Part shown: piece by piece, positions 1 to 64,000 of the stretch
Layout of the letters: each line of letters begins with the position of its first letter
Numbering within the stretch: position 1 is the first letter of the stretch
NCBI GenBank assembly: GCA_023105745.1
Contig: JALGQZ010000001.1
Location: 56,191,437 to 56,255,436 of the forward strand
Reading direction: 5' to 3'
DNA: 64,000 bases
From: Austropuccinia psidii
Taxonomy: Eukaryota > Basidiomycota > Pucciniomycetes > Pucciniales > Sphaerophragmiaceae
Program-made: the position numbers and the translations under genes
The notes under the pieces: model-generated
Told to the model about the DNA's origin: nothing
What the model saw: only the letters and a program-made list of their open reading frames with translations
The model's database searches: none

Positions 1-11
1 AAATCCCATCA

Positions 12-857
12 ATGAAGGCACCTTATTCTTTTGATGGTACTAAAGCTTATAAATTGAGAGGATTTATCCAATCTTGTCATTTAATTTTCCAGAATGACCC
101 AAAAAACTTCTTCTCTGACAGGAAGAAGGTCTTATACTCAAATTCCTTTTTTACTGGTAGAGCTGGCAAATGGATTGAGCCTTACCTCTCAAATATCTTG
201 AATGAAGACCCTTTTTATCTCCTCAATAACTGGCAGTTGTTTGAAACACAGTTATTCACTCTATTTGGTGATCCTAATGAAGTCAGGAAAGCTGAACAAG
301 AGTTATACAATCTCAGGATGAAAGAAAGTGGTCAAGTTTCCTTGTACATAGCAGATCTCAGAAGTTTAATGTCAAGAATTGGAGACTGGGGGGAAAGGGC
401 CTATATTCATGTGTATAGGAGAGGCTTGGCATCAAGATTGTTGGAACAATTGGCTCCTCACACTGGAAACTTTGATAGCCTTCAAAGGATCATGGACATC
501 ACTTTGGAATTATATACCAGATACCATGAGAGGCAGAAGGAAAAGGGTAGTCATCAAGAGAAGAAGCCTCCAATCAGTGAATCCAACTCCTCCAAGCCCC
601 CTCAAAGTTCATCATCAAAGAAGCCCTATCACAAGAAGAATAACAAGGGGAAGAATTTTCAAGTGTCCAAAGACAAGCCTCATGCTGCTCTCCTCAATAA
701 GGACAAAAGATTAATTGGTTCTAAAAAGGAGAGGAGGATCAAAGAAGGCTTGTGCAATTATTGTGGTGGTAAACACCCATTTGAAAAATGCTTCAAGAGG
801 CCTGAAAATAGGCATGGGTCATCAAAAGGCTTCTCTAGCAAGCAGGGGAAAGCCTGA
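12..857 (+). CDS. gag: Gag (capsid/nucleocapsid) of element A, 5'-truncated by window edge
   Basis: Structural protein that packages retrotransposon RNA into virus-like particles. The open frame continues upstream of the window, so the ATG at 12 is probably internal. The N-terminal 160 residues form the retrotransposon Gag homology region (FFTGRAGKWIEPYLSNIL, FETQLFTLFGDPNEVRKAEQ). A Lys/Ser-rich basic linker follows (residues about 170-245), then one zinc knuckle, CNYCGGKHPFEKC (C-x2-C-x3-H-x4-C, one residue shorter than the usual spacing). The frame is intact to a TGA at 855-857. The pol frame starts 14 nt later in a different frame, so Gag and Pol are not one simple fusion here. It aligns with the interrupted gag of element B. 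Confidence 0.85.
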   Translation: MKAPYSFDGTKAYKLRGFIQSCHLIFQNDPKNFFSDRKKVLYSNSFFTGRAGKWIEPYLSNILNEDPFYLLNNWQLFETQLFTLFGDPNEVRKAEQELYNLRMKESGQVSLYIADLRSLMSRIGDWGERAYIHVYRRGLASRLLEQLAPHTGNFDSLQRIMDITLELYTRYHERQKEKGSHQEKKPPISESNSSKPPQSSSSKKPYHKKNNKGKNFQVSKDKPHAALLNKDKRLIGSKKERRIKEGLCNYCGGKHPFEKCFKRPENRHGSSKGFSSKQGKA

Positions 858-871
858 GTGGGGGTCATAAT

Positions 872-3800
872 GTGTTCAATGGTTCTCACTTCTTTCCTTC
901 AAGAGCACAATTGTGCACTCTGAATACTAGCGTCATAAAATCTTTAAAATTTCTTATTTTTTCTTCAATCTCTGACATTTTTTATAGTATTCTCATTGAT
1001 TCTGGTGCTACAAACTCCTTTATTGCAAATAATTTTGTTCTCAAGTACTCATTGACCATGTCAGAGCTCCCTGAAAAGATTCCTCTTTTCATTTTGGATT
1101 CCAATGAATCCACTTCCCTGTTCATCACCCATTATACCAAGTGGGTTGTTGATTTACCTTCCTTACCAAGCTTTGAATGGGATTTCTTTATCATATATTC
1201 ACCCAAGGGAGAAGACCTGATATTGGGCTACGATTTTCTTTACCATCTTAATCCTATTATTGATTGGAAAAATGGATTGATCCCCTATGATTCTAAACAT
1301 AAGGATTCTAGTGGTTTTAACCCTTCTATTAGCAATGACTTCACCACTTCTGTCAACAGTGTTGCTCTGGTTGGTGAAATTAAGACACCTTCCCTTCCTC
1401 CTTCTGTCCATAACCCCTCCATCTTTCCCTCTTGGTCATTACTTCCATACAGAGATGAAGTCTTCAAAGAGATAAAAAGATGTTGGAGAAGATGTTGCTA
1501 TATCTTCACTTCATCTCTTTCAAGGGGATATGGACCTTCCTCCTTTATCTTTTCATCCCTCCATGGAGGAGCAGTGGGATGGGGAGGAAGAGCAAGAAGA
1601 GATTGAAACTGTGCTGAAGGTAGTCCCTCCTGTTTATCACAAATATCTGGATGTATTGTCCAAGGTGAAAGCAGAGAAACTTCCTCCACACGGCGCCTGT
1701 GATAATCATATTGACCTGGAGGGTCTTCTACCTCCAGTTGGTGTTATCTACTATTTATCAAATAATGAGTCAGAAACACTGCGGGACTAAATTTCAGAGA
1801 ATGTAGAGAAAGGTTTCATCAGGCCAAGCTCCTCTTCAACAGGAGCACCTGTCCTTTTTGTTAAGAAAAAGGATGGTGGCCTTTGTTTGTGTGTTGACTA
1901 CCGCAAACTTAATGCTGTCACTAGGAAGAACAGGTATCCTGTTCCTCCAATGAATTGGCTTCTTACTGTATTCAACGGTGCTACTATCTTCTCAAAGATA
2001 GATCTGCGTGGTGCTTATAATCTCCTGAGAATTAAAGAGGGGGATGAGCACTGAACTGCCTTTAGAACCAAATATGGTAGTTATGAATATTTGGTTATGC
2101 CATTTGGATTAACCAATGCTCCATCTTCATTCCAAAATCTTGTGAATGATAACTTTGCAGATTAATTGGATATTTTTGTTGTAGTGTACTTAGATGATAT
2201 TATGGTCTTCTCTAGCTCTTTGGATGAACATGTTAAACATGTGGCCTCTGTTCTCCAAAGACTGAGAGACAATAATTTGTTTGCTAAAGCCTCAAAGTGT
2301 GTATTCAATGCCTCAAGTGTGGAATACTTGGGCTATGTTGTTTCAAGTGATGGCCTAAAGATGGATTATTCAAAGGTTCAACAAATCCTCAATTGGCCTC
2401 AGCCCAAGAACATCAAGGACCTCCAATCTTTTCTTGGCTTTGCCAACTTTTATTGTTGTTTCATTAAAAATTATTCCAAAAAAATCTCTGCTCTCACTTA
2501 CCTCCTTAAAAAAGATTCTACCTTTATCTTCAATGAGGAAGCTCTTAGTCAGTTTCAAATACTCAAAGAAGCTTTCACCACTGCTCCTATTCTCTCTCAT
2601 TTTAATCCTTCTCTACCAACTATTGTAGAGACTGATCCTTCTGATTATGCCTTGGGTGCTGTACTGAGTCAGGTGAATGACTCAGAAAAGAATTCCATTG
2701 CATTTGATAGTCGCAACCTCTTACCAGCTGAACTCAACTATGAAATTCATGACAAGGAACTCCTTGGCATAGTTTGGGCTCTCAAGCACTGGAGAGCTTT
2801 TCTCCTTTCTCTTTCTGATTCCTTTGAGGTCTTGACAGACCATTGTTCTCTTCAGTATTTTATGTCCTCTAAAGTCCTTACTTGTCGTCAAGCCTGTTGG
2901 GCTGAATTTCTATCTGAATTCCATTTTATCCTCACTTACCGCCCAGGCAGGCTGGCCACTTTACCAGATGCCTTGTCACGTCGGGACGACATGTACCCAG
3001 AGAGGGGGGTGGATTTCATCAGCAAGAATCCTCAAAATTTTCATCAAGTTCTCAAGCAAGGCAAAATTCAAGAGTCAAGATTCTTTTCAATAAAAGTTGA
3101 TATGTTTTCAGATGTAGTTAATCAAATTCAAAGACAAGTATGGCAAGACAAAGATTATAAGGAAATCCTCAATAAATTAGCAAGAGGAGAATCAGTCCCA
3201 GACTATTCTCTTGAACCTCAAGCAAAATTATTATTGTTCAAAGATAGAGTAGTCATTCCAAGCAATCATGAAATTCAATTGGACATTCTTCAAAAGCGTC
3301 ATGACTCACCATTGGCTGGCCATCCTGGCCAGGAGAAGACCCTCAAGCTCATCAAGAGGGATTTTTATTGGCCTGGAATGAATAAAATCATCAAGGACTA
3401 TGTGTTCTCATGTCAGCAATTTTCAAGAAACAAGAACATCCACCATAAGAAGTTTGGGCTACTCTAGCCTCTTCAAATTCCATCTGGTCCTTGGAATTCT
3501 TTATCAATGGACTTTATCACCCAATTTCCCTTGTCAAGCAGCTTTGATTCAATTTTAGTAGTTGTAGACAGATTTTCAAAAATGGCAATATTTATTCCAA
3601 CTTATTCAGCAATCACTGCTTTGGACTTAGCTCAAATATTCATTCATCATGTCTTTTCCAAACATGGTCTTCCAATAAGTATTGTTAGTGATAGAGGTTC
3701 ATTATTTTTTTCATCATTTTGGACTCAATTGTGTCAGCAGCTCAAGATATCAAGAGATCTTTCAACTGCCTTTCACCCTGAAACAGATGGACAGACAGAG

Positions 3801-4574
3801 ATTGTAAATCAGATTCTAGAACAGTATCTTTGGATGTATGTCACTTACCATCAAGATGACTGGCACACCTGGCTCCCTCTGGCTGAATTTGCCTATAATA
3901 ATGCAGAACATTAATCAACAAAACAGTCACCATTTTTCACCATTTATGGAAGAAATCCCAGCTTTGACTCAATTCAGATTTCTCAAGATACACCTGCTGG
4001 AAAGTTATCAACAAAACTCCAATCAGTACAGAAAGTTTTCAAAGAAGAATTAGAGTCAGCAATAAAGTGTTTTAAGAAGTATGCAGATAGAAATAGTGAA
4101 ATTACACCTGATTTCCAACCTGGGGACAAAGTATGGCTAGCTTCCAAGAACATCAAGACAACAAGACCCACCAAGAAATTTTCAGAAAGATGGTTGGGAC
4201 CCTTTGAAGTTCGCAAGAAGATTGGCAGCCATGCATATCACCTCAAGTCACCTCAACAATGGAAGTCAGTTCACCCTGTCTTCCATTTGTCCTTGTTAGA
4301 ACCAGTGAAGCAATCAACTATCCCAAATCAACACCAATTGCCACCACCTCCAGTAATAGTGGAAGAGCAAGAAGAATGGGAAGTGGCTCAGGTTCTGGAC
4401 TCAAAACTCAAGAGAGGTTCATTATGGTATTTAGTTGAGTGGAAAGGATTCAATGAAGACCCAGAAAGAAAAACTTGGGAACCAGATTCCAACCTTACCA
4501 GCTCCCCAGACCATGTCAAGGATTTTCACATTTTGTATCCAGACAAACCTGGCTCAAATGCCTCAAGAGTTTGA
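872..4574 (+). pseudogene. pol: Pol polyprotein of element A (PR-RT-RH-IN-chromodomain), broken
   Basis: Replicative polyprotein of a chromovirus. Aspartic protease shows LIDSGATNSF near residue 43. Reverse transcriptase shows [10 protein letters not shown] near 1892 and an intact VYLDDIMVF near 2185. RNase H shows ETDPSDYALGAVLS. Integrase shows VVVDRFSK, IVSDRGSLFF and DGQTEIVNQI (D, D, E). The last ~60 residues are a chromodomain (WEVAQVLDSKL to WEPDSNL). Defects: a frameshift near 1490 between protease and RT; in-frame stops at 1788-1790, 2052-2054, 2163-2165, 3465-3467 and 3912-3914; and loss of the last zinc-binding Cys in the integrase HHCC module (SCQQF where element B has SCQQC). It therefore cannot encode a working polyprotein. 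Confidence 0.92.
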
Positions 4575-5007
4575 TTATGGTGCTTGGTGGGGATTGGAGT
4601 TTATGAAAGTAAGCTCCTCTCCTGGCATGCACCTTTAAGGGGGTATTCTACCCAAATATGTTGTAAGCATCACCTTGGCCACTTTTTGAGCACTTGCCAA
4701 TTTATTTGGACAGGTTTAGAAGGCCTTGCAAAATCAATACCCTGAATTTGGACCTTTCATCAAGATATGGCCAAATTCCCTTTTTTCTTTTTTATTCTTT
4801 TTCCTTCTTTCACAAATTTTATTCCAAATTATGCCATTCAATATTATTCAAGACATTCTCTAACTCGAATTCATTTATGGCAAAGTTTTCTATTCTGTTA
4901 TTATGCTTGGTGGGGAGTGGAAGTTATGAAAGTAAGTTCCATGTCCTGGTATGCATCTCTGAGGGTTCTACTTCTTGTAAAACAACACCTTGGCCACTCT
5001 GTGAGCA
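4575..5007 (+). repeat. Two copies of a ~110-bp module in the element A 3' region
   Basis: Direct repeat copies at about 4575-4692 and 4901-5007. Each begins with GCTTGGTGGGGA, contains GAAAGTAAG and CTGGYATGCA, and ends in CCTTGGCCACTYTKTGAGCA. Element B has the same arrangement on the other strand (9682-9788 and 9949-10062), just after its chromodomain. Position and duplication are therefore shared by two diverged elements. The function is unknown; RNA packaging or 3'-end formation signals are possibilities only. Confidence 0.7.
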
Positions 5008-6254
5008 TCAAATGTTTGGTTTTATTTTTTCAGGAAAAATTATGGCCAAAATCAAGCAACTCACCACAAGAAGATCAATCCTCAGAATTTTTTTATTTCT
5101 ATTTCTTTGCTCTCTTTTTCTCTCAATTCTTTTTCATTTTTCTTTTATTTCATTTTCTTTTACTTGTATGTTTTATTGTTATTTTTATTTTTATTTCTTA
5201 TTTCATGAGCAGTAGTCATCACTCCCATATCATGTTTGGGGAGTCAATTCATTCAATAATCAAAGAGAAAAACACTAGTAATGGTAAAGACCAGCTACAG
5301 ATAAGCCTCATCAAAACTTCTTCAAGTCAGCCTTAAACTCATTCCTTAAGATCAAAATTGAAAGCCAAAACCCAATCAGCAAGGAATTTATGGCAAGTGA
5401 CCAGTCAAGAAGGGGATAAGAAGAAAGACATTCAAGAAGAAATCAAGATCAAAAAGAAAAAAAACTGCTTCAAATGGCCCAATTGGCCAATTTCATGAAT
5501 TTATGCACTTTGGCACAAATGGCCACATCAGACCTCAAAACTTTAAAATAGCTCATTTTTATCATTTTTCATCAAAATATGCTTAATTATGCATATTGGA
5601 AAATTTGCGCATTTTGCACAATTTTGCGCAGTTTTGCGCAAAAGGCTTCAAAAGGCCTTTTTGGCCCATTTCATCATAATTGTGCATTTGCGCATTTTGC
5701 GCAAAAATGCGCAAAATGGCCAGAATCCATTGTAAGGCCATTTTTTCATCATTAATGATTTTTTTTCAACTTTTTCACCAATATATGCCATTATGGCATA
5801 TATGCGCATTTGCGCATTTTGCGCACTTTGCGCAAATTGGCCAAAAACCCCTTTAATCACAAAATCAGGGATTTTGGCCAGGACTTCTGAAATGGTCCGA
5901 AAAACTCAAGTATTGGCCATTTTATGCCAACACTCTCAAGATTCAAATTATGATGAAATCAGGTGTTCTTGGGACATAATCCCAGGTCAACTACTTTTCA
6001 AAAGCCATGAGGACTAAAGACAAGAATGAAGAGATTCTAATAAGAATGAAGGCATTTTGAAGGAAAAGAGGGAATTCAGAATGAAGATCAAGGGGAAAGT
6101 ACCTACAAGTGAACAAATGAAGATTTTGTTTGAGTATAGATTGAAGAAGAAAGTTTAATGGGATAAATTTAAGGAATTGGGGGAAAGAACTGTATGGATT
6201 GATTGCAAGCTCATCAAGACTCACTATACTTATGGTGCTCAGAGCTCACCACTT
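4693..6254 (+). other. Non-coding 3' region of element A
   Basis: Between the chromodomain and the polypurine tract there is no conserved coding frame. The stretch holds a T-rich block (about 4770-5210), the second copy of the module above, a cluster of TGCGCA palindromes (5605-5836) and an A-rich purine stretch (6010-6180). Open frames here are Phe/Leu/Tyr-rich translations of T-rich DNA and I do not believe them. Confidence 0.6.
5605..5836. repeat. Cluster of TGCGCA palindromes
   Basis: About ten copies of the self-complementary hexamer TGCGCA, mostly as TTTGCGCA, lie in roughly 230 bp of otherwise AT-rich DNA. They form overlapping dyads such as TTTGCGCATTTTGCGCA. Spacing is irregular (about 9-60 bp), so this is neither a simple tandem repeat nor a CRISPR array. 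It sits in the 3' untranslated part of element A. Confidence 0.75.
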
Positions 6255-6269
6255 TCAAGAGGGGCATAA
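6255..6269 (+). promoter_or_regulatory. Polypurine tract of element A
   Basis: The purine-rich run TCAAGAGGGGCATAA lies directly before the LTR terminus TGTCACAGCC. It aligns with the G-run before the 3' LTR of element B, with a shared GAGCTCACC just upstream. This is where plus-strand DNA synthesis would be primed. Confidence 0.75.
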
Positions 6270-7006
6270 TGTCACAGCCAAGGAGGCAGGGGCATTACCA
6301 ATCATCTTCAACAATCATTACTTCATTGATACCCTTCAAAACCCAATCAGCAAGGTGGTTTCATTCAACATTCTCCAAATACAGTTTTCAGACCTCAATA
6401 CAGCTTCATACAGGCAAGACCCAAATACAGGATTCACCAAATACAGGCCTGTCATCAATACAGGCGCAAATACCTGTATTGACTGTATAACCTGTATTGG
6501 ATTCACCAATACAGGATTCAATCCCACATCCAACTTCTTCCAGCATACAGGCAAGTATCTCAACACTCAAACTCCAAGGCTGGTATTTCTCACATATACC
6601 AGCCCCTCTTCATCCACCTGGGGGTTTTTCCCCCAGCTAATTGAAATATTGGATTTATTATTTAATATTATTTTATTTCTCATTAAGAAATATTATTTTA
6701 TTATTTATTAAGTTAGTGTTTGCCTTCCCTCACCTGTTCAGTAGAGTCCTGGTGACTATATCCTTTATTAATCCTTTTCTCTTTTCTGAACAGGTTGAAA
6801 CAGTGTTACAGGATTATTTGTGGTTGGCTCTTTATTATTGCTTTTGTTTTTTCTCTTATACCTTTTAATTCTTATTATTTTATGACTAGGAATTTAGCCT
6901 CTTATTTCATTACTCTTATCATTCGAGTATTTTGTTCTGAGCCCTCCATAAGTAAGTCTGTTCACTGAGTGCCAGGCCCTCTTCATTTAGAAGAGCCCCT
7001 ATGACA
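6270..7006 (+). repeat. 3' LTR of element A (737 bp)
   Basis: Starts TGTCACAGCC and ends GAGCCCCTATGACA, a TG...CA pair. Its 3' half aligns with the element B LTR: the CACCTGGGG block, the region before GGTTGAAACAGTG, and the GAGTGCCAGGCC end. The U3 half differs and carries a cluster of ATACAGG/CCTGTAT motifs (about 6378-6556). It is roughly 900 bp shorter than the B LTRs because the GGCC-rich U3 segment of B is absent. Confidence 0.85.
6378..6556. repeat. ATACAG/CTGTAT motif cluster in U3 of the A LTR
   Basis: About ten occurrences of ATACAG or its complement CTGTAT, most as AATACAGG, within 180 bp. Two are inverted, so the region can fold. Element B LTRs contain a sparser version (for example 8048-8230). 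Possibly transcription-factor sites or a hairpin of the LTR promoter; not established. Confidence 0.65.
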
Positions 7007-7561
7007 AGAGCCTTCAGAACCACATGAAAGGTTTCAGAGTGCAAAATATTACTATGAAGGCATTTTATGGGATTTATTACCCCTCAAAAGAGCTTTCAGG
7101 GTTAAAAGAAGGTCTTTCAACACTGAAAAACCTAATTGAAATCTGGTTTTAATATTTTCACATGGTAAAACTATCTCAAAAACAAAGTAATATAAGAACA
7201 AATAAATATAATTTCAGCAATGCACTATTTCATATACTTCAAATTTCAATTAATATTTCTTCTCTAAAGCCATGTTTTTCAGTAATCTCATGACCACTAT
7301 CAGAAATAACAGTAAATGACTTTGAAATCTAATGTTAATTATTCTCACCATTTCACTGTCACATTAATGGTTTTTAGCTAATGTTTCAAGATATCTAATA
7401 TTCTCACCCTGTGAGTCCCATTTTGTATCTTAGACATACATAAGAGTACCACAGTATCCCTGTAGTATCTATATTTATTTATTCTTCCTGAGAAACTAAG
7501 GTTTCAATATTAATCTAATAACAGAAAATAGAATTATTCAAAAATATGGCTGAAACATATT
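7007..7561. other. Unassigned AT-rich spacer between elements A and B
   Basis: 555 bp with no credible coding frame, RNA gene or repeat that I can identify. It is presumably host DNA separating the end of the A LTR from the insertion site of element B. The last five bases (ATATT) are the left target-site copy of element B. Confidence 0.5.
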
Positions 7562-9267
7562 TGTCACAGGGGCTCTTATGGAAGCAAGGTGGCCTGGCAC
7601 TCAGGAATCAAGAACTCACTTGGAGGGCTCCAAAAGATAAGAAGAATAATAGAGATTGATTTCTTTAAAGAAGAAGAATGGGAAAGACAAGTATGCCAAA
7701 TATAAATAAAAGATAAGAAGCCAAGTCCAAAGATAATGAAGAAGCCAAAGGTCAAGAAGCCAACCAAGTGAATCCTCAATTCACTGTTTCAACCTGCCAG
7801 AAAAGGAAATGGAATTAGTAAAGGATATGACCACCAATATCCACTGACAGGCAAGGAAGAAAAAGAGAAAGGGTGCTGAATGACTAACTTAAGATTATCA
7901 GTATTTACTTTAATAATTTAAAAGAAAATAAAGATAATAATAAATTCAATATATTAATTAACTGGGGAAAAAGTCCCCAGGTGCTGAAAGGTGGCCAGTA
8001 TATGTGAAAAACTGAAAGACTGATCCTGGAAGGTGGATCACCAGCTGTATTGTCTGAATTGGGCCAATACAGTTCTGGCCATCTTGAAATTGAACTGTGT
8101 GATTGAATTGTCCCAATTGGGCCAAGGACATACAGGTTGATTGATTGACGCCTGTATGGACCAATTGAGTTGTCCAAGGGGTATTGAAATACTTGATGCC
8201 TTGACAACTGATTGAAAGACTGTATTACCTCTGAGAATACCCTTGGAATAATCCTGAATGAAATTTCCAACCCAACTCCTGCAGGGCCAGGTGATTGGAT
8301 CCTGGAATGGTCTTCTGATTGCCGCCAAGGATTGCCAGACTGATGAGTTAAAGAATCCTCCTTCAAAATGGGCGTTGGATTTTCAGACCTTGTTTTGAAA
8401 GGGTTGAATTTGGTCCTGAAAGCATCACCATTGAATTGCTGAGCAAAAATGATGCATAATGGTATATAATACCATATATGCACCACTCCTGCAACCTTGA
8501 GTACGGGGTGCATGGAGGGATGGAAGAATTCCCCTTAAGTTGAGGGGAATTCTTGCTGAGCTGGTTTTGTGGCCTCTGGTTGTTGCCAGAGGTCAGGGCT
8601 GGAAATATGGTCCATGGCCAAAATTGGGTCCTATGGGTTCTATGGCCATTTTGGTGTCCATGGGATTGATGGCCAAAATTGGCTCAGGTGGGTCCAATAG
8701 TGATTTGGTACCCACCTGGCCTTGGGGGCTAGATGGTTGCCCCCTTTTGCCCCTTTTGGCCTCATTGGATTAGGCCAAAAGGGCCCTAATTGGCCTCATT
8801 GGATTAGGCCAAAAGGGCCCTAATTGGCCGACAGACCGTGGACCATGAATTACAGCCCACGGGCCGTAGAAGCCATAGGGGGCCTAAATGGCCCAAATAG
8901 GCCATTTAGGCCTAAACCCCCCTAATGAAAGGGGTAGGCCCAGAATGGATGATAACGGCTAGGAGGCCTGGAGGCCCCTAGAAGACAAAAGAACCCCCCA
9001 GGCCCAAAATCAAAGATAAAGGCCTGGGGGTTGGTGATATGGAAATTGGCCAAGGAGGCCAATGATGGCAGGATATGGCCTGAGGCCATAAATGATTATT
9101 GGTGGCCAGCAATGGCCAAAAGAGTTATTATGTTCAAATGGCCATAGAGCACCAGAGGGGACCAATTGACCATAAAAGATATGGTGTGGCCAATTGGCCC
9201 CAACTTGGTTCCAGGTTAGAATTGCCACAACACCCATGAAGGAGGGTCAATCTTTGTGGTTGTGACA
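7562..9267 (-). repeat. 3' LTR of element B (1706 bp)
   Basis: On the minus strand it runs from TGTCACAACCAC to CCCCTGTGACA. It is about 95 bp longer than its partner LTR (15866-17476), partly through a tandem duplication of a ~34-bp GGCC-rich unit at about 8765-8833 that is single in the other LTR, and partly through an extra block near 8370-8395. Its U3 is packed with GGCC and TTGGCC words (about 8560-9200), giving it a composition unlike the AT-rich surroundings. Confidence 0.92.
8461..8480 (-). promoter_or_regulatory. Possible TATA region of the B 3' LTR
   Basis: A palindromic AT word (GGTATATAATACC, then ATATATG) is conserved between the two B LTRs. On the minus strand it lies about 790 bp inside the LTR, where a U3/R promoter could be. 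Only the sequence match supports this. Confidence 0.35.
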
Positions 9268-9284
9268 GTACCCCCCTACCTTGA
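9268..9284 (-). promoter_or_regulatory. Polypurine tract of element B
   Basis: On the minus strand the G-run AGGTAGGGGGGTAC ends directly at the TGTCACAACC terminus of the 3' LTR. This is the expected position of the plus-strand primer of an LTR retrotransposon. Confidence 0.8.
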
Positions 9285-9681
9285 ATGGTGAGCTCCTGAG
9301 CACCAAGATAAGGTAGAAGCCTGTTGAGGCTGTTGAGACGTATTGGACGTAGGGATTCCAGAGGTATTTGAATCTTGAAAAGAAAATCTTTGAACTGATA
9401 ATAGTGTTGGCATATGAATTGAGGTTGAGTTATTCTTCTCTTGACATTTGGTTTTGAAAATGTTGAAGACATGATTTTGACGTAGAATTTGGAATTAAGT
9501 TTTATAAGACAAGAAATTTAAGAAAATATAAAGAATAAAAAAGGAAAAGAAACAAATATAAAAAGAGGAAAAGAAAATAAAAGAAAAAATGAATTTTGAG
9601 GGGGAGTCCAATCTTCATTATGGATTCTGACAGTTTATTTTGAAAGTGGCCAAGGACCTGGATAACAGAATCTGATGCCAG

Positions 9682-10062
9682 TTGCTCACAGAGTGTCCAA
9701 GGGGATGTTTTAAAAGATTGTAGACCCCTCAGAGAAGTGCACACCAGGAGAGGAACTTACTTTTGGTAGTTACCAATCCCGCCAGTGCCATATATAATAA
9801 AGAATCTTGATAAATGAATGTGTTAAACAGATAATAGCTTGTGAAGGAAAATAAGAAAGGAATGGTCCATTTGCCCCAAGTGGAAATGGCCATAAATTGG
9901 AATTGATGTTGAAAACCAGGCTAGAAGATCTGTGTCCAAATTGCAAATTGCTCACAGAGTGGCCAAGGTGATGCGTACAGCAGAAAACAGTAGAATACCC
10001 CTAAAGGTGCATACCAGGAGTGGGACTTACTTTTGGTAATTCCTCTCCCCACCAAGCACCAG
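9682..10062 (-). repeat. Two copies of the ~110-bp 3' module in element B
   Basis: Copies at about 9682-9788 and 9949-10062, in the same relative position as in element A (4575-4692, 4901-5007). On the + strand each runs from GCTCACAGAGTG through CCAGGAG..GGACTTAC to CCAGTGCC or CCAAGCACC. The distal copy overlaps the end of the chromodomain frame. Confidence 0.7.
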
Positions 10063-11466
10063 AAAAGATAAAGCTTTTGAAGAATTGGGTCCTGGCTTGT
10101 CAGGATACAAAGAATGGAAATCTTTGACAAGATCAGGACAATTGTTGAGGTTTCCGGCTGGTTCCCAAGTGGATCTTTCTTGGTCTTGACTGAAACCTTT
10201 CCATTCCACCAGATACCATAATTTTCTCCTCTTGAGCTTTGAATCCAGTACTTGAGAGACTTCCCATTCCTCTTCTTCTTCAATGATGATTGGAGGAGGA
10301 GGCTCTTGATGCCAATTTGGGATTGTTGATGTCTTGACTGGTTCCAGAAGGGAAATATGGAAGACTTGGTGGATGGATTTCCATTGAGATGGAAGCTTGA
10401 GGTGGTAAGCATGAGTACTGACTTTCTTCAAGATTGGAAAAGGACCCAGCCATCTTTCAGACAGTTTTTTGGTGGGTCTGGTTGTATTGATATTCTTGGA
10501 AGAAAGCCATACCATGTCACCAGGATTGAAAACAGGTGGACTTGCTCTACTTTTATCTGCATACCTCTTAAACCAGCTTATGGCAACTTCAAGTTCTCTC
10601 TTGACATCTTGCTGTGCTGATTGGGGTTTTGTTGATAACTTTCCAGCAGGAGTATCTTGAGTGATGTGAACTGAGTCGAAATGAGGATCTCTTTCATAAA
10701 CAGTGAAAAACGGGGATTGCTTGGTTGAAGAGTGATCAGAATTATTGTAGGCAAATTCAGCCAGAGGGAGCCAGGTGTTCCAATCATATTGATGATAACT
10801 GACATACATACAAAGATACTGTTCTAGTATCTTATTTACCCTCTCTGTCTGTCCATCAGTTTCTGGATGGTAAGCAATTGACAAATCTCTTGAAATCTCG
10901 AGCTTCTGACAAAGATTGGTCCAGAAGGGAGAAACAAATAGAGGACCTCTATCACTGACAATTCTTGAGGGAAGGCCATGCTTTGAACAGATATTCTTGA
11001 CTAATAAATGGGCCAATTCTAGTGAAGTGATTGAAGACATTGTTGGAATAAAAACTGCCATTTTTGATAATCTGTCCACTATGACAAGGATTGAGTCAAA
11101 TGAGTTGGAAAGTGGCAGTTGAGTGATAAAGTCCACTGAAAGACAAATCCAAGGACCATTTGGAATTGGAAGAGGTTTGAGGAGTCCAAACTTCTTATGA
11201 TGAATATTCTTGTTTCTTGAGCACTGTTGACAGGATGAGACATAATCCTTGATGAATTGAGTCATGCCGGACCAGTGGAAATCCTGCTTGACAAGTTTGA
11301 GACACTTCTCTTGGCCAGGGTGTCCAGCTAGAGGAGAATCATGACGCTTTTGAAGAATGCTGAGTTGGATTGTGGGGTCATTTGGGACCACCACCCGATC
11401 TTTGAAGAGAAGGAGTTGGGAAGAGTAATCAAGAGAATAATCCTGAATGGATTTACCTTTGCCCAA
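10027..11466 (-). pseudogene. pol: Integrase and chromodomain part of element B Pol
   Basis: Downstream half of Pol, out of frame with the upstream half. The zinc-binding HHCC module is complete (KRHDSPLAGHPGQ ... SCQQCSRN). The DDE core is complete: VIVDRLSKM, IVSDRGPLFV and DGQTERVNKIL. A GPF/GPY-like module and a chromodomain (EEWEVSQVLDSKL to STWEPAGNL) close the protein, expected to steer integration by reading histone marks. Its junction with the upstream frame lies near 11505, where one extra A in an A-run shifts the frame relative to element A. The frame then stays open for 479 codons. The last ~20 residues read into the 3' repeated module. Confidence 0.92.
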
Positions 11467-11471
11467 TTCTT

Positions 11472-13688
11472 CTAGGATACTTCTGTACTGAGAATCTTGC
11501 CATAATTTTTCTGAATTGAGTCAATCAAATTTGAAAAAGATTCCACCTTGACTGCAAAATACCTTGAGGGTTGAACTTCATCTTGCTTAATGAGTTGTTG
11601 AAAATTCTTTGGACTCTTGCTGATGAACTCCTCCCCCCTCTCCGGATAAACAATGTCCCGACGTGATAAGGCATCTGGATGAGTAGCTAGGCGGCCAGGG
11701 CAGGAAGTGATTGAGAAATGAAATTCAGAAAGGAATTCTGCCCAACGGGCTTGACAGCAAGTAAGGACTTTTGATGACATGAAGTATTTAAGGGAAGAGT
11801 GATCGGTGAGAACTTCAAAAGGGGAAGAAAGAGACAGGAGAAAAGCCCTCCAGCCCTTGAGAGCCCAGACTATGCCAAGAAGTTCCTTTTCATGAATCTC
11901 ATAGCTGAGCTCTGCTGGTATAAGCTTGCGGCTGTTGAATGCAATGGGATGTTTTCCTGAGTCAGAGACCTGACTCAGTACAGCACCCAAAGCATAATTG
12001 GATGCATTGGTCTCTACAATGGTGGGTAGAGAATCATTGAAGTGGGATAGGATTGGAGCGGTGGTGAAAGCCTCTTTGAGTTGATGAAACTGACTATGAG
12101 CTTCCTCATTGAGGGGGAAACAGGAATCTTTCTTGAGGAAATTGGTGAGTGAACATTTCTTCTTTGAATAATTCTTGATGAAAAGGCGGTAGAAATTGGC
12201 AAAGCCAATGAAAGATTGAAGAGCTTTGAAGTTTCTTGGAGGTGGCCAATTGAGAATCTGCTGGACTTTTGCTTGGTCCATCTTGAGGCCTTCAGAAGAA
12301 ACAACACAACCAAGATACTCTACACTAGAAATGTGAAATATGCACTTTGAATCCTTAGCAAAAAGGTTATTGGCTCTGAGTCTGGAAAGAACAGTGGACA
12401 CATGAGTGACATGTTCTTCCTCAGATTTGGAAAAGACCATAATTTCATCCAAATAAACCACAGCATAAACATCAAGCAGATCTTGGAAAATATCATTGAC
12501 AAGATTCTGAAGAGAGGCAGGAGCATTGGTCAGCCCAAAAGGCATAACCAAGTACTCAAAACTGCCATATTTAGTTCTGAAGCATGTCAAATGTTCATCA
12601 CCCTCCTTGATTCTGAGCAGGTTATATGCACCATGCAAATCAATCTTGGAGAAGATAGAAGAACCATTGAAAACATTAAGAAGTTGATTCATAGGAGGAA
12701 CAGGATACTTTTTCTTCTTAGTAACAGCATTGAGTTTGCGGTAATCAACACACAAATGGAGGCCACCATCTTTCTTTTTGACAAAGAGGACAGGTGCTCC
12801 TGTTGAAGAGGAGCTTGGCCGGATGAAAACTTTCTCTACATTCTCCGAAATGTAGGCCCTGAGTGTATCTGACTCTTGTTTGGATAAAGAGTAGATCACC
12901 CCAACTGGAGGTAGAGACCCCTCCAGCTCGATATGATGATCACAGGCACGGTGATGAGGAAGTTTTTCTGCTTTCACCTTGGAGAATACATTCAAGAATT
13001 GGCGGTAGACAGAAGGGACAACCTTCAACATGGTTTCTACTTCTTCTGGCTCTTCCTCTTCATCCCACAACTCCTCCGGGGAGTCATGATAAGATGAAGG
13101 AGGAAGGTCGATATTCCCAAAGAAGAGATGTAGTGAAGATACAGAATTATCTTCTCCAACATCTTGAATCTCTTTGAAGACTTCATCTCCAGATAATTGT
13201 AATGACTGAGGGGAATTTATGGGAGGAATATGGACAGAAGATGGAATTGATGGTGTTCTAGAATCACCAACCAGAGCTGCACATGATTTGGCAGAAGAAG
13301 AGTCATTACAGAAAGAATTGAAAGGATCACAATAGTCCTTATGATAAGAATTAAAGGTGATCAGCCCTTGCCTCCAATCAATAGAAGGATTAAAGTGATT
13401 TAGAAAGTCAAAGCCCAATATGAGGTCTTTTCCCTTGGGAGTATCAATGACTAAAAAGTCCCATTCAAAGCTTGGGTAGGAAGGGATCTCAGCCATATAT
13501 TTAGTATGGTGAGTCACAAATAAGGAAGGGGACTCAGAGGAGTCCAAGATAATAAGAGGAATCTTCTCTGGAAATTCTGACGTAGTCAATGGGTACTTGT
13601 GAACAAACTGCTTTGCAATAAATGAGTGTGTAGCACCAGAATCAATGAGAATACTGTAAAAAAACATCAGAAACAGAAGAAAAAACAA
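11472..13688 (-). pseudogene. pol: Protease, reverse transcriptase and RNase H part of element B Pol
   Basis: Upstream half of Pol. Protease motif LIDSGATHSF starts near residue 15. RT shows [11 protein letters not shown] and MPFGLTNAP. The catalytic motif reads VVYLDEIMVF near residue 415, that is YLDE instead of YLDD, replacing the second metal-binding Asp. RNase H shows VETNASNYALGAVLS, where element A has ETDPSDYALG. The true start is upstream in another frame (VFNGLQSFPSRAQLC, about 13770): a run of seven Ts near 13655, six in element A, shifts the frame just before the protease. It ends prematurely at 11472 through the A-run frameshift. Confidence 0.92.
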
Positions 13689-13784
13689 AAAACTTTAAAG
13701 AATTCTTGACACCAGTATTCAGAATGCACAATTGTGCTCTGGAAGGAAAACTTTGAAGACCATTGAACACAACATGGTCTCCAC

Positions 13785-15105
13785 TCAGGCTTTTCCCTGG
13801 CTGGGAAATTGGCCTGACGGTTGTGTAAGCTTGTTTTGAGGCCTTTTGATACATGACTCAAGACTATGCTTCCCACCACAATAGGTACAAAGACCCTCTT
13901 TGATCCTTCTTTCTTTTTCAGAGTTCAAGAGCTTGAAGTCCTTATTCAACAAAGAAGAATGGGGCTTGTCCCTCTTCTGAAAATTCTTCTTCTCCTTATG
14001 ACTTGAACTTGAAGAATTTTGAGGATGAGAAGTACTTGATCTTGGGGCTTCAGGTTTCTTCTCTTGATAGTGATTCTTCTCCTTTTGCCTTTCATGGTAC
14101 CTGGTATCAAGCTCCAGGGTAACGTCCATTAAGTCTTGAAGAGAATCAATTCTTGAAGGATGGGAGGCCAATTGATCCAATATTCTGGATTTCAATCCCT
14201 TCCTGAAATGATGAATGAGAGCCCTTTCACCCCAATCTCCAATTCTTGAAACCAAACTCCTTAAATTGGCTATGTATAGTGAGACATGGCCATCTTCCTT
14301 CATTCTTAGTGAATCCAATTCTGCTTCAGATTTTCTGACTTCATTTGGGTCACCAAATAGAGTGAAGAGTTGAGATTCAAATAAAGGCCAATAATTGAGA
14401 AGGTAATTGGAGTCTTGATTGGTGAGATTGGAAAGATAAGGCTCAATCTATTTTGCAGCCCTGCCAATGAGAAATAAAGTGGCATAAAGTACCTTCTTTC
14501 TGTCTTGAGAGAAGTTTGCCGGATCATTATGAAAAATTAATTGGCATGACTGAAGGAAGCTTCTGACTTTGAAGGGCTGAGTCCCATCAAGGAATTCTCA
14601 GGCTTCATAGATAGAGTCTTGATGATCTAGAAGAAGAAGCTGCTTCAAGATTGGCCATAATTTGAGCCATCTGCTACATAATGGCCAATAAAGATGGTTC
14701 AAATTGATGAGAGACAGGATGATCAGACTGGGCTGGAGTTTGTCCTCCAGTACTTTGGGATTCCCCCACAGGAGCAGGAACACCTTCAGTACCATCAGAC
14801 TCTTCCTCTTCCACAGAATTCTCCTCCTCCTCATCATCATCTTCACCTTGAACCTTGAGACTGGTTCTTGAAAATCCTGGAAAGCCGCCAACCACTCCTG
14901 ACAATGAAATATATCTTCTTGGCCCTCTTCCTTCCTTCCTGGATGGTGCTGCTCCTTCCATGTGGGGTCCTCTATCCAATTGGCCCCTCAGTTGAGGAAC
15001 TGCTGGGGTGCCATCAAGAGGAACTCTTGGAGTTGGAGTGAGAGCAGCTTGAGCTCTGGCCTGAGATCTGGTTTGTCTTGCAGGAGGTGAATGTTCACCG
15101 CGCAT
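13785..15105 (-). pseudogene. gag: Gag of element B, interrupted
   Basis: The minus-strand ATG at 15105 opens a Pro/Arg-rich then acidic N-terminus (GEDDDEEEENSVEEEE) with no counterpart visible in the truncated A copy. A frame change follows around 14600-14670. The Gag homology region then runs to about 14150 and matches element A residue for residue, except for a TAG near 14447 where A has the Trp of GKWIEPYLSN (TGG to TAG). The C-terminal part carries a basic linker and the knuckle CTYCGGKHSLESC. Gag ends at 13785. The N-terminal start is my choice because it is the first ATG downstream of the leader. Confidence 0.8.
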
Positions 15106-15865
15106 GATTTCAGGAGTAAAAATTAAAATAAATGAACAAAATCAAAATTTTCTTGAATTACGGAATCAACAATCAAATCTTGAGGAAATCAATGAATCAA
15201 TTAAAATCTTCAGGTACGTCAATCAATCAAAATCAAATGAGTCTTGAAGTCAAAATCAATATCAATGAAAATCTTGAAGTCAATATAATTAATCAATCAA
15301 AATCAATACAAATAAAAGCGTGCAGAGAAAATTAATAAGTCAAATGAATCCTTAAGTCAAAATCAATTTATGTCAATTCTTGATGTGAAATTCAGCAAAA
15401 TCAATGGAAGAATCTTCAGGTCAGTCAATCTTCTTGAAGTCAATTTTAATTATATCTAATCAGTCAATAAAATCAATTATCAAGTGAATTCTTCCTGAAA
15501 ATCAAAATTCTTGAGGAATAAAATCAAATTGAATCCTGATATGAAGAACATGTCTGAATAATCTTATGAGTAATTTGAAAATCAAAATGAAAAGACTCCT
15601 GAATTATGGATAAAATGAGATTGATGATGATTGAAATTAACATTGAAAAAGATAAACAAAAAATAAAATTGGGTCAGCTTTCAATCTTCAGAATGAAGAA
15701 TGAATGAGAGAAAATTTGGAGGTGACAAAGAATCATAAAATTCATAAAACGTTAAAGAGTCATAATCTCCATGAATGAATGAATGAAATTGATGAAGAAT
15801 GAATGAATAAAATGATGAAGAATGAATGAATAGAATGAAAAGAAATTATGAGTTAATTAATATAG
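15106..15865 (-). other. Leader region of element B
   Basis: AT-rich leader between the 5' LTR and gag, full of AATCAAT/TCAATGAAT words with a GAATGAATGAAT microsatellite around 15770-15835. The first bases after the LTR on the minus strand are CTATATTAATTAAC. They do not begin with the TGG expected of a tRNA primer-binding site, so priming may follow another route such as self-priming. No coding frame is supported. Confidence 0.55.
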
Positions 15866-17476
15866 TGTTACAGGGGCTCTTATGGAAGCAAGAGGGCCTG
15901 GCACTCAGGAATCAAGAACTCACTTGGAGGGCTCCAAAAGATAAGAAGAATAATAGAGATTTATTTCTTTAAAGAATAAGAATGGGAAAGACAAGGATTT
16001 CAAAGATAAAGAAAAGATAAGAAGCCAAGGCCAAAGATAATAAAGAATCAAACCAAGTGAATCCTCAATTCACTGTTTCAGCCTGCCAGAAAAGGAAATG
16101 GAATTAGTAAAGGATATGACCACCAATATCCACTGACAGGGAAGGGAGAAAAAGAGAAAGGGTGCTGAATGACTAACTTAAGATTATCAGTATTTACTTT
16201 AATAATTTCAAAGAAAATAAAGATAATAATAAATCCAATATATTAATTAACTGGGGAAAAAGTCCCCAGGTGCTGAAAGGTGGCCAGTATATGTGAAAAA
16301 CTGAAAGACTGATCCTGGAAGGTGGATCACCAGCTGTATTGTCTAAATTGGGCCAATACAGTTCTGGCCATCTTGAAATTGAACTGTGTGATTGAATTGG
16401 CCCAATTGGGCCAAGGACATACAGGTTGATGGATTGACGCCTGTATGGACCAATTGAGTTGTCCAAGGAGTATTGAAATACTTGATGCCTTGACAACTGA
16501 TTGAAAGACTGTATTACCTCTGAGAACACCCTTGGAATAATCCTGAATGAAATTGCCAACCCAGCTCCTGCAGGGCCAGGTGATTGAATCCTGGAATGGT
16601 CTTCTGATTGCTGCCATGAATTGCCAGACTGATGAGTTAAAGAATCCTCCTTTGAAATGGGCATTTGAATTTGGTCCTGAAAACGTCACCATTGAATTTC
16701 TGAGAAAAAATGGTGCATAATGGTATATAATACCATATATGAACCACTCCTGCAACCTTGAGTATGGGGTGCATGGAGGGATGGAAGAATTCCCCTTAAG
16801 TTGAAGGGAATGCTTGCTGAGCTGGTTTGGTGGCCTCTGGTGGCTTCCAGAGGTCAGGGCTTGGAATATGGTCCATGGCCGAAATTGGGTCCTACGGGTT
16901 CTATGGCCATTTTGGTGTCCATGGGATTGATGGCCGAAATTGGCTCAGGTGGGTCCAATTGTTGTTTGGGACCCACCTGGCCTTGGGGGCTAGATGGTTT
17001 CCCCCTTTGGCCCCTTTTGGCCTCATTGGATTAGGTCAAAAGGGGCCTAATTGGCCTATGGACTGTGGACCGTGAATTATGGCCCATGGGCCATAGAAGC
17101 TGTAGGGGGCCTAAATGGCCCAAATAGGCCATTTAGGCCTAAACCCCCCTGATGAAAGGGGTAGGCCCAGAATGGATGATGATGGCTAGGAGGCCTTGAG
17201 GCCCCTAGAAGACAAAAGATCCTCCCAGGCCCAAAATCAAAGATAAAGGCCTGGGTGTTGGTGATATGGAAATTGGCCCAGGAGGCCAATGATGGCAGGT
17301 TATGGCCTGAGGCCATAAATGATGATTGGTGGCCAGAAATGGCCAAATGGCCATAGAGAACCAGAGGGGACTAATTGACCATAAAATATATGGTGTGGCC
17401 AATTGGCCCCAACTTGGTTCCAGGTTAGAATTTCCGCAACACCCATGGAGGAGGGTCAATCTTTGTGGTTGTGACA
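15866..17476 (-). repeat. 5' LTR of element B (1611 bp)
   Basis: Partner of 7562-9267, with the same TG...CA termini and mostly the same sequence. The TATA-like palindrome recurs at 16722-16740. It has one copy of the GGCC-rich 34-bp unit that is doubled in the 3' LTR. The right end abuts ATACT, the probable target-site copy. Confidence 0.92.
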
Positions 17477-19303
17477 ATACTTTTATATGAACTTTATCTG
17501 TTGTGAGTGTTTTTCAGAGCTTCAGTATTAAAGAATAAGAGCTAATATTGGTACAGCTTAAATACTTTTTAATTGGAGATAAATGATTTTAAGGACTAAA
17601 ACCAGCTCTATATACTTGATTCTTATCTTGAATTAGGCATATAATTGGAAGTTTCATAAATATCTGAATGAAGTTCTATTCAAAGTTAAAAGGTGATATA
17701 TCATTCTTAATTTGAGCTTCCTATTTGATACCAAAATTTAGATTAATGAATATTTAACCCATAAATAAATTTGATAAAAAAAGAAAAAGGTTTGTATTCA
17801 AAGTTCATTCAATATAATGATATTTCTATTGAACATAAAAAGAGACTTTGAAATGAAAGGGCCTAGTATCAATAATTTTTTTGTTTAAAAAGACCTCCGA
17901 ATTCATGCAAACAATGCCATTGTTTTCGTTGAAAAAATTTATTGATGGATTTCCTGATTCTTTTGGAAATATATTGAGGAATAATGTTGTAAGAATGAAA
18001 TTATATCTTACAGAAGATCCACTGATGTAAATGCATAAATAAGTTGCATTGTCTCCTTTGATTAAATTAAGCTTAATGATATAGACCATCAGAAAGGTCC
18101 AGCTTGAGCTCAAGTGTAAGGGAAGGAATTACATATATCACATAGAAACTTGAATCCTTGGTATAAATTTCTATCTATGAGATATTTGACTCCCAGAATC
18201 TGCTTACAAGAAAAAGGAAATTTGGGCTCTAGGAATACTGTCTCATAGGATATGGAACTATGTAGAAATACTTTTGTGCAAAAACAATAATAGCAGTTGT
18301 ACTCAATAGGTTAAAGAGGCTAATTTTATTCAAAAACTTGATCCGTTATTCTTCCTGTTCAAGGTGAGTAAGAATACTAAAGAAGCTTCAGGAAAAATAT
18401 ATCAAAGAAAGCTGTTAAGCCCCATGTACAAATATCAATACAAGCTATTCTAAAATCTGAGAAAAATTAAGGCTTTTTAAGAAAGAGAATTATGAGCTTA
18501 TTCAAATCTAAAGTATGATTTTTGAGCGCATTGTTTGTCTATTATGTTGAGGTTTGATCAAATATAGAATTTTGAAACAAACTTATAGGTTTGTGTATTC
18601 TAGTACAAATGAGAGTCCCAAAAATACTGAGTAAACAATATGAAATCTCTAGGAAGAAGGCATATGACTCGGAAAAGAACTCAGGGAATTTTCGTTTGGA
18701 ACAATTTCACATAATTTTGGAATGTTTTTTAAGATGAAGGACTTAAAGTAACGACATTTTTTGAATTAAAATAATTGAATTTTGTAATTCAAAAGTCATA
18801 CTACCAGGCTCCTCGAGAAGTAATGGCCTTCTAAATTCAGAAGAATCATTTTTCAACAACGAAGAAGGTAAGAATTTTCATCTACATGGATTTTTGGGGG
18901 AAACTGCTACAAAAGTAGCGTAGATAGTCCCATCTTCATCAAAGAAAGACATACGTGAGAATAATACTGGTCGTTAAGCTTTAATATAGTTCTCTAGAGG
19001 TTTCCTGAAGGGATTGTTCGAATTAAGGTTGCTTTTATTTGTAGACTTCCTCACACAAATAAAGGAAGTATACACGGCTTCTGGTGAGACCTATAATACA
19101 TGATTTTTCTCCTTCCTGAAACAATCCAATGGATTGAATTGATAAGATTTCATAAAAGAAAATCTCGTGTATCTTGTTATTTTGGAGATTATTTTTGAAA
19201 AAACTGTGTAATTTGAAATTACAACCTGAAAGATGCAGATTTTATTTGAGAACAATAAGCGCATTATGAGGGCTGATAATTCATAGTTGAAGAAAATTAG
19301 TAT
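17477..19303. other. AT-rich intergenic DNA
   Basis: No coding frame longer than about 95 codons, no domain, no splice pattern supporting a gene, and no LTR or TIR that I can pair. I regard it as host intergenic DNA or very old transposon remains. Confidence 0.5.
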
Positions 19304-19386
19304 GACACTGTAGCTCAGTGGCAGAGCGACTGCCTGCAGTCTCTCAGCAAAGCGTTTGGTCGGGGGTTCGAGTCCCTTCAGTGTCT
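19304..19386 (+). tRNA. tRNA-Cys (anticodon GCA) with an 11-nt intron
   Basis: Cloverleaf by eye: acceptor GACACTG pairs with CAGTGTC; D stem GCTC/GAGC; anticodon-stem 5' strand ACTGC; anticodon GCA at 19336-19338 preceded by U33; T arm GGGGG-TTCGAGT-CCCTT. Box A (TAGCTCAGTGGC) and box B (GGTTCGAGTCC) fit. Taking 19340-19350 as an intron after position 37 leaves 72 nt, the usual tRNA-Cys length, and gives stem strand GCGTT, with one C-U mismatch and one G-U pair against ACTGC. A TTTT terminator follows at once. Cys identity rests on the intron reading. The anticodon-stem mismatch leaves some chance of a pseudogene. Confidence 0.75.
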
Positions 19387-19719
19387 TTTATGAACCATAA
19401 CAAGTTATTTTCTACTTCTATAAATAAATCCTCATACATTTTCTCCATGCGATATTAAACTATTTAAATATTATAAAATATGGGTTTTTTTAGTATAAGG
19501 GTTGCTGAGCGCGTAATTTCTGGAGATGCTTGATAGTGGAAGAAATTTCAGAACAGGGTGCGGTTTCTAGGCAAAGAGTTTGACCATGGGCTCAAGTATA
19601 TGCAATTTCTTCTTGATCAGATTAACTTATATTTTTCCAAACCATATCGCAATCTACCTCTCATCCTTGTTATACTCGGCCCTTTGAATATTGGGAAAAG
19701 AAAGTTAAATAAGTTGAAG

Positions 19720-19774
19720 ATGAGGGGTGATGATGTATAGTGGGGAAAACTTAGTATGGCATTGAAGCCCAGTA
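19720..19774 (+). repeat. Degenerate duplicate of the tRNA-Cys upstream region and 5' half
   Basis: This segment (ATGAGGGGTGATGATGTATAG ... TTAGTATGGCATTGAAGCCCAGT, read in parts) aligns with 19266-19320, which covers the 38 bp before the tRNA and its first 17 nt. The match stops inside the D loop and the rest of the tRNA is absent, so it is a truncated tRNA-derived copy about 450 bp downstream. Confidence 0.5.
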
Positions 19775-22700
19775 AGCCTCTGAAACACATCTGATGTGGG
19801 GACTTTTTAGTTTCACTTTCCTCGCCATGTAAAATATTTAAACAAAAGTTCAATTTCACTGATTATGAATTTTAAATGAGAGAAGTTACAGAGTCTTTTT
19901 TGATTTCTGAATATACTTTCATTTTGGCTTCTGAGGCATCCTATTGGAAATAGATTTTTTTGATTATATGGAAAAGAGTCTTTCTCAAAGGAATTCACAA
20001 GGCCCCTTTTCTGCTACTTGAAGCTGAACCATTAGAGTTTTTCCCAATGACCTGTATTAGTCTGAAGAACTAGTATCTTTCTTTATCTTTTTACAAAAAC
20101 ACTGATTGGATGATATTTAATGACATTTTTGCTTTTGATTATTTTTATCCTGGCAGCGGTTTGACTGAATACCATCCTGAATATGTAATTAATCTGAAAA
20201 ATCAACACATCCGTATTTGAACGAGAACAATGAAGGACTATTAGATTTGCCAGAAAGCTATTTCAAGGGAAGTGAACCACATCCAATATCATAACAGGTG
20301 AAAATAAATGAGAATAATGAGAATATAGATTCAGAAATACATGCAATATCAGTCCATGGAGATCAAACAATTAACAGACAAATATCTGAACAATAATTGG
20401 GAATTTATCAGAGAAAGAATATTAAGAAATATAAAGGAGGTATTTAAAAAATTCAAGGCAATATGATTTGATTATGTGTGAGACAAATTATAGCTTTTCA
20501 CCGCTAAGGAAAGTCTTGATTCATTTTGGAAAAAAAACTTAAGTATGAAATTGATAGAACAATAAATTTCCTCAGAGTCTCTTAGATTCAATATCAAATT
20601 TCTCTGGAAATTGATTTATTAAAATTTGGCTCCAACCCTACCTAAAACATCATCTTTAAAATTTACGCATTTGATTTAAAATTCCTGAAAAATTAACAAG
20701 AGGTCTGTGAACCTGTGACTCAAAACCAGGCCACAAGGATGACATCTGAATTACAATAAAACAATGGTAGAGTAAAATACCAACAAAAATGGAACTAACC
20801 CAAAATAGTTAATAAAAGGTATTTAACAAGAAAAAGAGGCTGAACCCCATCAAATGGGTGTTCAAATTGAAGCTCACAGTCAGGAATATCTGATGGTACT
20901 CAAAAAATTGAGGTAGAATCAAAACCATATAAGTTATGGACAAAATAAAGCCAAATAAGGGTGAATGAAGTATTTAGCTCCCATATAGCTTATAGAGTTT
21001 TAGTGTAAGACACCTCAAGTGATTTTTTTTGGAAAGTGACAAATTAGGACTATCTAATAGTGCTTCAAATTTCCTCATAAACCATTTAGAACAAAATTTG
21101 TGGAGAAAACAAGCTCCAAACAGGATTTAAGAAAAATCCACATCCGAATAATGGAAATTAAAAGTGGCATACCTTTGCCATATTTAATGTTACCAATACC
21201 AAATAAGGTACCATAGTGTAAGCCCCAGTCAGGGCTACAAAATGAACCAACCCTGAGCTCAATATGTTGAAAGCTGACAAAGGTATGGCACCTCTAAGGC
21301 TCAAATCCTTCCATTTTCTCAATACACCTTTACTGTGGGATACATTCCCATATCCTTGAATATGAGGTGTAAATTCTACAAAGGAGCCTTTTTATCCTTA
21401 AATGGCTGTTAGTTTGGAAAGTATGGAGTCCCTATACAGGTTCTGTAAAGAATTTTACATCTTATACGTGTCAGAAGAAAGCTATGTGGTCTCCAAATGA
21501 AAGTTATCACCCTGTAATGATTAAAACTGACCGCATGTAGTTTCAAAGCAACATCTGACCTTCATACTCAGTATATAGGCCATTTGAAAACCCCAAGAAA
21601 GTTCTTGGAAGTGAGAAAATCTTCACCCTTCTTATGTGAACAGGTCCAGAGGCCCTTTCCACCCAATTTCAGTATAAAACAGGGAGGTTTTGGTTCCAAA
21701 AAGAAAATCCTCATCCTGTTCTTGAATTCCTAAATAGGAAAACAGCTTCTAAAGGTAACTTGGAGATCATTATTTCATACTCTAAATCGTTGTATTCTAC
21801 TTGTGATATAGTTGATTAATTGATAATCAGTACACCCAGGGTTTATAGCAGCACTCACCACCACTATTCAATATATTAAAGCCCAAATATTACTATAAAA
21901 ATCCTCTCTTTCATTATCTTACACCCTGTCACAGTCACACTCAAATCTTTATATACTATTTTATAAGATTTATCATAGACTCACATCACAAGGTACAAAG
22001 AAAGACCAGAATAAATCTTATTCTTCAAGGAAAATCTAAAATATTGCAAACTTTCAGCTTTATGGAAAGAACATTGGGCAATATTAAGTATGAATATGAA
22101 AATTTTCAATTTCAAATATAAAGGCCCTTCTTGTCAGGCTGAATCTATGATATAGGCTTAAGATGATTATAATAAGCTATTACTGTTTGTTTTAAAAAAT
22201 TTGAATATTTCCAAAAAATTTGAAAGATTATTAAAAGGGTCATACTACAGAATATTTATGGTGGTGAGTACTACTAATAGCCCTGGGTTCAGTTTTTATA
22301 TTTTTGCCAAGTTTATTCGGAAGCTATACCATTTGAATACTAAGAGAAGGATTTTATACTTTCCTTTGCGGAGGAAAATCCACTTTTTTTCTTTTTCACG
22401 AGTTCTGGAAGGTTTTTAATTTGAGCACATGACAAAAGACTGAAGTTTTTCACTATTGTGGGCTTTTTTGTTGTCCCTAACACTAAATACAAACTACATT
22501 CACCAATAGAGCTTACAGGTGTGTTGTGGTGGTTCTGATACATCAAAACTGTACAGGACGCAGCTGCAAAGCTTCTTTTTGTCAGATGATGAGTAATTAA
22601 AAGATAAACATAGTTCAAATCAATTGATGCTTTCTTAACATAACCCCTTCAAGTAATACCCCATTCATTGATATTTGGTGCATTAAATTGGTTTTGGAAA

Positions 22701-25700
22701 ATCAAAATTGTGAGAATTTGTATCCTGTATTGACCTCAACATCACTCATTGTTGTGTAAGGTTTTAGTTTGACAAGGGCAATGAGTAATCCAGTGAAAGT
22801 TAAAATAGCAATGCGGAAACATTGAATGCATTTGCTTTGAGTGAAATCATCAATCATTTGTAATTTACCCACAGTTATATTTTATAATACTGGAATTTAT
22901 ATCTGTTCTGTTGGTTGAGTGGAGAAAAAAACATATTCCTATGTGCCCTTTTGGCCCCATTTACCTTTTTGAAGTCCTACTATTTACAAGGGCTTGACGC
23001 ATCACTTTGTTTTGAAGCAGAAAACAATTTATCAGATACTGCCAGCTGCCCTTGGAGCTTTAATGGAACCGATTAATGGAAATTCTCAATTCCAATTTGC
23101 CCTCCACAGGGAATGGTGAGGGTACCACATGAATTCTGGCAAATTGATATATATATATCCCTTGAGCATAGCTGAGAAACTCACCATTAAATTCCATCAT
23201 TGTAATTTGGAGCTTTTATAAGGCCTGTATTAAGTTTTAGCTTTGCTAACATTTTTTATAGTTGAAAAAAGGATATGGAGAGAACCATTAACTTGATTAA
23301 GGTTTTTCCTATGTAAAAATATCCCCCTTTGGGTATCTCACACTCAACTGTAGAATTCACATTAGAGGTGAACATTTTTTTTTCTCCTTCTTTGGCTTAT
23401 ATTTGGAAATAACTTCTGTATTTTTGATGATAGCTCCATTTGGATAGTACCATTAGATAAACCTGAATGGGAGATTCAATTTCAACACCCAGTTTATGGT
23501 GCTCTGCCTATCTCTCTAGATTTTAGATAAGAGATGAAAATTAAGGTTTATTCTCAGTTCTTGTTTTGAGCTGGAGTAACTTTTTAATTCCTTGTTCTAT
23601 TGTGATGGGAGTTGTCTATTTGGAAAGAGGTGATTTTTCCATTTTTCCTAATTATTCTATGAGTTCTTTGCTCTCAGGTCAATTTTAGCTGGCCTTTTGC
23701 TCTTCCATTTTTTATGGTGTTTTTATGTGACTCTTGTGCTCTGGTTTGGAGTTACAGGAAGACCTTTCTCTTCAAGCTATGATTTAGTAAATTGGGCCCA
23801 GACATGGGGGTTAAAAAGAGGCACTTTTTTACAATGAAGCAATTAAAATTAATAATATTTAGGTTTTTCCCAGGTTACTATTGAAGTTGAAGATTTAATG
23901 TTGCAAAAAGATCCAATTTCTGAATACCACATGAGATAGTTGATTTAATTATTCAATGACTCAAAAAATGTAAGGATGATATCAAAGATGATACTAAACA
24001 CCAAAAAAGAAGGAGAAAAGGTCAAATTTTGGCTCTCAAAGAAGCATGTAGTATTTCAATTTTTCTTTCCTTTTTTACTAACTAGAACTGTCTTCCAACA
24101 TTTTTGTGATAATCTAGATAGCTTCAGGGTGTCCAATAAGCTTCCCAGGAGTAACATGAAAATAAATTATAGAGAAAGTTCTTGTAGAAATGGGGAGTAA
24201 ATATGTAAGCCTTTTACATTTAAATGCATTTCAACATAATGTCCAAATTCATGATTAAAACAATCAAAGCTAATTGAACTTAAATCGATGCTTCAATACT
24301 TCATAAATTCTAGAGAAATTATAATAAAAACATAACAATAAATATTTAATAAGCTAACTGTGTTGATTTAATAACAAAATTTAATTTCAAGTGATAAATA
24401 TAGATTTTAAAAGCATGTCTATGGAATATATTCAATTATTCCCAAAGAATTCTTAATCTAAGATAAGAAATCGTATTCTTCAGAAACCTTTGCATATCTT
24501 CCAATTGATGACATTATGGTATCACAATTATTTCCTGATATAACTCAGTGTATTATAATTTTGTATTTCCTATCTAAATGTAGCTTTTTAATGATGAAAA
24601 ATTTAGTTCTGAAGTTGAAGAAGTTGTTAATTTTTGAGGGAATCCCTATGAGGATTTCAATTAGATATGGAAGCCTGAAATCACAGAATATCAAGTAAAA
24701 TGCATAATTATGAAACCTTACCTGATCAGATAGAGCTAATCCCAATTATTCAGTTGAGTATTGTTTCAAAAAATTTTTCAAACCTTAAGATGCAATGCAC
24801 AGCTTGGTGTCACTATTTGAAAAATATGAATAGATTGGTTTTTTCAAATATCAAAGGAAATTTATGGTAGCTATGACAATTCAAATTGAATGTATATAAA
24901 CCTCACTTGGTTACAATCTATGATCACAATGAAGGATATTTGGCTACAAAATACCAAAAATAGATGTTAAAGCAACATTCCCACCAAAAAGTTACATGAA
25001 ATAAAATAGCATAAAAAGGAATTGAAAGATTGATAGTAAATTCATTTAATCTTCAATACACAACGTGTGCAAACACATAGGATAATTAATAACCAAGTTA
25101 TTCCAGTGTACAATCTTAATTTTCCCTTTTTATCTAAAATACAGAAAAAGAGGAGAAAATGATAAACCATTTGGGGGTTTAGTTGGAGCTTTTAATGAGG
25201 GCTATTGAGCTGTATTTATTAAATTGAGATAGTTCCAATATCACAGAAGCTAAAGCCAAATATAAGAGAAACAAGGGTGAATAGAATCTTCACCTCCAAC
25301 ATGGTTTCTAAAGTTTTCTTGTGAGAACCCTAAATTCAGGTCCCCTAATAAATATTACAATCTTGAATATCTAACAGTCCCCTCCATGATCCTGCATCAC
25401 TCCTAGAGCTAAAGGTATTGAGTGTATTAACTTAATACAAGATTCAACAAAAATCCAAATTCCAATAATAAAATTCGAAGCTTGTATAGCTTTTCAATGC
25501 TTAATTTTAGGCATTCTGTAAGATTTCCCTATGAAACTGTTGATAATATTACTATTAATCAACAGTACTATGACTGTTCTTATGAAATATAATAATAAAA
25601 TTATCATAATCACAATTAAATAATTAATTATTTAATTATTTCTTTTACTTGTTATACACTACTAGTGATTATAACAGGAAGAAGTGATTTTCTACAACAA

Positions 25701-27109
25701 TCAATTACTAGAAAAATTTAATAATAAAAGCTTCTTTATCATAATAAAGAGTCATTTTAATATATAATTATCTTTTGCAAGAATAATTATACAAATAATC
25801 CTTGAAGAAAACTATTGCTAGAGAAAAACTTCAAAAATTAAGACAAAACACTCACTAATACTCCAAATAACTTATTAAAAGATGATAGTAGAGAAATTTG
25901 ACAGATAATTGTGGATTTAAAGAATAAAAATTGATTTATAACAGGATTACAACAATATTTAGTTTATTTCTATGATTTAACCTCTTTCTGATTGATTTTG
26001 AAAGAATAAAACACTTAATAAAAGATTAACTAATACCTACTTGTTGGTAATACTAGTATAATTGAATAATGTGATGATTTGAAAAAAACAGCAAGAGAAG
26101 GCCTCTTTTAGGTCTAAGACAGCTCACAGGGGCATGCCATTGAGAAAACTGAAAAAACAGTTACTTATAAAACAATAATCCTTTTTGGATTAATGAGTGC
26201 ATCATATGTTGTCATGTAAGATTATCATAATTACTTAATTGATGCTTTCACATGACTACCAACCCAAATATGGTTAAGTATAAAAGGAGTAGAAACTGTA
26301 AATCTTCTTTTATTTCAAAAAAAACATTAATTTGTCAATTTTATCAATTTTGTTGGAAATTTTATCACAGGTTGTATTTTCTGTGAATTTTTGAAGATTT
26401 AGTATTTCACGTGGAATTATGAAAAATGGACTGTAAGTAGAACTTTCAATTTTACTTATGAAACTGTAATTACTGTTTGTTCCTTCATGGATCATACTGT
26501 TCTCCATTTATCCTGAAAGATTCAGAAAGATTAATCACAAATTGTATGCTTAATGAGTTTTTGAAGGTTTTACCTCATTTCTACATAGAATTGCAAAGAA
26601 CCCTATATACCAGGTTGCTATGAGGTAAATCAATGGATACTAGTCCAAAAAGGGTTTGAATTACTCTTTTAAGGTTTAGCCATGGAAGATGATGAAGTAT
26701 TGACATGATTACAGCAGTCTAAGTTGCTCTTTACCTCTCTGTCACATCAAAATAGTAGCTTATTTGCAATTTTCTTATGATTTAATGAGATTTTAACTTG
26801 GTAACTAGGTTCCCAAAAGGTTTTAGTATACCAATTGGGGCATGATCAGCCATGGATCAAAGCTTTAGAGCTATCCATTCCTCAGAGGCCTCAGAAGCTT
26901 GGTACCCCAGCTCTCTCTGATGTCTTTTGTCCCCCTTAGCTATTTTCACATCAATAATAAAAATTCAGGCTTCAAGACTGATATCCACAATGGGTGTATT
27001 AAGAATTTATGTAACAATACCATAATATTAAATGCCACAAACATGCATAACACTATTCTTGGTGTATATGTAACATGGGATTTCTCACATTCCCATTATT
27101 TTGGCATGA
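19775..27109. other. Long AT-rich stretch without recognisable genes
   Basis: About 7.3 kb with only short, unsupported open frames, many homopolymer runs, and no domain, LTR end pair or RNA gene that I can defend. A small inverted repeat at 21164-21291 is the only structure worth listing. Some of it may be very old transposon sequence. Confidence 0.5.
21164..21291. repeat. Small inverted repeat, possible MITE remnant
   Basis: Arms GTGGCATACCTTTG (21164-21177) and the complement of GTGCCATACCTTTG (21278-21291) match at 13 of 14 positions around a 100-bp core that holds a smaller GCCC..GGGC hairpin. No target duplication is evident, so it may be chance or a decayed miniature element. Confidence 0.3.
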
Positions 27110-30100
27110 AAGTGAGAATATTTCAATCTATGTGAACAATGGCCATATTTCCACTATACTCTTGTATGGCTATCTGCCATCTGAGAATATTTATGTTAGG
27201 ATTTTTCATGTTTATGGGTTATTTAACAGCAGTAAAATCTGTTATTACTTCAAAAACACATCCTTTGAGAAAGTAATTAAGTTTTTCCAAGGCCCAGACA
27301 AGGGATAAACACCCCATTTTACTTTCCCCATATCTGGCTTCAGTTGTGTTTATCTTCCTAGATATGAAACCTATGGGTCCTTCCACAGGATTGTCATTCA
27401 TAATCTGTACTTGATGAAGTGCAGCACCTAGCCCATCCCCTGATGCATCAATATGAAACTTAAAGTGTAGCCTAAAGTCTGGCATAAGTAAGAGTGGAGC
27501 AGCTGTTAATGCTTATCTCAAATATTCAAAGTCTTTTACTTTGCCAACAGTCATCTTAAATACTGTGTCTTTGTCACAAAACCTATAAAGAGGTCTTGCT
27601 ATGGATTCAAATTCTTTAATGTGCTTCCTTTAGTATCCTGCAAATCCCAAAAATCACTGAATTTCCTTTTTGCTCTGAGGCATATGTCTCAGTAGTACTT
27701 CTGAAACCTTGTTTTTTTCAATTTCAAGGGATATACCAGATGCTAAATGTCCCAGGGCTTTGAGTTCTTTAAATACAAAATTACATTTCTTTAAAGAAAT
27801 CTTCACTCCCACAGATTAATTCTTCTCAAAACTCCTGATAATCTGTATATATGTTCCTCCAAAGTCTTGGATCATAAAATAATGTCATCAATTTAAATCA
27901 TTAAACATCCTTCTGAAAGCTCTCCAGGGAAGATTTCATTCATCATCCTTTGGAAGTGTGAAGGTGAATTTTGGATACCAAAAGGTATCCTCAAATATTC
28001 ATAAACCCCACAATGAACAATAATTCTCAAATGTTTTCTTTCTCTTGGTGTCACTACATTTTGATGGAATCCCTTAAGGTAATCCATAGTGCTTATGTAC
28101 ACTTCTTGAGATATTTGAGTAAGGACAATTTGGATTTTAGGTATGGGATACCTTTCTGGGAAAGGGTAAGTGTACAGAGCTCTAAAGTCCCCCACCATTC
28201 TAGATTTTCCATTATTCCATGCCACTATGACTGTTGAAGTTATTTCTACTTCCACATTTTGGCCAACCTTTCTTATTACACCAAGGTCAAGAAGTTCTCT
28301 AATATGGAGCTCCGGGGATTCTCTTATTTTGGGTTTGCTTGATATGCAGGCCTTCTCAAGAGTGGTGGATAAGGTCTCTCAATATTTAAAATAATTTTAA
28401 CTTCATGACCAAAAATTACCCCCAAAGGCTCTATATCTTATGCAAATGCTTGTTTTTGGTCATATAGAAGGGCAGAGAGTTCATTTTCCTGTTTATTAGT
28501 AAGGTGAAGACTTATTTAAGCTTCATTTAACTGTTCAGATTTTAATTTCTCCAACTCTAAGCTGACTGGTGACACTTTATTTAATGCAATTTGTCTTTCA
28601 AAAGGCAAAAAGGAAAATTTTCAATGATTATTGTCCCCAATAGTAAATTATCTTTCTTTATTGTTATTCAAATCAATTCCATACATGATTAAGTAATCAT
28701 TTACTGATATAAAATGGGTACTGGAGCAGTTTTCCATAATAAGAAATTAAACCATTATTCTTAAATTTCCATTTATATGCGGAAATTTGACAATAGTTTC
28801 AAATATGCCCAATGTTTTCATTGGATTACTTGCACTGTTGAATTTTATGCCATCAATTGGTAATAATTTATCTTTGAAATCTGGTACACAATTCTCAAGA
28901 AAATATTTTCCAACACAAGAGCAGAAGGCTCCTGTGTCAATTAAGTTTTTAGTGGTTTTGTTATCAATTACCACTTCTGTTATACAGGAATTACCAGCTG
29001 TATAACCTTTTCCCCTGTTTGGTTTGGTTTTCATAAGTTGTGTATCTTGAATTTTTGACAAATCAAGCTGACCATTGCTCAATTGTGGCAAGTGGGAATA
29101 AGATTCCATGATGTCAAATTTGACATTGATATTTTCTATATCTTTTGAAGATTCAGAAAATATTGACAATTTTTCATCTGAATTTTCTTCATTTACATCA
29201 TCTTTTTCAACATCAGGTTCCTTCTCAATGTCAATTTCATTGATTTTTCCCTTCTTGAGTCATTAATTAGCTAGATGTGTAGTGCTCTGGAAAATATTGC
29301 ACTTTCTGATTACATCTGCATATTTATAATTCATATTATTAGAATTTTCTTTGGGATTTTTGTCCACAGAATCTTTCCAAGGTGTATTAAACCTTGTTTT
29401 AAGACTCACCCTACTAGAGCCAATTCTGGTTCTGGCGGTTACTTCTCTCAATATATTTATAATATCTTCTGCTGAATATTTTTCAGTAGTCCTGCTTTTA
29501 ATATCATTCTCTAAGTCACCTCCACATTGTCTTAGAATCTTTCTGTGAATCATAAATTCCAACATCTCAGGATATAATGCTGTTGATCTGTCTTTCTGTT
29601 TGCAAAACCTTGGTAAATTTTTATCTTTGTAAGAATTCAATTTAGCAGATTCAAAGGCTGTTTCGACTTCAAATCTCCAGGCATAAGTGGGCCATTTAGT
29701 AATAATTTGGATTCTTCACCAAGTCCAGCTTTGGTGTCCATGTGCTTGTCCTAATCAAGGTGTTAAATATTTCTGTCACCAATCTTTCTGGTAATTCAAA
29801 ATCTTCTTTAATCATGTCAATACCTCTGATGAACTTCATATGATGATATTCTCCTTCACCACTGAAGTGAGGCAATTCCTTAAGTTTTGGTACTTCTTTC
29901 AAGAGTTCTTGGCCCATCGGTGGCTCAAAAGTTATGGAAAGAAGTGTAAAATTCATTTTTCAATTGTGAATTTTCTACATCCAATATGTGTGGGTTGGAA
30001 TTTATTGTACTCTCATTTTGATTCTGAGGTGTAGAAATTCTTTGTAAGGTGTGGAGTAATTGTTCAATATCATTCATTTTACTGGTTCTACACCTTTGGG

Positions 30101-30805
30101 AATTTCTGAATTCATTTTGAAAACCTTGTATTAGATTAATTAATTCAATTTTCTACATTTCTTCTTCAATTGTCATTTCTTTCCATAATTCTGTCTTTCT
30201 AATATTATCAGAAATTACTTTATTCAATTTGATTGTTAATTTTGATACTTCCTCTTGTGAGATTTAAAAATATGTTTTCAAGGCAATTGTATATGTCTTT
30301 ACTTTAGTAAATGAGTTTTAAATGTGATAAAGGACTTTCTCATTCTCTGCTTTGATAATATTTATGGCTTTTTTATTCTTGTTTCAATTATGTCATCAAT
30401 ATTGAATCTAGCACATTTATCTGTCAATTCTTTTATAACTTCAGATTATTCATTTATCTTATTAATAAATGAACTGTCATTATCAGAAGTTTGAATTGAT
30501 CTTAAAGCTTTGTAAAAATACATAAGTGTTTTATTTATTTGGCTCAAACTCAGATTATTTGTCTTAAGATTTTTACAAATTGATCAATTCTTCTCAGAAA
30601 TATGACTTTTTACATAATTTATAGCTATTTACAAATTTGGATTGTCATCCAGAATTTCAAAAATCACTTCTGATATTTTAATCTGGCTTCCTCATTTTTC
30701 TATAATTCCATCATAGTCCTGGCCATTTGGAACACATTTTCCATGGCATCCTGCTGAATCTTTGGGATTCTGTATCCAAGGCTGGGACCTTGCCTCTGCC
30801 CTTGT
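27110..30805 (-). pseudogene. Element C: Gypsy pol/gag remnant, left half of the split host retroelement
   Basis: Reads on the minus strand as a decayed relative of element D, from RNase H back to gag. Visible pieces are RNase H with [16 protein letters not shown] with ISTMDYLKGFHQNV, a protease stretch with LIDTGAFCSCVGKYF (intact DTG), and Gag stretches with [15 protein letters not shown] and WTPKLD. Many stops and frameshifts separate them. The integrase, chromodomain-like end and 3' LTR expected to the left are absent: homology to D stops near 27110. At 30805 the match breaks exactly where the large TIR element begins and resumes at 60743. Confidence 0.88.
30803..30805. repeat. Left target-site duplication TGT
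   Basis: The three bases before the left CACCAGGG terminus repeat after the right terminus (60740-60742). They belong to the interrupted Gypsy gag and fit the element D alignment as a single copy. Confidence 0.85.
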
Positions 30806-30847
30806 CACCAGGGCAAATCTTGCGTCAATTGTTGGCGATTGACTTCA
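30806..30847 (+). repeat. Left terminal inverted repeat (42 bp)
   Basis: Begins CACCAGGGCAAATCTTGCG and pairs with the complement of 60698-60739. The six mismatches are one transversion and five transitions. Similarity continues weakly for about 20 bp further (a GATAAAA/TATAAAA word in both). Confidence 0.93.
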
Positions 30848-30978
30848 CGCCGCACCGCAGTCAGTATAAAATCTTGCTTCAGTTGTGTTAGTGTCACTTT
30901 ATAGTCACTGGATTTAGTGGGTCACGTCACCTCAGTGTCAATAAAACGTCAATCTTCACATGTGTCACATGAGAATGT
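30822..30978. repeat. Left subterminal GTCA-word cluster
   Basis: About ten GTCA words, many as TGTCAC or GGTCACGTCACC, lie within 160 bp of the left end. The right subterminal 110 bp also holds several in TGTCAC, GTGACA and TTGAC contexts. Clustered short motifs next to the ends are what CACTA-type transposase or TnpA-like proteins bind; that role is inferred. Confidence 0.55.
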
Positions 30979-31173
30979 CACTCAAAGCCCAAACCCATCT
31001 AAACACTATTTTCAATGTTCAGGTAATTTCACCTCATTGGCTTTCGCATCCTTGCCTACTTCTCCCCAACGCTTTGCATGCTTATGCACCCGCACCGCCC
31101 TCCAGATGAGACTCCGGAACTGCCCCCCCATCTCTGCCCTCATCACTCCTTATGCTTTCACACCCCCGCACTT

Positions 31174-31377
31174 ACCATCTTTACGCTTGCATGGTGCCCT
31201 CCCGACATTCCTCCGCCACCGCTAACCATCCTTATGCTTGTGTAGTGCCCTCCCAACATGCCTCCAACACCGCTAACCATCCTTACTCTTGTGTAGAGCC
31301 CTCCTCATATGCCTCCAACACTGCTTACCATCCTTACGCTTGTGTAGTTCCCTCCTGACATGCCTGCGATGTTCCCT
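31174..31377 (+). repeat. 51-bp tandem repeat array, four units
   Basis: Units begin at 31174, 31225, 31276 and 31327 with an exact 51-bp period. Each starts ACCATCYTTA and contains a GCTTG or CTCTTG word, a TGCCCTCC-like block and CCTCC. Flanking DNA (31080-31170, 31440-31550) holds looser relatives with CTTATGC and CACCCCCGC words. Because 51 is divisible by three, a 17-residue repetitive frame is open, but I see nothing else to suggest it is translated. The 14-mer TCCTTACGCTTGTG (31331-31344) recurs exactly at 36754-36767. Confidence 0.85.
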
Positions 31378-31679
31378 CACACTGGCCTAATCCTCAAAGC
31401 CGCTTATGATCCTTACCCTCCTGCTGGGCCCTCAAGATGAGATTACGATGCCGCCCCCATCTCCACCCTCCCGCGGTGCCCTCAAGAGATATGCCTCCGA
31501 CACTGCCCTCAATCCTCCTTATGCCTCTGCACCCCCGCCACTTACCATCCATAGTGTACGGTGGCTTGTTGGCATACACAATCAATGCAATCAAGGAAAT
31601 ATGCTGAGTGGCCTTCTCTGCCAACAGGACCTAAGGGGAAATTGGTCAGTATATTCACAATTTTGTGATTAGGTTTTAA

Positions 31680-32264
31680 ATCATTAGACTCACAAAACGA
31701 AACCTAATAAGCTGACTATTTAAGACAAGAATTGTGTCTCCTGTTTCCCTGACAAAACCATCTTATTTCATATCATTCAAATGGAACACCTTGCTTAGTC
31801 CTTACCTCATGGGAATTGAATAGTTCAAAAGTTGACTTGAGTAGGTTTCTCACTAGTCCACTGTATTCCATGTCTCACAGGGAAGTGATTTCATTTGCAT
31901 TATATGAAATAATTTGCAAAACATCGCCTCCTTCAATTTCCCGACAAATTGTATTTTTCAAATGCAATACAATTTTAATAGAAGGTTCCAAGGCTGTTGA
32001 TGCGCAGGTTTATTTTGGTCAGCTTGTGGTTCTAAAATGTATTTTTTCTCGAATATTCAATAGCTCTTAAACTGCTTTAAATTGATATTTAACTTCTTTC
32101 AAACTCACTGAAATTCTCCAATATTACCCAAAAAAGAATCAATTATTTTAAACTTATTTTACTTCCACCTTTTTTCTTCAATTTTGATCTTTTTATTCAA
32201 AAAGTTTCAAAAAATTTATCAATCAACTTGTCACCATCTATTTGCTTGATAAACTACCTCTGCT
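31680..32264. other. AT-rich spacer upstream of the first cargo gene
   Basis: No coding signal. It becomes T-rich and then A-rich shortly before the ATG at 32265, and presumably holds that gene's promoter. No specific box can be defended. Confidence 0.4.
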
Positions 32265-34961
32265 ATGTCCCAAACCCCAGGAAGGTCAACTGAATTCAAT
32301 GAACTATCAACTTCAGCCCCAGAGAGTGGAAGTGAAATCTCTGATATGGCCAGTAGTCATGAATTGGTCATTGACATAGAGAGCCAGTCACATGAATATA
32401 ATCAATATCCACCAGTTCTTCCAGAATGTGAGTATTCATCCATCTTGAATATTTCAAATCTCTCAAAACATGATATTGTGTCATAGCCTTTATTTCAGCT
32501 CAGCCTCCAAGCTCTCAGAAACCAAATTTTAAAAGCTATGAGAAGGAAAAGACTGTTGAACCTTGTGCACCAACAGAAGATCCTGGGCAAGATGATGTAG
32601 TTTTTAGTGGGGAGGTGGAAATTATATCCAAGGAGCAATTTGTCTCAAACATTGCTCAAACAATCCCAATGCTTGAAAAAATGCAAAATGATAGTAAAAT
32701 TCCTGATTATGTGCGTCAAAAGATTGCTGAAGCAATGAGCCTCCTCAAAATATATTTGAACCGTAAGTCCATTACTAATTCAATACAAAAACATCAAAAT
32801 GGCTGCTTACAATATATGGGAAGGTGTGGAGGTGGGAGAATCTCTACCTGAAGGATCTCGAGTGGTAATTGGAATTCCAGGCAAAAGATTAGGAAAAAGA
32901 CCAAATATACATGCCACCAACAAAAAACGCCGTACCTTTGAAGCCGCAAAAGATTGCCGGTATTAGGGTGATGAAATGATCAATGTTGAAGTGGTCCATA
33001 TGGATAATCAACCTCCACATACTGAAATCCCCCCCATACTCAAAGAAACAATTGATGATGAACCTCCACATACTGAAAGCCCCCCCATACTCAATGAAAC
33101 AATCCATGATGAAACCCCTCCCACCTCTCCTCAAAATATTCAAGCCTTTCAAGAAAGGGAGACAATTAAACATGATACAATGGGCAAAGATATGACTGAT
33201 ATAATTCCCAACCTTGAGCCCGAAGTGTCATCCTCTGCTAATTTTCAAGGAATATTTACTCCCGCATGGAAGAGGTTGGAGACATTTTAAATTATCATTG
33301 CAATATTACTCAACAATCGTGAACAAGGGGGCTTGATAATATCAATAGGATCTACAAAAGTTGATGGGACATTTTACCAACAAAGGATGCTCATACATTC
33401 CTGCCCATTGGTATTAAGATGATCAGTAACCAAGAGCTTAAAATTTCAGCCTGGCTTGAGGACCTTGACATGGCAGGTGAGTTTTATCTTTGTGCATGAA
33501 ACGTGATTATTGGCTGTTGACTGGTGATATAAATTGCAATATACAGGGTTAGATTTTTTTAAGCCAACAGAAACAGAAGTGTTTTTTAATAACAACATTT
33601 GGAATATCAAATTGATGAAGGAATCAGCTAAACCTTCAGATAATCTCCCAAAATCTGAACACTCCTTCTTCAAAATGGTTCAGAGCCTTCTTTACCCTGC
33701 CAATCCAGTTAAATATTGTAGGGAAAATGTTATGTTTGAATCAATTAGTTTAGTCTCATACAATGTGATTGCACCCAAACCATATGTGGCACTAACATCA
33801 AATTTGACCAATGCTCTTTGACTTGAACGGGGAGCAGTTGAATACCTTGCTTCCTGCTTGAGTAAATTGAAGAAACGTGCAACACAACTTAGCATTGAAG
33901 GTGGTGGGGCTGACAATGAGATATCAAAAAAGCCGTACAAGAACCTGGAGGATCTAATGGATACAGTTGTCCATTTGATGATTGCGTACAACATGGTATG
34001 TGCACATACAAAGGTTGAAGTCAATGGCATCAAAGGCAAACTCACGAGCTCCAAAAAAAATGAGGCCATCAAAGATCCTTTGACATGTCACAAGAATCTC
34101 AGAATAAATTGAATTTACTATGGTATACTAGCCGCTTTCTGTGCCGCGGGGTTTTGTGGTTTGATTGTATGCTCAGATGACTGGAGAACAAGCTCAGTTA
34201 AAGGGGCTTTACCATTCATTGACATTTCTGAAAAACTTTCAGAGGGTAAAAGTCTAGTGGAGCCGGTGTGGCTATGTACTAATAAGTATATATGTAATTT
34301 ACTGAATAAATGTTTCTTCTCATCAGAGTCTTTTAACCCCACTGTACCTCCTAGATTTTAATTTGCACAATGCTTGGTATTAGAATTTGGTTATGCCTGG
34401 GTGGTGAAGCATGGTCTTGGTTTGAGTGATGAGGTCATATTGACTGTACCCAGGTCAGCTAAACTTACAGCCAGGATTGACCCATTTTAGATTAGCTTTG
34501 TACTAGATAGATTGCAATTGAATTTTGCAAAGTTATTTAAAAATTTAATAATCGTTACTATCTATCCTACTACTGCCCGGATGCCACATTATGAATACCA
34601 ATAATAATTTTATGGAGGCATGCCTCCGTACACCATTGAAAATACTCCAACAAGATGCAAAATGAATCAGGCAGTTGTGCCCTCAATTTGCACACGCGGG
34701 GGCATTGCGAGAAGTGGGTTTTATCACTTCCCCCCAGCCCATAATAGGCCAAATGGCCCTGTTCCTTTCAAGAGGACTAGTATAATTAGGGATGTGCAGC
34801 AGGGTGCATATTGCATTCATGCGGGCTTGCAATATTCCACATGGTTGTATTGGAAAGTGATTGAATGGGAACATCAATATGTCAAATTGAATAATGCACT
34901 ATCCACTGCATTTTTCAAGTTTAGGTACTTGAGATCGCAAATTTGCGAAGGTCAGGTGTGA
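32265..34961 (+). pseudogene. Cargo gene 1: multi-exon protein of unknown function, decayed
   Basis: I recognise no domain. Exon 1 starts at ATG 32265 (Ser/Glu-rich). A 71-nt intron (32428-32498, GTGAGT...TTTCAG) keeps the frame into a second exon with an acidic stretch and a helical segment (ISKEQFVSNIAQTIPMLEKM). A second donor (GTAAGT) is at 32763. A later exon has two imperfect PPHTEIPPIL-type repeats. Another, after a GTGAGT...ATACAG intron (about 33477-33546), gives LDFFKPTETEVFFNN and continues in one frame to 34961, with stops at about 33821, 34112, 34361 and 34490. The final segment is rich in Trp, Tyr and His. It could be one gene or two, or the N-terminal part of the Tet-like gene downstream. 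Confidence 0.6.
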
Positions 34962-35341
34962 TCTTTCATTTTTAGCCACAATTAAAAAAGATTCATTGAC
35001 CAAAATAAAATTTAGGTGATATTTATAATTCAGTAATCATTTGGTTTCATTTCATTTGCCGCTGCAAGCATGCCATTCACGAAAAAAGGAAAGGAGCCTG
35101 AAAGGGAACTCGCGGGAAAGGGTCGGTGTGAGGAAGGAAAGTGTGAGTGGCTTGCTTATTCTCAGCATATATATATAGATATATATATATGCTTCCACAT
35201 TCATGTGGCACCCTCATTCGGCCCCATGGAATAACATTGGCTTTAGTCATTTTAGATCAAGCCAATGCCATGTGGGCTCCAACAGGGAAGTCAAAGATGT
35301 GTGCTGAATAAAGCTCTCTTTGGGAAGCATTCTGGACTCAA
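34962..35341. other. Spacer with an AT microsatellite hairpin
   Basis: Holds an (AT)n tract at about 35166-35190 flanked by AGCATATATA and its complement, which can fold into a hairpin. It separates cargo gene 1 from the Tet-like frame. No coding evidence beyond what may be an unplaced exon. Confidence 0.4.
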
Positions 35342-36373
35342 AAGGCCTTAGGTTCAAATGGGAGGAAGCGGTATCTGATATCTTGCCTGCTTCAACACAA
35401 AGTGATCCCTCACCAACTTGGGAATAGTGGGACATCCCAAAAGACAAATGAGGGCAAAATCACCCAAAATAATAAGGTTTTTTCCTCCTCTCGACCAACA
35501 GCACAAATATCAATGCCAGTATCAGAAAATATGACCCCAAGTGAGATTTGGAGGCTTGTGGATGTCAATCAGATCAAATGCATTCACTTTGGGCCCATGG
35601 CAATTTTCTCTTAAACCGGATTACTCATTGCCCTTGTTGAATTCAGACCATTCACAACAATTAGTGAAGTCAAGGTCAATCAATGGGATGAATTATCACA
35701 ATTCTTATTTTGCAAAAGAAGATTCACCGACCCGATTGCAATAAATGGGGCATTACTGGAGGGATTTATGTTCACAATTGGGTGGTGCAAATGCAGCACA
35801 AAGAATGAACAATTTGGTCTGTATGGAGGTCTTGGGAAAATTGAAAACGCAAAAGATGAATGGCAGAACCGAGGTGCCAATCTTAGCTTGGTGGGTTGCA
35901 TTCTAGGTCAATCCTTACAATATGCTGGGGATAATTTATTTGAGAATATTCAAAATTGCTACAAGTCATTGGGTGTTCCGTCTTTTGAGCAAGTTAACTA
36001 TGAAACCAATATTCCTGCAAATAAGGGTGCATTCAAGTTTGCTTCCGCACTCACTTTTACCATGAATGGATTCAAAAACGCACCTCATGTTGATAAGGAT
36101 GCATCGCTGTATGCTTTGGGACGGTGGTTTCAAGCTGATAAGCAGACCGGCCAAATTCAAAGAGATGCATCAAAGCGGTGTACAAGGGGAAAATTGATTT
36201 TCCCAAATGAGCATTTTTGGATTGATCTATCCGAATGTCATGGCCTCATTCAGCTAGCATGGGCCAGTAGTACATTTGTTCATTATACTGATCCAGCACA
36301 GGACAACAAAAGCACAACACTAGTGGGTATGTCTGCACAATTCTCAAGGAGGTTAGCCAAAACAATGTGCTGA
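35342..36373 (+). pseudogene. Cargo gene 2: Tet/JBP-like 2OG-Fe(II) dioxygenase with one internal stop
   Basis: One frame is open from about 35342 to the TGA at 36371-36373 except for TAA at 35612-35614. Upstream of it is IHFGPMAIFS and downstream is TGLLIALVEF, the N-terminal strands of the fungal Tet-like fold. The C-terminal core shows the Fe(II) motif HxD in NAPHVDKDAS, then FPNEHFWIDLS, a distal His in STFVHYT and an Arg in GMSAQFSRRLAK where the 2-oxoglutarate-binding Arg is expected. The family oxidises 5-methylpyrimidines in DNA, and basidiomycete members are known passengers of transposons. The active-site set looks complete, so the stop is the main visible defect unless it is intronic or miscalled. 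The true start may lie further upstream. Confidence 0.82.
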
Positions 36374-37196
36374 AAAAGCCACGGCTATTATGAGGTTGGC
36401 GAGGGAGCGGGATATCAAATCAAAGATGTTCATACAATCTCATCCCAATTCAAAGAATGAGGAGATTTTCATGTTTGTTGGAATTGAAGCATGATTGTTA
36501 AATAATGGTGGGGAAAGGCAGAGGACAATATACACCAGGATTGGATGGTTTGGAGTGCGGGAGATAGGGTGGCTCACATGAAAAAGGGGTGAAATGGATT
36601 GTGTATGGTGGCATGCCATCATAGATATGTCCTGGATTGTTGCTCTTGTCCAGGATCCCAATGCTTCACACGTGAATCCTTACGATTGTGCAGGTTCCAA
36701 CAATGCTAGAAATTCCTTAAGCCTGTGCAGGCTTTCGACAATTCACATGCAAATCCTTACGCTTGTGAAGGTTCCCAACAATTCAAGAAATTCAATACAT
36801 GACTAAGATTAATAGCGTGTGACCATAGGAAAGGCAATGTCTCATGAATCTGCAGTGGATTGCTCACATGCAGGGAATGCCCGCATTTTTACAGTCAAGA
36901 TCTGATATGGTTGTCAACCATATCAGAAGAAAATGTAGGAGGCGGTAATGGTGACTATTTGCGCATTTTTGGCAAAAGAGGTTCTCACAAACAAATACTG
37001 ACTCAAACATTTGTCGGGGCACTTACAAAGATTATTCTCACACAATAGGTGCTTTGCACAAATGGCCAAAAAGGAGAATCTCCCGCGAAAAAAATATATA
37101 ACAAAAATGGAAAAAAGTGTGTAGTGATTACAACAAACTAATTTGAAAGAGTGTATTACAAAATTAAATAAAAGGAAAACAATTTTTTTTTGAATT
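36374..37196. other. Spacer with internal repeats between Tet-like and Zn2Cys6 genes
   Basis: Contains two to three diverged copies of a unit with TCCTTACGMTTGTG, AGGTTCC and AAGAAATTC (36667-36796), then AT-rich DNA. The two neighbouring genes converge here, so it should hold both 3' ends. No gene is supported. Confidence 0.5.
36667..36796 (+). repeat. Internal repeat sharing a 14-mer with the left-end array
   Basis: Two clear units (about 36670-36715 and 36747-36796) plus a partial one. Both have TCCTTACG[A/C]TTGTG followed by AGGTTCC. TCCTTACGCTTGTG at 36754-36767 is identical to 31331-31344 in the 51-bp array, suggesting a common binding word or a captured subterminal fragment. Confidence 0.6.
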
Positions 37197-38482
37197 TTAT
37201 TTTTCTAAGTATTTGGAGACTATCCTGGTGATGTCCTCCTTTGGATAAGCCTCCAATTCCTGTCCAAGGAGGGAGTTTAGTTCCTCCCTGAATTCCCAGT
37301 GCATCTCATCTTGATGAGTTTCATCCACAAAAGGAATCATGTGTAGCAAGTGGCAATGCTCCAACAAGATTTGGTTGATGGATTCATGGATGATGGCTTG
37401 AGGAATCATTAGTGTTGGTCGCAGGTCAGTGAATTTGTGGCAAGCATCATTGTAGGAATGAGAGGAGCTTGGCACCGAGGGGAGGAGGCGGTTGGGTTCT
37501 CAGAGGCAATGGGAGGGAGATCCGGGGTAGGAGTGGAAGGTGGCGGAGTCAGAGCAGGAGAAATGGGAGGGAGGATCCAACAGGGGTATCGTCAATGATG
37601 ATGATTGAGCGGGGAGTAGCAGGACAAGCTGGAGATGGGCAAAGGAGGGGTGAGGAAAAGTTGGGAAGAGTTAAAAAAGTGAAGTTGGGACTTACCAAAA
37701 GGTTCCTCCATGGATTGTGTTGGAGCCACCTCTGGTTCTGGCTCATGAGTCACAACATCCTCAGGTGGTTGAGAGGATGGACCCGGGCCAGGAATAGGTG
37801 GCTCTACAAAAGGAGGAAGAGTCAGTTGGCTTGAGTCAAAAGTGGAAATTAAATGAAACTTTTGCTGCTTACTGTGGAATAAGTCCTCTGACCATTGGGT
37901 GCCACTCGGGCCAGGAGTGGGTTGCTGCGGGGTTTGCTCACGAGGCATACATTAAACAGGTGAGTCTTGTTGGGGGGGATTTGGTGGGTTTTGTTCTATG
38001 TGTAATGGAAAAAAGTCAGTATGATTGTGTGAACGGAAATGAATGAAGGAGGAAAAAGAAAACTTACTTTGGCGTTTGAATCCCATGGGTGACAGGACAT
38101 GGTGATGATTCACCCAAGCTCGAATGTCCTCTCACCATTGCCATCCTTCATCGGCCGGATAATCACGTTGCTCCAGTTGAGGAGTGAAGTGACCATTGGA
38201 TTGTGGCCTAGCAGGAGACAGGGCTAATTGTCTGGAATCATTCCCGCCGGCCTGTTTGGGGTCCCGGGTCCATTCCCGCTTGGGAATACTTTCATCATCA
38301 TTGACCACAAAGATGTCCTTGTCAGGGTGTCTTGGGCGGGAACTCCTCTGGACACGTGGTTGGAAGGGTCAGACAACGAACAAGCATTTCTTGTGTGCTT
38401 GTCGGCAAGCATCACAAGCATTGGTTGTTGTCAAGGAACAAATGCAAGGGATACCTCCCTTAATGCATAAAGTGCATGACAT
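37197..38482 (-). pseudogene. Cargo gene 3: Zn(II)2Cys6 binuclear cluster protein, decayed
   Basis: The minus-strand ATG at 38482 opens MSCTLCIKGGIPC ... ACDACRQAHKKC. The six cysteines at residues 3, 6, 13, 23, 26 and 33 are spaced C-x2-C-x6-C-x9-C-x2-C-x6-C, exactly the fungal Zn2Cys6 (Gal4-type) DNA-binding consensus. The frame runs to a GTAAGT donor at 38067 with two TGA stops (38369-38371 and one in GWQW*ED). Downstream, a Pro-rich segment (37948 to about 37695, PGPGPSSQPP) ends at another GTAAGT donor, and a C-terminal acidic/hydrophobic segment (37475-37197) follows after at least one frame break. A sequence-specific DNA-binding role is expected. On a transposon it could act like the TnpA of CACTA elements or as a regulator of cargo. 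Exon joints are approximate. Confidence 0.7.
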
Positions 38483-41389
38483 CTAAAAACAAAACAATTG
38501 GGGTTAGTAACTGAATAGAAAGAAAATGAAGACATACGATGAATTATGAACTTAAAATGGAATTAAAAAAGAGCGCTCTAGTCAGAAGGTTTTAAAAGTC
38601 TGGAAGAGAGCCATGAAGAGAAATAAGTATTAATATCGGTACATAATGTGGCCAAAAGTTTTAAATGGAGGAAACGCACAAGGTGGATAGAAGGGGGGTT
38701 CTGGATGTATAAGTGGGAAAAACAAAAAGCGGGAAGGAAGGGTAGTGGGGTCAGTGGAAAGGCAGGAAGACAAGGGGGAATACGCACAAAATTAAGAAGA
38801 GTGGGTGATCTGGAAGAAAGTGGAGCGGGTGAGAAAAAAAGTGGAGAGCTTGTTGGGAGAAGATGTTCTTTTATACCATGGTGAAGCTGAGACAACCGCA
38901 GCAGTCGCAGCACCCGGCAAAGGCTCAGCTTCAAGGCGTGTCAGCAAAATTGAAGCTCAGTCGCAGCCAATTCTCATGTTAGACAGAGGAACAAAGGGGT
39001 TCTGGCTGAGTATTGCAATTGATTGAATTGTCAGACTCAGTTAAATCCCCTTTGTTTCCTTAAATAGCCACCCGATTTCCTGGGAGGGCTTTTGTGAGGG
39101 CATTGTTGAATTTGCACGGTGGGTGCAATCCACAAATGCCCCATGCAGAAAAGCATGTTGTGCATTTGGTCACAGGTGACCGCGGCAAGCATACCAGCAT
39201 TATGGCTGGCTGATAGTGTTTGAACAAAGGGTTGGGCGGCTGTATGAAAATTCAATACAGCGTGAGCTTGGGTCGACCCATTGCTCAGGTTCACTTTGGG
39301 GTCATAATTGAAATGCTCAGTGGCTGAACATTTGAAATGCACGTCTATTGAGCTATTGATATAACAATATCAAATGCACCGTGCTGATCAATTGCTAGGT
39401 CATTTTTGTAAGCATGCAATCTGAGAATTTGGCACAGCATCGGATGAGATTTCATCCAGGCGCAGCATATCACACACTTTGGTGAAGTTCTGCAAGCTGA
39501 GCCTTCCAATGAACTATTGCAAAAAGTCTTCCGACCATGGCTCTACTGATAACTTCCACACTGAGCTTTTGACCTTGACATGCTCAGCTTGCATGTGCAA
39601 ATCGGGTGGAACGCAATGCTGAGGATGTGGCACATGAGCCACATGTATGCTAATGATTGGAAGGTTGATCCCGATTGTTAATATGCATGCAGGAGGGAGT
39701 AGTGTTACTCCAGCCTAATTTGTACATACACCTTTGTACATGTATGCTGTTGGTCAGAGCAAAAGCTGTACAAGAATGTAACATGCAATCATGCCAAGCC
39801 ATTGAGTCAAACTTCTCAAATGCATCCCTTTGATGCACCTTTTTGGAGAGCTCTGCCTAGCTACCACACAGATGCTGGTGTAATCCAAGTTAATTTAAGG
39901 GGTGCATAATCAGATGACTAATGATTTGGGTCATACGCAAATGGTGAATTCACTCCGGTTCTGAGGTCAGGGCAAACAATTACTGGCCCCACTTGTTTAT
40001 TGTGCCTGCTCATTGTTGGGAAGCCACACGCTTTAATATGAACCCCCCAATGGGTCACATGCCTGGCAGACCTTTTACCGCCAGTCTGGTGACCAGCTAT
40101 TTGCTTGGTCGGGTGGTCAGCTGCACTGCTGATGCTCACCCGCTTGCGCGCGGAAACCTGAGGCCAATCAGTGTGGATTTGCTTCAGCCTCATCCGCATT
40201 AGCATAATCCCAGCCTATGATTGCTGAGGCTGGTTATGTTTGCATGGGGATCAGCCACCGCAGGTCATTTTCTGCACATTCTCATGCACCCCGTGCAAGT
40301 TGTGGCACCTGGATTGCTGCTAAAAAATCCTTTGGGTGGGTGCCCTCTTTTACCGGAGTTTTGTACACACGTGAGGGAAATACCCTGATGCCAATCTGGG
40401 TGGATTAGTACCCGCCTCAAACGCAACAGGGGTGAATGTATATGTCAGTCACGGCTCACGGCCAGCTCCCCCCTTGATCATTCCACACATTCCCCCCTGG
40501 AATCCCAGTAGGCATCAGTCAGAAAAAAACTTTGGGAAAAACCAAACTCATGTTTGGTGGCACACTACCAAACATATTTCACCTGCCCACACATAAAAAA
40601 TCCCCACAGTGAGATTGCCCTTTGAAACTGCCAACATTGCCCAGTAGGTCCCTGTACAACAATTAACCTGGGGAAGATATGCTTAAGGTTCTCTGTCACA
40701 CCAACAAACATAGCTGCATGCCTCTAATATGCCACTGCAAAATACATTTCTACTGTGCACCCAATTTTGGATATGCTAATGTCAACCTTGGCTCACTATT
40801 CCTTGGGTAATATGCTGCAGATCACAAATTCATATTGGTGCACCCACATTCTTTCCACCTTGCCTTGATATATAGCCCAAATTGCATATGAAAATTATGA
40901 GGCCAAGAGGCCCATCTTCCTAATGATCATGCATGTAACCACAGGCCATCCCCCTTTGAGCCCATTGCTGCCTCTCATATAAGTTCCTCACCTGCACTTA
41001 TTGGTCTTCATTCCCTTTAGCTACCCCTTCTTGATCATATAATTCCAACTGTCCCCAAATAATTCATAATAGCCATCATGTCAACCCCTTCACAACCACT
41101 TTGCATTGGGATGATTAATATTTGTATTCAAATAAATCATGATATAGCCTTAAATCCTGATAATTCCCACTTAGCTTCTTGGATTATCCTATGGCACAAT
41201 CAGCACAACATATTTGTATATCTCCCCAATCACCAGCATGTCATTGGCTCTCTCCCTGGAACCCTTTCCAAAATGCTGATACCATTCCTTGGGGCACCAC
41301 AGCCTTTCATGCACTGTGGTCCTGGTGGGGCATGAATTGAAAATTGCCAATCCAATCCTACTCAAACATTATTTGTTGAGGGAGTATTT
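38483..41389. other. Cargo spacer, comparatively GC-rich, no clear gene
   Basis: About 2.9 kb between divergent cargo genes 3 and 4, so both promoters should be here. Short frames exist (for example 38648-38884, Lys/Arg/Gly-rich) but none shows a domain or splice support. It holds a cluster of GCTCAG/GCTGAG words (38886-40228). Composition shifts from purine-rich (38600-38860) through GC-rich (39000-40500) to pyrimidine-rich with CCCC runs before the SNF2 gene. Confidence 0.5.
38886..40228. repeat. Cluster of GCTCAG/GCTGAG words
   Basis: Eleven hexamers of the set GCTCAG, GCTGAG and complements at 38886, 38923, 38955, 39005, 39283, 39315, 39496, 39561, 39582, 39618 and 40223. Chance predicts between one and two in this length. 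Eight sit in contexts such as TTGCTCAG, ATGCTCAG or AAGCTGAG. Possible dispersed binding sites between two divergent cargo genes. Confidence 0.5.
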
Positions 41390-43420
41390 ATGACTGATGC
41401 AAACGATCCCTCCTCATCTCAGAAACCCAATCTAGCATTGATGTTCTTCACATGGTATCTGGACATTCTATTCATAATTGAAAGCTTTCGAACACAAGAT
41501 TTCAAGCTTAAAATGCCCAAAGAATATGACTGTAATACTCATAGTCAATGTCAAGTCTTTACTCCCACATTTCCCGCTTCAAACTTGAGGCCAGCTTCAT
41601 ATCCTGCTGTTTTATCATTGACTTCCAAGCAAAAAACTGATACAATTACCCAGTGGATCAGACCTCCCCATGATGACCCTGCCCCATTCAATGATTCAAA
41701 TCCCCCTCCTCCCTCATCAAAAGAGCGGACTAGCCTTTCTCTGGGATTGAGAAATCCCCAATGGCCAATCAGCCCGTAACCTTTGGGCCACCTCACCCCC
41801 TGGATCCACTTTTAATGCCAGGCACATCATTCCAAACAAGGTTGTTAGATCATTTGAATCCCTTTTGACCAATACTCCTCTTGGAGGACTGCTCGCAGAT
41901 GATATGGGATTAGATAAAACCATTCAGGACATCTCTCTAATTGGTACCTCCAAGGAGCATCTGATTGCAAACCCCCATCGCTCCACACCCACCATGATCA
42001 TCTGCCCCCCTCGCTTAATTACCAACTGGCAATCTGAAATATCCAAGAATGCTCAGGCTGGAGTGCTGAAAGCTAAAATCTACCATGGTCCCACTTGTCA
42101 CTCATTATCCAAGGCCGGCATCTTAAAATATGATATCATCATCACTTCTTACAATAATATCACCCAAGAATTTAAGCAAACCAATACCTCTACATCATTC
42201 ATTTTTGAAATCAATTGGCATTGTATAATTTTGGATGAAGCACCGTGAGTGTCTGATGTTTAAATGATTCAAATTACCTTTTATATCCAATAACCCTTCC
42301 CCCATCTTATAGGTATATTCTCTCTCAATACACTGCCACTCACTGTGCCATTAATAGCCTCCTTTCATCCCGTCAAATATGTTTAACGGGCACACCTATT
42401 CACAACACCATTTATGACCTTTTGGGCATAATATCATTCATCACCCAACCCCAGAGCTCAGATCAAGATAACTGGTCACCATTCATCCTGAGTAGTCTTT
42501 CCAAAGGTAGCAATGATATTTTGCATTTGGCATTGCTGAATTTAAGTTTGTGCCACACCAAAACCACACATCTTGAATCCCTCCCCACTATTAGCCCTCA
42601 TTATGAGCTGCTCCCACTCAACCCAACCATGCAGCAAGAATATTCCACATTATACAAAGAATTCCTATCATCCAAAAGCAAAGGACCAGGAGAATCTCTC
42701 AGAAATATTAATAATCTGCGATTATGTTGTAGCCATCACATCATGCTTCACACAATTGCGGATGGGGATTTGGAAGATGAAGAGGGCAGGAGCACTCAGG
42801 TTAACTCCTCAACAATCACACGAACTATTGTGGATGTGGAAACATGCATGATTGGTAGTAAAATTGCACACCTCCTACAAAGCTTAATGAAGAACAAACA
42901 ATCAAAGTGTGGTCCAACCAAATCGGTTGTTTATACCCAATGGACTCAATTTCTTGATTTGTGAGTTAATTCTAATATGCATCCATTACCAATTGAATCC
43001 ATCTGACTCCTTTTTATTTTAGAATTGGTATTGCACTTTCCCATCACTCTATCCTTTCAGCACAAATTGATGGAACAATTATAGCAAAAGTGCTGAAGAA
43101 GGCACTGGAGAATTTCTTCAATAATCCTGAATGTGAAGTACTGATTGCATCCATTGCCACAGCTGGAACTGGCCTCAATATTACTTGTGATAATATTGTC
43201 TATTTAATGGTGAGGGGACCCCCAAAATTCTACCCTGATTTTCGGACACTGACATCCACATTTCCAGGAGCCCAATTGGAACCCAGCCATTGAGGCTCAG
43301 GCTGTTGATCGACTCCATCGTATTGGCCAACAACAACCTGTAAAGGTCATTCATTTGAGGTTAACATGCGGAAGTTACCTTTCAAGCTCATCTTTGACCC
43401 TGATTGTATTGCTATTCTGA
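41390..43420 (+). pseudogene. Cargo gene 4: SNF2-family DNA-dependent ATPase, introns visible, decayed
   Basis: Chromatin-remodelling or translocase type ATPase, closest to the Rad5/HLTF-like fungal group. Motif I is GGLLADDMGLDKTIQ (usual GLGKT; the Lys is kept). TMIICPPRLITNWQSEI is motif Ia. Motif II is ILDEAPYI (usual DEAH). LTGTPIHNT is motif III. TQWTQFLDL, IATAGTGLNIT and DRLHRIGQQQPVKV are motifs IV to VI. Introns 42245-42312, 42961-43022 and 43210-43267 (GTGAG...AG) all restore phase. An N-terminal segment at 41390-41779 is in another frame and joins the ATPase frame near 41830 only through a break or an unseen intron. The end at 43420 is short for the family. It faces cargo gene 5 tail to tail. 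Confidence 0.82.
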
Positions 43421-43786
43421 AATCATTTCTTATGGGAATGCCATATTCCAATCACCAATAGGTCCAATAAAAGATAAACTCATTAACTGTGTGAGCCTTA
43501 CTGATATTATATAATTTTTGTATGACAAAGTTGATAACTCCTTTTCACCCCAGCACAGGTCCACAATCATGAACACCATGAGCTGGATTGAACTCCTTCA
43601 ATATTTTTTCAATAAAAATGAGCAATAGAGTCTTATTTCTAAGGGAGACGGTGATAAATTCCAATTCATATTGTCTATATTCTGACATATCTAGCAAGTT
43701 TTTGCATCTTTAAGAAATAATAATCAGATTGTATTACACCTGCACAAATAATTCACAAAATTTTGATTTCTAACAGTGCTATACAC
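43421..43786. other. Short spacer between convergent cargo genes 4 and 5
   Basis: AT-rich, no coding frame. It probably contains both 3' untranslated regions. Confidence 0.45.
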
Positions 43787-45794
43787 TTATATTACTAAGT
43801 TATTGCAGAGCATCACCATTTGGCCTAATAACTGGCCTGTCAAGTATTTTGAGGGTGATAGTCTGCATCTTACTACAGCTCTTGAGCCAATCTTGATCAG
43901 ATACCTGAAATGATAGGCCTTCCGGAATATCACCATCATCTGTTGATTGTATTTCTGGAAATCTATCAATAGTTTTTTTACCCTTTTTTTAATCTGATTA
44001 CAAAACTCTATGTCTCTATCCATTTTTAATACCAATTCATTAAATAACTGGGAGCGCCAGCATAATCCCACTTTGCGGTAAAATTGACAGCCATTTTCCA
44101 GTACCTCCTCAGTATCTGAGCATACTCGAGGGTCATTGAATTGTGATGCTAGAATGGGAAATTTAGAGGTATCACACCATTCACAAAGGCGCTCACAGGT
44201 CTGTACATAATCAAGTAGATTATCATCAGACTTTGTTTACAATGAAGAAGAGATACAGTAACTAACCCTTTGACAAATCTTTGCGAGCTTTTGATTCTCC
44301 TTCTTTTTTACCAAATACTCCGCATCCTTTTGAATAGACTTCCATTCTCTTTTCAAATAAGTGAAATATTGCTCCATTAAAGCTGCCACGACCCCATAGT
44401 TATTATGATCCTTGTTCCAACAGTAGTGATGATACTCGGTGCTGACAAGTGTGAGACGGAGTGTATGGTAAAACACCATAGACATAAACTCATTGAACAG
44501 ATGTTGCCATGAGCTCTCCCAGTCCCAAATGAATTGCTTTAGTCCTAGCTTGTGGAGCTCATTTTTGCAGTAGCTTTGGAAACCCTGAGATTGAACCTGT
44601 GTTGATGGCTCATTGAGAACATCTTTGGGGACATATCCAAGATGACCAGCTACTTGAATTTCAATTTCATGCTCTTCTGTGCTGGGTGGTGCTGGTAGTG
44701 AGGAAAAATCCTTATCCCTAACTTTGAGTAGGAACAGGAAATGTACATGTACTGCTGATCTCATTTGATGGAAATTCTCTGGAAGTTCTGCTCTCAGCCT
44801 TTTTTGTTGCTCCTTCTGGCTTTCACGTTTCCCACATTGTGAGCTTTACGAGCCTGGTTTGTTTGCTGTCTATCCTCAGATTGTTTTAGCATACCCTGGG
44901 CAAGGCCCATTTGAGGATGGGTGAACTCACTATTTGACTGAGTTCCTTGCTCATGCGCCGTGAAATTTTCCTTCCTTGGTTCATCATTTATTTCACTTTG
45001 AGTCAGAGACATGTTCTCATCCTCATCATCCACAATTTTTTCTCTTGATGAACTGGCATGACCCATTCTTGGTTTGGAGGCATATGGATGATGTCATCCA
45101 GTAACTTTCTCTTTATGGACCAGAGGTGAAGATGCATAAAGTTAATCACCTGCCATACAAATCATCAGTTAACACATCAAATAATTAATAAATACTGGTC
45201 ATACTCACGATCTTCAATTGGCTCCTGAGATCGGACTGACTTGCCTTTAGGTGCCATATCTAACCCATGAAACAAACAGATCAAATTGTGAAAAATTTTA
45301 TACTCTAACATCGAAATGACTTACTTTGATGAAGCGTCAATCCTAGAGTTCCCTCTGACAGACCACTCCAAGTTACATTTTCCAATGGTCTTTTTCGTCG
45401 CCCACCATCAACCCGCTTTTCATTGCCCACATTAACCTGAGATCCTGACGGAATATTGAGAGTTGGCTGTTTACTTTGTCCAAAGGGATCCTGGGATGCG
45501 ACTGTATTCCAACCAGGGTTAAGGAGGAACTCACGTGGAAATTTTGATTGTGGATTAGCGTTTTATGAGATTTGAGGTGTGCCTTCTGGCCCCTCAGACA
45601 CATGCATTTGTGTATGAGTGGGATTTGGGGGAATTGGAGTGACGGAAATATTTGGGATTGACCAAGTGCTTGAAGTTGGAGCCTTCGGATTTCCCACATC
45701 AATGTTATAACCTGATACATTCATTGAGAATGCAATAGGGGTTGTGAGAGGAATATTGGGACTCAATGGTGACTGTGTTTGAGCATATTCTATG
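43787..45794 (-). pseudogene. Cargo gene 5, main part (exon 1 continued to 3' end), unknown function
   Basis: I recognise no named domain. The rest of exon 1 begins here after the inserted element D and runs with one TAA (about 45567) to a GTAAGT donor at 45324. A small exon follows (45259-45209, MAPKGKSVRSQEP). Later exons give an acidic Ser-rich segment and then a compact helical, aromatic region: VHVHFLFLLKVRD, FIWDWESSWQHLFNEF, STEYHHYCWNKDHNNYG, YFTYLKREWKSIQK. After a GTTAGT donor and an ACAG acceptor near 44200 a Cys-containing stretch (TCERLCEWCD) and a basic C-terminus ending at 43787 follow. The many frame breaks mean decay. The YHHYxWNKDHNNYG block looks like the core of a conserved family, probably carried by other rust transposons. 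Confidence 0.65.
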
Positions 45795-47618
45795 TGTAAG
45801 GTGTGGATATGAAACTTTGATTAAAAATCAAGTACTTTTCCTGTCCTCAAAATTTGTATAAGGTAAAAATCAATTAAAAATAGTATGAAATATTATTTTT
45901 AAGACAAAACACGCCAATTTTATTGTTTATAACTTTATTAGTATAAAACAATAATATTATAAAAATTTATTGTTTTACCAACAATAAAAATTTATCCAAA
46001 AAATATTATACAAGTGATATTTTAAGGCTACAAAAGAAATTTCTTCAAAAGCAATTTCAATTGGAATTAATTGAGCAAAGAACTGCAAGCAATTAATTAA
46101 AGAACAGAGTCTTTAAAAAGAATATTAAAGAGAAAACATGCCCAAAAGTGACCAGAGTGAATTTGGAAACAAAGTGACAAAGTTTACAGTGATGAAAGAT
46201 GCTTTAATTCACTTTTGGGGTGGTTCAGGGGTAAAAATGATTATAAGAGTTACAAACAGTGATTATAATGATTTTTTCACGTGGTTAAAAGTCTTAAAAT
46301 GATTTAATAAAGGTGGTTGGAATCTCTTATTGATTGGTTTAACAATGTTTAAACTAATTATAAAAGGCAACGATTCTAACATGAAGAGAAAAGTGGGGCA
46401 AAGAAGACATTCTTTTATAGCCATCAATTTTCTTACTCCAAACGTAAAACTTACTCTTGTCGGTCGTGAAAAACAGTCTGACAACAGAAAAGCCGATTAT
46501 GGCATCATTGAACCCTGGTTTACACCAAAAAGGGCTGGTTTAAGCCATTTTTGGCCATTTTTAGCCATTTTAGACCCTTAAATCAGCCATTACTATAGCA
46601 ATACCAGGCCTAGAGCCTTCAAAAAACGTCAGAATGTGTGTCAGAGGCGTAGAAACCAGTTAAAACTGTTTTTACTATGATTGTTTTATCTTAAGGGTAG
46701 TTTAACCCTCTTGGCAACAGCTAAAACTACCCCAGTTGGTATCAAAACCTCATAATCAATTGAGTCCACAGACCCTGTAACTCAATTCCAGGCCAAAAGT
46801 GATGAACTTTTGCGTGAATTTTGACATCTCACGCCTGTCAGCAAGGATTTTGGGGGTCTACCTCTCCCTTAGAGCTGGAGTTCCTTTTCCCCCCCAAATT
46901 TAATCTTTCCAATTTATTTTTCCTTTAATTCCTCATCATGTATTATACTTATAATTTACATATGTAATTCAATTCAATTATACAGTACAATACAGTAATA
47001 ATTGACACCTCATATGCAAATCAAAGTTCACTTATGTAATACACGCGCACATTTTGACATTTCAATTGAAAATACTTCAATTCCTCATAGCTTCTAAACT
47101 AAACACAACACCTCAATTTTAACACAAAATTTGATGGTTAAAACCACATGTGGTGTGAATTAAATTTTTGAGGATTTTCAACTTTTGTATTGAAAATACT
47201 AAAAACTTAATTTAAGCTTATTTAGAGTTGAGTTACAAGAATTTCACTCAGAGGTGACCCCACCTGATTTTTTATGAGGAATCCAATGGTGAAATAATTT
47301 TTATATGTTTATTTATTGGATAAAAAGTTATAATAATTTTTATTTAACTTTTTTCCAAATTTATTTATTTTTTCACAATTTTGTTAAAATTTCATTTTTA
47401 CTTAATTTTTTCAAGTATAAATGTAATTTTACACTTACAAAATTTAATGTATTTTTATTTTTATATTGTTATTATTTTTTTTTCTTTTTAATATAATTTT
47501 ATGTTTATATTTTGATTTTTTATTTTAATGATATAAATAAATTTATTTTATTTATATTAATATGTTATTTTTGTATTTGTGGTCTTTTGGGTATATGAAA
47601 TTACCTCTAAGGCTCACA
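45795..47618 (-). repeat. 3' LTR of element D (1824 bp)
   Basis: Left LTR of the minus-strand element. Differs from the partner by scattered substitutions and small indels, including a ~10-bp AATTCAATTG-type insertion in the right copy near 55312 and small indels in the T-rich stretch. Both LTRs share an open frame on the + strand (46330-46581, 54574-54825), antisense to the element. Confidence 0.95.
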
Positions 47619-47635
47619 TTCCCTCCCCCTAAAAA
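47619..47635 (-). promoter_or_regulatory. Polypurine tract of element D
   Basis: On the minus strand the sequence TTTTTAGGGGGAGGGAA runs straight into the LTR terminus TGTGAGCC, the standard plus-strand priming position. Confidence 0.85.
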
Positions 47636-47663
47636 AGAATATTACTTTGTAATATTGGTATTT

Positions 47664-50600
47664 CTAGTGTGTCTGAATCTCCTGAGGAGTTTGGTAGCTT
47701 CTGGTATATCTTTTTTCTTCTAACCATTCATCTTCACAAGTTGGGTCACTGTACCTAACAAGGTATTCCCTTACTTTCTTGGCTCTTAATTTCCATTCTT
47801 TAAGAACTTTGGTAATTTTCTTAGTACCAGATGTCTCAATAGGAGGTATAACTTGGGGAATCTTATTCCTCAAGGGAAATTTCTCAGCATCACTAGATTT
47901 ATATGGCTTTATCAAGCTCCCTGGAAATGTAGGATGCTTATTGCTAAGTTCTTCAGATAGCTCTACTTCAACAGAATTTTCTCCATGGAGGGCCTTAATC
48001 ACAAAAGGTCCTGCAAAGGAGTCTTTCAACTTTTTACATCCTTTGATGTTATTGAAGTTAGTGGTGGATACAAGAGCTAGGTCCCCCACTTTGAAATCTG
48101 GAGTTGCATGTGATTTATCCCATTTGTCTTTAGCATATGCAAAAGAGTCCTCCATGCACCTTACTGCACGCTTTCTAGCTTTGTCTAGCATTCCTTTGAA
48201 GCTAGCAGCTGTGGGATGTATTTCAATTAAGTCTTTTCTCAAGGAATCCTGGGGTAACTTGGGGTTCCATCCTTTTTCTAGAATAGCAGGAGTCTAATTG
48301 GTACTGGCATGGATTGATGTTTTATATGCTAATTCCAGTGCTGGAAAAAGAGTACACCAATCATGGGTATATCCATCACAATCTTTGAGTTCATAGCCAT
48401 ATGCACAAAATCTTCTCACCATGTCCTCTAAGGTTTGGATCATCCTTTCAGCCAGGCCATCAGGTTTTGGGTGGTAGGCTGTAGAGAAAGACAGTTTAGT
48501 GCCAAATAATTGGTGAAGATTTGTCCATAGTGCTAAAGTGAATTTGGGATCCCTATCACTAATGATATTTGTAAATATCCCAGTCCATGACACTAGTCTA
48601 TTCCATATCAGAAGAGCTGTATCCATGGCTGTATCATCTATATGAAATGGTAAAAAGATTGGAGTTTTACTGAATCTGTCCACAATTACTAGGCAAGCAT
48701 TATAGCTTCTGTCACCTCCTGGTGGTAGGCCAGTTACCCAATCCATATGGAAAATTTCCCAAGGTCTGTTTGGTTCTTGGATTTTTATCATATTTCCAAG
48801 TGTCTTGCAAGTGGATTTATTTGCCTTTTGGCATCTTTCACAAGTTTTTCAATACTCTGTAACATCTTTCTGCCACATTGGCAACCATATGCAGGTCTTT
48901 AATTTTTATCTTGTTCTGTCTTCAGACAGATGTCCTGAAAAGGGACTATCATGGCATTCTTTTAGTACAAGATTGATTAATGACCTGTCTACAACTGTCA
49001 TGACACATGTGTGCTTGGTTCTGTGGTAAGTTATACCATCCAGTAGGTGAAATCTTTTTTCATCATAAGATTTTCTCCATACTTCATCCAAGGCATGTAT
49101 TAGAGAGTTGTCTTTACAGTCTTTGTTAAGTAATTGGCATAAGATGCTACAATTCTTATCTTGAGTGTAACTGTTTCTGACTTCTTCAAAGAAGGTGGTG
49201 TTTAAGTCTGTAACACTTATTCCTTCCATTGGAATTTGTGGTGAACCTTCTTCTGGCACATAAGCAGGGTTATCAATATTATTTGGTAATGGCCATTTGC
49301 TCAGTCCATCTGCATTCTCATGAATATTCCCATCTTTATGAACAATAGTCATATTTTCTCTGTATTCTTGTATGGCTATTTGCCATCTGAGCATATTTCT
49401 GTTGGGTGTTTTCATGTTCAAAAGTGATTTGACAGCTGTACAATCTGTTATTACCTCAAAAACACATCTCTCTAAGAAGTAGTTCAATTTCTCCAAGGCC
49501 CAGACAAGGCATAGACATTCCATCTGACTTGCTCCATATCTGGCTTCAGTTTGTTTGATTTGCCTGGATATGAAACACATGGGTCCTTATACAGCTTTAT
49601 CATTTATGATCTGAACTTGGTGAAGTGCAGCACCTAGCCCATCCCCTGATGCATCAATATACAGTTTGAAAGGTAATTTAAAGTCTGGCATCAGTAAGAG
49701 TGGAGCAGTGGTCAAGGCTTCTCTTAGAGACTCAAAGGCTTTGACTCTGTCAACAGTCATTTCAAATACTGTGTCTTTGTCACACAATTTATAAAGTGGT
49801 CTTGCTATGGATGCAAAATCTTTAATGTGTTGCCTGTAATATCCTGCAAAACCTAAGAATGACTGAATTTCCTTCTTGTTCTGAGGCATGGGTTTTAGCA
49901 ATACTGCTGCAACTTTGTTTTTGTCAATTCCAAGGGATAAACCAGATACAACATGTCCTAGTGCCTTAAGTTCTTTAAATCCAAAATGGCATTTCTTCAA
50001 GGAGATTTTCATGTTGACTGATTGAATATTTGTCAAAACTCTGGACAATCTGCACATGTGCTCCTCCCAAGTCTTGGAACAGACAATAATGTCATCAATG
50101 TAAATGATTAACCATCCCTCTGAGAGTTTTTTGGGGAAGATTTCATTCATCATTATTTGGAAGTGTGAAGGTGCATTTTTGATACCAAAGGGCATCCTCA
50201 AGTATTCATAAACTCCACAATGAACAATAATCCTCAAGTATTTTCTTGCTCTTTGTGTCACCACATTTTGATTAAATCCTTTAAGGGAATCCATAGTGGT
50301 TATATACACTGCTTGAGATATTTGAGTAAGGGCAATTTGGATTTTTGGTATTGGGTATCTGTCTGGAACAGTGTAAGTGTTCAGAGCTCTAAAGCCCCCA
50401 ACCATTCTGGATTTTCCATTATGCCATGCCACTATGACTGGTGTAGTTATTTCTACTTCTTCATTGTGGCCTACTTTTCTTATTACACCAAGGTCCAGAA
50501 GTTCTTTGATATGAATTTCTAGAGCTTCTCTTGATTTTGGACTTGCTGGATAAGCAGGTCTTCTTAAGAGTGGTGGATAAGGTCTCTCAATGTTAAGAAT

Positions 50601-53339
50601 GATGTCAACTTTATGACCAATAATTGCTCCTAGAGGTTCTTTGTCTGTAGCAAATGCTCCTCTGTGGTCATACAAAAGGGAAGAAAGTTCATTTTCTTGT
50701 TTATAAGTCAGATGAAGGCTTATTTCAGCCTCATTTAACTGTTCAGACTTGAATTTCTCTAACTCTAAGTTGACTGGTGATACTTTGTTTACTGTAATTT
50801 GTCTTTTAAATGGTAAAAAGGCAAATTTTTGGTGCTTATTGTCTCCAATTGTAAAGTATCTGTCTTTTTTATTATGTAAATCTATCCCATACATGATTAA
50901 ATAGTCATTTCCCAATATAAAAGGGGTACTAGAGCAATTGTCCATAACAAGAAATTCAACTGTGATTCTTAAATTCCCATTTATGTGTGGGAATATGACA
51001 TTGGTCTCAAATACTCCTAATGCTTTCATTGGGTTACTTGCACTGTTGAATTTTATACCATCAATTGGTAACAATTGGTCTTCAAACTTTTGTACACAAG
51101 TCTTAAGAAAAGATTTTCCAACACAAGAGCAGATGGCTCCTGGGTCAAGTAAAAGTTTGGTGGGCTTGTTGTCAATCACCACTTCTGTTATACAGGAGTT
51201 ACCAGCTGTATAACCTTTTCCTCTTTTTGGTTTTGTTTTCATAAGTTGTGCATCTTGAACCTTTGATAAATCAAGTTGACCATTGCTCAATTGTGGTAAG
51301 TGGGAATAAGATTCCGTGATGTCAAAAGTGGCCTTGATATTTTCTATATCTTTTGAAGATTCAGAAAATATGGATGACTTATCATCTGAATTGTCTTCAA
51401 TTATGTCTTCTTTTTCAACATCTGGTTCCTTTTCAATGTCAATTTCATTTATTTTTCCCCTTTTTGGACATGTATTGGCTAAATGGGTGGTGCTTTGGCA
51501 AATATGGAATTTTCTGACTGTATCTGCAGATTTATACTTAATATTACTAGAATTTTCTTTGGGATTCTTGTCCACAGAATCTTTCCAAGGTGTATTAAAC
51601 CTTGTTTTGAGATTCACCCTACTAGAACCAATTTTGGCTCTGGTGGTTACTTCTTCTAGTATATTGATAATATCCTCTGCTGAAGATTGTTCAGTAGTGC
51701 TGCTCTTGACAGCATGCTCTAAGTCACCTCCACATTGTCTCAGAATTTTCCTATGTATCATAAATTCTGACATGTCAGGATATAATTCTGTTAATCTGTC
51801 TTTTTGTTGGCAAAACCATGGTAAAGCTTTGTCTTTATCACCATTAAATTTGGCAGATTCAAAGGCTTTTTCAACTTTAAACCTCCAAGCATCATTTTCC
51901 CATTTGTTGATGATTTGGGTTTTCCACCAAGTCCAACTCTGGTGTCCATGTGCTTGTCTTATTTTGATATACCATCTGTGAGCTGATCTGGTAAACAAGG
52001 TGTTAAACCTGGCTGTTACCAATCTGTCTGGTAATTCAAAATGCTCTTTGATCATGTCAATACCTCTAATGAATTCCATATGGTCATACTCTCCTTCACC
52101 ACTGAAGTGAGGCCATTCTTTAAGTTTTGGAACTTCTTTCAAGAGTGCTTGGCCCATTGATGGTTCCAAGTTATGAAAAGAAGTGGATAATTCATTTTTT
52201 AATTGTGAATTATCAGGATCCAATACTTGTGGATTTGGAATTCTTGTGCCCTCATTTTGATTTAGAGGTGTAGACATTCTTGGTAAGGTGTTCAGTATTT
52301 TTTCAATGTCATTCATTTTACTGTTGCTACACCTTTGGGAATTTCTGTATTCATGTTGGAAGCTTTGTATTAAATTTATTACTTCAATTTTATACATGTC
52401 TTCTTTATGTGTCAGTTCTTGCCATAACTCTGTCTGTCTTTTATTATCAGCAGTGACTTGATTCAATTTCATTGATAATTTTGATACTTCTTCTTGTGAA
52501 GCATCAAAACACTTTTTCAAGGCAATGGTATATGTCTTTACTTCAGTAAACAAATTTGAAATGTCATCAAGGACTTTCTTGCCATCTGTTTTGATAATAT
52601 TTATGGCTTGTTTAATTCTTGTTTCAATGATTTCATCAATATTGAATTTAGAATATTTATCTGTTAATTCTTTAATAATGGTAGATTGCTCATTTATTTT
52701 ATTGTCAAAAGAATTATCATTATTGGAAATTTTAATTGTTCTTAAAGCTTTTTCAAAACACATAAGTGTTTCATTAATTTGGCAAAGACTCAGGTTGTTT
52801 GTTTTAATGTTGTTACAAATGGTTTCATTTTTATCAGAAAGATGTTTTTTCACGTCATTTATAGCATCATACAACTCTGGGATGGAATCAAATATATCAG
52901 AAATCATTTCTGGAATCTTAATCTGGCTTCCTCCTTCTTCTGTAATTCCATCATGGTTCTGGCCATCTGAAATACATTTTCCATGGCATCCTGCTGAATC
53001 TTTGGAATTCTGTAGCCCTGGCTGTAAGGTTTTTGGGCTGGTGCCTTCCCTTTGCCCGTGTTTGGAGTTTTTGGCTGCTTTTTCACATTGGAATTGCTGC
53101 TGCTGGCCACTGGGGCTGTTTTTGGCACTGGTTTGGGTGGTGGAGGGTTGTTTTTCCTCCATTCTAGTGTCAACAGCATCATGTTTTTCTTTTCCATCAA
53201 TGGATGCCATCCATTGAGCAATTTGCAAGTGTTGGGATGGCCCAGGAATTTCCTTACTGTCAGGTAAGACTTCATGCAATTCTTCCACAGGTCTGCAAGG
53301 ATCTGGTACTCCTTGATTGAAGTGAATTGTTGTATGCAC
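47664..53339 (-). pseudogene. pol: Gag-Pol of element D, one frame with four nonsense codons
   Basis: A single minus-strand frame of about 1890 codons. Gag homology is at about residues 395-520 ([17 protein letters not shown]), with a knuckle missing its first Cys ([15 protein letters not shown]). Protease reads [13 protein letters not shown] near residue 732, DPG where the related copy C has DTG. RT has intact IIYIDDIIV. RNase H has [14 protein letters not shown]. Integrase has CLVIVDRFSK, IISDRDPKF and DGLAERMIQT. GPF module (FAGPFVIKALHGEN) and a chromodomain-like end (REYLVRYSDPTCEDEWL) close it. In-frame stops: 49587-49589 in RNase H, 48906-48908, about 48850 in the integrase zinc module, and 48294-48296. 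Homology of the upstream frame (52904-53566) to copy E suggests Gag continues into it by a frame change. Confidence 0.93.
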
Positions 53340-53566
53340 TGTGGCTGGCTTTGTATATGTCCACAGAGGCTTGTTGTGGCGGTGTCAGCTCTTTTAGAAG
53401 TTAAAATAGTATTATCAGCTTCAGAATGACCCAATTTAGTTGTTTGGAAGTCATCAACTGACCCTTTTCCTTCTTTACCTGATTGGCCTCTTGCATAATC
53501 ACATCTATTACCTTTTTGGGAGCTGCTTGAGGGGTTATAGCTGGCTCCTGATCTGGTTGAAGGCAT
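52904..53566 (-). CDS. gag: Upstream Gag frame of element D
   Basis: A 220-residue frame starting [13 protein letters not shown] and overlapping the start of the long Gag-Pol frame in another frame. It contains [18 protein letters not shown] and [17 protein letters not shown], then a Pro/Lys-rich segment and a helical end ([14 protein letters not shown]). Copy E keeps recognisable pieces of the same peptide ([18 protein letters not shown]), evidence that this is the genuine N-terminal Gag. How it is joined to the overlapping Pol frame (frameshifting or splicing) is not shown by the sequence. Confidence 0.7.
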
Positions 53567-53584
53567 AATTATGGTTAAAAAGGC

Positions 53585-53836
53585 TTAAAATAGTAATTTT
53601 ACGTCAAAAGACTTACTATTGGCCAAATCTTTGGCTTTCTGAAGAGTATTACTTATGTCCAAGTTAATCAATTCAGAAGATATTGGTTCAGGTTGGTTAT
53701 TATGAGTCCAAATAACAGTACTATTATGGTCTAAATTAATAGTACTAGCAGGAATAATGCTGGTGACTGTTGAGGCTGTTTCAATGTTTTCTTGTCTTAC
53801 CATGTTGTCAGACACTAAAATTAATGAAAAAACCAA
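53585..53836 (-). CDS. Short conserved frame upstream of Gag in element D
   Basis: An 83-codon frame between the primer-binding site and Gag. From the internal Met (MVRQENIETASTVTSIIP) onward it is clearly alignable with the equivalent stretch of copy E (about 61285-61485), with conservative differences and one stop in E. A GTAAGT word (53611-53616) near its end and ACCAG sequences at the Gag start would allow a spliced leader, but E has lost that donor. Unknown function, or the true N-terminus of Gag. Confidence 0.4.
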   Translation of the reverse strand: MVFSLILVSDNMVRQENIETASTVTSIIPASTINLDHNSTVIWTHNNQPEPISSELINLDISNTLQKAKDLANSKSFDVKLLF

Positions 53837-54020
53837 TTATTTAAGTAAAAAAAAGGATATTTCAAAAAAGAAATAAAAATATAAGCCTCACTTATAATAT
53901 GAAAAAAAAATATATTTTATTGATTTTTTGAATTATAAGTATTTTTTATATGTTTTTAAATTTTTCAATATAAGAAAAAATATTTAAAAAGAGTAAAAAA
54001 ATATGTCACAGGTAAAATAT

Positions 54021-54036
54021 CATGGCTGGGCCCCCA
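54021..54036 (-). promoter_or_regulatory. Candidate primer-binding site of element D
   Basis: On the minus strand, two bases after the 5' LTR, the sequence TGGGGGCCCAGCCATG has the TGG start and GC-rich character of a tRNA primer-binding site. Copy E has TGGGGTGCAGCCATG at the same place (61700-61714). I cannot name the tRNA. Confidence 0.6.
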
Positions 54037-54038
54037 AA

Positions 54039-55877
54039 TGTAAGGTGTGGATATGAAACTTTGATTAAAAATCAAGTACTTTTCCTGTTCTCAAAATTTG
54101 TATAAGGTAAAAATCAATTAAAAATAGTATGAAATATTATTTTTAAGACAAAACACGCCAATTTTATTGTTTATAACTTTATTAGTATAAAACAATAATA
54201 TTATAAAAATTTATTGTTTTACCAACAATAAAAATTTATCCAAAAAATACTCTACAAGAGATATTTTAGGGCTACAAAAGAAATTTCTTCAAGAGCAATT
54301 TCAATTGGAATTAATTGAGCAAAGAACTGCAAGCAATTAATTAAAGAACAGAGTCTTCAAAAAGAATATTAAAGAGAAAACACGTGCAAAAGTGACCAGA
54401 GTGAATTTGGAAACAAAGTGACAAAGTTTACAGTGATGAAAGATGCTTTAATTCACTTTTGGGGTGGTTCAGGGGTAAAAATGATTATAAGAATTACAAA
54501 CAGTGATTATAATGATTTTTTCACGTGGTTAAAAGTCTTAAAATGATTTAATAAAGGTGGTTGGAATCTCTTATTGATTGGTTTAACAATGTTTAAACTA
54601 ATTATAAAAGGAAAAGATTCTAACATGAAGAGAAAAGTGGGGCAAAGAAGACATTCTTTTATAGCCATCAATTTTCTTACTCCAAACGTAAAACTTACTC
54701 TTGTCGGTCGTGAAAAACAGTCTGACAACAGAAAAGCCGATTATGGCATCATTGAACCCTGGTTTACACCAAAAAGGGCTGGTTTAAGCCATTTTTGGCC
54801 ATTTTTAGCCATTTTAGACCCTTAAATCAGCCATTACTATAGCAATACCAGGCCTAGAGCCTTCAAAAAACGTCAGAATGTGTGTCAGAGGCGTAGAAAC
54901 CAGTTAAAACTGTTTTTACTATGATTGTTTTAACTTAAGGGTAGTTTTACCCTCTTGGCAACAGCTAAAACTACCCCAGTTGGTATCAAAACCTCATCAT
55001 CAATTGAGTCCACAGACCCTGTAACTCAATTCCAGGCCAAAAGTGATGAGCTTTTGCGTGAATTTTGACATCCCACGCCTGTCAGAAAGGATTTTGGGGG
55101 TCTAGCTCCCCCTTAGAGCTGGAGTTCCTTTTCCCCCCCAAATTTAATCTTTCCAATTTATTTTTCCTTTAATTCCTCATCATGTATTATACTTATAATT
55201 TACATATGTAATTCAATTCAATTGTACAGTACAATACAGTAACAATTGACACCTCATATGTAAATCAAAGTTCACTTATGAAATACACGCGCACATTTTG
55301 ACATTTCAATTGAATTCAATTGAAAATACTTCAATTCCTCATAACTTCTAAACTAAACACAACACCTCAATTTTAACACAAAATTTGATGGTTAAAACCA
55401 CATTTGGTGTGAATTGAATTAAAGTTTTGAGGATTTTCAACTTTTGTATTGAAAATACTAAAAACTTAATTTAAGCTTATTTAGAGTTGAGTTACAAGAA
55501 TTTCACTCAGAGGTGACCCCACCTGATTTGTTATGAGGAATCCAATGGTGAAATAATTTTTATATGTTTATTTATTGGATAAAAAATTAATAATAATTTT
55601 TATTTAACTTTTTTCCAAATTTATTTATTTTTCACAATTTTGTTAAAATTTCATTTTTACTTAATTTTTTCAAGTATAAATGTAATTTTACACTTACAAA
55701 ATTTAATGTATTTTTATTTTTATATTGTAATTAATTTTTTTTTTATCTTTAATATAATTTTCTATTTATATTTTTATTTTTATTTTAATAATATAAATAA
55801 ATTTATTTTATTTATATTAATATGTTTTTTTGTATTTGTGGTCTTTTGGGTATATGAAATTACCTCTAAGGCTCACA
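54039..55877 (-). repeat. 5' LTR of element D (1839 bp)
   Basis: Partner of 45795-47618, followed by the CTATG duplication. On the minus strand it starts TGTGAGCCTTAGAGG and ends CCACACCTTACA. Rich in A and T homopolymers near its U3 start. Confidence 0.95.
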
Positions 55878-55947
55878 CTATGCTAGATTCACTATCTGAG
55901 TCATGAAGAGAACCTGAACGGGATTTACGTGGCTTGGAAGATGACAT
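55878..55947 (-). pseudogene. Cargo gene 5, first 23 codons of exon 1
   Basis: The minus-strand ATG at 55947 opens MSSSKPRKSRSGSLHDSDSE, a basic then Ser/acid-rich start. The frame runs to codon 23 and one extra base at the edge of element D. Removing D and one CTATG makes codon 24 (Glu) complete, and the frame continues EYAQTQSPLSPN at 45789. This perfect rejoining shows that both parts are one exon split by the retrotransposon. Confidence 0.8.
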
Positions 55948-57086
55948 AAGGGCTAAAAAAGTACAGTAATTTTTTCAACTTGATAAAATAGAGTGATTTC
56001 AAACGTATAATAGAGAAATTGTATGAAAAGTGGGAACCAAGCCTCTTGTGGAAGTTTAATAAGACTATTTTTAGGAGAATTTTCCCTGCCTCCTCTTGAG
56101 CTCCTCTGCTTTTGTTGTAAACCACCCTGCCCGGCCTACCAGCATATAATTTGATATTTCCTTGATCTCAAAGGGGACCCATCATCCATAAGTAATCAGA
56201 TCCAATAAACATTTCACCCTACCCATTGTCACATTTTGTGAATTATCCAAACTGCCAATATATGCATCAAAATTACACAGAATTCTGTATCTGTATAAGG
56301 GTATATTAATGAGAGATTTACCCACAAAAGAGACACAACCTTCTCAATAAAGGCAAGACAATCCAAATCACATTCCAACCAATTAAAAGCCTGCTGCACT
56401 AAAACCAAATAACAAGACTTTAGCTCCACTCCAAATGCTTATGTAATAGATTTATATTGTTATGTCTATAATAAGGTTTAAACCATGTACAATGGTGTGC
56501 CAGAGTACATGGTCTGAATGTTAATCCCCTCAATTCAATGTTGACACATCCCTAATGGAACGCCCATCAAGGGTCAAAACCAGAGTATCACCATGTTTGA
56601 ATAAAAGAGAATATGTATAAGCATTGAGCAGCATGGCAATTTACCCAATTAAACTCCTAACCAATTCCGCCATCCAGATGAGACATGTTACACTTTATCA
56701 CCTGCAGCTCAGCCACCATTACAAATGGGATAAAATCCTCAGCTGGCTCAAATCATCTCCCCCTTCATAAATTGTCACTCAATTTTTTTTCTAATTAATG
56801 ACACTCCCAAACACTTTCACATCAGCCATAGATATTTATACACAAACCAACCTTACTCACGATTCCTGCAACAATAACAACCCGCCGCTATTCCTCAATG
56901 TGTATATGCATGTGTCAACACTTCTCAACCTAAACACACTCTTCCGCTGAGGGTGATAGGAAGGGAGTTGCCTTCACACCTTTCCAATATAAACAGCACA
57001 TTCAAAAGCTCAAATCAACCATTGCACCCAAATCTCTTCCAAACATCCCTACTTCTGCATCAGGATCTGAGTGCCCACAAATTCTA
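55948..57086. other. Spacer between divergent cargo gene 5 and the transposase gene
   Basis: About 1.1 kb, AT-rich with CCCC-containing patches, likely containing both promoters. I see no coding frame. Part of it may encode the lost N-terminus of the transposase, but nothing convincing is left. Confidence 0.45.
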
Positions 57087-60015
57087 TTGGATCAAATCTT
57101 CCTAGCTGATTATTTACAATTGACCCAAAGCACTTTCTCCACTCCAGCGGGTCCCAATTCAACTGCACAGAAACCATACAGTGGCAGTCAAAACCTTCCC
57201 CCACAAGACCTTGGAATTATAATATCTGCCATTCTATCATTAAGGTATAATATATCCCACAGGGCTCCACACATTCTCAACACTGCCCTGCACCTGCTGA
57301 TCAAGTCCAGTATTCCAAGCTCAGGTGGTCCCCCACTCCTGCATTCCATATACCTCAAGATCTCAGTACCATATTTGAACATCTCCAATTGGAGCCAGTG
57401 ATTCAAAACTATATATGTTGTCCTCAATGTTTCTTCCTTAATGGCCTTACTGAATCTGTCACAACTGACCAACCCCACTGTCAACGCCATAATGACCCAA
57501 ATGGTCATGATCCCCCTTGCACACAATCATTAAGAAAATTCATCAATTCATTTGAACCCCACACACAAAACACAACCAACATCAAAAAAAACTTATACCA
57601 ACAAAACATTTCATTTATCAACCATTCAAAAATTGGCTTTCCAGATTTCTCCAGCGGGCTGGAATTATGGAAATTCTGAATCAACATCAACAATCCCAAA
57701 CTCCCAAAGGTTCCCCCAAATGTGACATCTGGGATGAATTGGTCTGGAGACGCTTCACTGGCACTAGAAATATTCACAACCCCCCATTCATGTCCATTCC
57801 TGGTGCATTGGCCTTCTCAATTTATGTGGACTGGTTTAATGCACATGGAAAGTCAACCCGGTTGGCCAGCATTGGACCTATCATGCTCATTTGTCTTAAT
57901 ATCCCCCCAAGTGAGAGATTGAAGCCAGAGAATGTCTATGTTGCAGGAATAATCCCTGGTCCAAAGGAGCCAGCTTCCCTTCAATTGAATTACCTATTAA
58001 TGCCACTCATCAAGGAGCTCAAAGAGCTATGGCAAGGTTACCATTTTTCACCCACCTCAACAGGTCCTTCAGGATCTTTTATTGGTGTTGCCATTCTCAT
58101 GGCCATTGTGGATGTGGTTGCCATGCGCATGCTTACTGGATTTATTTCTCATTAAGGAAACCACTTTTGTAATTTTTGCACTATTCACAAAGCTCGAATT
58201 GAAGAAATTGGTCCTCAATTTCACTACACGTGCTCATACCAAAATCATAAATCAACCATTGTGAAATGGCTTCGGGCATCCCCACGATAAAGACAAGCAA
58301 TTTTTTCTGAGTATGGAGTGTGATATTCAATTTTGGAAGACCTTCCGTATTGGGATGCAACCAGAGTGGTTAATCTTGACATAATGCATAATTTAATACT
58401 TGGAATTTTGAAGGATCATGCAAATTTCAAATTGTGCATTCCACAGTCCAAATCAAAAATTTACTTCAGGTCCTGCAGGAAATCCAATGACACCAACACT
58501 TCAGACTCCAATTCCATGACCTCCAACAGCTCTCTTGATAAAATCACATTGAGAGAGTCCTGCTCCCTGAGAAGAGGCGCAGAAAAAATAATAAATGAGT
58601 CACTCCCCACTACTTCCACCCAAAAATACTACCTCCCAATGCCCACCCCTCACACGCAACATCCATCTAGTGGTTCTGCGGAGATTCCTTCATTTGATGC
58701 GGATTACATCCCCTCTGAATTGGATATCAGTGCACTGAGGGATCACCAGATCAAGGGTGAGGCTCTGGAGCATCTCCGACAAATCCTATCTGATACCATA
58801 ATTCCCTTGTCATGGACAAGAGTACCCCGCAAAATGGGCTCCCCCTATCATGGTATTTGAAAGCTGCTGAATGGGCTCTCTTATACAAGGTCTATATTCC
58901 ATTTTTAATGCGCAGTCAACAGATGTTGTTAGATGAACACAAATTCACCAGCATGCAAAGAAACATGGGTCAATCAGAAGAACTTGCAAATGAACTAACC
59001 AAGAATACATTCCATTTGATTAGTGCTATCAACATTGCCACAAGTTGGACTGTTTAAATGGATGATGCAAATGCATTTTCTGAACATTGGAAATAATTCC
59101 ACCTTTCCAATCAACACCTGTTCCCAAAACAGAAAAGTAAACCAAATCATCATTTTGCTGATCATATTCCCAAACCCTTCCAACGCTGGGGCCCAGCACA
59201 AGCCTCAGCCACATGGGGTTATGAGCGCTTGATTGGAGTATTTGCAAAGATGCCAACAAATAACAAAATATGTACGTCAATTAATAAGATCAATATATTC
59301 ACATTGATTAAACACATGAACTGAATAAGACTAACTTCTTGCAACTCTGAATAGATGATTTAGATAAAACCTTACTTCAACCTATCAGTCTATGTTCCAA
59401 CCTTTCTATTCTCCTGAAATCCCCATCCGTCCCATGTGAAATAAAACAACTTTTTGAATCACAGCTGCCTTCCCCGTTCCATCACCAAAAACATAACAAA
59501 CCATCCTGCCATGACCAAGAAAATTATAGTTGCCTGGTTGAGTACTTACAGAATTTTCATTCCACAAGGGAAATAGTTGAATGGATCAGTTTCGACCCTA
59601 ACATACAATCCACAAGTCATCCCACTTCAAGGATTGTCTCACCTTGTTCTTTTCCAGTTTCAAAAATTAATATTGGGAACAATATATCTTCAACTGAATC
59701 CGAAAATGTCAGCACCAGTGTGATATGTTTTCTGAGGGGTAACTCAGGAAGTTTTGGTGTTATTAATAGCATTTTTAAAGTCTCTGAGCCATCTTGCATG
59801 CTGAACAATAACTTTCTAATATTAAAAACTTTGAAGGTTGATGTGAATTTCTTACCAGATTGGCCGCATCTCAATATTTATAAAGCTGTTGGTTTTGATG
59901 ATGGAAAATTTATTATATCCAAAGAAGAAATAGAAGGTAACTGTGGATTGTTTGATAACAAAGTTATGTCATGTGGACTGCTTGTAGTGATAAAGCTGTT
60001 ATTTCATGATACTTA
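57087..60015 (+). pseudogene. Cargo gene 6: Plavaka/CACTA (Tnp2-type) transposase, decayed
   Basis: The cut-and-paste transposase expected to recognise the TIRs. Recognisable pieces in order: YICCPQC ... PHC (zinc-binding pair); CDIWDELVWRRFTG; MSIPGALAFSIYVDWFNAHG; LICLNIPPSERLKPENVYVA, then GIIPGPKEP; GFISH and HFCNFC; LPYWDATRVVNLDIMHNLIL with the family's Asp-x-Met-His-Asn block; SPYHGI and a LISAINIATSWT helix; YERLIGVFAKMPTNNK with the conserved Glu. A C-terminal tail (59720-60015) resembles the usual end. At least two frameshifts (near 57385 and 57650) and several stops (for example 58153, 58858, 59055) disable it. The initiator methionine is not certain. Confidence 0.85.
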
Positions 60016-60275
60016 GTCTACAAAAATGCAAATCTCTCAGATTCATTAGCAATTTTGCTAGTGAAATAACTGTCTCAAGATTTGGTGACATGAGACATGC
60101 AATTGTGACAAGAAAAGCCCATTATTTCACATTTCCACAAAGAAATTACTATTTTGACATTTGGTACAGTGTGAATAAGCCAATTTTAATGATCAAATGT
60201 CCCACACACACACCTATCACAGCATCCAAAATGTCCAACTGTGGCATTATCATGTTGGAAGGGGAATCAGCCCTT
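60016..60275. other. 3' flank of the transposase gene
   Basis: AT-rich, no independent coding evidence. It leads into the GC-rich right subterminal repeats. Confidence 0.4.
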
Positions 60276-60382
60276 ATGCACACGCTTACACACCCTCCCC
60301 CGCACGGGCACATACACATGCACCTTCCCCCGCATGGGCAGATGCACACGCACGCGCTTACGCACCCACACCCGTGGTATTG
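60276..60382. repeat. Right subterminal CA/CCCCCGCA repeats
   Basis: Short-period, C-rich repeats with CACACGCTTACAC, CCCCCGCACGGGCACA, CCCCCGCATGGGCAGA and CGCGCTTACGCACCC. They resemble words in the left subterminal region (CTTATGC, CACCCCCGCAC at about 31080-31175 and 31515-31550). Likely binding sites for an element-encoded protein; that is inference. Confidence 0.6.
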
Positions 60383-60697
60383 TGCGGCCAGATCTACCAG
60401 TGTCATCCGCAAAATGACAATCGCGCGGAGGCGGAGTCCTTTCATGGATGACCTGGTGAGGTGAAACCCCCCCCCTCTACATCAAGACTGGATGAATGAC
60501 CTCTTTGATGTGTGTGGGGAAACAGGCGGGTCTTGTGTAATTTTTACCAACTTTTGGATGGTTGAGGGAGGGTCCAGTGGTGAGGAATCTCAGTTGAAGG
60601 CACATGGGAACCAATATTGGTGGATGTCACAGGATTTGGTGTAAGACCAGAGTGTGACATGTGCTCAACGTGAGCTTGACTTTTATCCTGCTTGACC

Positions 60698-60739
60698 TGA
60701 GATCAATCACCGACAATTGACGCGAGATTTTCCCTGGTG
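60698..60739 (-). repeat. Right terminal inverted repeat (42 bp)
   Basis: Ends ...GATTTTCCCTGGTG on the + strand. Its complement starts CACCAGGGAAAATCTCGCG and matches the left repeat at 36 of 42 positions. Confidence 0.93.
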
Positions 60740-60742
60740 TGT
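60740..60742. repeat. Right target-site duplication TGT
   Basis: Identical to the TGT before the left terminus (30803-30805). Confidence 0.85.
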
Positions 60743-61717
60743 TCTGAGCTTGTGTCTGCTTTTTCACATTGGAATTACTTCTTCTGACTATTGGGGCTGT
60801 TTTTGGCACTTTCTTGGGTTGTGGAGGGTTTTTTCCCTCCATTGTGCTGTTAAAAGAATCATGTATTTCTTTTCCATTAATGGATGCCATGCAGTCAGTA
60901 ACTTGCAAGTGCTGGGATGGCCTAGAAACTTTCTCACAGTCAGATAAGAATTCATGCATCTTTTCCACAGATCTGCAAGGATCTGATACTCTTTGTGCTT
61001 CATTGCATTGTTGTAAGCCTTTTTGCTGGCTTTGCATATGTTCACAAAGGCTTCTTGGGGTGGTTTCAGTTCTGTTTGAAGGTAAAATAGTGTTATCAGC
61101 TTCAGAATGGCATAGTTTGTCATTTTGGGCTTCCTTTACTGACCCTTATCCTTCTGTAACTTATTGGCTTCTGCCATAATCACATCTATAACCTTTTTGT
61201 AAGATGATTGAGGGGTTGTAGCTTGCTCCCAATCTGGTTGAAGGCATAATTATGAGTCAAAAAGCTTAAAATAGTAATTTAACGTCCAAAAAATTACTAT
61301 TGGCCAGATTATTAGCTTTTTGGAGGGTATTACTAATGTCCAAATTAATTAACTCTGAAGAAATTCGCTCTGGTTAATTATTATGAGTCATAATAACAGT
61401 AATATTATGTTCAGAATTGACAGTACTTACAGGGATAATACTAGTAACTGTCGATTCTGTTTCAATTTTTTCTTGTATTACCATTCTGTCAGACACTAAA
61501 ATTAATTAAAAGGAAATTTATTAAGTAAAAAAAAGTTTTTTCAAACAAGAAATGAAAAAATGAATCCTCTCTTAAAATATGAAGAGTTTTATTTTTTATA
61601 AATTTTTTGAATTATAAGTATTTTTTATGAATTTTTGAATTTTTCAATATAATGAAAAAAAGATAGAAAGGGAAAAGAATTATTTGACAGGTAAAATATC
61701 ATGGCTGCACCCCAAAA
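60743..61717 (-). pseudogene. gag: Element E: gag and leader of the split host retroelement, right half
   Basis: Minus-strand remnant alignable to element D from about 53065 to 54038. It includes [32 protein letters not shown] and KKVPKTAP-type stretches, the short upstream frame (61285-61485) and the primer-binding-site region (61700-61714). Stops and frameshifts abound. It continues the gag sequence that breaks off at 30805 in piece C, so C and E are one insertion cut by the large transposon. Confidence 0.88.
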
Positions 61718-63475
61718 TGTAAGGTGTGGATATGAAACTTGGATTAAAAATCAAGTACTTTTGCTGTCCTCAAAATTTGTATAAGGCACAATATGATTAA
61801 AAATAGTAATATTTAAGATTTTGAAGAGAAATCATGCCAAATTCATTTTTTTTACTTTCTAAGTAGAAAAAAATAATAATATAAAGATTTATTGTTTTAC
61901 CAACAATTAAAATTTATCCAAAAATACTCTAAAACAGATATTTAAGGCTACAAAAGAAAATTCTCCAAGAGCAATTCCAATTGGAATTAATTGAGCAAAG
62001 AACTGCAGGAAATCAATATAAGACCAAATTCTTTAAAAAGGATTATGAAAGAGAAAACACACCCAAAAGTGACAAAGTTAACAGTGATGAAAGATGGTTT
62101 AATTCACTTATGTGGTTTTTTAAGGTTAAAAATGATTATAATTATTTTTTCAAGTGGTTCAAAGGTTTAAAATGATATGAAAAAGGTATTTTGAGCTTTT
62201 TATTGAACTTCTTAACAGTTTTTAAACCAATTAATAAAGGAAAAGATTCTCATATGAAGAGAAAAGTGGGGCAAAGAAGACATTCTTTTCTCGCCACCAA
62301 TCTCCTTACTCCCAAAGTAAAATTTAATCTTGTCAGTCGTGGAAAACAATCTCACAACAGAAAAGCCAATTACAGCATCATTGAACCCTGGTTCAGACCA
62401 AAACAGGGCTGGCTTTAGCCATTTTAGACCCTTAAATCAGCCATTGCTATAGTAGTACCTGGTTCCAAGCCTTCAAAGCACACCATAATGTGTGTAAGAG
62501 ACTTAAAAACCATTTTAAAAATTTTTTACTAAGTTTTTTCAACTTAAGGGTAGTTTTACCCTCTTGGCAACAGTCAAAACTGCCCTGGTTGGTATCAAAA
62601 TCCCATCATCAATTGAGTCGCAGACCCTGTGACTCAATTTGAGTCAAGAAGTGATGAATGTTTTCATGAATCTTGACATCCCACACCTGTCAGCAAGTAA
62701 TTTGGGGGAATCTGGCACCCTTGGAGCCAAGATTCCTTTTCCCCCCCCCCAAATTAATCTTTCCAATTTGTTTTTTCTTTAATTCCTGATCATGTACCAT
62801 ACTTGTAGCTTAAATGTGTAACTCAATTGAGTTTTTACAGTACACAACTTTAATAATTGATATCTCATATTTAAATTAAAGCTCACTTATGTAATACATG
62901 CACAAATTTTGACATTTCAATTGAAAATACTTCAATTCCTCATAGCTTCTGAACCACACACCACACCTCAATTTTAGCACAGGAATTGATGGCTAACACC
63001 ACATGTGGTATGATTTAAATTAAGGTTCTGAGTGTTTTCAACTTCATACAGAAAATACAAAAAAATTAACTTAAGCTTATTTAGAGTTGAGTTAGTGAAA
63101 TTTTACCCAGAGGTGACCCTACCTTATTTTTTATGAGCAATCAAATGGTGAAATAATTTTTATATGTTTATTTGTTCAATAAAAATTCATAATACTTTTA
63201 TTTCACTTTTTTCCAAAAATGTTTTAATTTCAAACTTTTTGTTGAAAATTCATTTTTACTTGATTTTTTCAAGTAAAAAGGTGTTTTCACAGTTCTAAAT
63301 TTCAAATTAATTTTATTTTTGAATTATAATTCAAATTTTAATTTTATATATAAATTTTATATTTATATCTTATCTTTTTGTTTCTTATAATATAAATAAA
63401 TTTATTTTATTTATAATCATATCATTTTTATTCTTTGTGGTCTTTGGGTATATAAAAATACCTCTAAGGCTCACA
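61718..63475 (-). repeat. 5' LTR of the split host retroelement (1758 bp)
   Basis: Starts TGTAAGGTGTGG and ends AAGGCTCACA on the + strand, like the D LTRs but well diverged, so this insertion is older than D or from another subfamily. The flanking CAATA (63476-63480) could be its target copy; the matching left end is missing because piece C lacks a 3' LTR. Confidence 0.9.
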
Positions 63476-64000
63476 CAATATATCCATTCAAAAATTAAGT
63501 TTTTCTGGAAAAGTAGAATTAGGCATTCAATTTGATATCACTCTTTTTTTTAATTATAATGTATGATATGGAAATATAATTAATTAATTCAGCTTCAAGT
63601 ATTTGACTGATTCCATATACCATCAGGATTCATCTTTTACTTTGAAATTAAACTTTCCAAAAATCAAAAAATAAAATTTATTACTAGTACATATGGACAA
63701 ATCTTTAAAAGAGAATCTGAATTATCTCCTATTTTTGATTTTTGATATATAATTTGTGAAATATTCTGGTACTGAAAGGCTTTCTTATGCTGTAATTTCT
63801 GACTATATTTTGAAGAATTATTAGCTATCAAATGAGATCATAATATTACTTGCTTCTCCTAGATTTTTTCACAAAGAATTTTATATCTTTAGAAAAACTC
63901 ATTCTTCATATAGAAGTTTATTTCAAATGCATTTCAAAAGATTCTTTGGTTTGAAACATGATATGACACAATTAATCTGACTTCTTGGAAAAAAATGAGA
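63476..64000. other. AT-rich flank
   Basis: No coding frame or repeat recognised. It resembles the 17.5-27 kb intergenic DNA in composition. Confidence 0.45.

Follow-up and report, generated by a model that had tools for sequence, protein, structure and literature searches.

A high-copy CACTA/EnSpm-type transposon family of Austropuccinia psidii with TET-like, SNF2 and Zn2Cys6-like genes

TET genes in fungal transposons have been published, and they raise the question of how a diffusible oxidase could favour its own element. The closest described relatives are the TET-bearing EnSpm elements of Puccinia striiformis, with related families in other rusts, among them A. psidii (Kojima 2025, PMC12730594). 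According to the available part of that article, these elements have 5'-CAC..GTG-3' termini, 3-bp duplications, a transposase similar to those of Plavaka and EnSpm, and an internal TET/JBP gene. All of these features recur in the element described below; the main text of the article has 0 mentions of SNF2, Zn2Cys6 or ATPase, which are present here. The combination of TET, SNF2 and Zn2Cys6 was not found in the literature searched. Mushroom Plavaka elements have a tnp2-like transposase and short duplications, and some of them carry TET. The KDZ group (Kyakuja, Dileera, Zisupton) also comprises fungal DNA transposons with TET/JBP genes. Among plants, we know of no CACTA element with TET or SNF2 genes. 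Maize Spm/En and large plant CACTA elements, e.g. a 20.5-kb soybean CACTA (PMC2613891), resemble the present element in type and size. The proposed element-encoded anti-silencing at noncoding tandem-repeat arrays has a precedent in Arabidopsis VANDAL, a MuDR element whose VANC proteins act on such arrays; the available part of the source does not mention TET or SNF2 in this context (PMC10398659). The same excerpt states that activation of TnpA of maize Spm/En correlates with demethylation.

The window, i.e. the whole 64,000-nucleotide stretch of A. psidii DNA that was analyzed, contains a CACTA/EnSpm-type DNA transposon at 30806-60739. The element and its surroundings have the following features.

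27116..30805, no strand: left part of the outer Ty3/Gypsy target copy; the joined flanks align across the junction to a paralogous site
30803..30805, +: left target site duplication, TGT
30806..30847, +: left terminal inverted repeat (TIR), begins CACCAGGG; 36/42 match to the right TIR
31174..31365, +: motif array 1, a subterminal tandem repeat; 51-bp unit, 3.8 copies in the window element
31969..32153, no strand: 185-bp stretch missing in the other copies inspected (gap in the L002-L006, L008 and cA alignments)
32253..34358, +: gene A, interrupted in the window copy, likely multi-exon; ORFs 32474-32848, 33528-33818, 33822-34109, 34113-34358
35615..36370, +: TET/JBP-like 2OG-Fe(II) dioxygenase ORF; PF20515 E 1.3e-40, HVD and CHGLIQ motifs
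36675..36790, +: motif array 2, about 40-bp repeat; core motif in common with array 1
37200..38482, -: Zn2Cys6-like protein gene, broken in the window copy; cysteine cluster at about 38369-38482
41063..43420, +: SNF2-type ATPase gene; SNF2-rel_dom E 4.3e-25 and 5.9e-9
41751-42244, 42313-42960, 43023-43209, 43268-43420, +: SNF2 exons, splice sites judged by eye
43790..45793, -: gene B; ORFs 44240-44845 and others
45795..55877, -: nested later Ty3/Gypsy, 10,083 bp, 5-bp duplication CTATG
45795-47618 and 54039-55877: LTRs of the nested Gypsy, 96.9% identical
56934..60013, +: EnSpm (tnp2-type) transposase gene, disrupted in the window copy; Transposase_21 E 1.1e-12
60698..60739, -: right TIR, the partner of the left TIR with the same 36/42 match
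60740..60742, +: right target site duplication, TGT
60740..63479, no strand: right-hand portion of the outer Gypsy copy that served as target

The original prediction had placed TIRs with TGT on both sides at these positions, and the boundaries were confirmed. A 26-base pattern fitted to both TIRs matched the window, with up to 3 mismatches, at these two places only; 100 shuffles gave a mean of 0.00 matches. At seven other loci the similarity begins no more than 2 bases away from 30806. The insertion split a Gypsy copy into the two outer parts listed above. A related Gypsy at 49.3-55.9 kb, 82% identical where 27116-30784 aligns with 49322-53024, is unbroken at the paralogous position and has a single TGT there, i.e. 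it provides the empty site. Nested repeats abound in the window. The 29.9-kb interval given earlier stands as an interval, but it overstates the size of the element: one third of it is nested Gypsy, and because these 10,083 bp lie inside the interval, the element proper measures 19,846 bp (19.85 kb). A search of the interval with 10-base exact seed pairs revealed no convincing second TIR pair around part of the cargo.

Five further complete copies with the same TIRs were found elsewhere. They are 20.0-20.9 kb long and colinear with the window element in the order A, TET-like dioxygenase, Zn2Cys6-like, SNF2 ATPase, B and transposase. The 5'-CAC..GTG-3' termini are present in the window copy and in the other complete copies, and all six complete copies (6/6) are flanked by perfect, distinct 3-bp duplications (TGT, TCA, AAT, TAA, TCT and AGT). 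The transposase gene, the TIRs and the 3-bp duplications show that this is an element of the cut-and-paste type; the colinear copies show that five further genes (A, TET-like, Zn2Cys6-like, SNF2 and B) travel with the transposase as a fixed set. A search of the genome with the TIR probe resulted in 4,894 matches and with the SNF2 probe in 2,909, while the reversed controls gave 0 in both cases. Of the 70 exact left ends tested, 57 have an exact SNF2 match downstream on their own strand at a distance of up to 60 kb, 42 of these 57 at a spacing of 11-13.5 kb. Such a match occurred on the opposite strand near 4/70 ends and upstream of 2/70. The check that had been proposed, a search for the TIRs around the same cargo at other sites, did not refute the element; it supports the core claim, that TET, SNF2 and Zn2Cys6 genes are carried by a large mobile element, through both the complete copies and the 57 linked ends. 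The window copy is a degraded representative of a CACTA/EnSpm family of about 20-21 kb that is present in high copy number. It seems, accordingly, that DNA transposons as long as about 20 kb are able to multiply to very large numbers in a fungal genome of gigabase size.

The original prediction had pointed to KDZ or Plavaka elements, but the fungal EnSpm lineage of Kojima (2025) matches better in termini, duplication length and transposase. In the available text of that article (PMC12730594), KDZ elements have a different transposase and 7- or 8-bp duplications, as opposed to 3 bp in all six complete copies here, and PlavakaB termini read CATCA..TGATG, which differs from the CACCAGGG.. of this element. 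A Tnp2-type transposase had been predicted correctly. Transposase_21 scores 54.2 bits in copy cC (Pfam cut-off 28.6), higher than the Pfam Plavaka profile, which remains just under its cut-off. Transposases of the fungal EnSpm lineage are characterised by C(2)C and H(3-4)H motifs between the second D and the last E. CNFC, a candidate for the C(2)C motif, occurs in 5/5 copies checked; the D and E positions are putative assignments, and the pattern for the E motif missed cA. The intactness of the window copy had been overstated, since it is decayed; its main transposase exon contains 6 in-frame stops and gaps when the frames of cC serve as reference.

The Tet-like dioxygenase and the SNF2 ATPase were both recovered by profile searches with the E values listed above. 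The Tet-like 2OG-Fe(II) domain scores 155.8 bits (Pfam cut-off 27). Its motif is HxD and not HxE: the window copy, cC and cH have HVD, the strict HxD pattern missed cA and cD, and the cA ORF reads LVD. A putative distal His is present as well. The search with the TET ORF gave 361 homologues and that with gene B gave 476, the best 120 of each being all from A. psidii; in three protein searches every named protein among the best 120 matches of each was from this species, a single match carrying no name. No relatives of the TET ORF were found in viral or in bacterial/archaeal contigs, none of the TET-region DNA in plasmids and none of the TIR in viral contigs. The TET profile had no match by sequence among solved structures.

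The SNF2 protein of the window copy has GLDKT as Walker A and DEAP, while four other copies checked have GLGKT. Copies cC and cH contain the motifs DDMGLGKT, LTGTP and DRLHRIGQ; the DEAH of cC arises across a splice junction, and the motif VI pattern missed cD. Among solved structures, a 118-residue piece of SNF2 is closest to a Rad54-family helicase, to a 'Helicase-like protein', which we take to be Mot1-like, and to Rad5; DDM1 scores lower.

Zn2Cys6 clusters have the spacing C-x2-C-x6-C-x5..12-C-x2-C-x6..8-C. The translations of the window copy and of cC read C-x2-C-x6-C-x9-C-x2-C-x6-C (spacing 2,6,9,2,6), in agreement with the predicted Zn2Cys6-like protein, but the Pfam Zn_clus scores of 14.3 and 15.0 bits are under the cut-off of 21. 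Two genes without recognised identity, A and B, are present as predicted. Array 1 is located just inside the left end and array 2 between the TET and Zn2Cys6 genes. Both are noncoding and carry a 14-bp CpG-containing motif, TCCTTACGCYYGYG, up to 23 times per element: forward matches number 22 in cC, 22 in cD, 23 in cH, 21 in cJ, 17 in cA and 9 in the window copy. There are none in reverse, and 0.1-0.3 are expected by chance. The arrays may be ordinary minisatellites.

Several of the six genes are broken in most complete copies. Stops occur in TET, Zn2Cys6, SNF2 and B of cA, in TET, B and transposase of cD, and in Zn2Cys6 and B of cH; cC is free of them by construction, since its ORFs define the reading frames. 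In the window copy the scored gene A exon has one stop, and the Zn2Cys6 block 4 stops and gaps. For the pairs cC/cH and cD/cH, respectively, dN/dS is 0.22 and 0.22 in the main transposase exon, 0.37 and 0.25 in SNF2 exon 1, 0.13 and 0.11 in SNF2 exon 2, and 0.23 and 0.17 in gene B. In SNF2 exon 2 and B the P values range from 2e-4 to 4e-6 in these pairs, and after masking of CpG changes dN/dS is still <0.25 with P <2e-3. The values for TET are 0.50 (cC/cH, P 0.06) and 0.58 (cD/cH, P 0.19), and for gene A, Zn2Cys6 and TET the constraint in several pairs is weak or fails to reach significance. Comparisons that involve cA give weaker values (e.g. SNF2 exon 2: cA/cH 0.50, P 0.12; window/cA 1.52). 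This analysis shows purifying selection on SNF2, gene B and the main exon of the transposase in the two clearest copy pairs, and less of it on TET and Zn2Cys6.

Since the element carries an enzyme of the 5mC-oxidase type together with a chromatin motor, it may hold its own kit against host silencing. We lean slightly towards this reading, in which the TET-like, SNF2 and Zn2Cys6-like genes and A and B constitute an element-encoded anti-silencing kit. The motif repeated in the two noncoding arrays would be bound by one of the element's own products (Zn2Cys6-like, A or B), a putative parallel to the action of VANC proteins on such arrays. At these arrays the TET-like enzyme would oxidise 5-methylcytosine, and chromatin would be opened or cleared by the SNF2 motor, leaving promoters and ends usable. 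A. psidii methylates young transposons, as stated in the available part of PMC12774611. We counted for the kit the six complete copies, the colinear cargo, the TIR and SNF2 probe counts, the linked SNF2, dN/dS, the motifs in cC and cH, the arrays, the host methylation, and the VANC and Spm precedents. Counted against it were the weak TET constraint, the stops in most copies, the HxD pattern missed in cA and cD and motif VI in cD, the CpG decay (see below) and the lower score of DDM1, as well as the TET profile without a solved-structure match, the weaker cA pairs and the possible minisatellite nature of the arrays. The TET gene is accompanied by a constrained SNF2, a cysteine-cluster protein and two arrays, and therefore a concrete, testable targeting route can be proposed. 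That the element is a self-contained, sequence-specific machine, whose own protein reads up to 23 TCCTTACGCYYGYG motifs and recruits the TET eraser and the SNF2 motor, is a tentative proposal and rather unlikely; if true, it would be a fungal, enzyme-carrying counterpart of the plant VANC systems. Copies with broken and with intact genes offer a natural comparison in a species in which DNA methylation is already mapped.

With a probability that is low but has to be taken seriously, SNF2 could serve transposition itself, clearing transposase or repair complexes from the ends or freeing target DNA, with no relation to methylation, and the TET-like gene would be an independent passenger that is widespread among rust transposons. 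The Rad54-family, Mot1-like and Rad5 relatives are consistent with this role, and so is the constraint on SNF2 in cC/cH and cD/cH, which is close to that on the transposase and unlike that on TET. However, similarity among SNF2 proteins leaves function unfixed, and to our knowledge SNF2 motors are not known in CACTA transposition. TET genes do pass between unrelated transposon types, as reported in the available text of Kojima 2025 (PMC12730594), in line with such a passenger.

It is improbable that the cargo consists of host genes captured once and hitch-hiking without a function for the element. Large CACTA elements such as that of soybean exist, constraint on A, Zn2Cys6 and TET is weak or not significant in several pairs, and most copies have stops in some cargo gene; but the set is colinear across the complete copies, and the dN/dS of 0.11-0.23 in SNF2 exon 2 and B, robust to CpG masking, disfavours passive carriage for these two genes. 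We judge it equally improbable that the product of the TET-like enzyme is a hypermodified base which marks the DNA of the element, in place of an erasure of 5mC. The available text of Kojima 2025 (PMC12730594) leaves this possible for the PU type of TET/JBP enzymes, and the missing structural match is compatible with it, but the Pfam scan of the ORF pieces recognised neither a glycosyltransferase nor another modifying enzyme. Finally, a chance pile-up of unrelated nested elements between two similar termini, which a repeat-rich window with one third of the interval made up of nested Gypsy might suggest, is refuted because five complete copies with the same termini and their own duplications are colinear at other sites.

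The original prediction had proposed that the cargo could rewrite methylation and chromatin at the element's own copies, which is an inference. Shielding of the element from CpG mutation by TET was considered and is unsupported, with strong CpG and TCG decay in the copies. CpG observed/expected ratios are 0.32-0.66 in the elements versus 0.05-0.14 in five Gypsy stretches, a difference that may be caused by age and source copies only. Derived transitions in the window copy affect 39/91 TCG sites, 80/335 other CpG sites and 199/5,526 other C/G sites. Between cC and cD, 27% of CpG sites differ, compared with 1.9% elsewhere.

The interval 30806-60739 is bounded by terminal inverted repeats (TIRs) that are identical at 36 of 42 positions, with TGT at either flank. 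A 26-base pattern fitted to the TIRs (up to 3 mismatches) matched the window only at these two TIRs; 100 shuffles gave a mean of 0.00. The host of the insertion is a Ty3/Gypsy copy; its left part, 27116-30784, shares 82% identity with 49322-53024, and its right part, 60739-63479, shares 80% with 53058-55881. When the flanks are joined minus one TGT, the alignment spans the junction of an uninterrupted Gypsy relative, which has a single TGT; insertion with a 3-bp duplication is therefore demonstrated, and the ends of the original prediction are confirmed. The predicted size of 29.9 kb is correct for the interval, but it is inflated by a nested Gypsy (45795-55877) of the same kind as the outer copy, whose LTRs share 96.9% identity and whose target duplication is 5 bp, CTATG. 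Once this inner Gypsy and one copy of the duplication are subtracted, the element proper measures 19,846 bp. The order of events is outer Gypsy, DNA transposon, inner Gypsy. The window corresponds to C1:56191437-56255436 in an assembly of 1.015 Gb and 84 contigs.

A genome search with the first 95 bases of the element resulted in 2,200 first-look candidates and 40 scored matches, and one with the last 140 bases in 1,299 candidates and 40 scored matches. Eight loci came from the left-end search; in all seven outside the window the similarity starts within 2 bases of 30806. Ten more copies (cA-cJ) were retrieved, five of which are complete and free of large inserts. These bear out the expectation that other loci have both TIRs around the same cargo, with distinct 3-bp duplications.

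Complete copies: position, length, duplication
cA: C12:31442878, 20,014 bp, TCA
cC: C13:34023947, 20,838 bp, AAT
cD: C13:20504170, 20,869 bp, TAA
cH: C1:9383254, 20,840 bp, TCT
cJ: C1:15833097, 20,734 bp, AGT

The incomplete copies (cB, cE, cF, cG and cI) are colinear with cC over the retrieved sequence and are either broken by insertions or extend past the retrieved stretch, within which none of their own right ends was found. The window copy aligns with cA over the full length except for the nested Gypsy, the repeat arrays and a 185-bp stretch (31969-32153), which is absent from the other copies compared; cC and cD were aligned to cA, cH to cC and cJ to cH. Copies cH and cJ are 98.4% identical and have the right end GCCCCGGTG, where cA, cC and cD have GCCCTGGTG; they possibly form a second subfamily. 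The copy at C2:61587700-61617699 (loci L012-L014) is broken by two reverse-oriented stretches of its own family, each beginning with a right end.

Across the whole genome a 34-base TIR probe (up to 3 mismatches), which may pick up both ends as well as related families, gave 2,461 + 2,433 matches, and a 33-base SNF2 probe 1,431 + 1,478; both controls gave 0. If there are about 2,400-2,900 copies averaging 20 kb, the family would occupy about 5% of the assembly, an upper-side guess in that many matches may be fragments. CACTA elements are described as the second-ranked transposon class in the near-complete A. psidii genome (PMC12774611). The pairing of left ends with SNF2 was analyzed in the first 100 listed places per probe, which included 70 exact left ends on C1 below 72.08 Mb. 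An exact SNF2 match occurred within 60 kb downstream on the same strand for 57 of these 70 (42 at 11-13.5 kb), compared with 4/70 on the opposite strand and 2/70 upstream on the same strand. SNF2 thus belongs regularly to the family, although 13 of the 70 ends lacked an exact SNF2 match; conversely, for 42 of the 100 SNF2 places listed, the list contained no left end closer than 60 kb.

The cargo was largely as predicted. In ORF pieces of the window copy, Pfam recognized the TET-like dioxygenase (1.3e-40), SNF2 (4.3e-25 and 5.9e-9) and Transposase_21 (1.1e-12); the TET-like and Transposase_21 values in cC were 2e-45 and 1.4e-14. The Plavaka profile scored 25.0 bits on cC, under its cut-off of 26.3. 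For the Zn2Cys6-like protein, the cysteine spacing C-x2-C-x6-C-x9-C-x2-C-x6-C is present in the window copy and cC; the Zn_clus profile scored 14.3 and 15.0 bits respectively, under the cut-off of 21. Genes A and B, the two further genes, are present, and the Pfam search found no family above its cut-off for either. The TET-like protein had 361 matches, and among the best 120 of these the best were Austropuccinia psidii MF-1 proteins.

Premature stops were scored in the reading frames of cC, which has 0 by construction; gaps and inserted bases are additional damage. Because the TET block begins in ORF sequence ahead of the likely start and some intron is included in the second SNF2 block, a few scored stops may be non-coding.

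Stops per block (two values: first and second block)
Window copy: A 1, TET 3, Zn2Cys6 4, SNF2 2 and 1, B 2, transposase 6 and 0
cA: A 0, TET 1, Zn2Cys6 5, SNF2 1 and 0, B 1, transposase 0 and 0
cD: A 0, TET 1, Zn2Cys6 0, SNF2 0 and 0, B 1, transposase 2 and 3
cH: A 0, TET 0, Zn2Cys6 1, SNF2 0 and 0, B 1, transposase 0 and 0

The SNF2 of the window copy reads GLDKT and DEAP, while GLGKT is found in all four other copies checked. Among the five copies checked, the strict HxD pattern of TET is present in the window copy, cC and cH and missed in cA and cD; SNF2 motif VI is missed only in cD and the transposase E motif only in cA. Intact-looking versions of the genes occur among the copies, with damage somewhere in most copies. 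The window copy is an old, broken member of a real transposon family.

Selection was estimated as dN/dS (NG86) for all ten pairs of a five-copy alignment; five of the ten were also put through Fisher tests and CpG masking. Having branches in common, the copy pairs are not independent, and decay after insertion drives dN/dS towards 1.

dN/dS for cC/cH and cD/cH
Transposase, main exon: 0.22; 0.22 (both P below 1e-10)
SNF2 exon 2: 0.13 (P 4e-5); 0.11 (P 4e-6)
SNF2 exon 1: 0.37 (P 5e-3); 0.25 (P 8e-5)
B: 0.23 (P 2e-4); 0.17 (P 6e-6)
Zn2Cys6: 0.51 (P 0.11); 0.36 (P 0.014)
TET: 0.50 (P 0.06); 0.58 (P 0.19)
A: 0.53 (P 0.29); 0.15 (P 3e-4), CpG-masked 0.57 (P 0.67)
Transposase, second block: 0.76 (P 0.6); 0.35 (P 0.012)

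The remaining Fisher-tested pairs show weaker constraint.

dN/dS for transposase; SNF2; B
cA/cH: 0.32; 0.32 and 0.50 (exon 2 P 0.12); 0.27
cC/cA: 0.52; 0.47 and 0.32; 0.37
Window/cH: 0.42; 0.48 and 0.53; 0.29

The second SNF2 block reached 1.52 in the pair window/cA. SNF2 and B are constrained much like the transposase, which favours a role in the life of the element. The support for such a role is weaker for TET and Zn2Cys6 and uncertain for A.

Tandem Repeats Finder located an array with a 51-bp unit directly inside the left end (array 1) and one with a unit of about 40 bp between the TET and Zn2Cys6 genes; TCCTTACGCYYGYG is common to both. Matches to it (up to 2 mismatches) number 9 in the window copy, 17 in cA, 22 in cC, 22 in cD, 23 in cH and 21 in cJ, all on a single strand and none outside the two array zones; 20 Markov resamplings put the expected number at 0.1-0.3. 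The profile around the array 1 matches peaks at the TCCTTACGCYYGYG core, a biased peak since the core itself selected the matches. In VANDAL elements, VANC proteins are reported to bind noncoding tandem-repeat arrays (PMC10398659); by analogy, the TCCTTACGCYYGYG arrays are a candidate target for a DNA-binding protein encoded by the element itself.

Derived transitions in the window copy affect 39 of 91 TCG sites, 80 of 335 other CpG sites and 199 of 5,526 other C/G positions. The four degenerate positions of the TIR probe are all TCG, counting either strand, and cC and cD differ by transitions at 27% of CpG sites versus 1.9% elsewhere. This pattern fits the TCG hypermutation described from Pucciniomycotina (Kojima 2025, PMC12730594) and the CpG decay described from A. 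psidii (PMC12774611). Since such transitions are abundant in the copies, the TET gene gives the copy that carries it no shield from CpG loss. Five element copies have an observed/expected CpG ratio of 0.32-0.66 and five of the window's Gypsy stretches one of 0.05-0.14, despite the nested Gypsy being a later insertion than the window's element copy.

Kojima 2025 (PMC12730594) describes TET-bearing EnSpm families of Puccinia striiformis with CAC..GTG termini and 3-bp duplications, together with related families from further rusts, A. psidii among them, and proposes escape from silencing. Its main text makes no mention of SNF2, Zn2Cys6 or ATPase. The combination of TET and SNF2 in a transposon was not found among the titles and abstracts listed by searches of the open-licence PMC literature, although the supplement of Kojima 2025 or Repbase may list the family. 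The present family is a variant of the TET-bearing EnSpm kind in which the SNF2 motor is under constraint and which also has the Zn2Cys6-like protein, genes A and B and the two motif arrays. A putative anti-silencing role is the likeliest reading of the cargo.

The outer Gypsy is cut off near 27.1 kb, and beside it 20834-23756 and 26013-27109 match the flanks of the family copies L006 and L007, indicating more repeats. Outside the element, 22637-23042 (minus strand) has 72% DNA identity to the beginning of the TET region (35368-35772) and was probably left behind by a different TET-bearing element. In 23190-23548 and 25112-25475, imperfect inverted repeats of 71-76%, several in number, face each other about 1.6-2.2 kb apart, perhaps an old inverted-repeat element. 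Further to the left, two Gypsy-type copies (31-4703 and 9938-14590) lie in opposite orientation with 74% identity, the latter framed by LTR-like repeats at 7562-9271 and 15866-17480.
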